This document shows positions 1-64,000 of a stretch of DNA of 64,000 bases, one piece after another; position 1 is the stretch's first letter; each line of letters starts with the position of its first letter. This DNA is from Apostichopus japonicus (taxonomy: Eukaryota > Echinodermata > Holothuroidea > Aspidochirotida > Stichopodidae), in the NCBI RefSeq assembly GCF_037975245.1, contig NC_092568.1, forward strand, positions 12,175,501-12,239,500, written 5' to 3'. Made by a program: the position numbers and the translations under genes. Below the pieces are notes generated by a model that was not told where the DNA came from, ran no database searches, and worked only from the letters and a program-made list of their open reading frames with translations.

Positions 1-437
1 CTTCTTCATATTTCTTTCAGATCCGACCGGTACCAAGACAGCCATCAAATACATGTACTATTGGACTGGTAAGTGTCGCTATATTGTGTCACATGTCATT
101 GCAAAGGTGTTTCTCTTCGGATGTTCATTTGGCGGGTGGGGGGGGGGGGGTGTGGGCGTAACTTACGCTCAATATATACGGTATCATCTGGAGGTATAGA
201 AGGGGACAAACAGTGGTGTGGGAAGGATTTCTTCATAGAGCTATTACGGCTCCTGACTATAACAACAAGTAAACCTATAGCCTTAACGTAATGGACACTG
301 TGACTTTTTTTGTGAGTTTATTGTTTCAGCGATATTAATGGATTCCTCTTTCCTTTCTCTGACAGATGGGGTGTCTTCATACCAACTGAAGGCGAATAAG
401 ATAACAACTCAAACCGAAGGTTTGTAATTTCAAATAT

Positions 438-483
<46 letters not shown>

Positions 484-3400
484 TAAGGAATCATGAATAT
501 CAAATTACAATTTATCTTATATATTAAGTATTCTTATAGATTATAATACCTTTGATGGCCTATTATTCTGTCATATTATGATGTGACGTAATATATTCTC
601 TGTTTACAGACGGACAAACTATCACCCATACACAGGACATTCAACAGTGTGATTACTCTGGTGAGTAACCTACTGTTCATTATTTTGTTATAATTTATTA
701 TTTTAACCAATTATTAATTTATTTATTATTTGAAACAGTCATAAGACATAATTAGCTTCTCATCAACTTAATGATGTGTTTAGCAAATTTCCTCATCTTT
801 CAACCAGTCCACCCACCCTACTCTTCATCACTGTACAAAACATAATCGAGGAAGTTTTAACTCACAATGCTTCAGTATAATATCGATACGGTTACATTTG
901 TAATTATTAAATAATCCATAATTTGTTGTAAATTACTCTCCTCGTTCTCAGTTTTTGGGATTGGCAAGGAAGAGCTTAGCCACATCACTGATAACACTGT
1001 AGTAGGTTAGTAGCTATATACCTCTGTCATTGATATACATGCATTGATATACGATCGCACAGCGATAGAAAGAAATCCATACCTTTGATAATGTCGTGAA
1101 TACTTATATAACCTTCCTCTTGTCAGTTCATCATTGTTGGCTTTTATTGTTTATGGAACGCCACCCACCAGTATAATTTACAAATTAATTTTTTTTTGTT
1201 CGCTTTTTATTTTAGCTGGAAAGCAAACAACAATAAACAAACAATTCAGTTTTCAGACCAGTGTTAGTGGTGAGTTGGATTTATTTATATAAAATATGAA
1301 TGAAATGATTCTTAACCTAACACGATCTGCTCTTCATAAAGTTAAAAGACTTCAAAAGATAAATAATCAAGTTTCTCTGCGAAACTCGTATATTAAACTT
1401 ATTTTATCTTTCTTTGTTCTTTATGTTGTTATATTACCATAGTTTGGAATTAAATTGCTGCTACAAACAGTTGTCATGTAAAGGATAAAAATAAGAACAC
1501 ATGAACCGGATGACAGTAAAGTTTTTATAACAAGTTGCAGTTTTGTAATTAACTTGATTTACATATTGTATCCTCAGACGGGACATCATGCCAGAGTCAA
1601 ACTCAGAGTGGCTCGGAGGAAACTGTATCAGGTATGGTTAAGTAAAGACCATTAACCTTCATTTCTAAGCTATCTTGTGTAAACTAATATTTACGAAAGT
1701 AATAAAGTAAATGTCAAGAAAACTAGTTTAACCTTTCACACTCTTGTTTCTATATTATTTTATATTGTTATGTACCTACTGTATCAAGTATGGTAAATTA
1801 AAAAATGTAGACCACTTGAAGTAACAAACATTTTGTATTAAAGATTGTGTCCCGAGGCTTGCAGGTATCAAAATATAATAATTACTTCTAAACCTTTGTA
1901 TTTACTTCCAGATGATGACGTCACAACTACAGTATATCAGGATCAGCGAATCTCAACTGGTGAGTGATTTTAATCAGAAATAATATTGATTCAGTCATTT
2001 AGTGATATATTACAGTAAATATTCGTATCATAATTAATTAATATCGAGAAATGATGTTACTCTGAGGATCGTGAATTTCTTAATATTAATAAATATAGAT
2101 CAATAATTTATGATACCTTCGCGCTTGTACCGATTTATATCCTATCATGGTCAAGGGGATATCACAGTAGGCTATATTATACGTTGTTGGTGTTGCTTTG
2201 TTTTTTTTTTTTGCTTTTTAGTAGTGCCCTTCTTATACCATATCTTTGTCTTATATATATATGGAGTTTCATCCAGTGTAGTGACGTCATCAAGCCAATC
2301 GACCCGCACAGGTAATTATGAATCGATTATGCAAATGTATACATGAGAGTTTGTATCTCTATTACCGTTAAAGGATTCATCTAAAAAGCGAAAAAAAGAG
2401 CAATTTCTAATACAATCCATGTAGTCATTCATTGCATATTTTCGTGAAGGGGGGGGGGGGACAATGACTTTCTCCGGGAGGGGCAGGCAGAGCCTTTCTA
2501 AAGGCCAAGTATATATATCTCACGATGTTTCCTTCCTTTGTTCTCCATCATAGGCCGATTGAAGACAAATAAATTTATTTTGTATTTTCTTGTTTATAGA
2601 TGATACTTACTACAGCCACAGTTTGCTGGAGACGACTACGAATGGTAATAATTTACTCATCTCAATTTAGCGATACATGTATAGCCTGTCATAATATATT
2701 ATCAATATTACACAAAACAATAATTGTAACAAACATTTGACAGACACATCACGAAGATTGAATTTTCTTAAGTCGTTCGATCGAAGTATTAAAATTCCTT
2801 ACGAAGTATCTATCGAGTATCGAGATATAAGAATTATATGAAAATTTTATACAATCATACTTGGGAGTATTTTCTCACATGTATCGATGAGAAGTTAAAC
2901 GGATGCGTCTTTATATTCGCCGTTTGATTTCATGTTTATGGCGCAACTCGGGGTAACAGTCTGTCTTTTGAAACAATTACCAAATTGTATATTTATTTTA
3001 CAGATGGAAGTTACGAATACCAGGCTGAGGAGATAGACCTACGACAATCAGGTTTGCATATTTACTTCAAAAGATTCCATTTATTTAAAATAAGTACGTT
3101 ATTCTGTAACAAAGTTTAACCAAGGACTGGACATAACATAAAGGATTATTACACACACGTTTGGCCATGGCTATTTCTTGAGTTACATTATCAGACGTGC
3201 ACAGGATTTCAAAGATGGGGGGGGGGGGGTGATTAATTGCTAAATTTGCCCAGACTGATTTACGTAGGGGCATGACCGTAGAATGTACAGATGCGGATCA
3301 AGGGTGCTTATAGGAAGGGGTGTGGCACTGTGGTCTTTTAAGCCGTCTCCCGAATAAGCATACAATGTGCAGACATCAAAATAAATGATGCATTCTGGGG

Positions 3401-4324
3401 TATATTAAGCCTGACTATAAATTATGTCTATAATTCGATCTAACGCAATGTTTGGGCTTTAAAATAGTTTTGAATTTCAGAGTGAGTCTGAAAAGCGGCC
3501 CGTTCACCCCATACCCCTGGTTCTACACCTCAGGACGTCAGTGAGCCCAGAGGAGTGGTGTTATTCTCTTCCTCCCACTGACTATAGAGGAATGGGCCAC
3601 CCCCACTCGGGAAAGCCTCTGATTTTATATTTTTTTCTTTATCCATAAAATATTTTGTAATAAAGTTACCAATAACATCAGAAACAATGTCTCTTAAACG
3701 AATAATGATTTTAACTAGTCATATTGACCTTTGACCTTTCTGAGATTACATTTTCACAGCCACTTTAATATTGACATTGACGATCCTCTTATTTACCAAC
3801 AGACGGTTTTTTCTTCATCAAACAAACCTACCCAGCAGGGAAAGGAGACGACGTGTTCACTAATGGTATGATACATGTTTACATGATCAATATACATTAT
3901 TAGATAATTAAAATGAGTAAATATCAATTAAGAGACATTTCCTCACTAAATGGAATACATTAACCGTTTACAATACTGACCGGTATACGTAAGAGTGTAT
4001 TTTATAGAACATGTATATAAACTGTATACTTCTCTCTGCGATGTTAGTAAATTTTCGCTAGGATCGAAACGTCGGGGCCTTTTACTTTGACACATTTTCT
4101 TACACATGTTCTTTAGTGTTTAAGTAGTTTCCTAACAGTTTTTTTTTTCGTTACTTTTCGTCAATTGCAAAGACAGCTTTCCAAACTAGTATAAGTAATA
4201 ATCTGAACTATTCATGGACCGTATAGTTGCACGAACTTCTTCTGTCCAATTTATTTTTTAGGTGCCATTCTTCTTTTCTTTACATTTTATAACAGATGAT
4301 CGTCACCTTTACCTGCAGTGCTGA
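1..4324 (+). CDS. Micro-exon family gene, copy A (3' part, exons 12-23)
   Basis: Function unknown; I recognise no domain. Twelve exons, numbered after copy B: 21-68, 366-419, 610-660, 952-1005, 1216-1269, 1578-1631, 1912-1959, 2261-2311 (or 2222-2311), 2600-2644, 3004-3051, 3803-3865 and 4296-4324, the last ending in TGA. Each is 45-63 nt (last 29) with AG before and GT after, except the acceptor of 2261, which reads AT. All introns are phase 1, so most exons begin with Asp or Gly built over the junction (for example DGVSSYQ, DGQTITH, DDDVTTT, DDTYYSH) and end in Thr, Ser, Asn or Glu. The peptide is rich in T, S, Q and D, with few Cys. It ends in DDRHLYLQC. Compared with copy B there are only about a dozen residue changes and no exon indels, while introns differ freely. 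The 5' exons lie left of the window. Confidence 0.75.
441..482. repeat. (AAT)n microsatellite in an intron of copy A
   Basis: About 14 uninterrupted AAT units just after exon 13 of copy A. The same intron of copy B carries only about five units near 24037, so the tract has changed length since duplication. Confidence 0.95.
2222..2311 (+). other. Exon 19 of copy A: lost acceptor, in-frame upstream alternative
   Basis: The exon body 2261-2311 matches copy B exon 19 (26096-26146), but the two bases before it are AT in copy A and AG in copy B. The next AG upstream (2220-2221) follows a long T-rich tract. Splicing there would give a 90-nt exon in the same phase with no stop, adding 13 hydrophobic residues starting VVPFLYHIF. 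In copy B the same extension contains TAA right after VVPF. Alternatively the exon is skipped in frame. Splicing outcome is inference. Confidence 0.55.
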
Positions 4325-5089
4325 TGACTTTTACCCCTGGGGTAGGGGTGGGGTGAGACACGGGTACGTGAAGGGTCGGTTGGTGTTGAGTAACGGTATA
4401 AAGTCTCATATCCACTGGTTGGATGGCGAAGAAGCTTGTTTCTGTGTCCATCCATACTACATCAGATCACTGGCCGGATGTGATTCCTTGGTAACCATGA
4501 CGTCATTAACTTCCTATCACTCATGTTGATATATTCAGCTATGCTTTGTTTCGCGATGTGTTTGTTTCGTTTTAATCGTCAAATATATCGTTTGTATCCG
4601 TAACTCGTTCCTTTCGTTTCTTTCTATTACGTTGTGTGTTTTATGACAAGGGTGGAATCTAGGCATATTAAACACACATATGTACAATCACAAGAAATCT
4701 TTCTGTGTGAATACCACAACATTCTCCCATAACATTCATTGGATGGCTACACTTTACTTTGTGTTCAAGTTTAAAAAGGAACCACACAAGGTGTTCTGTG
4801 ACTTCAATGTCATGTTGATATTAGACATCGCACGAAGTGAACGAAATTTTGGGGATTTTCCTGGATTTTTGCGTTACCAAGAAGATGGTGACTACAGGGC
4901 ACGTCTCTACCCATACACCTCCCCCCTATCTCCTTGTGGCCCGATCCCCCCCCCCCCCGCTCCATCTAAAAAATAATAACAATAAATAAACATAACAAAG
5001 TGTTATAGGCAAAATTCAATCAAAAATTAAAGACGAAATCAAAAGAACAAAGGTGCGTTTGGCATAGTGAAGCACAGCTCATTACCGCA
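4325..5089. other. 3' flank of copy A with a segment absent after copy B
   Basis: Just after the stop codon the sequence parallels copy B (28127-28400). About 4605-5089 has no counterpart there, so it is an insertion in A or a deletion in B. It holds a poly-C tract near 4946 and AATAAATAAA at 4981, a possible poly(A) signal. Short ORFs here (for example from 4296) are not conserved in frame in copy B and are not called. Confidence 0.5.
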
Positions 5090-5213
5090 CATTAAAGCAT
5101 CTGTTCTTTTCTGTTTATTTACACGTTAGATAACCAAGGGATAAGGAAATAACGGCGTGGGGGGGGGGGGCTGGTATTGGCTTCCCTAAGAATCGTAGGT
5201 AAACTATTGCAAT

Positions 5214-5454
5214 GGTAGTAAACATATCACATTTCGCCCCACAGCCTTACTGTTATTACTTCTATTACAAGTTTACGCTAGCGAAGTGCAGACTGGTATA
5301 TACAGAATATTGTCGTTCTCCGCGTCCATTAATTCTAGAGCCCAGTTGGCATTTACAATTCACTTATACATATTTAATCATTTTGATTAATTTAAAAAAA
5401 TATGATAACCTTTCCAGTCCAGCTTCACAAAGGATACCTTGCAGTTTACTCTAA
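5214..5454 (+). pseudogene. Frameshifted copy of a signal-peptide-like ORF
   Basis: Closely matches the ORF at 28506-28772, but has one base fewer just after the ATG, so the leucine-rich segment falls out of frame with the start. The remnant after the frameshift still encodes the hydrophobic stretch and ASEVQT. Here the base pair after CAGACTG is GT, a possible phase-1 donor, whereas the other copy has GC. It lies about 890 bases after the stop of copy A, as its partner lies about 380 bases after copy B. No downstream partner exon could be tied to it. A relic of a neighbouring gene's first exon is the best guess. Confidence 0.35.
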
Positions 5455-5560
5455 ATTGCTTATAGTAGTTTATACATAAGGAACACGTCATTGTGGTCAC
5501 TCCGTAGCGTTATGATTCAGTTACTCGTATGGCGGGCCATCAGTCTCAAATCATGGGCAA

Positions 5561-5670
5561 TCGACTTATACCGATTTAAATCGACATATACCAATTTCCT
5601 TCGACTTATACCAGTTTCCAGCAGCTTAAATTAACCTATACCGATTTAAATCGACATATACCAATTTTCG
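5561..5670. repeat. Short tandem repeat, unit about 17-20 bases
   Basis: Four to six imperfect repeats of a TCGACATATACCAATTT-like unit. Not present in the same form in the spacer after copy B. No coding potential seen. Confidence 0.6.
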
Positions 5671-7857
5671 CTTAAACCTGATATTTGTCATGTCACGCCT
5701 TTTTCACTGGCACAACATCTTTTGTGTTTTCCCCAGGCTCAATATGGGTGTACTATACTTAAAGCATATATCTTACAGTTCTCATGATTTAATTCAGCTG
5801 TGTCAACTGATATGCTTCTGATTTGTTACATTCCACTACAAGAGAGTATACAAAACACAAATAAATGGGAACAAACATAAAAGAAAGTAAATTTGAATCA
5901 ATGGTAAATAACATGTAAATAATGGACTTGACTTTACAATATTTTGCATATAGCCACTCATCGATCTTGTAGACAGAATTATATCCTCTCACTCAAACGC
6001 AAAATGAGAGCAGGGACATCCAGCGGGCAAGCAGGGAGAATCCCCTGCTAGGGAGAATCCCCTAATAGTGAGGAGGGAAACTTCGCCTGACCTCTGCCAA
6101 TCGTAGTTCATGTGATTGAAAGATTGAAAACAGGTGTGCCAAGGTTGTATCATTCCCTTTTCTAATGTCTAATGTCGTTATAGTTTTAAATCCATAGAAA
6201 GGATATAGCAGCATATAGCTCTGTTATGATTGTATATAGTGTATTTTATAAGTGTATTTTTTTTCAGAGGGAATTTCATATAAGAACGCTTTCCCTTTTA
6301 GCTTTCCCTCCATTTCATGGCGGTTAGTTCTTGGGATCAACGTAATCTCTAATCATCCATGACTTGAAACGGAATACAAAGAATGTTTCTATAGTTCACA
6401 TGTTCTCATTGGTTCTTCCTTCCTTTTGACACTTACAACACTTACAATACTTACTACTATGATGTTCTTTTTTTAAAGAATAAATTTGTTGCATAAATAA
6501 ATTTGGGTCAGGCGATGAATTTAAAGTTAGTTAGGGGGGGGGGGGGGGGTCTTCGTTGGCCCATAGTCTAATTAAATATGATGGTCCCACCCAATGTTGC
6601 ATGTTTTTGATGATAAGATATATTTGCCTCAAACCGTATGAATTGAGCGTGACAAAACTGCTTGTTACCCAATGGCAATATCAGATCCTAATACAAGACG
6701 ATACCATGGTTACGTACTAAGGTTACCCAATTTAACTAGCTGCGTTCCGCTTGTTTATTTCTTTGTTATAGAGATCTGATCTGAGATACAATTTTCATGC
6801 TTCAGTAACTTATCGGCAAACTGAAATGAGAAGGAGGGGCGGCGGTGAGGGTAGAGTAGCTACGACCTTGAAAAGGTTGGTATTGCCTCCTATAACTTAT
6901 GCTTTATAGAGATTTTAGCTGCTGATAGAGTCGACCATGTCAGAGTGTTGACTTGTGTTGCACATATAAAAGCTATAAAAACATCCAAACCCCGTGCTCG
7001 TCACCGTCCCTTCCTCATTACCATTCAGTCTTTCAAAATGCAACAATTGTAAACAACGTTGGCTATTAATAGATCAAAATTTGATGTTTATAAAGATGAT
7101 TCTAACATTTTGTATTAAACTATAAATACACACTTGGGGGGGGGGGGGCTTTACATGCAACTACCGCAGTTTCAGAAGATCAATAAACACATCTAGTCAC
7201 TTGCGGACTAAACAAAGACTTGTATTCTAGACGAATTCCCGATCCCCGTATTTCCCAAATCTACTTGCATAAATTCAAAACCCTATGAATTCTGTCTCGG
7301 GTTTCGAATTACGGTGCTATTTCCAGCCATTCAGATACATAAATAAGATTAGTCACATGTAGTTAACGTGTTTGACTTAATAAGTATTGTCCATTCCTTA
7401 TTCAAAAAGGTCTTGAAATGTGAATAAGTATTGTTTGTTGAAATTTCAGGCTTAATCCAAGTTCATGATCGTCTGCATGAAATATAGTTGTAAAGGGAGA
7501 CAACATACAGCAAGAACTCTCTTGCGAGCATAATCTTACGAAACCTTTTGTGGATAAGAAGATTTCACGGAATCCGTTTTTCTTTTACTGCTTGCTTCGA
7601 AGTCATCGATATATCGGGGCATAAGCCTATTGTACATTTAAGTCTTGAAAGGAAGCGACATTCTTGCTGCTTGCAATGTAAACAAAAACATTGGAGCGTG
7701 AGTTTCTTGTTAATAAAGATTTTCAGATCCGTTGTTCTAATGAGAGTAAAACCGGATGAATAGAGATTTCGTTGAAAGCGGTGTCGTTCACTGTTACCAA
7801 TAGATTGTATCCAACCAACAATATCAATTTAAACTCGTAGAAAGTTAACTCATCAAA

Positions 7858-7918
7858 TGGTTCAGTGGATAGCGCAGTGGACTGGTAACCTAATCAACTG
7901 AGTTCGACTCCATCGATG
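7858..7918 (+). repeat. tRNA-like (SINE head-like) sequence, copy 1
   Basis: Reads like a tRNA 5' half: TGGTTCAGTGGATAG resembles an A box, ACTGGTAACC an anticodon arm (anticodon would be GGT), and GTTCGACTCC (7902-7911) is a good B box. The acceptor stem does not close, so a functional tRNA is unlikely; a tRNA-derived SINE head or tRNA relic fits. Two further copies lie at 31731 and 34728 inside the same larger duplicated module. Confidence 0.5.
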
Positions 7919-8028
7919 GTTGGTTCTACACGTTTAAAATTTCTTTTTCTATTTCAGTAGTCGACGCTGAAGTCTTGATATATTAATTCAACCATATAAA
8001 TTACTAGCTGATGTGGTGGCCGATGCTG

Positions 8029-8301
8029 TTAAGAGGGTGACGAAAGACTCATTCCTTGTCGGTCGTGTAAATCGTGGCTAGGGTTCAAGACAGGCCTCTG
8101 GCGATAATACCTCAGGCTGTGGCATGGTGCTTTTTTGTGGCCTAGGATCCCGTACCATGTCTCCCTTGTTGTCGCAAAAGAACCCGGGAGGATGCGCAGA
8201 AGGTCGGTCAAATCGACCAGAAGCGTACTAGGTGGCGTGCGTGAATCCTTGCCTTTGGCCAGCGGTGGTGACATCTCTGCGACCGGCATGCTTGCAGCCA
8301 C
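8029..8301 (-). other. ORF-bearing repeat body, copy 1
   Basis: A 90-codon ORF (contains SFATTRETWYGILGHKK) that recurs at 31863-32141 and 34858-35169 with few changes. I recognise no domain. It sits about 110 bases downstream of the tRNA-like sequence in all three copies and is probably the body of a composite repeat rather than a host gene, since its conservation is explained by recent duplication. Confidence 0.3.
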
Positions 8302-10627
8302 CGTCCACTGAATATGTGGCCTGATGAGGCGCTATTCTCCTAAAAGAGAGTCTACGGATGCCTTTAAGAGCCATATAGTTATTTTATATTAAAAAAAACA
8401 CCCTGTTTCAAACTAGCGCCATCGGATTCCTTAAAAGCCGTTTTTTTTTCTTGTCACTCTGAAGGTGGAATGGATTTTATTGTAATAGGTTATTTGTGGT
8501 AGGCCAAGCAACACATTCAAACAGTCATGCGGTTCACAGGGGTTTGCAGGAACTTAATTAGGCTCATTGTTTGATATAATTTGTTGGTAATGATTTACAC
8601 AACCTACACCAAAACAAGCATTATATTCGTTGCAATACAAGAGACATACAAGCCGACAAGACCATGAGATAAAATTTTAATATATATAGAAGTCAATCTA
8701 TATCACTTTTGCAAGAAAACCAAAGTATACTAGTTTCAATATGGTCCCATTATAAGCAACAATGTTAATGTAACAAATTATCATACCGGATAGTAGGTAG
8801 TTTCGGAAACTGAGTGATTCTTAAGAACTTTGTTTGAGATTCACAAAAACAAAACATAAATACCCCGTATTGTGTTTTGATAACTTCAGCAACAAAATTA
8901 AGTTTGATATGCCGTGGACCGTTAAAAACTACTGCTCTCGGTCTAGCTAGGGTTGTATAGCACATTTACTTATTTTTTTGTTTGTTCTTTTGAATGACCC
9001 TTTAAACAGTTGAGGTTCACTAGTTAAAGTGACTGGACCATTTAATTAGTTAATTACACAGCCAATCAGACTAGTTCCTCTGTTGGTTGCACTACACAAC
9101 TCATTGGGAGAAATTAAGATGATATGGTCTCAAATGACATGTTTATAATTTATTACAAATTTGTTAAGGACAAATGATGTCGAATGCCATCCAAGGGTGC
9201 TCTGTTGCGTATATGAAGTTTAACGAACATATTCTGGTTGACCTAAAAACAACGGATAAACATTAACTATAACAACTGCAGTGAGGAGCCGACGTCACCA
9301 TCAAGTTAGCCTAAACGAATATTCCAGAAATTAAGTATATTTAACGATACATATCTTGAAAAATAATGGAATAGCTACAGAAACATTATTGGACTCAAAG
9401 TTGTCTGTTTTCTTTGTATTATAACATATCAAGACTCAAATGCTGCCTTATTTATTATTTAATTATTTAAGTGAGTTATCGAGTTACAGCAAAATGTAGT
9501 TGCCGATCATTCTCCCGTGATTGATTACCGGGGATGCTTTTTAAGAAAAGTCACCCAGGAAAGAACCTGCGCAAGAAAACCAAACTACGGAACGTCTGAT
9601 CTGCTCTCAACCCCAGTCCCCTTGCATCGAGACTGTGTATAACCATTCCCCTCGTAAGGGAACAGATACTACACATGATCTTCGGGGATGTCTTCAACTC
9701 TTCGGTCTATCTGTTCGTTGTACACGTCTCTGGATAAAAGTAGTTTTATCTCGGAAGAATGTTACCCGATTCCCTGTTCTTTATTATAATTGTTTTACAA
9801 GTCAATAGTGTAGTTGGTGTGCAATAAATTTACCTATTGATCGTTTTCTGCTTGAAAAAAAAATAAACTTAGACCAAACTAATTATAGACTTGAGTAATG
9901 CCTCAGAATGCATCATTTCACGTCGAATATTTGTTTAGGGGAGGTAGAGGGAGAGAGGAAGTGGAGGGTAGGGGAGGGGAGGAGAGGGGAGGGTGAGCGG
10001 GGTCCCCCGTATCCTCTTTCAGGAAGTTGGCTTCTCAAGGCCCCTATCACGTCCTTTATCCGCCTCTGTTAGCTAAGTGCTGTGTCATGCATATATTTCA
10101 CAACTCGCAAATATTCAATTCTACGGAAGACTCCGCTCAACAACTCTACAAAGCAATTCTGAATAGGTCAAAAGAATATGGTTCCTGTAGTGAATTTGAA
10201 CCGGGAACAGATAGTGGATATGGAAAACTCACGAAGGACACTGCATGATCATTGCGAAAGCGTAGGACATATAGGTCGCCTTCAGCGTAGCCTACAACGG
10301 TATAGTGTCAAAGATGCGCTAGATCCATTACTCTCATACCTTTCACAAACAGTAAAGTCAGTACACGCACGAGGATACATACGTTTGTTACTGTATGATT
10401 TCTTGCAGTGCGTCCATGCACACTTAGCGATGGAGCCAACTTACGCGTACACGTGCGCGCATTCGCTTACCGATGCGCTATAACAGTTCTCTGTAAGTTG
10501 TATTTTTATGGGCCGAAGCGCAACAACAGATCTTGGAGCGTAACTCGTTGAAACCCCTTATCTACATTAGTGTAGATCAGTGGTTGAAACGCACTGAGTG
10601 ATCATTGCGCGAGCGTTACTGTACATG

Positions 10628-10675
10628 TGACGTCACACAGAAATGACATGAACAACGACAATAAACATTATAAGC
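10628..10675 (+). promoter_or_regulatory. CRE-like site plus TATA-like box before copy B
   Basis: TGACGTCA, the palindromic CREB/ATF consensus, at 10628-10635, 113 bases before the ATG; TATAAGC at 10669-10675. Copy D has TTACGTCA 111 bases before its ATG and TATAATAA at 62841. The following 5' leader (about 10695-10747) is also nearly identical in the two copies. Position conservation suggests a core promoter; binding is inferred. Confidence 0.45.
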
Positions 10676-13098
10676 TATATATGTAATGTAATGTTTATAT
10701 TGCAATTGCTCTTCGTTGAAGATAAGTCTATTGTGCGATTTTTCAAGATGTTCTTTACATTTTCACTGGCAAGCTACTATGCTTCCTCTTACATGGCTAG
10801 GAAGTTCACCAAATTCCTGGCCTATGGGCGAGGTAAGTTATGACCAACAAATATATGTTTATTTGTTCCATTTTGAGTCGTCATTTTATGTGGAACGCTA
10901 TACAAAGGGATGTCCTCGAGTTATTTGGAATTTCTCGTATTAAGATATGATACTAACTTTATAGGACAATTAGTTCAATATAGACATCATCTCACATGTT
11001 AAACATCAGTTTAAGTTTGTTTGATTTGATGAACCCTATTGTGAGTACAATTCCTACAAGATATTACGTACGCCAATAACATTAACTTTGTGTACGATTT
11101 TATTGTTACCATATTTTTATACGGTAACTGTAAGTCCGAATAAAGCGTAATACCTATATAACGGGATTTTCAGATATTATGTTTGCTTCATAAACAATCC
11201 AATCAGATAAAACATGACATCACTTAATAGGTCAATATCAACATACAATTTGGTACGGTGTGTAGGGTGGGATAAGGGTGAGGTGCTGTTGGGGCCTGGA
11301 TGGCCAGGCCATCGTTACTGTGTACGTGACGTATTTCATTAACTACGTGTTTTATAGTACTAGGTGAATGTAACATCGATTGTCAATATTAGGAAGGCCG
11401 ATTACTGAGAGAAGATTGTCCAGCGATCATAATTTGTATTTTAATGCTTTATAAAGCGTTCATAAAAGTTCCCTATATTCAGTTCGTTCCTTTCAATTCA
11501 AGTTGTCCATCTCCCATCCCACGCTATCCTTACTCTTGAGGAGTCCAATATGTCATTGAAAATGACTTGCTGATCTCAGTCAACAGTGTTTCTTCTTTAC
11601 ATGCCAACCAAAATAAAAAGCTAGCCCAGTGACACACACCCGTCCATAGTGACGCCTAACAAGACTTATATCAGGTCTCTGCATACAATGTTTCTGATTT
11701 CATATACTAACCAAAGTATAAGGCAAGTCATTAAAACAAACTGAATTCATCTTCATAGTTAGTCCGATATATTTTCCTTTTTCCTCAGCTCAATACATCC
11801 TCCCAGAAGGATGTTACGGGTATCGTCCTCCGTTTCAAGGTAAGGTGTAGGTCAAACAAAATTACGTCATCCAATTTTGGTTGAGCATTTATATCACATG
11901 AATAATATATCCAAGTAGAGGAATAATACATTGGCAAGTGTATTAAGTAAATGGTGTTTTACTGGAAGGGAAAATGAGATGTGGGCAGAAGTGGTAAGAG
12001 CGTACTTAACTAGGTCAAGGCTTGGAGGATAGGGAGAGGGACCGAGCTTTGAGAATCGGGTTATATAGTTAAGCATTCTCCCGGTGTGATTCCTTTTATA
12101 ATTTTTCCTTCCCCGGTGGGTAATTAAGGAAACGATAGGACGACCGTCCACTCACATAGCACTACCAACCCGCCCTCTCCACCCCCCCCCCTCCCCACCA
12201 CGTAATATATTGAAATTATTGATAAAAGATCTTTATTCCTGTCTCCAAGCAAAGATTTACATACTTTATGATTACTTTATGATTTATTTACATACTTTTT
12301 TTACAGACATACTTTTATTAACAAACATTTTGTAATTGTAACACTTTTTATTATTTCTATATAGATCTACAACGGAAACCCTTCAATCGGGAATTTCCCG
12401 TGACCGAAGAAAATATTTCTTCGCTCCTTTGCTTTCCATCAGGTATTTTCGAAATTCAGTCTGCAATTTGGCAACAGTTCATACCTTCTGAATTGAATTG
12501 TATAATTACACTTCGTAATAAACTTCTGTGACCATAGGCTGTGAATTGCTACTGCCCTCTATTTTACAAGACCCGGACCATAGTCATTTATAAACTCTTC
12601 GTCGTCCATTCAGTGTCTCGTTTCTCTTCTTAATTTTGTTTGGTTGGTCGTTTTCTTAATGCTTTCCTTACTTGCTCTCTTGTGTGTGTTTGAATCTGTG
12701 TGTGCGTTTGTCGAATCATTTATATGGTAAACTACATTATTTCTCAGATAATGTCGCTACATTCTCTGTTTTGTTGTAGAGCAAACCATGCGCATGCGTG
12801 AAGATCTTCTTAACAGTAAGCTTATCAACTTTTCATTCCTTTAATACTTCATCAATATTCATACTATAAACGTTCATTAAAAAAAGATGACATACTTATA
12901 TAAGTTAAACATTAATGTTAACAATACTATTATTAGTCACGTTCTGTTCCTAATAAGAGGTTGTCTTGATGGATACTGAATATCAAAACTTTGTGCGTTC
13001 ATTAAAAACCAAGAAAACATGTAAACTTATTAAAGTCAAAATTTAGTATAAACCATGTTATTATTAACATTCTCTTTTCCTACACTTAGGCTATCTTG

Positions 13099-13822
13099 TG
13101 TTATGAAATAGTAATACCATCTCTTTGATGTTACCGAAAAACTCCATCGAGATACCTTACAGGCCTCTTATGTATTTATCTAGGTCATGGATTCAGTTTT
13201 CCCACGAGAAGTTTTTTAACTATCTTATTGAATCTTGGTACAGGGCCTTTTCCCAAAATAGATTCCATTATGTCTGTGGAACATTCGAGAAGGTTCTCTC
13301 ACGTGGTATGGAAGTTTCCATAGAAAGGGGATGGACTTCCAAACTCCCAACCAATCAGGGCAGATCAGTGCCAGTGCACTTATTTTTATATCGTTAAGTT
13401 AATACAGGATGGTCAGGTCATTGGCTGCCTACTGATTATGCGCAGAGGGATTTTTATAGAAGTAAGGTATAAAAGAAAAAGGAGGTCAGAAATTTATCAC
13501 TCCGTCAGCGCTCCGTGATCAGTTCGTTGCTTCGTCACCATTTCATCACTCTTTCTAATTGTTTAATTGACGGAGTCAAGTCAAGTCAAATCATTGTAAT
13601 TTAGTTTTATTTGTAAAGAGAATCGACAGAGAAGAAATTATACCGAATCATTACTCAAATCCGATCTTGTCAAATTGTTTTTCTGTGAACTCATTGTTTT
13701 CTTCCGTTCGAGACATCTCCTGAAGAAGCATAAATACGGCATCAAGATACCCCAGTACCTTTCTATCGCGAGTCCCGATATAATATCACTATCGGAGGAG
13801 CCGGGCTCGTCACAATATTACA
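13099..13822 (+). repeat. 5' LTR
   Basis: 724 bp, begins TGTTATG and ends ATATTACA. TATAAAA at 13468-13474 is the likely promoter, placing transcription start near 13500. A 90-codon ORF inside it also occurs in the 3' LTR and is not regarded as a gene. Confidence 0.95.
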
Positions 13823-13839
13823 TGGTGGAGGTCGGTTGC
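13823..13839 (+). promoter_or_regulatory. Putative primer binding site
   Basis: TGGTGGAGGTCGG starts directly after the LTR. TGG is the complement of a tRNA CCA end; the first eight bases resemble the complement of a tRNA-Ala 3' end, but the match fades after that, so the primer tRNA is uncertain. Confidence 0.5.
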
Positions 13840-14515
13840 TTTCTTCAGGAACAAAACGGAAATGGAACTTTTCACAACTTTCGTTCGTTACGATCAATAA
13901 CGAACAGGAGATTTTTGTTTTGGCCCGAAGACCTAACGAGGAACACAACGCATGTTCACGACCTAGCCTAACCTAAACACTCTACGAGGGAAGACGGCCT
14001 ATACTAGCCTAAGCCTGTACACCGGATGCCGGAACCACTGATCTGTACGCTAACGTTAATCAACCCAGCATGCAGTTCGCGTTTGAACATTCGCGCAACC
14101 AATACGTAGAATACTACAGCTCTAAACATCAGAACTGAACATTTTCGCGATCTAAGCCTAGACTCGACCCGATGTTAACGGCGAACGAATCTGAAGTTCT
14201 TACGATATGTAGGCCTACCTGCTACTACCTACCTGCTACTACCTGCTGCTACTACTATTACTACTGCTAACCGAGGGACTTCCATCATCGTTTGCAGTTC
14301 CACTACCAGTTCTTAGTTAAACATAGGGGTGAGTGAAATCATGCCAATTTGTATCCCAACCCCTATTTGAGATCAGAGTGTAACGATAAGTTATTTTAAT
14401 CGTGTCCATGTATTGCATATTTGTTATTTGTATTTAATAACGGTCGATAGTGTGTTCAATTGAGTAGAGGCTCATGTTGTATACTCGTAACTAGCCTAGG
14501 ATTGTATGTGGCATC

Positions 14516-14797
14516 ATGTCCGTCAGTGAACAGGAACTAGAGACCAAGTTTGATCAGTCACGTAGGTCAGAATCGCAAGATAATCCAAAAGAGATGAGGC
14601 AAAGATATAGTTCTCGTGATTCTCGTGGTCCTAGGACAGGTCAGAATAATAACAGGAGAAGGTTACCATATTTTAATCCTTCAATCACATGTTACTACTG
14701 CCAAAATCGAGGTCATTTTGCACAATATTGTCAAATTCGCCTAAGCCATGAAATGGAGGCTAAGGTAAACAGAGTACCAACACAGAATTTTCAGTAG
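14516..14797 (+). CDS. Gag-like nucleocapsid ORF with CCHC zinc knuckle
   Basis: A 93-codon ORF with one zinc knuckle, CYYCQNRGHFAQYC (C-x2-C-x4-H-x4-C), and basic flanks rich in R, S, Q and N, as expected for the nucleic-acid-binding end of Gag. No capsid domain is visible; about 690 bases between the LTR and this ATG contain no long ORF, so Gag is unusually short or its N-terminal part is lost or spliced. The pol frame is open from 14764, is in the -1 frame relative to this ORF and overlaps it by 34 bases, which suggests a frameshift link; I see no canonical slippery heptamer. Confidence 0.7.
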   Translation: MSVSEQELETKFDQSRRSESQDNPKEMRQRYSSRDSRGPRTGQNNNRRRLPYFNPSITCYYCQNRGHFAQYCQIRLSHEMEAKVNRVPTQNFQ

Positions 14798-17700
14798 GGA
14801 GCACTTATGATTGCACTCATCATACAGTGACTCCAGACAATGTACCAAGTAAGGGAAGATCGAAACGTAAAGCAAATAATATTTGGAAGAATAGTAATAT
14901 TCCTAGTTCTAGATATACAGGGAACGACCGTATTGTGGATATTCAACTGGACACACGTAATTTTGTAAGAGGTACTTTACATGATGGTAAAGGAATTTCA
15001 CTGTTGTTTGATAGTGGAGCAACATGCTCTATCATTTCTTCTTCTACAGTGCAAAATTCAAAGTATTTATCCTCTATACAACCAGTCTCGGTTGATGTAG
15101 TAAACCTAAAGTTGGGTAATGGTCAGTTTATTCATGCGTATAGCACGATAACATTTCAGGTCAAAATTCAAGGTCATGAATTTCAGCTTTCTGCTTTAAT
15201 TGCTGCAAACCTGACAGGTATTGACTTAATATTAGGTAGTCAAACTCTGAAGGAATTGAATGGATCTTTGGACTTTACCACAAACTGTTTTAGAATTAAA
15301 CAAGCCAAAGTTTTCCTTAGGCCAGTGCAGAGATTTGTTATTTACCCAGGTCAGCAAAGATACATTACTGTACAGGGACGTCTTCCACTATATGCACGAA
15401 ATGCAGATATGGTTATTAAACCGTTTCCTCTAATATCTCGTATGTGTCCTTCACGAATGTTAGTGAAAATGCATAAAGGTAGAACAAAGATTCTACTAAG
15501 GAACATGGGTAATCGGAAATTTTTTCTGCATCCTTCTCGCACAGTGGCTCATTTAGATTTAGCAGATATCATTACGGTCACAGAAGACATACCTACTGAT
15601 TCTCTAGATTTTCTGAATGTTATGAGAGACATCGAAAAACCGTCTCTTTTTCAAACCAATTCTAACTCTAAAGAGAATCGTGATGAAATTACACGATATA
15701 ATTTACATCGTTATCCACATTTGACAGCCGATGATCCCCTGGTTTCCAAATCCGAACAGGAAATCATGAGAGAAAACATTAATTTGGAACAAAGTATTCT
15801 AAATGCTTCAGAAACAGAAAGCATATATGAATTTCTAGACTCACATAGAGATGCATTTTCTCTTTATGGTGAATTATCTCACTGTCCAAATTATGAGGCT
15901 GATATTACTCTTACTAATGACGAGCCATTTTACATACGTCCCTATAGACTTTCAGATGAGGACAAAGTCATTGTCGCCAGTGAGCTAGACAAATTAGTGC
16001 GATTAGGAATCTTAGCGGTAGGACATCAGTCTTATACCTCCCCGGTTTTCCTCATTCCAAAGAAGGGAACAAAAGACAAAAGGGTTGTCACAGATTTTCG
16101 CTACTTGAACAGTAGAATAAAACGTCTCAATCACCCATTTCCATTACTGAACGAGACTATCCGTACCATAGGGTACTCTGGAGCCAAAATTTTAGGTGTT
16201 CTTGATTTGAAGTCTGCATTCTTCTGTCTGCCACTTAGTGTTCATGCACAACAATATACAGGTATTGCTTCATTTCATGGAGGAAAGCATTATTATTATA
16301 AACGCTTACCACAGGGATTGAATTTATCTCCAGCGATCTTTCAGTCGCAAATTAATGATATTTTGGCAACGATCCCAAATTCAAATAAGTTCTGTATTGC
16401 TCATCATGACGATATTATTGTGTACAGTGCAGACAAACAATCTCACAAACAACACCTACAGGCAATTTTTAAGGTTTTAATGGACAATGGATTGAAAATC
16501 TCTCCGAAAAAGTGTAGCATTTTTCAAAATTCAGTCCGATATATGGGACATTTGCTCTCAATAACCCCAAAAGGTGAGGCTTGTATCCAACCTTTACATG
16601 ATAGATGTGCAGCGATCAGGAACACACCGAAACCACACAATGTTAAGTCAGTAAGACGATTTGTAGGTGCAGTTAATTATGTGGCTTCATTTTTCCCAAA
16701 TATTCAAGCACTATTGAGACCATTACATCATTTGAGTCGTAAAAGAAAGGAATTTAAATGGACAGAGGAACATCAGAGTGCATTTCAAAGTATTAAAGAG
16801 TTGTTGTGTAATCCACCTATATTGCATATGCCACAGAAATATGGTCGTTTTGTATTATATAGCGACACATCACGAGTAGCAACAGGATCATACCTGACAC
16901 AAAGAGTTAATGGCAAAGAGAATATTATTGCATATTACTCTAAGATATTACCACCAGCATGTCAGAGGTATAGTGTCACTGAATTAGAAATGATGGGTCT
17001 ATTTATTAATGTGACAGCATTCAAACATTTATTGCAAAATGTAGAATTTGAGGCATATGTTGATCACTCAGCCATTGTTGAATTGTTTAAGTCAAAACAA
17101 GAACCAGCAACTACACGCTTACGTAAACTTCTGTTCAAATTGTCAGAATATACATTTCAGGTTGGTTATAAGAAAGGCTCAGAATTGGTTTTGGCGGATT
17201 ATTTGTCAAGAGCACCACAGGAATTCCACTCTGAAATAGATCAGGTTGCTCAAGAGGTCAGTTCTTATGAGGATTTTTCAACTCCACCTAAGGAGACATT
17301 TAATCCAATCATGACAAGGTCAAAGGCAAGGTCAATGGGAGTCAAAGTTCCAGATTTATTTCCGAATAGAGTCACTAAGGAGTCTAAGCAGGATTCCCCA
17401 GCCAAAGAATCAACAAATAGAGTTGAAAGGACATCCGTTCCTAAGGCAACACATTCTAGTGATCATGTTACACAGAGACCACAACCTGAGTCACAAAAGA
17501 TGACTACACCAGTAATTTCTACTGACAAGAGAGAAACAAATATTCAAAGGCCTACTATTACTATGCCGATTGAAAATAGACATACATTTAGTCCTGATGT
17601 ATTAGTTGTGCCAAATTTTACAAGTGTTTCTCAACCTTCAGAGCCAAGATTAGTGGATCAGAATAGACATAGAGTGCAAGAGGTAATCAGAGAACCACCA

Positions 17701-19701
17701 CCAGAATTATTTGTTCAGCCAAAGCCAGTCATAACAAACATTGATCATTTGGTTACAGGGCACATCCCAAAACAAAAGGAATTGAATAAAGTCATGAAGG
17801 CAATTCAAGGAAAGCTGATCAAAAACTATGATCTGCCATTTGATGTAAAGGAGTTGCAAATTCAACAACAAACTTGTCCTTACTACAAACCAATTTATGA
17901 TTTTCTTGCACACGACATTATTCCAAGTAATGTTAAGCATGCTAGAACTGTTCGTTCTCAAGCAGAGGATTATTTGTTATGTAATAGTTTGTTATTCAGG
18001 ATATTTTTGCATGAGACTAATGATGCTAAGATGACTCTTCAGTTAGTCGTACCTGAGACTATGGTAGAACCAATAATATCTCGATATCATGATGACTTGT
18101 TAAGTAATCATCAGGGTGTAATGCGTACATATTTGACCATTAGACAGCATTTCTATCTGCGCAATATGTTTCAACGCATCAGTAATTATATTCAGGCATG
18201 TCTCCGTTGTCAAGAATTCCGTAAGAAACCGGACAAATTGAGACAATATCATGCTCGCATTCCTGATTCTTATCGTCCTTTTGACAGACTTAGTTTGGAT
18301 TTCAAGACTATGCCCACAACGGCTACAGGATTTAAACATTTGATGGTTGTTTGTGATGAGATCACTAGATTTGTTGTATGTGTTTCTCTTAAGACGCTTG
18401 ATGCTGAGACAATATGTGAAGCATTATTGCAGAGGGTAGTTACAACCTTTGGTCCACCGTCTTGTATCATAAGTGATGCGGCAGCTTCTCTTACAGGAAA
18501 ATTAGTGGAGCTCTTAAGTAAAGCTTTAGGCATTGAACAAAAGTTCATCAGTGTAAGCAATCATGGAAGCTTACAGGTTGAAAGACACATTCAGACTCTT
18601 TCAAATTTCCTCAAAGTGAACTTAAATCAGTTTGGTACGGATTGGGTACGATTTGTCCCAACATCAGCCTATGCATATAACACATTTTCCTCTCCTCAGT
18701 TAGGTAGCTATAGCCCATTTGAACTTGCATTTGGACGTAAGCCGCCAAATCTTACAAATTTATCATTCAATCCAATGGCAGGATTATCACAATCTCATGG
18801 AGAATATGCTGCATTGTTAAAGAAACGATTTGATCATTTGTCAAGGGTAATGTTGGTCTTACAAAAGAAGCAACAAGATGCTCAGAATGTTAAGATAAGT
18901 GCAAAACTGGACAAAGGTGCAATTTATTCAACGGGTCAATTAGTTTATCTGTATAAGCCAACGTCTTCCTCCTTGACTGCAAACTCTCGCAAAATTGCTG
19001 CAGAATGGTGTGGACCACTAGTGATACATCAAGTTTTGGATAGGACTCATTATTTGTTGGCCACTCTCAAAGGAGAAATTCTTAGTGATGTATTCAATTA
19101 TAACAGGCTTAAACCATGTTTTGTAAGAGCATCTTCTGAAACTAAGAATATCACCAACATTCAGAAATTGCGAAATGTCTTGAAAACAAAGGGTTCATCA
19201 AGTGAAAAGGTTGCACGAATGCGAAATGTTTTGAGTAGTAACACTTCTAATGCAGAAAATGTTAATGTCATGCAAGATGCACATATTGAGTTTCATGATG
19301 AGTTTGGTAACATTTTGCCAGGGGTAACTTCAGATCACATCATGTGTCTTGTGACCACTAAGCCAATGAATGTTGCATCCTTTTTAGAGAATAGAGCACA
19401 TAATGAAGGATTAGCACTTCCATATCCTTCCATCAGAGATAGCATATTAAGGCAAAAGAAAGTTTTTGCAAATGCTCCACAAGGAGACATGAAGGTCCAA
19501 CGTGCTAGATACAAATTGGGTGAATTACAGGTTCTGGTCACCTATCAGACACCATGTTTTCCAACAGGCTTTAAGAGTCATGATTTTTGGTGGAATGTAG
19601 GAAAATATTCCAACACAGGGGAAATAATAAATTTTCTCCATGAAAAGGGATTGAACATTACAGGCAGTCCAAGCAGGATGTTGCAAACATTATATGGTTA
19701 G
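14764..19701 (+). CDS. pol: Pol polyprotein (protease, RT, RNase H, integrase)
   Basis: Open from 14764; counting from codon 14827 it has 1624 residues and no break. Aspartic protease motif LLFDSGATCS has its Asp at 62. Reverse transcriptase spans about 370-610: catalytic Asp 460 (VLDLKSAF) and Asp 528-529 in the box HHDDIIVYS, where most Gypsy elements have YxDD. RNase H acidic residues: Asp 680 (YSDTS), Glu 719 (TELEMM), Asp 746 (YVDHS). Integrase zinc finger: His 1088, His 1095, Cys 1125, Cys 1128. Integrase core: Asp 1158, Asp 1217, Glu 1252 (QVER), with 34 rather than the usual 35 residues between the last two. A Pro/Ser/Thr/Gln-rich linker of about 200 residues lies between RNase H and integrase. 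The roughly 250 residues after the core include a region I cannot assign; no chromodomain seen. Confidence 0.93.
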   Translation, partial: GKQSTNTEFSVGSTYDCTHHTVTPDNVPSKGRSKRKANNIWKNSNIPSSRYTGNDRIVDIQLDTRNFVRGTLHDGKGISLLFDSGATCSIISSSTVQNSKYLSSIQPVSVDVVNLKLGNGQFIHAYSTITFQVKIQGHEFQLSALIAANLTGIDLILGSQTLKELNGSLDFTTNCFRIKQAKVFLRPVQRFVIYPGQQRYITVQGRLPLYARNADMVIKPFPLISRMCPSRMLVKMHKGRTKILLRNMGNRKFFLHPSRTVAHLDLADIITVTEDIPTDSLDFLNVMRDIEKPSLFQTNSNSKENRDEITRYNLHRYPHLTADDPLVSKSEQEIMRENINLEQSILNASETESIYEFLDSHRDAFSLYGELSHCPNYEADITLTNDEPFYIRPYRLSDEDKVIVASELDKLVRLGILAVGHQSYTSPVFLIPKKGTKDKRVVTDFRYLNSRIKRLNHPFPLLNETIRTIGYSGAKILGVLDLKSAFFCLPLSVHAQQYTGIASFHGGKHYYYKRLPQGLNLSPAIFQSQINDILATIPNSNKFCIAHHDDIIVYSADKQSHKQHLQAIFKVLMDNGLKISPKKCSIFQNSVRYMGHLLSITPKGEACIQPLHDRCAAIRNTPKPHNVKSVRRFVGAVNYVASFFPNIQALLRPLHHLSRKRKEFKWTEEHQSAFQSIKELLCNPPILHMPQKYGRFVLYSDTSRVATGSYLTQRVNGKENIIAYYSKILPPACQRYSVTELEMMGLFINVTAFKHLLQNVEFEAYVDHSAIVELFKSKQEPATTRLRKLLFKLSEYTFQVGYKKGSELVLADYLSRAPQEFHSEIDQVAQEVSSYEDFSTPPKETFNPIMTRSKARSMGVKVPDLFPNRVTKESKQDSPAKESTNRVERTSVPKATHSSDHVTQRPQPESQKMTTPVISTDKRETNIQRPTITMPIENRHTFSPDVLVVPNFTSVSQPSEPRLVDQNRHRVQEVIREPPPELFVQPKPVITNIDHLVTGHIPKQKELNKVMKAIQGKLIKNYDLPFDVKELQIQQQTCPYYKPIYDFLAHDIIPSNVKHARTVRSQAEDYLLCNSLLFRIFLHETNDAKMTLQLVVPETMVEPIISRYHDDLLSNHQGVMRTYLTIRQHFYLRNMFQRISNYIQACLRCQEFRKKPDKLRQYHARIPDSYRPFDRLSLDFKTMPTTATGFKHLMVVCDEITRFVVCVSLKTLDAETICEALLQRVVTTFGPPSCIISDAAASLTGKLVELLSKALGIEQKFISVSNHGSLQVERHIQTLSNFLKVNLNQFGTDWVRFVPTSAYAYNTFSSPQLGSYSPFELAFGRKPPNLTNLSFNPMAGLSQSHGEYAALLKKRFDHLSRVMLVLQKKQQDAQNVKISAKLDKGAIYSTGQLVYLYKPTSSSLTANSRKIAAEWCGPLVIHQVLDRTHYLLATLKGEILSDVFNYNRLKPCFVRASSETKNITNIQKLRNVLKTKGSSSEKVARMRNVLSSNTSNAENVNVMQDAHIEFHDEFGNILPGVTSDHIMCLVTTKPMNVASFLENRAHNEGLALPYPSIRDSILRQKKVFANAPQGDMKVQRARYKLGELQVLVTYQTPCFPTGFKSHDFWWNVGKYSNTGEIINFLHEKGLNITGSPSRMLQTLYG

Positions 19702-20958
19702 TACAGTATAACTGCATATTGCTTTAAGTTCAGATGAACAGGTGTTTTACCCACGATTGTATGAATGGAATGCATCATGGCATTTACCTGCATACCTATT
19801 AAGTGGAAGTCATTGTACTATATGGTGTAACAGTATAAGCTTTATTGTTTAAAAACGCCACTAAGTGACCTAGTTTCATCTTTTATAACAAATGTGTAAT
19901 GAGTATACCTTATTTCTCCTTATGAATTCGTTCAAACGTTTACCCGGCAATTAGAACATATCCGGAATATTAGCAACATGGGTTTTCATATATTGAGAAA
20001 TATTTTAAGGATATTTACATTGCATTATTTATGTTATATTGAAAGCTATTCAGAGACAGCATTGAAGATATGCAACTTTTGCTCACAGCAACAGTTATCG
20101 AAGCAAATGAAAGTATAGATCTTTTGAGGAAGTTATGTATATATTTTCTTTTCCTCAAATATTCATGCGAAAGTTTAATTTCATCATGAAGTTTAAAAGT
20201 CAAGATGTTAAGTATTATGTAAATTTGAAGAAAGATTTGTTGATGTCATAGTCTATGGAGTCTCTTTTATGGTATCGAATATCTAGTACTTTGGTACTTT
20301 ACTAGACTATCATTCGGAGTGCATACCTAGGGTCACCATGCTATCGAGTCACATTTTGTTGATTTTCTTGAAGTGGATGTATATGATTCACAAGGTTTCA
20401 AAGCGGTTTTGAAACTATGCCTTCATTAAAGAGGAGGTTTTGTAAATGAGTTTGTAATATTTTAAGGTTCTTTTTTTGTGTACGAATTTTTCATGGAACG
20501 CTGAGGTGTTCTGTTCAGTTAAAAGATAACTAAGTCAAGTTTTCTCTGATCTCTCCCCAAATCACGGCATGATTTCACTTTTGATATAAATGTATTATTG
20601 ATGTATGAAATGCATAAATGTATTTTGTTAAAAGAGATACTGCATATTTTGCTGTGTCATGTAACTTTAAGATATCTTAATGATATATATATATATTTTT
20701 TTTTAGATTACATCATATGATGTCATCAATATTGAAGAGGTACACAAAAATTTCATGGAGATAGTGTCAATGTATAGAACATATGATCATTTTAATAATT
20801 CGTAACCAAGATGTTAACCTTTGAGATATATGAAGACCATTTATTGAAGTCAATGAATATTAGTGAATGTGCTTACAGTACTCTACCTTCTTGAGATAAT
20901 GATAAGTTAAAGCGGTATGATGTTAAAATTTTGGAGTATCCAAAAATTTTAAAAGATT
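19702..20958 (+). other. Untranslated 3' region of the LTR element
   Basis: About 1.26 kb between the pol stop and the polypurine tract. No ORF of note, so no envelope-like gene. AT-rich, with a short (AT)n tract near 20683. Confidence 0.7.
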
Positions 20959-20966
20959 GAGGGGGA
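20959..20966 (+). promoter_or_regulatory. Polypurine tract
   Basis: GAGGGGGA directly before the 3' LTR, the expected plus-strand primer site. Confidence 0.8.
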
Positions 20967-21690
20967 TGTTATGAAATAGTAATACCATCTCTTTGATGTT
21001 ACCGAAAAACTCCATCGAGATACCTTACAGGCCTCTTATGTATTTATCTAGGTCATGGATTCAGTTTTCCCACGAGAAGTTTTTTAACTATCTTATTGAA
21101 TCTTGGTACAGGGCCTTTTCCCAAAATAGATTCCATTATGTCTGTGGAACATTCGAGAAGGTTCTCTCACGTGGTATGGAAGTTTCCATAGAAAGGGGAT
21201 GGACTTCCAAACTCCCAACCAATCAGGGCAGATCAGTGCCAGTGCACTTATTTTTATATCGTTAAGTTAATACAGGATGGTCAGGTCATTGGCTGCCTAC
21301 TGATTATGCGCAGAGGGATTTTTATAGAAGTAAGGTATAAAAGAAAAAGGAGGTCAGAAATTTATCACTCCGTCAGCGCTCCGTGATCAGTTCGTTGCTT
21401 CGTCACCATTTCATCACTCTTTCTAATTGTTTAATTGACGGAGTCAAGTCAAGTCAAATCATTGTAATTTAGTTTTATTTGTAAAGAGAATCGACAGAGA
21501 AGAAATTATACCGAATCATTACTCAAATCCGATCTTGTCAAATTGTTTTTCTGTGAACTCATTGTTTTCTTCCGTTCGAGACATCTCCTGAAGAAGCATA
21601 AATACGGCATCAAGATACCCCAGTACCTTTCTATCGCGAGTCCCGATATAATATCACTATCGGAGGAGCCGGGCTCGTCACAATATTACA
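20967..21690 (+). repeat. 3' LTR
   Basis: Same length (724 bp) as the 5' LTR and apparently identical. Its TATAAAA at 21336-21342 points toward exons 6-23 of the interrupted micro-exon gene, so it could drive a transcript of them. Confidence 0.95.
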
Positions 21691-24600
21691 CTTGATCTCA
21701 CGCTTCAAGACCAGCTAAAACTCTACCCTGACTTTGGGCTGGCAAACCTTGAAGGTGAGTTATGAACTTGAGATCTTATATTGAAATAAATACACATATG
21801 ATTATTATTTAACTATTAGAACACGAACAGGTGGTTAGACTATTTCAAAGACAGTATGATAGTTTTAGTTTTCTTTTCATTTATCTTAAGTTTAGTTATT
21901 ATTATTTCTTGGTCCACAGAGTGCCTCCTTCACAGACTTTCTTCAAGTATTCCTCTCGATCACAAGAACGGTAATTTACGCTTACATAAATCAGTTTTAT
22001 CAAGTGTAAGAAAGATCAGACTATTCATGAAACATGTTATCCGTGTTCAACTAGTTAAACTGAATTTAATATTTATACTTTCAGATCCTGCGAGAATCTA
22101 TTTTATTGCAAATTCCTGTGACTTTGGGATCATTTCTTTACCTCGAAGTGAGTTTGATTGTTTTAAGCAAGATCTCATTGAATGTGTTCATTTTTTTTAC
22201 TAAATTTGATAGAATTCTAATTAACTACTGGGTCTTTGTATTATCCGCATACCCTCTCTATATACTCACAAGCCCCTCATCCAACGCTCTTTCTTACCTT
22301 TCCTTACCTCCTCTCCACACATTTCACTGACATGCTCTTCTCTTTCAGTCACTCCCTTTCCCCTCTACACTTCCCTTCTGACTGAATGTTGAAGCACTTT
22401 CACTGTGACTAAAATTACTTGCATGTATTAAGTGTGAAGTGGTCTTAGTAGGTGCAACAATTAAACTCTTAATGTGATTTCACATAAACTTGCATTTAAT
22501 AGAATTAAACCTATGACCCTGAAAACGAGTCTTATTTAGTGACATATCCAGAAGAACAAGTTCCTACTGATGTAAGAGGAGTAGCGGCCTTATCCCCCCT
22601 CCCTCACCCCTTACCCCATTACATATTATTACCGGCAATGTTGTATCTTCATTAAGCTCCAAAATAAGCATCAACATTTTTCTTGCATGTTTAAACTTTT
22701 AATAGTCGAGCAGTACACGACCCCTGCTGCCTTCGAGAAGCATCAACAAGATGATACTACCTCTACCTGGTCTGGTAAGATATATTTTGGTTCCATTCAG
22801 TACTTCATAATTTTCGTGACTTTGTTATATTATAAACGATATGTTTTTAGTGAGATGCATGGCACTTCAGTAAAATAATTTGGTTTATAGTTTATCGCCA
22901 ATAAGTAATCAAAAAGGGAAGGAAATCAAACTCTCGTTGTCAAAAAAGTGGTTATATCTTTATATTTAAAAGTTTAGCCAATTTTATTCACGCTGCAGAT
23001 ATTCAGGGCCAACACACTCAACAGACCACAACAACGAGATATGAAGGTAAAGTAACACTCACTGTAGTCGGTAGGCTATAATATATGGTTATACTATATT
23101 GAAGCATTTAGGTATATCTTCTTTTTCAAGACTGTATGTAAGGGGGGGGGGCGGTCACTTGTGGAAGTCTCTGCAGTACCGTATTAAATATTTATCAGTA
23201 AATAAAACAGTTTGACGAGAAAAGTCACATTTTCGCTTTTCAGGTTACACCCTGACTTACTACCAGTACACCTTCAAAAGTTCAACTGGTGAGTATTGAG
23301 TGAAATTGGATTAAGTATTGTGCGCAAGAAAAGACAAGTTAATACTAAACTGATTTGAATAAAAAAATATTAATATTAATCTTTCACTTCGTCAATAATT
23401 TCGACTCAAGGGATAATAAACCTGAGATTTATGCATTGAAAGTCTTCTTGGCTGTTTAAAAATATAACATTATTTGAATCTCTTTCAGGCCCTGATCAGA
23501 TGCAAAACACCGAGGAAACTCTAACAGGTGAGAAATATAAATTGTTTGTTAACACATCACAGAGTTTTGATTGATTTGAGAAAAAAAAAATTATTACTTC
23601 GAACTGCTTTTTTCATATTCCTTTCAGATCCAACCGGTAACAAGACAGCTACCAAATACATGTACTATTGGACTGGTAAGTGTTGTCATATTGTATCACA
23701 TGTTCTTGCTGGGGTGTTTCTCTTTGAATGTTCATTTGGCGAGGGGGGGGGGAGGTGGGGGTACCTTATGCTCAGTTTAGACTGTATCATCTGGGGGTAA
23801 AGAATGGGATAAACAGTGGTGTGGGAAGGATTACTTATATTATATTACATTATTGACTTACAAGAAGTAAGCATATATCCTTAACGTCATCGACACTGTG
23901 ACTTTTTCTGTGAGTTTATTGTTTCAGCGATATTAATGGATTCCTCTTTCTTTTCTCTGACAGATGGGGTGTCTTCATACCAACTGAAGGCGAATAAGAT
24001 AACAACTCAAACCGAAGGTTTGTTATTTCAAATATATAATAATAATAATAATAAGGAGCCATGAATATCAAATTACAATTTATCTTATATATTAAGTATT
24101 CTTATACATTAATAATTCTTTTTATTGCCTATTAGTCTGTCATATTATGATGTTAAGTAATATATTCTGTGTTTACAGACGGACAAACTATCACCCATAC
24201 ACAGGACATTCAACAGTGTGATTACTCTGGTGAGTAACCTACTGTCCATTATTTTATCATTATTTATTATTTTAGCAATTACTAATTTATTTATTATTTG
24301 AAACGATCATAAAATATAATTAGACAAAAGATTGTGTTAAGCAAATTTCCTCACCTTTCCACCAGCCCACCACCCTACTCTTCATCACTGTACAAAACAT
24401 AATCGTGGAAGTTGTAACGCACACTGCTTCAGTATAATATCGATACGGTTACATTTGTAAATATAAAATAATCCATAATTTGTTGTAAATTACTCTCCTC
24501 GTTCACAGTTTTTGGGATTGGTAAGGAAGATCTAAGCCACATCACTGATAACACTCTAGTAGGTAAGTAGCTATATATCTCCGTCATTGATATACATGCA

Positions 24601-24825
24601 TTGTTATACGATCGCACAGCGATAGAAAGAAATACGTTCCTTTGATAATGTCGTGAATACTTATATAACCTTCCTCTTGTCAATTTATCATTGTTGGCTG
24701 TTATAGTTTATGGAACGCCACCCACCCAGTATAATTCACAAATTTATTATTTTGTTCCCTTCTTATTTTAGCTGGAAAGCAAACAACAATAAACAAACAA
24801 TTCAGTTTACAGACCAGTAGTAGTG

Positions 24826-25400
24826 GTGAGTTGGATTTATTTATATAAAATATGAATGAAATGAATCATAATCTAACGCGATCTCCTTTTCTTAAAGCTA
24901 AAAGACTTCTCTCGTATATTGAAGTTACTTCATCTTTCTTTGTTCTTTATGTTGTTATATTACAATAGTTTCGGATTAAATCGCTGCGGACCGAAAATAT
25001 ATGCACTATATGTACTACAAACAGTTTGCATGTAAAGGATCAAACTAAGAACACAAGATCCGGATGACAATAAAGAGGTTTTACAAATTGTTGTTTTGTA
25101 ATTAACTTGATTTATCGATCTGCTCTTCTTAAAGTAAAAGCACTTCAAAAGATAAATAATCAAGTTTTACTTCAAAACTCGTATTTTAAAGTTATTTTAT
25201 CTTTATTTATTGTAATGTTCTTTAATTACCATAGTTTGGTATTAAATTTGCTACACTGACCGAAAATATATGCACTATATGTACTATGAACAGTTTTTCT
25301 GTAAAGGATAAATATACGAACACATGAACCGGATTGCAGTAAAGAGGTTTTACAAATTGCAATCTTTGTAATGAAATTGCTTTAAATCTTGTATCCTCAG
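24826..25400. repeat. Intron 16 of copy B with internal duplication
   Basis: This intron is 575 bp against 308 bp in copy A. A block containing CCGAAAATATATGCACTATA occurs twice, near 24990 and 25260, so about 270 bp were tandemly duplicated in copy B only. Confidence 0.7.
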
Positions 25401-28400
25401 ACGGGACATCATGTCAGACTCAAACTCAGAGTGGCTCGGAGGAAACTGTATCAGGTATGATTTAGTAAAAACCGTTAACCTTCATGTCTAAGCTATCTTT
25501 ATGTAAACTAATATTGACGAAAATATAGTCTTATTTTGCAGTAAATGTCAAGAAAAACAGTTTAACCTTTCACACTCTTGTTTCTATTGTTTCATAATGC
25601 TATGTACCTGCTGTATCAGGTACGGTAAATGAAAAAAAAAAATTGTAAATCACTTGAAGTGAGAAACATTTTGTATTAAAGATTGTGTCCCGAGGCTTGC
25701 AGGTATCAAAATATAATAATTACTTCTAAACCTTTTGTATTTGCTTCCAGATGATGACGTCACAACTACAGTATATCAGGATCAGCGAATCTCAACTGGT
25801 GAGTGACGTTTATCAGAAATAATATTGATTCAGTCATTTAGTGATATATTACAGTTAATATTCATATCATAATAAATTAATATCGAAATATTCAGTTACT
25901 CTGAGGATCGTGAATCTCTCAATATTTATAAACATAGATCAATAAATTTATGATACCCTCGCGCTTGTACCGATATATATCCCATCATGGTCAAGGGGAT
26001 ATCACAGTAGGCTATATTATACGTTGTTGGTGTTGCTTTGTTCATTTTCTTTTTAGTAGTGCCCTTCTAATACCATATCCTTGTCTTATATATAGATGGA
26101 GTTTCATCCACTGTAGTGACGTCATCAAACCAATCGACCCGCACAGGTAATTATGAATCGATTATGCAAATATACGTAAACGGTACTCTTCTGTAGGAGT
26201 TTGTATCTCTATTAAAGTTAAGGGTTCATCTAAAAAGCGAGAAAAACATTCTAATGCAATCCTGTAGTCATTCATTGTATAAATTTCGGGGAGGGGGGGA
26301 TTTCTTGGAGAGGGGCAGGCAGAACCTTTCTAAAGGCCAAGTCCTGACAATTTAAATATCGTGTTTATATCTCACGATGTTTCCTTCCTTTGTTCTCAAT
26401 TATAGGCCGATTGAAAACAAATAAATTTATTTTGTATTTTCTTGTTCATAGATGATACTTACTACAGCCACAGTTTGTTGGAGACGACTACGAATGGTAA
26501 TAATTTACTCATTTTAATTGGGCGATATATGTAACGCCATGTATAGCCATTCATAGCATTTATATTATCAATATTACACAAAACAACAATTGTAACAAAT
26601 ATTGACAGACACATCACGAAGATTGAATTTTCTTAAGTCGTTCGATCGAAATATTAAAATTCCCTGCGAAGTATGCTATCGGTTATCGAGATATAGGAAT
26701 TACATGAAAATTATATACAATCATACTTAGAAGTATTTTTCTTACATTTATCGATGAGAAGTATACGCATGCGTCTTTATTTTAGCCGTTTGATGAATGT
26801 TTATGGAGCAACTCGGTGTAACAGTCTGTCCTTTGCAATAATTATTAAATTGTTTATTTATTTTACAGATGGAAGTTACGAATACCAGGCTGAGGAGATA
26901 GACCTACGACAATCAGGTTTGTATATTTACTTCAAAAGATTTCATTTATTTAAATTAAGTACGTTATTCTGTACCAAAAGTTTAACTATTGATTGGACTT
27001 TTACATATATATGATTATTTTACACACGTTTACCATGGCTATTTCTTGAGCTACATCAGCAGACGTGCACATGATTTCAAATATGGGGGGGGGGGGGGGG
27101 GTTCATTGCTATATTTGCCCAGACTGATTTACGTAGGGACATGACCGTAGAATGGACAGAGGCAGATCAAGTGTTCTTAAAGGAAGGGGTGTTGCCATGT
27201 GGTACGTGTTTGAAGCCGACTCCCGAATAACTATTAAATTTGCAGACAACAAAATAAATGATGCTTTCTGTGGTATATTTAGACTAAATATTATGTCTAT
27301 AATTCGATCGAACGCAAGTTTTGTGCTTATAAATACTTTTGAATTTTTGAGTGAGTCTGAAAAGTTCACCCCATATCCCCTGGTTCTACACCTCGGAACG
27401 TCAGTGGGCCAACAAGAGTGGTGTTATTCTTTTCCGACCGAATATCCCCTTACTGAGGCTTCCTCCCACTGACTATGGAGGAAGGGGCCATCCCCACCCC
27501 CCCCTACTCCGGGCAAGCCACTGAGTTATATTATATTTCCTTCATCATTAAAATATCTTATAGTTAATGAAAGCAATAACGTCTGAACAAGGTTTCTTTA
27601 TCGAATACAGATTTTAACTAGTCATATTGACCTTTGACCTTGACATGACCATCCTCTTATTTACCAACAGACGGTTTGTTCTTCATCAAACAAACCTACC
27701 CAGCAGGGAAAGGAGACGACGTGTTCACTAATGGTATGATACATGTTTACATTATCAATATACATTATTAGATAATTAAAATGAGTAAATATCAATTTAG
27801 TGACATTTTTATCACTGAATGGAATACGTCACGCGTTTACAATACTGTGCGGTATACGTAACATAGCATTTTATAGAACACTTATATATACTGTATCACT
27901 TTTCTTCAGTTTCAAAGGCAGCTATGTTATAAGGGACGAGTCCCTAATGCGGACCTAAACTGTAAATACTTCTTCGTTTCAAATTCCAGACTAATATAAG
28001 TAATAATTTGATTATTCATGGACCGTATAGTTACAAGAACTTCTTCTGCCCAATTTATTTTTTGGGTGTCATCCTTCTTGTTTTTATTTCGTTACAGATG
28101 ATCGTCACCTTTACCTGCAGTGCTGATGACTTTTACCCCTTGGGGTAGGGGTGGGGTGAGCCAGTGCGGTACGTGAAGGGTCGGGTGCTGTTGAGTAACA
28201 AAGTCCCATATCCACTGGTTGGATGTCGAAGAAGCTTGATCTCTGTCCATCCATACTACATCAGATCACTGGCCGGATGTGATTCCTTGGTAACCATGAC
28301 GTCATCAACTTCCTATCACTCATATTGATATATTCAGCTATGCTTTGTTTCGCAATGTGTTTGTTTCGTTGTAATCGTCAAATATATCGTTTGTATCCGT

Positions 28401-28505
28401 AACATTAAAGCATCGGTTATTTTCTGTTTATTTACACGTTAGATAACCAAGGGATAAGGTAAAACGGGGCGGGGCAGTGGCTTCCATTAGACTCGTAGGT
28501 AAACT

Positions 28506-28772
28506 ATGGCAATGGATAATAAACATATCACATTTCGGGTCACAGCCTTACTGTTATTACTTATGTTACAAGTTTACGCTAGCGAAGTGCAGACTGGCAT
28601 ATACAGTATATTGTCGTTCTCCGCGTCCATTTATTCGAGAGCCCAATTAGCATTGACAATTCACTTATACATATTTAATAGTTTTGATTATAATATAAAA
28701 AAGCCGATAACCTTGGCAGTCCAGTTTCACAAAGGATACCTTGCATTTATAAATCTAAATTTCTTATGGTAG
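28506..28772 (+). CDS. Signal-peptide-like ORF after copy B
   Basis: Begins MAMDNKHITFRVTALLLLLM, then LQVYASEVQT: a textbook secretion signal (hydrophobic leucine core, cleavage likely after YAS). The end ACT-G would fit a phase-1 exon end like the neighbouring micro-exons, but the following dinucleotide is GC, not GT; the frameshifted partner at 5214 has GT there. Read straight on, the ORF continues to 88 residues without a recognisable domain. It may be an orphan first exon of a linked secreted-protein gene, or a relic. No transcript evidence. Confidence 0.35.
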   Translation: MAMDNKHITFRVTALLLLLMLQVYASEVQTGIYSILSFSASIYSRAQLALTIHLYIFNSFDYNIKKPITLAVQFHKGYLAFINLNFLW

Positions 28773-28839
28773 TTGATACGTAAGAAACACGTCATTGTGG
28801 TCACTCAGTAGCGTTATCATTCAGTTACTCGGAGGGAAA

Positions 28840-29208
28840 CAAGGATCCGCGTTTAGACTGTCTGTCGTGGTAACGACCCGTGACACTGAGACCAGGCTGT
28901 CAATATTACAAATGACATTAAGACGTTCACCTCTCTAACGTGGATAGTTTATGAAATTGTAGAGTGAATCCTGATTTTGCGCAGTGGTGCTCTCGTGAAA
29001 ATGTTACTGGATTTCATTTGAATGACTTAAATCTGAATCACGCACAGAAAACTAAACTTAGTTATCTATCGTCCCTTTTCCCTATACGTATCACACTGTG
29101 TTACACGTTTTCTCAAGGGTGGGAAGGCAAGCACTATATCCTTCTCCGTTCGGACATCAAACCACAACCGCATAATGTACATTTCTTTATCTATGCTCAC
29201 AGTTTATA

Positions 29209-29239
<31 letters not shown>

Positions 29240-29419
29240 CTGCTTAAAATCAAGTACTGGCGTTGGACTCGGTTGCTCCTTTTCACAAATAAGCATGACA
29301 TATTAACACAAAATCGTTCTATAGTCTGCCTAATGTAGCGAAAACGCCAGAACTATTACATAAATAAAAAAACAATAATAGCAAACGCAAGACTTCCCCG
29401 GAAAGTCATTCAGCATAAT
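28840..29419. other. Unrecognised spacer, includes (TA)n
   Basis: No counterpart seen after copy A. Contains a (TA)n tract at about 29215-29240. An ORF at 28964-29338 runs through the repeat and is not supported. Confidence 0.4.
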
Positions 29420-30999
29420 CAAGGGCGTAGGAACCAGGTGGGCTGGGGGCGCCAGCCCCCAGTGAACTAATGGGGGCTGAAGTATCATTCCGCCCACCCC
29501 CCATCCTCGCTTCGCAAGTCAGAAAACCCCTTTTTCATTCCTAAATGAAAAAAAATCATTTGGAGCACCAAATTGCATAAAAGGCCAGGTGAAAATGAAA
29601 AATTATTTACAAAATTGAGTGGGTGTTGAAGTATGCTAAATTGCACCAAATTGCATCTGAGGCCACCTGGAAATGCAAAATATTTCCAAAGGAGAGGGGG
29701 ACACTTCCTCCCCTTAAAATAGGGACCTAAAATATGGCAAGAACTTTATCAGGGATGTATGTTAAACATCGCTGTAACACAAAGTTGTATTATTAGAGAG
29801 ATTTTAAAAGTGTTCAATTTTGACTCAAAAGTGTTTAAAACCACAAGGCTATAGACTTAGATCACAAATGCTCTTTCTCTTACGCTCTCAAAATATGCAT
29901 GGATGGAATTCCATTAAAATCATTGAACTTTTCAACTGTAGACAGAACAGAAACGTACCCACTCATATATGTCGGATTAAGCAGTTTGTAAGAAAGGAGG
30001 AAGCTTCAAAGTACATCATTTAAATTAAGTCTTTATTTAACCAGATGGTGGAATGTTGGTAAAATGTCATTTTACAGTTACCAGTTTCTCAGACTATTGA
30101 TTAAGATCAACACGTTAAATGTCTAAACCTAATATCTAGACCTTTTGGACTATCAATCCTCTCTCGAATTAGAATGGTATTAATGAACTTGACGCCATAA
30201 TCACGTGGTTCCAGTCTCCATGTAAGGACACTGGGTTTGAGAGGTCAATAAAGTTGTCAAATTGTCTTACTCTGGCTGCATCTTTTCTTTCTAAAACGTA
30301 CAATCGCCGGAAAGTCCCAGTAAACTTATGCCACTTTCCAAGTAAATGACACCCTTCCGTAAAGGTGTTTCTACCTGAATCAAACGGGGCAGGGGAAAAT
30401 TAAGATTTGCCTGCTCTGCCCTCCTTTGAAATGAAAGAATACGTCACTACTTAATTGCCTACAATTAACGAATAAACATTCCCATACTTCCCTCTACTCG
30501 TGCAATTTTGACCGGTCTGTTAGGGGTTGAAGGTTTTTTTTCTATATTGATTGTCCATAGATGATATTTTGTGCAACATTATGGGCATGTTTTGAAGGGA
30601 ATTTATTATTCAAATTCTGAACAAATAATGGACTTAATACCATGAAAAGTGGGGCTGACGGGTATTGTGGACCATTACGTAGTATTACATACAAAAGCAA
30701 TGATCCACAGGAGATGCGATGAGGTCGAACATGATGTGTGACTGGTGACAATCTTGAAGAAGGTTATGGATGGAAAAAAAACTATTGGGAATAACTTGGT
30801 TTTCAGGCAAAAGTGTAGATCTGGTTGGTCATTTTCGAGCCCGAGAAGTACCATTTCCGGTGATCTGGAGGGCTACCCAAACCAGAAATTTTCTTGTACG
30901 CTGCGCGCCAACCGATTGTGGCGCTCCGCTTAGATAGTAATATACTAAATATCACGAAGCGCGCGAACAATTTTGAAGATGAAGGTTGCTACGCGCCTG
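29420..30999. mobile_element. Possible hAT-like non-autonomous element remnant
   Basis: Left end CAAGGGCGTAGGAACC (29420) and right end GGTTGCTACGCGCCTG (ending 30999) are imperfect inverted repeats. About 30841-30939 holds a motif (TTCTTGTACGC, GCGCCAACCG, GGCGCTCCGC) shared with other hAT-like elements in this window. No target-site duplication is visible, so the ends may belong to different elements. Confidence 0.4.
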
Positions 31000-31730
31000 C
31001 ACCCAAGCAAATGCCCCCCCCCAATATTTGAAACAAATCGCCGCCCCTGCACACGACGTACTGAACTTAATACTGACTTCGTAAGTGGGGGGGGGGGGGG
31101 CTATACACGCAAATACCACAGTTTCAGAGGATCGATAAACACATCGAGTCACTTGCGGACTAAACAAAGTCTTGTATTCTAGACGAATTCCCGATCCCCG
31201 TGTTAAATCTACTTGCATAAAGTCACATGTAGTTAACGTGTTTGACTTAATAAGTATTGTCCCTCCCTCATTCAAAATGGTCTTGAAATGTGAATAGGTA
31301 TTGTTTGTTGAAATTTCAGGCTTAATCCCAGTTCTTGATCGTCTGCATAGAATATAGTTGTAAAGGGAGACAACTTACAGCAAGAACTCTCTTGCGAGCA
31401 TAATCTTAAGCAAGCTCAGCATATGAATAGGAAGATTTCACGGAATCAGTTTTTCTTTTTACTGCTTGCTTCGAAATCATCAATATATCGGGGCATAAGC
31501 CTATTGTACATTTACGTCTTGAAAGGAAGCGACATTCTTGCTGCTTGTTGTAATGTGAACAGAGACAAGCCTTGGCTTCTTGTTAATAAAGATGTTCAGA
31601 TCCGTTGTTCTAATGACAGTAAAACAGGATGAATAGAGATTTCGTTGAAGGCAGTGTCGTTCACTGTTACCAATATATTGTATCCAACCAACAATATCAA
31701 TTTAAGATCGTAGAAAGTTAACTCGTCAAA

Positions 31731-31794
31731 TGGTTCAGTGGGTAGAGCAGTGGACTGGTAACCTGATGAACTGAGTTCGACTCCATCAATGATT
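31731..31794 (+). repeat. tRNA-like sequence, copy 2
   Basis: Same as at 7858, with GTTCGACTCC at 31775-31784 and an A-box-like TGGTTCAGTGGGTAG. Confidence 0.5.
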
Positions 31795-31862
31795 ATACAC
31801 GTTTAAATATTCTTTTTCTCTTTCAGCAGTCCACGCTGAAGTCTTGATATATTAATTCAACC

Positions 31863-32141
31863 CTATAATTTACTAGCTGATGTGATGGCCGATGCTATAG
31901 AGGGTGACGAAAGACACATTCCTCGTCGGTCGTGTAAATCGTGGCTAGGGTTCAAGACAGGCCTCTGGCGATAATACCTCTGGCTGTGGCATGGTGCTTT
32001 TTTGTGGCCTAGGATCCCGTACCATGTCTCCCTTGTTGTCGCAAAAAAACCCGGGGGGATGCGCAGAGGGTCGGTCAAATCGACCAGAAGCGTACTAGGT
32101 GGCGTGCGTGAATCCTTGCCTTTGGCCAGAGGTGGTGACAT
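31863..32141 (-). other. ORF-bearing repeat body, copy 2
   Basis: Counterpart of 8029-8301 on the same strand. An extra base near 32141 shortens the N-terminus relative to the other copies. Confidence 0.3.
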
Positions 32142-34727
32142 TCTCTGCGACCGGCATGCTTGCAGCCACCGTCCACTGAATATGTGGCCCGATGAGGCGC
32201 TATTCTCCTAAAAGTGAATCTACGGATGCCTTTAAGCGCCATATTATTATTTCATATTAAAAAACACCCTGTTTCAAACTAGCGCCATCGATTTCCTTAA
32301 AAGCAGTTTTTTTTTCTTGTTAGCCTAAACGAATGTTCCAGAAATTAAGTAAATTTAACGATACATATCTTGAAAAATACTGGAATAGCTACAGAAACAT
32401 TATTGGACTCAAAGTTGTCTGTTTTCTTTGTATTATAACATACCAAGACTCAAATTCTGCCTTATTTATTATTTAATTATTTAAGTGAGTTATCAAGTAA
32501 CAGCAAAATGTACCTGCCGATCATTCTCCCGTGATTGATTACCGGGGATACTTTTTAAAGAAAAGTCACCCAGGAAAGAACCTGGGCATAGCCACTCATC
32601 GATCTTGTAGACAGAATTATATACTCTCACTCATACGCAAAATGGGAGCAGGGACATCCAGCAGGCAAGCAGGGAGAATCCCCTGCTAGGGAGAATCCCC
32701 TGCTAGTGAGGAGGGAAACTTCGCCTGACCTCTACCAATCGTAGTTCATGTGATTGAAAGATTGAAAACAGGTGTGCCAAGGTTGTATCATTCCCTTTTC
32801 TAATGTCTAATGTCGTTAGTTTTAAATCCATAGAAAGGATATAGCAGCATATAGCTCTGTTATGATTGTATAAAGTGTATTTTTTCAGAGGGAATTTCTT
32901 ATAAGAATGCTTTCTCTTTTAGCTTTCCTTCCATTTCATGGCGGTTAGTTCTTGGGATCAATGTAATCTCTAATCCTCCATGACTTGAAACGGAATACAA
33001 AGAATTTTTCTATAGTTCACATATTCTCATTGGTTCTTCCTTCCTTTTGACACTTACAACACTTACAATTCTTTCTAACATGATGTTCTTTTCTTTTAAA
33101 GATTAAATTTGTTGCATGAATAAATTTGGGTCAGGTGATGAATTTCAAGTTAGTTAGGGGGGAGGGGTCTCCGTTGGCCCATATTCTAATTAAATATGAT
33201 GGTCCCATCCAATTTTGCATGTTTTTGATGATAAGATATATTTGCCTCAAACCGTATGAATTGAGCGTGACAAAACTGCTTGTTACCCAATGGCGATATC
33301 AGATCCTAATACAAGACGATACCATGGGTACGTACTAAGGTTACCCAATTTAACTAGCTTCGTTTATACCTTTCATGCTTAACCTGATTTTTGTCATGTC
33401 ACGCCTATTTCAATGATACAACATATTTTGTTAAACAGAGTTCTGGATGAAAGACAAATAATAAATTCTTATTAATTTCTTATTTAATTCTTATTAAATA
33501 ATAAATTCTTATTAATAGAGTTCTGGATGAATTATGTCAATTATTTCAAACCAACACTCTATGAGAGGTGACGCAAATACCTCTTTTCAAATCAATAGAA
33601 GGGGGAAACTTAATTTTATTCCGCTTGTTTATTTCTTTGTTATAGAGATCTGATCTGAGGTACAATTTTTCAGGGTTCCGTAACTTATCGGCAAATGAAA
33701 TGAGAAGGAGAGGCGGCGGTGAGGGGAGAGTAACTACGACCTTGAAAAGGTTGCTAATGCCTCCTATAACTTATGCTTTATAGAGATTTTAGCTGCTGAT
33801 AGAGTCGACCGCATGTCAGAGTGTTGACTTGTATTGCACATATAAAAGCCATAAAAACACCCAAACCCCGTGCTCGTCACCGTACCTTCCTCATTACCAT
33901 TCAGTCTTTCAAAATGCAACAATTGTAAACAACGTTGGCTGATAATAGATCAAAATTTGATACTTATAAAGATGATTCTAATATTTTGTATTAAACTATA
34001 AATACACGTTGGGGGGGGGGCTTTACACTCAACTACCGCAGTTTCAGAGGATCAATAAACACATCTAGTCACTTGCGGACTAAACAAAGACTTGTATACT
34101 AGACGAATTCCCGATCCCCGTATTTCCCAAATCTACTTGCATAAACTCAAAACCCTTTGAATTCTGTCTCCGTTTTCGAATTAATGTACTATTTCCAGCC
34201 ATTCAGATACCTAAATAAGATTAGTCACATGTAGTTAACGTGTTTGACTTAATAAGTATTGTCCCTTCCTCATTCAAAAAGGTCTTGAAATGTGAATAGG
34301 TATAGTTTGTTGAAATTTCAGGCTTAATCCCAGTTCATGATCGTCTGCATAAAATATAGTTGTAAAGGGAGACAACTTACAGCAAGAACTCTCTTGCGAG
34401 CGTAATCTTAAGAAAGCTTTTGTGAATAAGAAGATTTCACGGAATCAGTTTTTCTTTTACTGCTTGCTTCGAAGTCATCGATATATCGGGGCATAAGCCT
34501 TGTACATTTAGGACTTGAAAGGAAGCGATATTCTTGCTGATTGCAATGTAAACACGAAAATTGGAGCGTGAGCTTCTTGTTAATAAAGGTTTTCAGATCC
34601 GTTGTTCTAATGAGAGTAAAACAGGATGAATAGAGATTTCGTTGAATGCAGTGTCGTTCACTGTTACCAATAGATTGTATCCAACCAACAATATCAATTT
34701 AAGCTCGCAGAAAGTTAACTCATCAAA

Positions 34728-34789
34728 TGGTTCAGTGGGTAGCGCAGTTGACTGGTAACCTGATCAACTGAGTTCGACTCCATCGATGG
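34728..34789 (+). repeat. tRNA-like sequence, copy 3
   Basis: Same as at 7858, with GTTCGACTCC at 34772-34781. Confidence 0.5.
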
Positions 34790-34857
34790 TTGGTTATACA
34801 CGTTTAATATTTCTTTTTTTATTTCAGTAGTCGACGCTGGGGTCTTGATATATTAAT

Positions 34858-35169
34858 TCAACCATATAAATTACTAGCTGATGTGGTGGCCGATGCTGTA
34901 GAGGGTGACGAAAGAATCATTCCTCGTCGGTCGTGTAAATCGTGGCTAGGGTTCAAGACAGGCCTCTGGCGATAATACCTCAGGGTGTGGCATGGTGCTT
35001 TTTTGTGGCCTAGGATCCCATACCATGTCTCCCTTGTTGTCGCAAAAGAACCCGGGAGGATGCGCAGAAGGTCGGTCAAATCGACCAGAAGCGTACTAGG
35101 TGGCGTGCGTGAATCCTTGCCTTTGGCCAGAGGTGGTGACATCTCTGCGACCGGAATGCTTGCAGCCAC
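34858..35169 (-). other. ORF-bearing repeat body, copy 3
   Basis: 103-codon counterpart of 8029-8301, nearly identical over the shared part; no domain recognised. Confidence 0.3.
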
Positions 35170-36560
35170 CGTCCACTGAATATGTGGCCTGATGAGGCGC
35201 TATTCTCCTAAAAGAGAGTCTACGGATGCCTTTAAGCGCCATATAATTATTTTATATTTTAAAAAAAAAACTGTTTCAAACTAGCGCCATCGAATTCCTT
35301 AAAAGCCGTTTTTTTTTTCTTGTCACTCTGAAGGTGGAATGAATTTTATTGTCATGGGTTATTTGTGGTAGGGTAAGCAAAACATTCAAACAGTCTTGTG
35401 GTTCACAGGGGTTTGCAGGAACTTAATTAGGCTCATTTTTTGATATAAACGTGTTGGTAAAGATATACACAACATACACCAAAACAAGCATTATATTCAT
35501 TTATCATTATTTTTCATTCATTTATTAATGTAGCAAATTATCATACCGGATAGTAGGTAGTTTCGGAAACTGAGTGATTCTTAAGAACTTTGTTTGAGAT
35601 TCACACAGAAAAAAATACCCCGCTTGTATTTTGATAACTTTAGCAACAATATTAAGTTTGATATGCCGTGGACCGTTAAAAACCACTGCTCTCGGTCTAG
35701 CTAGGGTTGTATAGCACGTTTACTTATATTTTGTTTGTTTGTTCTTTTGAATGACCCTTTAAACAGTTGAGGTTCACTAGTTAAAGTGACTGCACCATTT
35801 AGTTAGTTAATTACACAGCCAATCAGACTAGTTCCTCTGTCGGTTGCACTACACAACTCAATGGGAGAAATTAAGATGATATGGTCTCAAATGACATGTT
35901 TATAATTTATTACAAATTTGTTAAGGACAAATGATGTTGAATGCCATCCAAGAGTGCTCTGTTGCGTATATGTAGTTTAACGAACATATTCTGGTTGACC
36001 TAAAAACAACGGATTAACATTAACTATAACAACTGCAGTGAGGAGCCGACGTCACCATCAAGTATTTAGCCTAAACGAATATTCCAGAAATTAAGTATAT
36101 TTAACGATACATATCTTGAAAAATAATGGAATAGCTACAGAAACATTATTGGACTCAAAGTTGTCTGTTTTCTTTTTATTATAACATATCAAGACTCAAA
36201 TTCTGCCTTATTTATTATTTAATTATTTAAGTGAGTTATCGAGTTACAGCAAAATGTAGTTGCCGATCATTCTCCCGTGATTGATTACCTGGGATGCTTT
36301 TTAAGAAAAGTCACCCAGGAAAGAACCTGGGCAAGAAAACCAAACTACCGAACGTCTGATCTGCCCTCAACCCCAGTCCCCTTGCATCGATACTGTGACT
36401 GTGTATAACCATTCCCCTCGAAAGGGAACAGATACCCACGTGATCTTCGGGGATGTCTTCAACTCTTCGGTCTATCTGTTCGTTGTACACGTCTCTGGAT
36501 AAAACTAGTTTGATCTCGGAATAATGTTACCCGATTCCCTGTTCTTTGTTCTAATTGTTT

Positions 36561-37584
36561 TACAAGTCAATGGACTACATTCTGATGAACAATGAACAGA
36601 TGAAGAAAACTGCCATTAATGGAATACCAAGTAGTCCCCGTTATGTCCAACACGTAACACACTAATGAACTTTATCGATACTCATTGACGAACCACATCT
36701 TCCTTATTCAAAACAAGTTTATAACAATAGAGAGAGATTAATGCCATTCAAGTTGTGCAGTTTGCTCTCACTAGATATATCACTGAACTTCTGTACGACA
36801 AGATGTTTACGCTATGTGAGCAGTCCATAATTAACAGTGAACGTTTAGCGTTTTAACCAGGTTCCGGTAACACGTATCAAGCATTCAATTAATGACTATA
36901 TAACGACCAAAAGACATTAAGCACATGACATTAATATCCTCCTACTTGAGGTACGTATGTGAGGCTCATTTGCATCCATTATTATCATTTGCTGTAAAAT
37001 ATATACGATTATATAAGAAAACCCCTTTTATGGGTTCCAAATGAGAAAAATAGGAGACTATATATTAAATCCGTTGACAATTCGTTTCATGTTAGTGGAT
37101 AGATCCATGTTATGTTTTTGTATGACGTTTGTTTGGTAAAGTAACGCAAACCCTGTAACGGTGTGGTTCCAAGCGGTACCATCATCAGGCAGCCGCACTA
37201 AAAACCAATGGCGTGCGCAAGGAGGGGAGGGCGGGAATGTCCCCTGCTTCACAAGATCCTTCATTCGCATCTGGCTCTTTCCATAAAATTTCAGCCTCCT
37301 ATACCTAATTCGCCACTGCTACAGGCATCTGTTAATGCTTGTATACAATATAATTCTCTAATAATATATGTACATACCCTTCTTATAAGAGTCTTAGTTA
37401 AGGTAGCAAAAGCACACCCAACCATTATCAGGTGTCTATGTGATAGAGATGTACGACATACCCCCAAAAAGTGAGAACATGTTTATTCCACCCTGCAGGG
37501 AAATAGCAACGTAACAGTTCTTTGACAGACAAAGGTGATAGCTTGAACAAATCAAAATATAACAGACCGTTTCTCATTGAATTG
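36561..37584. other. Unrecognised spacer before copy C
   Basis: No match to the other spacers noticed and no supported ORF. The junction with intron 4 homology of the micro-exon gene is near 37585, so exons 1-4 of copy C are missing. Confidence 0.4.
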
Positions 37585-37795
37585 TTCATTAAATGGAAAG
37601 ACGGCATACTTATATAAGTCAAACATTAATATAAACAATACTACTATTAATTACCTTCTATGTTTCTAATAAGAGGTCACATGATGGATACTGAATATCC
37701 AAAATTTATACGTTCATTAAAAAACAAAAAAGACATTAAAGTCAAACTTAAGTATAAACCATGTTATTATTAACATTCTCTTTTCCTACACTTAG

Positions 37796-40700
37796 GCTAT
37801 CTTAATCTCACGCTTCAAGACCAGCTAAAACTCTACCCTGACTTTGGACTGGCAAACCTTAAAGGTGAGTTAAAAACTTGATTTCTGGTATTGAAATAAA
37901 TACACATATAATAATATATAATAGACTATTTCAAAGAATGTATGATAGTTTTAGTTAGTTAGTTGAGTTATTATTATTATTTCTTGGTCTCCAGAGTGCC
38001 TCCTTCACGGACTTTCTTCAAGTATTCCTCTCGATCACAAGAACGGTAAGTTACGCTTACATATATCAGTATTATCGAATGTAAGACAGCCCAGACTATT
38101 CATGAAACATGCTATCCGTGTTCGACCAGTTAAACTGATTTTAATATTTATACTTTCAGATCCTGAAAGAATCTATTTAATTCCAAATTCAGGGGCGTAT
38201 CCAGGGGGGCGCAACAGGCGCGCGCCCCCCTATTGGACGTCACCAAAGAAAAAAAAAAAGTTTAGCAAAAAAAAAAAAATTGATGACGACCTTTATGTGA
38301 GATGTCGGTGATCGCTCAACCCCCCCCCCCCCCTCCCGTATGCTTTATTTTTTGTTTGCCAAAGAAAGGTTCTGGCGAAGTTTGGCGGCATAATAGTTTT
38401 AGAAACATAGATGGTAATTGTGTTTGTATTATCACTATAAACACTAAATGACATGCCAGCCATATTGTGCATTTTGTGTCCATATTTACTGGAAATGTTG
38501 CTTATTATTAAGGTCGAAAAATGGATCACATATGGCCATGGGGGGCGATCCTGGGGGGGGGGGTAAATCCCCCCATGAAAATGGGTGGAGGGGATGTAAT
38601 ACACCATATCCCCCCCCCCCCCACCAAATGCCAGGGATAAGAATATTTTCATGCCTACATTTATGCATCATCGTTAATGTACGGCTCTTTTTTAGCTTCA
38701 TTTCTCGCCTACCATAAACGCAGTGCGATCTTTTCAAATAAAGCGTCTTTATAAAGCAAGAATAGTTGACTGTAGGCTTCATTGGCCCTATAACAACAAA
38801 ATGTATTGTTGGGCCCACGGTATTGATATAGTACATATATGCACCCTCATAGTATTCATATAGGCCCTATAGTAGGCCTACACACGTACATGTTCCCTAG
38901 AACAGCTGAGAATCTCATGTTACCAGGGTAATGCTTAATACACGTTTCACCTGGATGCCCTAGCAATCGGTACCTAGGAATGTAACTATGTGTAATTGTG
39001 TATTGCGTGTGTATAGGCCTATAATAGCCTGCATGAGCCCATTTTCTTCATCAAATAATATAAAAGAGCTCTCGAACATTCTAACGTTGCGCCTGAAACA
39101 AGATTGACAGGGGCAATTTTCCCAAAATAACACCCGAAATTAAAAAAAAAGTATTTTGGATCCTGCTTATGAGATATTTCGGACATGACATCCCTATTTT
39201 AAAGTTGGGTATATGCCGCTTTGAAACCTCGGGAAGTGCCGTTTCCGGCCATCTAGAGGGTTTGTTAATCCCAAAATTTTCTTGTACGCTTCGCGCCAAC
39301 TCATGGTGGCGCTACGCTTAGATAGTCAGCAAGGTCACATCCCCCACTCGGAAGTACGGAACGCCGCCCATGCATATGGCACCATTTTGCATTTCAGCCC
39401 TTCTTCGAAAGCAAAAATTGTACACCCCTCCCCTTAGACCCATCCCCCAGGACGGCGATCATTCATGCCTGACGCCCCCCCCCCCTAGTGGAAAATCCTG
39501 GATACGCCCCTGAAATTCCTGTGACTTTGGAATCATTTCATTACCTCGAAGTGAGTTTGATTGTTTGAAAGCAAGATCTCATTTAATATGTTTTTTTTTT
39601 TACTAAATTTGATAGAATTCTAATTGACTACTGGGTCTTGGTATTATCCGCATACCCTCTCTATATACTCCCAAGCCCCTCATCCAACGCTCTTTCTTAC
39701 CTTTCCTAACCTCCTCTCCACACATTTCACTGACATGCTCTTCTCTTTCCGTTACTCCCTTTCCCCTCTCCACTTCCCTTCCGACAGAATGTTGAAGCAC
39801 TTTCACTGTGACTAAAATTACTTGCATGTATTAAGTGTGAAGTGGTCTTAGTAGATATAACAAACTAAAATCATCATTTCCAGAGATGTGTAGAAGGTGA
39901 ACAAATGTTAGTCTTTACTGGGTGACTGACACGCTGACTATTTATGGCAGCTTCAGTTTTCCGTATGGTTACCAGTGTACAGTTTCCACGTATTACATCA
40001 GATTCTACAAAAGCATTAAGTGGCCTTAAAGTGTCTCAACTTTTCATATCACAAATTCTTCCATTTAATGGTATTAAAAATATAACCCTCAAAAACGAGC
40101 CTAATTATTTAGTGACATATCGAGTAGACAAAGTTCCTTCTGGTATAAGAGGAGTAGCGACATAACCCCCCTTCCGTACCCCTTACAGATATTAGCGGCA
40201 CTTTCTTATCTGATTAAGTTCTAAAACAAGCTTCAAAACATTTTCTTGAATGTTTGATTTTTTTGTAGTCGAGCAGTACACGACCCCTGCTGCCTTCGAG
40301 GTGCATCAACATGATGATACTACCTCTACTTGGTCTGGTAAGATACATTTTATTCCCACTCAGTATTTCCTAATTTTCGCGACTTTTGTATATTATAAAC
40401 GGTATGCTTTTAGTCAGTACTGCATTGCAGGGAACTTGTGAGAGAAACTTCTTGGTTCACAGTACATAGTTAATGAGTAAAACCGAAGAAAAAGGGAAGA
40501 AATACAACTATCATTGTCAAAAAATGTTTTTTTAAGTTTATAAAAACTTTAGCCAATTTTATTCACGCTGCAGATATTCAGGGCCAACACACTCAACAGA
40601 CCACAACAACGAGATGTGAAGGTAAAGTAACACTCTCTGTAGTCGGCAGGCTATAGTATTAGGTTACATTATATTAAAGCATTTAGGTGTATCTACTTTT

Positions 40701-41241
40701 CTCACACATGGGAGGGGGTGAGGGTCGGTCACTTGGGGAAGTCTCTGCATTCCTGTGTCAAATAGTTACTTGTTATTATCACATTTTGATGAGAAAAGTC
40801 ATATTTGTTCGCTTTTCAGGTTACACCCTGATTAACTACCAGTATACCTTCAAAAGCTCAACTGGTGAGTATTGAGTGCAATTTAATTACGTTGTGTGCC
40901 CAAGAAAAGTTAATACTCAATTGATTTGAAAAATTCAAATATTTATTAATCCTTCATTTCTTTCTATAATTTCTACTCAAGGTAATCAACCTGAGATTTA
41001 AGTAATAAAAGTCTTTCAAATAAAACATAATTTGACACTCTTTTCAGGCCCTGATCAGATCCAAAACACCGAGGAAATTCTAACAGGTGAGAACAATAAA
41101 TTGTTTGTTTACATACAGGAGTTTTGATTGATTTATATTTTAAATTCAAACCCATAATTTTTAAGTTCTAACTTCAAAATGCTTCTTTATATTTCTTTCA
41201 GATCCAACCGGTACCAAGACAGCTACCAAATTCATGTACTA
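37796..41241 (+). pseudogene. Micro-exon family gene, copy C (exons 5-12 only, broken)
   Basis: Exons: 37796-37864, 37995-38045, 38160-38189 with 39518-39550 (exon 7, split by a transposon), 40269-40337, 40574-40621, 40820-40864, 41048-41086, and a partial exon 12 at 41202-41241. All are phase 1 with AG/GT borders. Homology starts in intron 4 near 37585 and stops abruptly after TGTACTA in exon 12, so both ends are lost. Exon 5 is the uninterrupted form of the site hit by the LTR element in copy B. Reading into the transposon in exon 7 gives a stop at about 38309. Residue changes from copy B include a Cys for Tyr near the end of exon 9. A decayed gene fragment. Confidence 0.75.
38190..39512. 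mobile_element. Non-autonomous hAT-like element in exon 7 of copy C
   Basis: 1323 bp. Terminal inverted repeat CAGGGGCGTATCCAGG (38190) and its exact complement CCTGGATACGCCCCTG (ending 39512), flanked by the 5-bp duplication AAATT (38185-38189 and 39513-39517). The empty site is seen in copy B exon 7. No transposase ORF. CAGGGGCG ends are typical of hAT; a 5-bp duplication is shorter than the usual 8. Contains the shared motif at about 39231-39328. Confidence 0.85.
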
Positions 41242-44200
41242 CACTCTAAATTCACAATGGTCAAAAAGTTGACCATAGTTCATAGTCACTATGATTTGGA
41301 CCACAGTGTGGTCAATATGTGGGGATTTGACTGAAGATATGGTCATTTGAAAACTTCCCAGAATGCAATATATCACTTTTACCGGTACCGACGGATCGCA
41401 CGACTACGAGCGCTCAAAGTTTGGGCTACAAGAATAATAACTTTACTATATGATATCTTTTAACTTCAAGCCTAATTATCTCGTATTTGTGTAAGTAATA
41501 AATGGAAACGTTTGTCAAAAAGAAACTCGGAGATTGGGGTTTGGATGTACTTCACAAAACATTCGAAGGTAATTTTTTTCTGTTCGAATTACGAGTATAA
41601 GTTAAGGCTAGGTCTAAGTTTACGTTTGACGCTATGTTACTGTGTTAGTCTATCTTCCATTTCTCCCCTCAGATCGAAGGTTATTTTCGTCCTTTTTATT
41701 CAAATAAAGCCTTATTCTGTCAATTTTTCTTCAGAATTTTCTTTTTTTCGTTGAAATAGATAAAAATAATGAGTCAATGTAAGCATGATAACAGAGTAAG
41801 TGGGATTCCGAAACTGTCATTGTTTTACCCTAGGACCTACACCGTTAGCACTAGGGCCCTAGGCTTAAGGAATGTTGTTGGTCACTTTGAATTAGCCTAC
41901 AGACCTAGGCTTTAAAAAAATGTTTGCCCACTCCCTTGTTTGAGGAAGTTGGGACAATCAACAGGTTTTTCGTTAGGCTAGGCTAGTCAATGAGCACACA
42001 CAGTCGATGCTCGGCCTAATTGAGAAAATTTTTCAGTTTAGCGCAACACTTTGCTGCGTCATTCGACAAACTTTTTTAGTGTTCAAAATAGTCTCCCATC
42101 AAGTTTGAGATCATCAATGTTTTTTTTTACAATAAAAACAAGATTTATTTCAAAGGGTGGCCGAAAAATCAATTTGAAGGAAGATTTCAGCTCTTCTTGT
42201 CAACAAACCCTGCGAAGGGCTACAGTACTGTACATAGGCCTAAATAGTAATACTGTACATGATTTTACCTATTACACAAGGTAGTGACTGTGTGGTTTTC
42301 AGGTCAAGAGACCAGAGCAGGCACTAAATGTCAGTGATTTGTGACTACTGTAGGCTTTACTGCTTTGTTCAGGTCTCTGGTCCCACACACCCTGCAGTCG
42401 CTGCCCAATGTATTTAAAAAAATCATGCATTAGGCCGAGCCCAGGCCTATATGTTATAATATGTACCGTACCATAGCCTACTTTAAGGGTTCATACTTGG
42501 AGTTGGAAAGGCTGAAATCTTCCCTGGGATTTCATTTTTCTGCCACCCTTTCAAATAAATGTTGGTAAGAATAGAAAATAGAAACACTGAAGATCACTGG
42601 GGGCCTATGGATAGGGTTATTGTTCTTCAGGGGGAGAACTATTCTGAACATCTAAATATGGAGTTGAATGATGCAGCAAAGTGCTTCGTCAAACTGAACA
42701 TTTTTTTCAATAGGCATGGCATTAATATTGTGTGGACTGTGGAAATATGTACAATACTGCAGCACACTGTTGAGTTCAACTAGTTCTACTTAGTGTAGGC
42801 CTAATAGTAAAGCAAGTAATTATTGTTATTACTTGCAAAATAATTAATTAAAATAATTAACTATAATTAATTGATTCCTGCATTCTGATTGGTCAAAAAA
42901 GTAATTTAAGACTGATAAGTTACACCAGCTTATCATCTATATTATAGCTGGTTCAGTGAAAGGACAGCTATACTAGTTTATGTTCTCTGAACTGTATCAT
43001 AGCCCAAGGCCAGTACTCTAGTAGTAGGCATATGTGTAACATTATTGTTGGACCAGTAACAAGAGGTTAGGCCTTTAAGCTTTTTATTCATATCTGGTTT
43101 CAAATAGCTTCTTTGACCAACCACCAATGCAGGAAATCATAAGGATATTTAGCTTACATGTTTAGTTACCCCAGACCTTCTTCTCCAACCACACTTCTAG
43201 TTCCAGACATAATTTTATGTCGAAAGACATAGTTACATATTATCACAAACTTTACACACTAACACTCTGGGAGTTGAGCACGAAAAGAGCAACCGATAGT
43301 AGAAAATACTGCCGAGAAGAATACTGTACTGTTGTCATGGCTGCTACATGCAGCACATTTGCAATTGTGTGTGTATGAAGATTTTCAACTTCACAGTTTG
43401 TTATTCAATGTTTGTTCTTGGAGCTGTTTCAATTCAAGCAGAGCTGAGTATGTAGGTCATTGATTGTGTACATATTACATGCAAATTAAAGCAATTATTT
43501 TGGTGGGGTGTGGTATCTTATGCACCATTTGGTGCTCCAGTTCATTTTTGTGTATATTAAAAATATTACAGCTGTTGTCAAACTAATAGTCCCTTGAGGG
43601 ATATGGGCCGGTGTCATGGTGTGCACCTCCCCCTATTTTGGGACACCATGAAAAACTGTACTTTTCTGGCCTCTGCAGAATACTATTTGTGGTTGTCCTT
43701 GTTTAGGAAACTGTGAGGTGCCTTGACGTAGTATTGCGCGGTCACTGAAAGCTCCATCTACTATACTAGTGCATGGAGCAATAGCTGACTGGTAACACTA
43801 GGTCAGCTGCCTGCTGACTAGAAAACTATATACTTCACAGAGTTCAGTGTTTGAATTAAATTTGTTCGTGGGTCCACCAGACCCAAGGCCCTCAACAGGG
43901 CTCATATTTTGATTTTTATTGATGTACAGTAACTGACAAGGCTAGCCTACATTACCAATTCAGCAGTGGCAGTGCTATGTGAGGGTGGCATAGCTAGGTC
44001 ACAAGGAGATTCCCAAAGATTTTCTTCTTCCTATAATTTTGCGCTTAATGGCTCAAAATCACATTTTCTCATTAGTGTCAAGGTGGGCTGAGGTCATGCT
44101 TGGCATGTCATTTTAGTGTCTATGTCATGATGAACATTAAGGGTGGTAGGGTTTAAAGCAAATTCTTTAAAATTGTACATAATGAACTTAATTTTTAGAT

Positions 44201-46151
44201 GTCAAGGAATCTCAAAACCTCATGGTTTTCTTGTTTGTTGAAATCACACATGACCAATTCAAACTTATCAAAGTAATATACAAGTTTGTCATTTTTATGA
44301 CCTGGCCACCTCCAGCATGGTAGGTCAGACGAATAAGTGATGACCATTTTCATCTAATCAATTTTCCCCGTCCCCCAAAATCTTCAAAGCTGGCACCACC
44401 AGAAATTCAAAACAATAGAGCTCTTTTAGTTCTTAGCAATACCTGCATTTGAGAGGGAAGTCATCATCATCATAAGTTTTGTGTGTGCTCAATTGAAACT
44501 GTTTTATTCTGTTTTGTCGTAGATTAAATTGTAAATTAATTTTAATTATAGTGTAAATAATTATATTGTAAATGATTAGAATGTAATAATTATGGATTAT
44601 AGTGTAAATTATTTAGTAATTTTAATTATAGTGTAATTAATTATAGATAATATTGTTAATTAATTTTAACGGTTGATGTTTTTTATTTTTATTTTATATT
44701 AATTATAGATTATATTGTAAATTAATTTTAAGGGTTGATGTTTTTATCTCAATACATTACATGTAATGAGATATTGTAACAGTGAGTGGGACTCTCTCTT
44801 CTCTTAAAAAATTTTCAGCGTCTTCATACAAAGTTCTTTTTCTCTGGAATTCCCAGAGCAAGCATATATCATATAGGCCAACAAAAGTTACTATTTTTTA
44901 TTCGAGAATTTTATCTCATTCTATGACATTTTCACCGATTTATATCCGTTAAACACTTCGCAAAAGCGGTGAAATGCATTGTGGGAGGTAAGCCCATCAC
45001 TATATTTTAGTACACTGCGGCTTGGATATCGTCTGAAAATCCGTTTTAATACATATTCATAAAGCAGCAATCGAATTGCTTTTAGCAAAACTTTGAACAA
45101 AAGAAGTTGAATATTCATTAAATATCTCTTTGCGACGATGTCGGACTCACAATGTGGATGAAATGGAATTTTTTTTGCCTCGGCATGAAAAATAAAAACG
45201 AAACGTAAGTAAAATCCTTTCATCTTTCGAAATGCACATTTTCCGTTTTCAAGAAAGTACCACCTCCATCGTCCGGTCGATTGTTTAAAACAAGTTAAAC
45301 AATGATTTGAGGCTAAATTCGGAGTTTTTCCAGCATTCTAGGTTGAATTATAGTGACATTTTTAAGGTTGCACTTGTGAACGGGCATCAACGTATCCTAT
45401 CGTGGTTAATTACATATGTACATGTATATGCACGTTACCATAGTGTGTAGCCTAGGGTTGTAGTTTTAAGTATTCTATAGTGCAGTGTATTCATATTACT
45501 GGACGGTGTGTTTATGAATATGATGTTTGCCATCAAGACATTGTTTACGAATACAATGTCGTTGCCTTGAATTTTGGAGGACTTAGCACTTAGTAGTAGG
45601 GTCGTGATAGTACAACTACACAATACTAAGCCTATGCTGGTAGTATTAGTTTACTACTGACTAGAACTGTCACTGGTGGTTTTCAGCACTGGCAATACCT
45701 TCATGCCCAGTACATATAATAATACTTGAAAACTAAATAAGCTTATATTAAAAAAAAGTACTCCCTTGGTCGGCTCTGGTTAGTACTAAGTATAGTTTTA
45801 CCCTTGTGTGATTTTATCCGGTGTACCCATATACATAGGCCCACCTGCTTATTCTGGATACAGTCACTGTAGGCTACATTACAGGTTGGTCGAGTCAGTG
45901 ACAAGTTAACATTGGTTCTCTACTTTGCCCAATGGATAATCTTGCACTGAATTTTCGAACACTGTTTGCAACGCATTTTGGCAGTATTCTTTTGTTTGTG
46001 AATTCATATAGCAGTTAATTTTCTTTTTTGGTTTTTGGTTGTGCATGTGCCTATTTCACTTTCTTTCGAAGTTCTTCACCCTGTAATGCTGTATGTTTCT
46101 GTCATTTTCAGAGAGAAAATGCATTTATAAGTTCCACTACAACGTGTTATG
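41242..46151. other. Unrecognised DNA after the copy C breakpoint
   Basis: At 41242 homology to the micro-exon gene ends in a sequence with short inverted TTGACCA/TGGTCAA motifs. No supported gene. An ORF at 42559-42783 and others nearby match nothing I know. 44520-44760 is made of AT-rich imperfect repeats (TTATAGTGTAAATTA-like). A large insertion is possible, but I cannot find its other end. Confidence 0.4.
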
Positions 46152-47358
46152 TAGTGTTTACACGGGTCCAAAAATCGGGAACCGGGTACCCGAGAGCCGT
46201 TACCCGTCAGGTATCCGGGTACCCGGAAAAAATTGTTTACCCTCGTGTATCACGATTTTCAAGAAATTACATATTGGATGCTATAATAAATGAATTATAT
46301 TCTCTACTGACAATGTTTTCATGTTCAAAAACGTATGTGTAAGGTAAGGTATAAAACCTTCCTCAATAATTTCTATTTGCTTTTTTCTGTCATAAACTTG
46401 TTAATTACTTAATATAATTAACATTACTCTGTTTTACCTCCATGCTACAAATAAGTAGTAATGTTGTTAACATCGCACTGCCGCCGCTGCTTATGCTTGC
46501 TCTCCACGTCTATTGGATCAGACCATAAAATATCCCTTTAACTCAGTTGTTACTACTACTATCTATTATGCAGGCCCAGGGTTCGCATTAGCCGCGAGAT
46601 TACGCGATTCGCCCAATTTGATCGCATTTGGAATACACGATTAGTAAAAAGCCACTTTCGATTATTATTTTTTAGTTATCCCTTCTATAATCCATAAACA
46701 TGTCGTAAAATTCCTTGTCAGCCCTTCCTTCTATGAAATAAACGAATGAATAAATAATAATTTCTTCCACATGGTAGCCTAACACCACACTAAGTCAATG
46801 CATGAGAAATCTAGCTAAGCCTAACTATCTGTTTATTCGCTGAAATTGTGGCGCAGTTATAAGATATTCATGGAAAACATTTATTATTGCTGTTACCTTC
46901 GACCACATGGTTGCCTAACACCACACTAAGTCAATGGGGTAATCTAGCACAGCCATATTTTATTAGCTGAAATTGTGACGCAGTTATAAGATATCCATGG
47001 AATACTTTCGTTATTGCTGTTATCTTCAACCACATGATAGCCTAACACCACATAAGTCAAGGGGAATCTGCCTAACCATCGGTTTGCATTTTTTTTTTAA
47101 ATCACACTTTGCGTAGGATTCGAGTTATAAATTAGGAACCGGGTAGTATTGCGTCGGGCGGTTACCTTCGTTATTGCTGTTATCTTCGACCAATTATATT
47201 AGCCTAACACCACACTAAGTCAATGGGAAATCTGCCTAACCGTAGGTTTGCATTTTTTTTTTTAAATCACACTTTGCGTAGGATTCGGGTACCGTAATAA
47301 ATTAGGAACCGGGTAGTATTGCGTCGGGCAGGTACCCGGATAACCCGTGCAAACACTA
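46152..47358. mobile_element. hAT-like TIR element with internal tandem repeats
   Basis: Ends TAGTGTTTACACGGGT (46152) and ACCCGTGCAAACACTA (ending 47358) are inverted with one mismatch; next to both are GGGTACCCGG-type palindromes. No clear 8-bp duplication and no transposase. Between 46769 and about 47230 a block with CCTAACACCACACTAAGTCA recurs four times at 120-160 base spacing. Confidence 0.6.
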
Positions 47359-50300
47359 GTTGGGCTTGTTGCATTTAAAAGCAATGTGAAGTCATTCGTC
47401 ATGTGACTTTAAATATTGTCTCCTATTATCCAACGTTCTGTTTTTATTTTTGTTTTCTTCATTTTCAGGACTCTTTCTGCATCTGCAGGTTGGATTCTCC
47501 TATGTGGGCACTTGGGATATTGTAACTTTTTGGACTTCTTAATTTAATTCAGTACTTTTCACGCCATTTCATTCATTGCCTTGATTCAATAAACTTTGAT
47601 TAACCTTGAAAAAACACATTCCTGTTATATTTTTTTGCACTAAATCGTACATTCATATTCACCAGTGTGAAGAAAAATTAACAAGAAGTTACTACATAGG
47701 ATGTACATTTCACGTATCCAAAAATACTTTTCAATTCATCACGAAGATCAGCTGATTGATGTCTATAGGAACCTGATACATCATAAACTATATGACCAAA
47801 AAGTCCAACAGAGACTGACCCAAGATGAAGAATATCACATAAAAAAACAAGTTCTTAAATATTCTATGACATTAATAAACCTTGCAACGCCGTTCTCTCG
47901 ACAAACAGGCAATGGGCGCTAAAGGCAACACTCGCAGGATGAAGTGTAACCTGCAGAGACTTTTCGTTACAAAGTAGCGTAAATGCAAGTTCTGTATTTG
48001 TTGTACCATGATTGATATTGATAGTTGTAGAGACAGAGCAAAGATATGAAACTAGGAATCGAAATTAGAACTTCCAGTATTGAGATACTGCGTCATTGAT
48101 GCTCTTGTTTATTTTAATTTTCTACTGTACAGTGATTTACCAGTGGGTTTCTAGAATGGGGTGAAGCTGTGAGCAAACATTAAAGAACATTCATGGCCTT
48201 GGGAATGCCAAGTGGATTAAGTTGAGCTCTCTTTCTCTCTCTCTGATCTAGTTTGTACCTTTGTAACAATTGTGTAACTTTGTAACATTTTTGTGGGGTG
48301 GGGGAGGGTTGAGTGGTATATATCTGGTAAGAGATTCTTCAATTGGTGTTCTCTGTGTGCTAAACTATAAATTGAGGTAAAGCTCTCACTCTCTCTCTGA
48401 ACTAGTCAGTACCCTTTTCGGAAAATGTGTGGGATTAGGTCTTTATTGTAAGCGAGACTTTTTGAAATATTCTGGCGTTCGATGGCTAGATGTCTTTTTA
48501 CTAATTTCCGTCAATCACATAAGACAATATTTAAGTCTTTGTCCTTATTGTTGGAACAATTTCATACACATAATTTCATGTAAATACTCAAAAACTTTTG
48601 AAATTGTATTCCTTATTTAATGTTAATATCATCTGTTGAGTTTAAGAGAAGTAAGAAAGTGGCTGCCTCAGTAGCAAAAGAAAAAATGTCTTCACGTATT
48701 CTTCTTTATTTTTACTTTAATGTACTAAGTCAATCAACGAGCATCACCGTAGTCTTTAAAAACCTTGAATTGGTGTCTGACCTAACCTGTACTCTATGAC
48801 AGGGTTGTAACCCCCCTCTAAAGGGAGCCCAGCACCTAATCCCCACCTAGCCCCCCCCCCCCCACCACTAGCCTCAACAATACAATGTACTCGCTGTGGC
48901 GCTGACATATCAACATATAAACAATTATACAAAACAAAAGAATAGTTTGAATTAACGTTGTTAGGATGCACTAGAAACCACATGTACAAGTGGCACGCAT
49001 AGATATAAAAAAAATCATTATGCGTATATTTCGATGGTAGTGAGGTCATGCATCAAACTTCAGTGTTCTCTGCCAACCGAAGTAATCAAACACCAGACAA
49101 TGGTTAATCTTAAGCGTAAAATGTTGATAACATGCCGTGACGTGCGGGGGAGGGGAGAATAAGGCCCCGCCTCCATCGTTCAGACCGAATATAAGCCTAA
49201 CTTATAAAATGCCCCAGAATGCACATTATGACGTTTATACAAGTTGAATGTTTCTTCTGCTTCTGAGAGGACCCTCAGATCCCCCTACATTCGAGTCACA
49301 TTAAACGAGCCCACAGCCACACCCCTCATTGGAATTTTATTGATCCACTTTCAGCCCGTCCATAAAAGTTTATGGCCCTAACAAAAATTAGTCAGTGGAA
49401 ATGGTGACCCAATCCCTCCCCACCCTTAATCGAAATGCTGAGCATGTAGCTTCATACAAATGGGTACCATTTTGGTAGTCCCCAGGGTATAAGTATAATA
49501 CAAACGTATTTAACATTTAGATGCGGTGCGACATATACCGTCTAACAGCGCTTAAAAATTGTTTCAAAAGTTTGCAAAATTTAGCATCATTTGGCTTCTA
49601 AGCACCCTCCATATTAAATATCACAACTTTCGCTTTGTCCACTCAGACCTCAAAGGCTGGGCTACGTCCCGGCTGAAACTCCCCATCTCAGCACCTTGTT
49701 CCTGCCTCAAGATAAGGTTGAGTGAATGTAATCTAGTTGAACTAAGGAAGTTGACCACAGTAAGTGGGGTGTGACGTCATCATTGAGGGTGGTCAATAGC
49801 TTTTACTTTCCTATTGTAATCTTCTTGTTCATTTATCCTTGGAATATGATACCTTTGTCATTTTTGCTTACGTGTGAGTATTTTCATCAAGCAGCTTCTT
49901 CTTTTTTTTAAATTGGTAGAAAAGAAATAATTTCCTCTGTGAATAATTGCGTTATAACATTATAAAGAAACACAACCGAAATAAATTTCAGCTGAATTGG
50001 TTTCCCATTAAACATGGCAACATAATCATTTTTTAACATTTCCACCTCAGGTATATTACATTACTTCCAAGCGAAGTATGCAAATATATTTGTAGGTCGT
50101 TTATGACAGTCTCTCGGTTTGTAGTCATCCTCATTGTTTCAATTACTCATTTCCTTTGTGGATGGAGTGGTTCCTGTTCAACAGGGTAATCAACACCTCC
50201 CACCCCTCCCCTCCCGTTCCATCCCTACATCTTGAAGATATCATGGGCTTCGTATGAAACAATGCTGCAAATTAAGTTGATTCTAAACATAGGTTACAAA

Positions 50301-51063
50301 GATGACAATGGAGATGCATTTATTTGTGAAACATTTTAATCAAGAAATAATTATTAGTTCATTTTTTACTACTATTTTGGTAAAACTAACAAAGGTTTTC
50401 TTTGAAAGAATATGTTCGGATTTAAATTTTGTTTTCAAAACTTAATCAGGAATAGAGAAATCAACTAATCAAATTGATCTGTTATTAAATTCCACCATTT
50501 GTGGATTAGTAAAAAAGGTAAAAAATCTTGTGTCATCCAATTACAATATGATATAATTCCTCCTCTCTGTAAAATACAACATCCCACTTTGTATTATACA
50601 TTCAACAAACATTACTGTTATGAATATTATTACAGAATATTATTATAGAAAGACACACTTGGAGGAAATGATTATCCTATTAATGACTCACTACCTTCAA
50701 TGCTGGCTCACACCCCTACACTTCTTCCTGGGATTTCATTTCAGAGGAAAATGGAGTTATGTTCTTTGATATGGGTAAGTGCGTCAATTATGAGCCCACC
50801 ATGCTATTAAGTACTATATGATTAAGTTACTTAATTATGTAACTCACTAATCTAACTTCTAAGCCTTATCCTATGCTACAATAATGTCTAAGCTAGGGGA
50901 CTGGACCAAATTCTAAGTTTGTTTCACCAAAATGTTACTTTAACTTTCGTATTCATTTTCGAACGTTGGAAGGATATTTAGATGCAGTTAAACTTTTGTT
51001 GGGTTGATCCAGGCGTCTGTCGTGTGTATACTTCCTGATTTATAAACAATTGACATCGTTATG
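47359..51063. other. Intergenic, little recognised
   Basis: Contains AATAAA near 47588 in a sequence resembling a transcript 3' end and an unrecognised 73-codon ORF at 47701-47922 with protein-like composition. A poly-G/C tract lies near 48850. One candidate micro-exon (50745-50774) is listed separately. Nothing else supported. Confidence 0.35.
50745..50774 (+). other. Candidate isolated micro-exon
   Basis: 30 nt bounded by TTTCATTTCAG and GTAAGT. In the phase-1 frame used by the array it reads EENGVMFFDM with no stop. The acceptor tract and donor are strong. No copy of it was found in A or B, and neighbouring exons were not identified, so it could be chance. Confidence 0.3.
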
Positions 51064-51528
51064 TACGGAAGCGTAGAACAAACATGTCAATTGACATTTG
51101 ATGAGATGCATTAACTCGTGAAAATGGCAAAATCTGAAATTGACGTTTTGTCTACATCATACCAACGCATCAAACTTGCAAACATCTGATAACTTAACGT
51201 TTCGACTACATCATACCATATCATCAAAGTGACAAATATCTGATAATTTACGTTTTGTCGAGAACTCGAAATGTAACTCTTCAAAATGACAAAAATCGGA
51301 AAGTTGACGATTTTTGACATTTTGATGATTTGGCATCATGTCATCGAAAGGTCACTTTGTATAGTTTTGTCTAAATGAAGAGTTGATGAATCGCAACAAA
51401 ACGTCAATTGTCAGATTTTCGACATTTTGAAGATTTAGGAAGTATCGTCAAAACGTCAATTTTCAACTTCTTGCCAGTTTTACGTCTCATCAAAGCGTCA
51501 ATTTACATGTCGTTTATACGCTTCCGTA
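51064..51528. mobile_element. MITE with about 45-bp inverted repeats
   Basis: Starts TACGGAAGCGTA and ends TACGCTTCCGTA; the inverted repeat extends imperfectly about 45 bases (ACATGT, CAATTGAC, TTTGATGAGA). TA at both edges would fit a Tc1/mariner-type TA duplication. The interior repeats GACGTTTTG/TCTACATCAT-like units. No ORF. Confidence 0.65.
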
Positions 51529-52287
51529 GTTACGCAAGCACTTTTCCAGTATTATTGTTCAGTTGATGTTGATCTGCCGTTTTGTATATATATGTCGCTT
51601 ACTTTTATTAAGTCTTTCATGTCCAATGCATGGCAAATGAACGACGCATGTTACACAAGTGTGTGTCGATAATCATTAATACAAATAACATTACTGATCG
51701 ATGTCGTGCAAGGTACGGTACCTAATCGTTTAGAACATTGACCACAGTAGTACTACTACTAGTACAGACTGGTAGAAGACGAAACGCAGTTACTGAAGGC
51801 GAGAGTTCGTAAGTTCTGTCGTTAATAAGAGGATATATCCTCACAGTCATATTTCAAATGTTACATTCGGGCTGTTGCCCTTATCTAGTAGTAATATAAT
51901 TACTTAGTTATTCTGTTCACTTGTGTCAGGCCATTGCAGTAGTCATCGTAGTAATACTAGAATTATTAGTAACCTAAGGCTAGGCTAGTCTTGGTAGACC
52001 GAAATTAACTGTGAAAAGCAACTGCTGGAATACAATCACGAAATAATACACAATTTCCCATACTTAGGTGTTCTAGAAGCATTGGTCCTGTGGAAAAATG
52101 TTTTCTGAATTATGCTTGAGATTTTCATTTGAGGCATAGACACTTGTATTGTCCTCAAGTATTGACTCTAGTTTCAGGCTTCATAATGTGCATGGAACAT
52201 TACAATTACAACGTAAAACTAGTCTGCCTTGCCTATTACATTTTCAGGAAAAAGATCGTTTGGATTAAAGGTCATCAAAGATATACT

Positions 52288-55200
52288 ATGATGGAATTGA
52301 AGAGTGTACTCATAGTAGGTCTACTGAGCATTGTTGCTACTGTCCCAGTCATGGCAAGTATGCTAGGTGGTTACAAGACTGTTGATCCATCTGATGGAGG
52401 CGTGCAGCGGGCAGTCACATTTGCAGTTTCAGAAATGAACATGAAGAGTCCCAGGGCCTATCACATGAAGTCTACAAAAATCGTTGATGCATCAGTTCAG
52501 GTTAGTAGTGAATACAAGAATATGAGCTTGAATGATGTTTGAAGATCACAACATTCACATGTTTTGGTAGCCATATTTGTGGCAACATTTGCTGATGTGG
52601 TTGGATCCATAACCTGACCTAATGGTAAATCCAATCATGTTTGCAACTTGTTGTATCATGTTGTTAAGATCGTAAACCAGCAATAGAAGAAATTTAGATC
52701 GGTGCATTTGTCATTATTTTCTTGTACATCAGTTTGAAGACACAATGCAATTGTTCACTTTGTCCAGTATGATACACTGATAATAATTAGAACAAATACT
52801 AACAAATTATGATTCAGATATGGTTTGAAGTTGGTTAAATATGGTTTGCATCTCTGGTTCTCATACCACAGGTGGTATCTGGCAAGAATTACCGTGTTAA
52901 GTTTGAGGTAGGGGTGAAACAGTGTCAGAAGAATGGACCAGTTCCAGAAAATCTGAAAGACTGTGAGCTCGTGGAGGGAAACAAGGTAAGTAGAAGTGGA
53001 ACTATCTGGATGTGACAATGAAAGGAAACTTCATGGTTATCAGGGAGAGGGTTTGACAAGGTCAGAAGGTTCCCAAGTTTGAACAAACATCTCCTGTTTT
53101 TGTGGAATGGATGTAAGGGATAAAAACACCAACGCAAATGTAACGTTAACAATGCAATTGTTGTCCGAAGACTGCACCAACTTATAAAGAACTTTGAATG
53201 TAGATTGTGACACAGTTCAAGTCAGTTGTTGCATAAATAAGAAAGAGAGATCACCATTTGGATGTGTATAACTTTAGTCTATCAGTTGTATTTATAAGGA
53301 AGCTGTGTTTTGTTATTAGTAGATACAAACAGGATACGTCCCCATCCATGCCTACCCCTTCCTACTCTTGTTTCTTGACCACACAAATAACTGTCAAATC
53401 ACTGCAAACCAAGTCGGATGCTGTAACTGTCTTGGATGAAACAAGGATATTATGGCTGATTTTGTTAATTAAAAAGTACTTTGTAAGGGAACAGAACTTT
53501 CATGCCATTAAAACTACTGACAGTGAACATTTTGTGGATGGAGCTTGGATACAGATGACGAGTAATTGGGAATAATTTGCTGTTCAAATTTTTTGTGCAT
53601 AACAGTTTTGAAGGCTCTAAAGTTGTTTCTGAAAGAATCCTATATGTTCCTGTGTAAAATAATACAGCTATACATCTCATAGTTGTACAGCTAAACAGCT
53701 ATACAGCTATACATGTAAAATAATACAGCTATACATCTTTGGACTTGTACAGTAATTTGACCATTTTTCATAGCATTTTGTTGCAATACCGGATAAATTA
53801 TTCCCTGAGCAACTAGTTCTGTGAATGATTCTGTTACAACTTAGGAGTAAGAACTATGTGTACTGTATGAATATCAGTTTATTCTAATCCTACCATGATT
53901 CCTTGTATTTGTCTGTCGGACTGATCAAATGAAATTTATTCGACTGGGGGAAATGAGATCTTGAGCAGGCACTGCATCTAACTAGTGACACTCAAGTGAA
54001 GTCTTGTACCGATGGCATTCAAGTGCTACTAATCATATCCTTCATAGGCTAACACTGGTATTAACTCAACTGAAAACTGTCTTCTTTGTCGTAAATATGT
54101 CTTTAACTTGGAGTATAAATTCTAGCCACTAAGTACACTTGATGCCAAGCTTTCAGTTGGCCTTGTAATAACTAATAAGTTGTAAGATTGGTTTCATACT
54201 GAACATTTATCTCACTTGACAGACAGAGTTGCTTTCCCCTTTCTGTATTAAGTGAAAGCTAGTCTGTTGTGGTGCGTGTCTTACCTGCCTGCATGTAAGT
54301 TTAAGCTTCACTCGTCATTGATTTGTGCATTGCAGTTTATGTTGTTCAGTGTTGCTGGTACAAGATACTCCAAGGGCAGATGTACAATTGATATCAATGT
54401 AAACTGTGTCTGAGTTAAATGGGTTCTTTCCATCTACAACCTGTCTCTTTTCCTAAATTTGCTTTCCATTGCACAACCAAACCAAACTCTACACCTCTCT
54501 GCTCTCTTGTCATACAGGTCAACATCTATATATGGCAATTTGTGTTGATTTTTAAATGAAGGTTGTAATGGCGATTTATGTTGCACCGTAAGCCTTGCAA
54601 AGTTTTACAGATGACTGCTGCATTTTGACTCCCATGCTGAAAGCAAACGGAATCATTGCGGTCGTGATGCCATGTGCGAGTGTGTGTGTATCTGACACTT
54701 TGGCTAGTAAACACGATAACTCAATATTCTTAAGTTGGATGAAGTTCAAACTTTATGTATAGATGCACCATATTGAGTCCTCGGCTGCTATTTTTTGGGG
54801 GCAAGGATGATAGGTTGTACTAGTTCACTAGAGGTCAAAGTGTGAAAACCTTGTAAAAACGATAACTTAATATTCTAAAGTTGGAAGAACTTTACACTTG
54901 TATGTACATGCACAGTAGTGAGTTTGATGTTGCTATTGTGTTTGCTTGGGATCAAAGGTCATACTAGGTCACCAGAGGTAAAACTGAAATCCTTGTAAAC
55001 ATGATAATTCAAGAAGTACATCTTCCTTGAACTTCATATTTAGTATTTAGATCGAGTTAGGTGAGTGCAAGAATCCTATCGAAATTGATAGGGGTCAAAT
55101 GAGGTCAACAGGTTTCAAAGTTTGAAAAATCTTTTATCCAAATTTATCCAAGTTTAAGAACTGTAAACATGCTTGATGATATTCCGTTTGTCATGACTTT

Positions 55201-55303
55201 CTCTTTTGTGTCTCAACAGAAAAAGATCTGTGAAGTTGTCGTCTGGGAAAAGTTGTGGTTGAATTGGAAAAAACTGACATCTTCTCAGTGCAGTGATGCG
55301 TAA
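52288..55303 (+). CDS. Secreted type-2 cystatin (cysteine protease inhibitor), three exons
   Basis: Exons 52288-52500, 52872-52985 and 55220-55303, GT-AG, all introns phase 0; 136 residues. Inhibits papain-like cysteine proteases (cathepsins) outside the cell or in lysosomes. Signal peptide MELKSVLIVGLLSIVATVPV followed by MA, cleavage likely just before SMLGG. The N-terminal binding glycine is in MLGGY. The first intron falls inside the inhibitory loop QVVSG (Q-x-V-x-G): Q ends exon 1 and VVSG starts exon 2, the usual place in animal cystatins. Four Cys (QC, DC in exon 2; IC, QC in exon 3) fit the two family disulfides. The usual PW second hairpin appears as LW (EKLWLNW). I chose the ATG at 52288 (a second at 52291) because it begins the signal peptide; the frame is open further upstream. 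AATAAA at 55473 is a possible poly(A) signal. Confidence 0.88.
54705..55110. repeat. Tandem repeat in cystatin intron 2
   Basis: About three imperfect units of roughly 140 bp, each with GATAACT(T)AATATTC-like and AGGTCAAA-like parts (near 54710, 54855, 54995). Confidence 0.6.
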
Positions 55304-56749
55304 ACAAGAAATTACCTGTATGGTGTACCATCCTCCTTGCAATAATAGATTTAGATCTACAAAGGCCCACAAAATAGTATTAAATTGAACATGTACATGT
55401 ATGTATTTATAGTAAAGTAGTGCTTTAAGTTGTGGAATGGTAGAGAGAAGTAGATAGATTTATTAGAAATGTAATAAAAATATATTTGTTTACAAGTGGC
55501 AGTAACAAAGGACCTCAAATGAGGTTACAATCAGAAGCAGTTGGATCCCATGAAAATAAATGCAAACTGCGTAAACGACAAACATTGTTTTGAAGAAGAA
55601 GACAACTGTCGTTGGATTCTGAGGTAAGTTACTTTAAAACTTGTAATGTGAAAAAAAAAACATTGGATTGTAAACAAAACACTTAAAATGGACACAGATT
55701 TTCTTCACTCCTTACATGCTCTACCAAGCCTAGCGCAACCAGGTAACCTGGTAGCACAGTGTATTCTCTTGGCAATCAGTCCATTCTGGACTACCACCCT
55801 CCTTCTCCTTGTCATTCTACCACTTAGAGCATCTAGAGCACATAACAAGAGAAGAAAATTCTGATCTCAAAAAATTCTACCGTTAGTAGTAAAACGTCTG
55901 AGCCTTTGGAAGGATCTACGTCATCTTATTCACCAGAAGTACATCTCCACACCGAGATTGGAGGAGTATCATTTCCTTTTCAGCCATTTTGGGGAACCTT
56001 ATGTTACCTTAGGCTTTGCCTGTTTGTCACACCTAAAATGGACCCATTTTTATTGCAACGATTTTATCTTGACTAGCAGTTGTTGAAAAGTATAGTACAT
56101 GGGTATCATTTCTGATATATATCTACAGTACTATAGCTACAATGGAGCAAATTTGAAGATGTAGCCTGGTAAAATGTTAACAAGTTTTGGCCTATAATTT
56201 TAAGGTATTTTGTTGCATATCTTGGGATGCTATTGGTCAACATTGTGTTTATTTTTATTTGTTTTACTCAGCAAACTGGTGACAGAGTTTTTCTAACCTC
56301 TATGAAGAGCCTAGTGAGCCCAATGTTTAGTTATTAGTTTGACCTGACATGAAATAAATGTAAAATAAAACAACGGCTCTTATAAATATTTAAAGCATTT
56401 ATCACATACAATTTTTGTTAATGCCAGTTTTATTGTTTTTACTGATAATGAGGTGTATTATATGTTGCAATTCAATAGCTGGATAACGTGACCAGCAAAC
56501 AGCAGGAAACTTCAAAGGTTTTACACTTTGTGGTTCCTTACTGGAAGCCAATGAACCTATGCAGTCAGGTCGGCATGTGTGTGGGTGTGTGTGTGTCAGT
56601 CTGTGACACTTACTTGTGTCTGTGATACGTCAACAACAGAGTGATGGATATTTGTCTTACCTTCTGTGTAGATGTATTATAAGTGAGGAGGTGTGCCCTA
56701 TCCTTTATGAATATTAATGAGGTTATGAAGTCAAATGTTAAAACATTTA
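55304..56749. other. 3' flank of cystatin, nothing else recognised
   Basis: Cystatin 3' UTR probably to about 55500. Beyond it I see no supported ORF; a short (GT)n lies near 56577. Confidence 0.4.
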
Positions 56750-57300
56750 CAACGCAATAACTCTGCAACGTGAAGTTGGATTTGTATACAGTTGTTAACT
56801 AATAGCTGGTACATGTAGGCCTTATTTTTATTTTGACCATCTGGACCCCCAAAAAGTCAGGACCCATATTTGGGCTGGGTTTGCCCAAATTTTGTTTCCA
56901 CCTTAAATGCATTTTGGGACATATTCTTTGGGCCAGAATTTGTGTGGCCCAATATTTTTGGGACCATTTGGGCTCACAGTTTCTTTACATTGCAATAACT
57001 CTGCAAATGTCAGTCGGATTGTAGCCAAACTTGGTATACAGTTGTTGGTTAATAGCTGGTACTTGTAGGCTTAAAGTTTTTGTGACCATCAGTGGGCCCA
57101 ATTTTATTTCATTATGCATTTTGGGACACATTTTTTGGACCCGAATATCTGGGGTTTAATATTTTTGGGACCAAGATTTTATCGGGCTAAATTTCTGGGG
57201 AGTAGCCAAAATTTTAAAGCTGCAATAACACAACCCTAAATCAGATTGTATCCAAACTTGGAATACAGTTGGTTAATAACTGGTACATGTAGGCATAAAT
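56750..57300. repeat. Tandem repeat, unit about 232 bp, three copies
   Basis: Blocks starting GCAATAACTCTGCAA and containing ATACAGTTGTT and AATAGCTGGTACATGTAGG recur near 56750, 56985 and 57212. Confidence 0.7.
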
Positions 57301-57853
57301 ATTATGATATAGGGTAATGAAATACACAACACTCTACTCTTCCACTAAGCAAGGTACAATGGTGCCGGTTAGGCTCTTGTTGTTGATGTTTACAACAAAA
57401 AATTGATAAAAACTTCTTTTGACTGTATTAGATTGTGTATGTGTCTGCCATGGTGTTTGTCAGCATGAGACTTTTATTTCATAATAGAACAAGGTCTAGT
57501 TTTTAATCTTCTATCAAACTTAAAAGTCAGTAAATAAAGTATAGCAATTATTATCTCTTATGTGCATTAATATGTGTGAGAATTAAATTGATACACAAGT
57601 ACATCTGTAGTTTATCGTAGCCAGTATTGGCATATTATCTTCCATATTAGATTTAAAAATGTTGTCTTTCAAATGCTTTGCATGATCCAGAGGAAAATAT
57701 GAAATAAATGCGAGACAATGTCAGTTTTCTTATTTTAACTTTCGTTCTTCTGGAATAAACTAATTTGCAGTAGTGTTACAACTTTCAAGTTCGTGTGTTG
57801 CATGTAACACAACCAAGCTTTGAAAGGCTGCAGGGTGAACACATGTAATATTG
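57301..57853. other. Unrecognised spacer
   Basis: AT-rich, no supported ORF or repeat noticed. Confidence 0.4.
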
Positions 57854-58410
57854 CAGGGGCGGATGCAGGATTTTTGACAGGGGGGGGTCTGACTGGTCCA
57901 GCCGCGCCTGATCGAAAGACTATCTAAGCGAAGCGCCACCATCGGTTGGCGCGGAGCGTACCAGAAATTTTTTGGCTTTACAAACCCCCCCAGATGGACG
58001 GAAACGGCACTTCACGAGTATTCTAAGCTGCATGTACCTAGCCTGAAAATATGGATCTCATGTCTGCAATTTCTCAATTGATGAGAAAAAAACAATCTAT
58101 GAAATATGGTAATACATATCAGATGAGTTGAGATGATACAAAAATCATAATGCCTTTAGCCACCAATCTCCCTCCCGTTCCGTCACCCGGCTGTTTGATG
58201 CAGGGCCGGATCCGGGATTCTGGAAGGGTGAGGGGTTGGCCTCCAGTGATCCTAGGGTCTAAGGGGAGAAGGTTTCCCTCAATCCATTGTGAAATTCTTG
58301 GACATTTAAGTACAACAGGGAACCCCCTTCAATTAAGCTATTCAAAGCACCTACAAAAACTCACTCGAAATGTATTTGCATCAGTACGAGTTAGCTTTAT
58401 TGATGATCTA

Positions 58411-58623
58411 TTCATGGTAGATTGGAGAGAACAAACGCCGTGGATGTTTCTCAATGAACTTTCGGACCACTTCGTCAGTGTCGATAGGAGTGTTATAATA
58501 CGTGTTCATGAGAACAAGAGCTGTGAGACGTTCCTTGCCCATTGTTGATCGGAGAACAGTTTTATGCCTTCTCACCGCAGAAACCGATCTCTCATGAAGA
58601 ATTCGTCGGCGCATCCTATGCAG
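58411..58623 (-). pseudogene. hAT transposase C-terminal fragment
   Basis: About 70 codons with HERSVSAVRRHKTVLRSTMG and KERLTALVLMN, the hAT dimerisation region near the transposase C-terminus (as in ZMYM1-like and other domesticated or active hAT proteins, usually CERSFSALRRLK...LRSTM...RL..L). The N-terminal side is cut exactly where the element at 58624 inserted, and I do not find a clear continuation beyond 60541, so the catalytic part is missing. Confidence 0.75.
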
Positions 58624-60533
58624 CAGGGACGTAGCCAGGGGGGAGCAGGGGGAGCGACTGCTCCCTCCTTTCAGTGTCGATTTTTTTTTTTTTTTAAACT
58701 GTCGTTTTTTTAGCATGGTATTTTGTCAGTGCTCTTTTGATCTTGAATACTCGTCAGCTCCGTTAACTCGATTGTAATCGTAGTAACATTCACGACTACT
58801 GATTCAACTACTTACTTAGTTTGGCAGATGCAATTAGCTAAATTTAGCTTATAGCCAATTACAAGCCTACAGTTGGCCACTGCGTTATAAAATACATATT
58901 GCCTACCTAACCGCACTCTATGGAATGTCACGAACTGTATGCACAACAACGTCGACAACGTTCGTTCAATGAGTCGTCCTAAGTTGTTGCACGAACAGCA
59001 TGTTATGGAGCTAAGCTAGCAATCGTACGTGATACGCACTTCCTATAAATAATTATTACACTGCTAATACACTGCGATAACGATATTTGTTTTTAGGCCA
59101 CTGCATATCTGGCTGTATTACAAAATATGAAAGTTTATATTGTCCATCAGTTAAGTTCGTCAAATGTATTCAAGTCCAGACATTGGACAATAAACAAGAA
59201 TCATCCTACTGGAAAACTTGTAAAAGAGCACTATGTTTGTCTTTCTGATATATTATGTAAAAGAACATGTAAAAGAATTTAACCAGGAAACAAAATCTGC
59301 TGGTACTGATATCATATGATCAGGGCGTAGCCAGTATGTAGCACGATAGTTTCATTCAACACTCTACTCGCCGAAAAAGACTATAGGATCCGATCTTGTC
59401 AGTTTTTTAACATGTAGTTAAGAACCCGTTTACGCAGGTAATATTTCAGGTGAGAAAACACTTGAGAAAGTTGCATCAGATGGCAATCGTCGGATAGCTC
59501 TCGCCTTCTCTTATTAGGCTAACTTAAACATTTAATAGCTACAGTTGTATCAAATACATTTCTGGACTATCTTTGTATCTACAAGTATCAGAAGTTGAAA
59601 AGTAAGACTACTCTGTACATGTACCTTCAAGAGCGGCGGAACCGGGGGGCACAGGGGGCAAGTGCCCCCACTTTTCCTCAGGTTAAAAATGTGCCCTTTT
59701 TCTACATAAAACGTGTACTCTTGGTCACCTTATTAGGTCAGCGATATTTCAGTAAGAGATCTAATCCTAATTTAGAACTATCAGGGGCAGATAAAATTTT
59801 AGTTGAGAACATTCCACAGTCAAATAAGCCTATCGTTGATTAACAGACTTTATATGTATAGAGCTGCAGCACTTTGTTGCCTGTTGTTGTCACGATCGGC
59901 GTGCCAAGTTCCAAAACAGCCTTTTCGATAAACATTTACTAGCTACAGTTGTATCAAAGACAAATACTGGCTATGGTTGTTTCAAAGACATTTCTGGCCT
60001 GTCTTTGTATCTACAAGTATCAGAAGTTGAAAAGTAAGACTGCTTAGACGGGTGGGGGGGGGGGGGCGTTGATGGAGTGATGTGTATACGCAAATAAGAT
60101 AATACAATAAGATTTATAAAGGGTACTAAATATCAGGCTGCATCAGTCCAATCGAATTTCTGCAAAGTGCCCTTTGACGTCGGTGCCCCCCCCCCCCCCA
60201 GATTAAAAGTGCTTCCGCCGCCCTTGTGTAACTTGCTAATTTTAATACATTATGTATTATTGAATTACGTACTATTTTAACTCGTTTGTTTTTGGGTTTA
60301 AAAGTGATATTGAATGAGGTGTCTCAAGTTAGCAAGAGGCCAGGGAACCAGAATGAACACTAGGGAAGGGCCGTTTCCGGCCATCTGGGGGGTTTGTAAA
60401 ACCAAAAATGTTTCTTGTACGCTCCGCGCCAACCGATGGTGGCGCTCCGCTCAGATAGTCGTGCCTACAACTTTGAAAATCCATATCAATCGCAAAAAGT
60501 GCTCCCCCTTTCAAATTCCTGGCTACGTCGCTG
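58624..60533. mobile_element. Nested hAT-like element (middle layer)
   Basis: Ends CAGGGACGTAGCCAGG (58624) and CCTGGCTACGTCGCTG (ending 60533), one mismatch, flanked by the 8-bp duplication CTATGCAG/TTATGCAG (58616-58623, 60534-60541), the normal hAT length. Inserted into the transposase gene of the outer element. No transposase of its own. The shared motif lies at about 60364-60460. Confidence 0.8.
59628..60226. mobile_element. Innermost hAT-like MITE
   Basis: 599 bp. Ends CAAGAGCGGCGGAACC and GCTTCCGCCGCCCTTG (inverted, two mismatches), flanked by TGTACCTT (59620-59627) and TGTAACTT (60227-60234), an 8-bp duplication with one change. It contains a block (about 59930-60044) that repeats sequence just outside its left end (59520-59613). 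Confidence 0.75.
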
Positions 60534-60858
60534 TTATGCAGCCTACCGCTCTGCCACCTCACCGCCAAAAACAATTCGAGCACCACCTCAATTTTGAAAC
60601 TTTTCGGTCTGAAAATTGAGATTTTTAGGCATTTTTTGCAAGTGTAGCACGCGTGCACACAGTCCATTTGACGGAAAAAACACACCTGGCTGACTTGTGA
60701 GGATAACCGCCCTTCTGACGTCCTACATGTTTAAAATTGGCGCTTAATTGAATTATTTTTTCTCTCTCTCTCTTTTTTTCTCTTTTTTTTACTTTTTTTT
60801 TGGCCAAGAGCAGGGGGGTCCGGACCCCCTGGACCCCCCTGGATCCGCGCCTGTATTG

Positions 60859-62780
60859 ATCTCATCACTTGTGATTTACATTTTAGCACAAAACACAAAC
60901 AATACATCTTTATGTGAATGGAAAAACAAGAAAGACAAGCAGAATAACCTAACCGAACACGTCGAATCACTTCAGTTCCTTCGAGTTCAAGAAAATGCAT
61001 GCCATTTAAAGTAGCTTGTACTTAGAGGTTGACTACTTACAGTTACGTCTTATTACAGTAACCATTTATAGATGCACTATAAAGTAGAAATATTCGATCT
61101 GGTAGTAAGCTTGGGCAAAGGAAAATTTCGTCCGAAATTGTCTTTGTTATTATTGTAGCACTTGCAATATTGGAATCACTGGCCAAGTGAACGATACCTA
61201 CATGACTGAACGTTGAAACTTACAGTTTCATATGGTCTATGTACATTTGCAGTTTCAGAGGCTAGCTGCGTAGCCAACATATTCTGAGCCGCTCACAAGC
61301 GCCCTCACTTTGTAGGTACCTACAAGACTACTCCCTGGTGTGTTGTCCGCCCAAAAATTATCACCATGAGCAACCGAAAAGTTCTTCCTAATTACTGCAA
61401 GCACTCCACTTGCACTACAATACTGCGTATTTGCAGGCAAATGCAGTTCTAGTTTTGCCTTTAATTGACGTTTCGATTACCACAGCTAGTATGAGGGGGT
61501 AGTGCGGAGTACTGATATTATTTGGAGTGGTTAGGAAAGTGGAAAGGAGAAAATGCGCCATTGTTGCAAAGCGCATCAAGAATGGCACACAAAAACTTCA
61601 GCGGCGTCCACTGCATGAACGTAACGTTCAAGAAGACCTAAGTTTATCATCTGCCTCTTCAAATGATTTCATGATCACGCGCAACATTCTCTCCTGTCGA
61701 CAACCGGTCGGTCAAGTCAATTTACTACAGCGGGTATAATTTCACGCTGCGTTTCATGTCATGATGAACAGGATAAAGCAACTGAATGGTACAGTGATGT
61801 TATCAAATGGAGCCTGCTATTTGAAACAAAACCAAAGAAGAAAGAAAAGCTTTCTAAACTACTGATCAAATTGGTTGTATCTAACAGTCTCCGGCGTCCT
61901 GCCATGACCACTGCTGTAGGGCATACACCACGCCTACTGATTTGGTGTATTGCAAGTTTCTTTTCATGTTTTAGTTACAAGGATTATTTTTTATGTTTCA
62001 ATAGTCTGAAATAACTATACTGACAGTGCAAAAGCCAGGTGGATAGAAGGGAAATTATGGCATTTGAGATATATTTTGGAGAATAAGGAAGATTTAGCAA
62101 AGAGAGTATGGAGAGTTCTGTGCTAAACTTTATCCTAGTTCAAATATATATGGCTACTGCCACAGTGTGCTATTGTGGGTAAATTTTGCGAATGCCATGC
62201 TAGTCCAATCCATCAGCTATCATTTGGTGTGTTGGTCGTGTCAGTAATTGAAATACTTCTCTCAATACGCTCTAGCGCCCTCGGTAACTTTGCTCGGAAC
62301 GGGTGCGCCAGGTTGAGGTGCCTCTTGGTTGCTAAATACATGTGCTGCAATTTAGTCCAAAGCACCCAACGAGCCGGTAGCAATTTATACCACAATCCCC
62401 ACCTCACCCCGGCCTCCCCCTCCCTCTGATCAGGTCTACACACATTCTATATGCATGGGTTCCAATTTGCGTATATTAGGCTAACCCACACTGGATGAAA
62501 TTCCGCGTGTTCTGTAAAATGCGTTTCTATGGTGTCATGGGTATACGTCTAGAAGTTTTCTTCAGTAGTGCGGTGTAAGACGCAGAGTTGCGCGTAAAGA
62601 GTGCGATACGTATGTCTTCCGTGTACGTGGTTGGGCGTATCTCGTAGAGGCGCGACGTGCGGGTTGGATGCAAAGCTGTCTTCGGCATATAACCTTCAAT
62701 GATTTAGCATAGCGGCGAAGGACTTTGTAGACCTAGAAGCGTACTTCGTGGAGGGGACTGCGTGGTCACTGCGCGCGGCG
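60859..62780. other. Spacer before copy D, nothing recognised
   Basis: Short ORFs (for example 61527-61739 and 62175-62429) match no family I know and lack support. No large match to the A-B spacer was noticed. Confidence 0.4.
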
Positions 62781-62792
62781 TTTCAGTATATA

Positions 62793-62848
62793 TTACGTCA
62801 CAAGAAAATGACAAACAGAACGAAGATAAACATCACAAGGTATAATAA
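62793..62848 (+). promoter_or_regulatory. CRE-like site plus TATA-like box before copy D
   Basis: TTACGTCA at 62793-62800 (half-palindromic CRE/ATF type), 111 bases before the ATG, and TATAATAA at 62841-62848. Arrangement matches that before copy B. Confidence 0.45.
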
Positions 62849-62910
62849 TGTAATATTTTATATTGCAATTGCTTTTCGTTGAAGATAAGTCTATTGTGCG
62901 ATTTCTCAAG

Positions 62911-64000
62911 ATGTTCTTTACATTTTCACTGGCAAGCTACTATGCTTCCTCTTACATGGCTAGGAAGTTCACCAAATTTCTGGCATATGGACGAGGTAAG
63001 TTGGAACTATGTACAATGGGATACAAGGTATTCTAAAGTAAAGCCTCATTGAGTCATCTGGAATATTCGTATCGAGAAATGATTCTAACTTGATGGGACA
63101 GTAAGCCCGAATAAAGCGTAATATTTAAGCGCATAAAGTGTTTTATTACGTGATCAATCTCATGCCATAGTGTAAAGCTATACGATGGTAGAGAAGTTAG
63201 TCACGAATTCACTTCGTTACAACGAGGTGCATGGCTTCGGTGTAAACATTCATATTAAGCACACTCAATTGAGATAAAGGTAGCATTGGTAGAATTCTGA
63301 GAGGTTGTCTGCTGTAATTTTAGTTGTTGAATTCTTGTATGAATTACAATTTCATAGGTTTCAATGGTTTATTTTTGTCAAAGGTTTATTGAAAACTTAA
63401 ACCTTTCTTTCATAGAAAGAAAAGGTTTGATTGTGAAAAATTACACACCCCGTCCATAGTGTCGCGTAACAAGATTTATATCTGATCTCTTCATAAAATG
63501 TTTCTGATTCCATATACTTATATAAGGCAAGTCATTGCAAGAAACTGAATTCTTTCTTTATAGTAAGTCAGATAATTTTTCGTTTATCCTCAGCTCAATA
63601 CATCCTCCCAGAAGGATGTTACGGGTACCGTCCTCCGTTTCAAGGTAAGGTGTAGGTCAAAGTCAAATTACGTCATCCAATTATGGTAGAGCATTTATAT
63701 CACGTGATTAACAGCTCCATATAAAAGATGAATAAAATGTAATATCTTAGCAAGTGCCCTCAGTAAAAATGTTGCACTGGAAGGGGAAAGGAGAATGGGG
63801 AGTGGTGGTATAAGAGCGTACAGTACAGCTTAACTAGGTCAGGGCTTGGAGGGTAAGTAGAGGAACCGAGCTTTGAGAATCGGGTTATAGTTAAGCATTT
63901 TTCTCCACGTGTGATTCTTTTTATACTTTTTCCTACCCCGGTGAGTAATTAAGGGAAAGATACAACGACCGTACACTCATATAGCACTACCCTCCCCCAA
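62911..64000 (+). CDS. Micro-exon family gene, copy D (exons 1-2, runs off window)
   Basis: Exon 1 at 62911-62995 (85 nt, ending phase 1 before GTAAGT) encodes the same 28 residues as copy B exon 1. Exon 2 at 63594-63644 encodes AQYILPEGCYGYRPPFQ as in copy B. Intron 1 is shorter than in copy B (598 against 956 bp) although its end and the start of intron 2 are clearly homologous. Exon 3 would lie beyond the window. The unchanged coding sequence suggests this copy is intact at its start. Confidence 0.75.

Follow-up and report, generated by a model that had tools for sequence, protein, structure and literature searches.

A holothurian gene family of small symmetric exons in tandem copies, with a predicted sheet of one strand per exon

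The window analyzed here, a stretch of 64,000 nucleotides from Apostichopus japonicus, holds four copies of one gene, A, B, C and D, inside longer tandem duplications (Table 1). Copy A is a 3' half (21–4324), B spans 10748–28126, C is a fragment (37796–41272), and D, from 62911, is represented within the window by exons 1 and 2 only. Three of the four copies are damaged in the window: B in exon 5, C in exons 7 and 12, and A at the exon 19 acceptor. A search for tRNA genes returned none.

Table 1 Positions of the gene copies' exons and of the inserted retrotransposon, counted from the first nucleotide of the window.
Feature	Position	Strand	Remark
Gene A exon 12	21..68	+	A exons before 12 fall outside the window
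Gene A exon 13	366..419	+	
Gene A exon 14	610..660	+	
Gene A exon 15	952..1005	+	
Gene A exon 16	1216..1269	+	
Gene A exon 17	1578..1631	+	
Gene A exon 18	1912..1959	+	
Gene A exon 19	2261..2311	+	acceptor dinucleotide AT instead of AG
Gene A exon 20	2600..2644	+	
Gene A exon 21	3004..3051	+	
Gene A exon 22	3803..3865	+	
Gene A exon 23, with stop	4296..4324	+	
Gene B exon 1 (MFFTF...), 85 nt	10748..10832	+	
Gene B exon 2, 51 nt	11789..11839	+	
Gene B exon 3, 78 nt	12365..12442	+	
Gene B exon 4, 36 nt	12780..12815	+	no counterpart in P0003
Gene B exon 5, first 9 nt	13090..13098	+	severed from the remainder by the retrotransposon
Ty3/gypsy-type LTR retrotransposon inside B exon 5	13099..21690	+	LTRs 13099-13822, 20967-21690
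Gene B exon 5, 3' part, 45 nt	21710..21754	+	in-frame AG acceptor
Gene B exon 6, 51 nt	21920..21970	+	
Gene B exon 7, 63 nt	22085..22147	+	
Gene B exon 8, 69 nt	22706..22774	+	first predicted strand
Gene B exon 9, 48 nt	22999..23046	+	one predicted strand
Gene B exon 10, 45 nt	23244..23288	+	one predicted strand
Gene B exon 11, 39 nt	23489..23527	+	one predicted strand
Gene B exon 12, 48 nt	23628..23675	+	one predicted strand
Gene B exon 13, 54 nt	23964..24017	+	one predicted strand
Gene B exon 14, 51 nt	24179..24229	+	one predicted strand
Gene B exon 15, 54 nt	24509..24562	+	one predicted strand
Gene B exon 16, 54 nt	24772..24825	+	one predicted strand
Gene B exon 17, 54 nt	25401..25454	+	one predicted strand
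Gene B exon 18, 48 nt	25751..25798	+	one predicted strand
Gene B exon 19, 51 nt	26096..26146	+	one predicted strand
Gene B exon 20, 45 nt	26452..26496	+	one predicted strand
Gene B exon 21, 48 nt	26869..26916	+	one predicted strand
Gene B exon 22, 63 nt	27671..27733	+	last predicted sheet strand
Gene B exon 23, 29 nt, with stop	28098..28126	+	
Copy C exon 5, complete 69-nt form	37796..37864	+	
Copy C exon 6	37995..38045	+	
Copy C exon 7, left part	38160..38190	+	then insertion 38191-39512; right part starts 39513 (positions counted from flanks)
Copy C exon 8	40269..40337	+	
Copy C exon 9	40574..40621	+	
Copy C exon 10	40820..40864	+	
Copy C exon 11	41048..41086	+	
Copy C exon 12	41202..41272	+	continues into unrelated DNA and a stop; equals the end of P0006
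Gene D exon 1	62911..62995	+	3/85 nt differ from B
Gene D exon 2	63594..63644	+	1/51 nt differs from B

An earlier note on this DNA, made from the sequence alone, had described 23 exons of 29–85 nt that are separated by 22 introns, all GT-AG and phase 1, and that chain into one open frame; this is borne out in B. The frame of 410 codons given there is correct as the length of the family (database proteins P0001 and P0002, below), but B itself, in which exon 5 begins at 21710, reads 402 codons. The internal exons of B measure 36–78 nt (median 51), with one of 21 at or below 36 nt and 13 at or below 51 nt. All 21 are multiples of three and all introns are phase 1, so that any internal exon can indeed be dropped without a frameshift, as had been claimed.

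Exon 5 of B is interrupted after 9 nt by a retrotransposon with identical LTRs of 724 nt each and a CTTG duplication at the insertion; its open reading frame (14827–19701) carries protease, RT, RNase H and integrase domains. An intact 69-nt exon 5 is seen in C, and P0001 contains the 8 residues by which this form is longer. Since both LTRs are identical, the break in B is probably recent. The AG deeper in exon 5 preserves the frame and yields the 402 codons, and skipping exon 5 altogether is also frame-safe. Copy C carries two insertions, and that in exon 7 is bounded by two AAATTC copies; tblastn of P0001 against the stretch between B and D detected no exons 1–4 or 13–23 for C. At exon 19 of A, the closest AGs are one lying 6 nt into the exon and two lying 36 and 39 nt upstream of it (positions read by eye), and all would keep the frame by distance.

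The exon chain by itself is weak proof of a gene, because open phase-1 pieces running from AG to GT are frequent by chance: 178 were counted in 6436 bases of B, against 96–131 in five shuffles. As judged from the sequences, the case for a gene rests on the conservation between A and B and on the database proteins. Exons 12–23 of the two copies differ by 17 substitutions with no gap in 599 nt, whereas in the 11 intervening introns 438 of 3476 aligned bases differ and 53 gaps occur, of up to 270 nt, in agreement with the earlier observation that the exons differ by substitution only and the introns by large indels. The nonsynonymous difference (pN 0.024) and the synonymous difference (pS 0.047) are both lower than the intron difference of 0.126 (Fisher tests, p 5e-14 and p 0.004, respectively), a contrast that could be inflated by intron misalignment. 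The comparison of dN/dS between copies, which had been proposed as a check, was run on A and B and gave 0.024/0.048 (~0.5) by NG86 and 0.028/0.031 (~0.9) by YN00, with no sign of positive selection between the two (pN/pS 0.5; 0.9 by YN00). Because the YN00 ratio is near 1, protein constraint is clear against the introns but not against synonymous sites; splicing signals within the short exons could account for the low synonymous rate.

Relatives were sought among 5.77 billion proteins at E ≤10, with a reach that extends to proteins sharing 5-residue words and of similar length. The individual searches returned 4, 5 and 8 proteins, eight in all, and every one is holothurian: P0001–P0004, P0006 and P0007 come from A. 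japonicus, and P0005 and P0008 from Holothuria leucospilota, a species of another family in the same order. P0001 (410 aa) aligns with the B product at 100% coverage and 93% identity; with 93% the best value, B was ruled out as the same gene as any of P0001–P0003. Copy A differs from P0001 at 14 of 198 residues and from P0002 at 12 of 198. All six A. japonicus models begin with the same 16 residues, none of them charged. Pfam recognized no family above cut-off in the B product, P0001–P0003, P0005 or P0008, and within the search reach the family product matched no PDB sequence and no non-holothurian protein. P0004 matches AhpC-TSA in its unrelated second half, and this older model, fused to an AhpC/TSA domain, is probably an annotation chimera.

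Exon lengths are conserved among these proteins. P0001–P0003 show no indels in exons 8–21, and their indels fall in exons 5, 7, 22 and 23, with exon 4 absent from P0003. Across families, P0008 aligns to P0001 ungapped over exons 14–23 with 51 of 165 residues identical (31%; z 14.7 over shuffles), and exon 19 has the same length in both with 2 of 17 residues identical. All 23 exons are present in P0001 and P0002. Five of the eight database models (P0003–P0007), all of them computed gene models, lack internal exons in frame: exon 4 in P0003, exon 5 in P0007, exon 7 in P0006, exons 2, 4, 5 and 9 in P0004, and several in P0005. P0008 comprises exons 14–23 with its start missing, and P0006 and P0007 also stop early. 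The in-frame absences fit exon skipping, and they may also be an annotation effect or true loss from the genes. Read from these alignments, the predicted sheet region appears fixed in length inside its exons, yet open to removal of a whole exon.

Two of the computed models would fit joining between copies. P0006 consists of B exons 1–4 followed by C exons 5, 6 and 8–12, bypassing B exons 5–23, with no residue differences within exons; this agreement assigns the window to A. japonicus. P0005 follows the exon order 6, 10, 11, 14, 15, 16, 19, 20, 21, 3, 5, 6, 15, 16, 21, with joins that coincide with the exon borders of A. japonicus (exon 3 matches weakly and exon 6 exceeds its A. japonicus length, both being placed by eye), and it looks like exons of more than one copy set in a row. 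The junction residue before exon 19 is D in P0005, where exon 16 precedes, and N in P0008, where exon 18 precedes; at the protein level this fits a phase-1 junction, where the preceding exon contributes the codon's first base. P0001 is labelled 'isoform X2', which we take, by NCBI custom, to denote a second annotated isoform.

The structure of the product was predicted with AlphaFold from four sequences. The model draws 15 antiparallel strands in exons 8–22, and 183 of 410 residues reach pLDDT ≥70, all within residues 157–391; in the N-terminal part (exons 1–7) helices are drawn at low pLDDT, giving no confident model there. With only four sequences and a pTM of 0.42, the global shape is not to be trusted. 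Adding one relative raised the mean pLDDT from 42.8 to 55.9, with 70–91 per block over residues 271–390. Residues 146–400 are rich in T (19.6%), Q (11%), S (9.8%) and D (9%), and a T-rich sequence with D/G turns may lead AlphaFold to draw regular strands. No alternation of inward and outward hydrophobic residues was found in the strands of the first model (p 0.97, 0.89), and on this ground no membrane barrel or lipid belt is proposed. The structure search that the earlier note had suggested, run with Foldseek, gave a best E of 2.7e-3, TM ≤0.31 and identities of 3–10% among the matches listed. ApoB-100 and outer-membrane porins, which also contain antiparallel sheets, are a comparison in structure only; the strands predicted for the sea cucumber family lack hydrophobic alternation.

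In the predicted model, the domain has 14 introns and 14 turn windows, and every window contains exactly one intron. A turn window was defined as the loop plus the last residue of the preceding strand and the first of the following strand, and the windows together make up 32% of the domain. None of 20000 random placements matched as well, the highest count being 11; of the exon orders permuted with a shifted start, 0.14% did. Counted strictly, 11 of the 14 junction residues lie in loops and three (168, 281, 299) are a strand's last residue. In an earlier AlphaFold model, which lacked the Holothuria sequence, 12 of the 14 junction residues were not part of a strand (binomial p 7e-5). By itself the splice consensus already biases junctions towards turn residues, because a phase-1 junction codon mostly opens with the exon-final G (D, G, A, V, E). 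An origin by exon duplication was also considered and is not supported: similarity between exons is not above shuffles in which the two leading residues stay in place (p 0.36; p 0.615). It rises above shuffles when these two residues are included (0/500; p 0.02), which is due to the D/G start common to the exons.

Small symmetric exons of one phase, each corresponding to a protein unit, occur in tropoelastin and the fibrillar collagens, whose products are repetitive and unfolded or triple-helical. The sea cucumber family shares the small symmetric exons with these genes and differs by its predicted antiparallel sheet. The earlier note had drawn its comparison with the micro-exon genes (MEGs) of schistosomes. 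The symmetric exons, the tandem copies and the frame-safe loss of exons are real in the sea cucumber family; it and the MEGs are gene families of many short symmetric exons with a lineage-restricted product. As described in the excerpted text of PMC5825161, MEGs have ~80% of their coding sequence in symmetric exons of 6–36 bp and secreted products. By this rule the label fits poorly, as one of 21 internal exons of B is ≤36 nt and the median is 51, and we rejected a schistosome-type MEG in that sense. A wider account, in excerpts of PMC10526429, allows exons up to 81 bp, mostly 15 bp; all 21 internal exons would pass this range, though not by typical size, and 13 of 21 qualify as micro-exons in the general meaning of ≤51 nt found in abstracts. 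The family may function as MEGs do. Compared with MEGs as these sources excerpt them (secreted; exons of 6–36 bp, or 6–81 bp and mostly 15), the family has exons of 36–78 nt and a predicted strand per exon. As to a relation with MEG proteins, the searches returned only holothurian proteins, within their reach of shared 5-residue words and similar length.

The claim that MEGs are the only close parallel is too strong. The PEVK region of titin has more than 100 short repetitive exons, and those of PEVK-C are repetitive and homogeneous (excerpts of PMC6469411); splicing of titin I-band exons alters size and elasticity (abstract of PMC12054628). The exons of the sea cucumber family, in contrast to PEVK-C exons as excerpted there, show no detectable likeness to one another past their first two residues, and no sequence relation between titin PEVK and the family was found. 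In the open-licence PMC literature, no work on sea cucumber micro-exon genes or on such a family was found among the matches listed, nor a mention of the P0004 locus tag. The excerpts of a preprint on H. glaberrima (PMC13228809) and of an A. japonicus genome paper (PMC10344927) hold nothing on such a family.

We consider it reasonably probable (about 60%) that these copies belong to a holothurian-restricted, tandemly duplicated protein-coding family with a predicted sheet of about 15 strands, in which each strand has its own exon, the introns lie at the turns and the exon is a frame-safe structural unit. This reading builds on the observed exon anatomy, the gap-free exons of A and B, protein-level conservation across two sea cucumber families, constraint relative to introns and database models from which whole internal exons are absent in frame, and on the polar, threonine/glutamine-rich antiparallel sheet predicted for exons 8–22. 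Each exon of the second half would supply one strand and one turn. Over evolutionary time, exons could be lost, damaged by transposons or joined to those of a neighbouring copy with no frameshift; loss and cross-copy joining would be frame-safe because all internal exons are phase 1-1. Splice consensus and turn would coincide because the G-starting junction codons include the turn formers D and G. We infer that strands can be removed without loss of the sheet. The protein would then be of a binding or scaffold type with a variable strand number rather than an enzyme, because no catalytic family was matched and the strands are polar.

Other readings overlap with this one, so the probabilities assigned to them do not sum to one. 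It is possible, although in our judgement the lesser prospect, that this is an ordinary constitutive multi-exon family, in which the exons came to be small and symmetric by an accident of origin and their absence from models reflects annotation errors or pseudogene decay; such a reading takes the anatomy as it is but grants it no role. It accords with the damage to three of the four window copies (B exon 5, C exons 7 and 12, the A exon 19 acceptor), with the probably chimeric annotation of P0004 with its AhpC/TSA domain and with the complete exon sets of P0001 and P0002, but an accident of origin would not be expected to preserve 14 of 14 introns at predicted turns or ten exons ungapped against the protein of another family. 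We think it unlikely that the sheet prediction is wrong and that the half rich in T, Q and S is disordered, as part of a secreted and perhaps O-glycosylated protein in which introns merely mark D/G splice-site codons. The composition of residues 146–400, the drawn strands without hydrophobic alternation, the shallow alignment and the low pTM would all suit such a protein; however, exon lengths kept free of indels at 31% identity are unusual for disordered sequence, and the gain in pLDDT on adding a single relative also argues for a fold.

Unlikely to a similar degree is a diversity-generating role of the kind raised in the earlier note, by which regulated skipping and splicing between tandem copies would produce many secreted or surface variants in the manner of MEGs; it overlaps the main reading and adds a use at the RNA level. 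The symmetry of all 21 internal exons, the in-frame absence of internal exons from P0003–P0007, the joining of B exons 1–4 to C exons in P0006 and the isoform label of P0001 are consistent with it. However, annotation programs often mis-chain tandem genes, the P0003 and P0007 genes may themselves be without those exons, and the N-terminus is at most a putative signal peptide; the conserved lengths of the sheet exons across two families argue for a fixed fold, and A and B show no sign of positive selection. More doubtful than any of these is the proposal that one continuous sheet gains or loses strands singly through splicing, both inside a gene and across tandem copies. A single locus would then supply the animal with sheet proteins that differ in strand number and face, and introns and turns would have co-evolved through a splice consensus that writes D/G turns.

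The exon theory of genes long ago raised the question whether exons match the structural units of proteins. Short symmetric exons as such are known already, from titin PEVK in the excerpts considered and from elastin and collagen, and no description of a folded protein in which 15 exons each encode a single strand was found in the open-licence PMC literature as excerpted. A lineage-restricted family that has all 14 introns at predicted turns, and whose exon lengths are conserved between two families of sea cucumbers, would offer a clean test of it, and the tandem copies with transposon-hit exons would be natural experiments in the removal of single strands. The family would also add another animal lineage with genes made almost entirely of short symmetric exons.

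Several features interrupt or separate the tandem copies (A to D) of this gene family with short phase-1 exons.

Inserted elements and the intervening gene in the window
Feature	Window positions	Location
Ty3/gypsy-type LTR retrotransposon	13099-21690	in exon 5 of gene B
1.3-kb insertion	38191-39512	interrupts exon 7 of copy C
Cystatin gene, three exons	52291-55303	between copies C and D

The LTR retrotransposon is young; its LTRs, 724 nt each, are identical to one another, and a single long ORF encodes protease, RT, RNase H and integrase domains. The insertion in copy C, which has inverted ends of the type CAGGGGCGTATCCAGG and a 6-nt AAATTC duplication, is probably a DNA transposon, as judged by eye. 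The gene between C and D matches Pfam Cystatin (E 8.1e-17), and its introns are phase-0.

In gene A, the AG acceptor of exon 19 (window 2261-2311) has been lost, and the closest alternative AGs preserve the frame. Among the A. japonicus gene models of the family, the older P0004 (BSL78_28099) carries an AhpC/TSA redox domain fused to what the family's first exons encode, and is likely an annotation chimera. Residues 1-16 are identical in all six models (P0001-P0004, P0006 and P0007); despite this, P0003 and B share only 72% overall identity.

Tandem duplications are also observed in intergenic DNA, where 31088-36571 and 5950-9806 are 90-96% identical. Since these copies are closer to each other than A and B are in their introns (87%), the duplication of genic and of intergenic DNA may not date from the same time.
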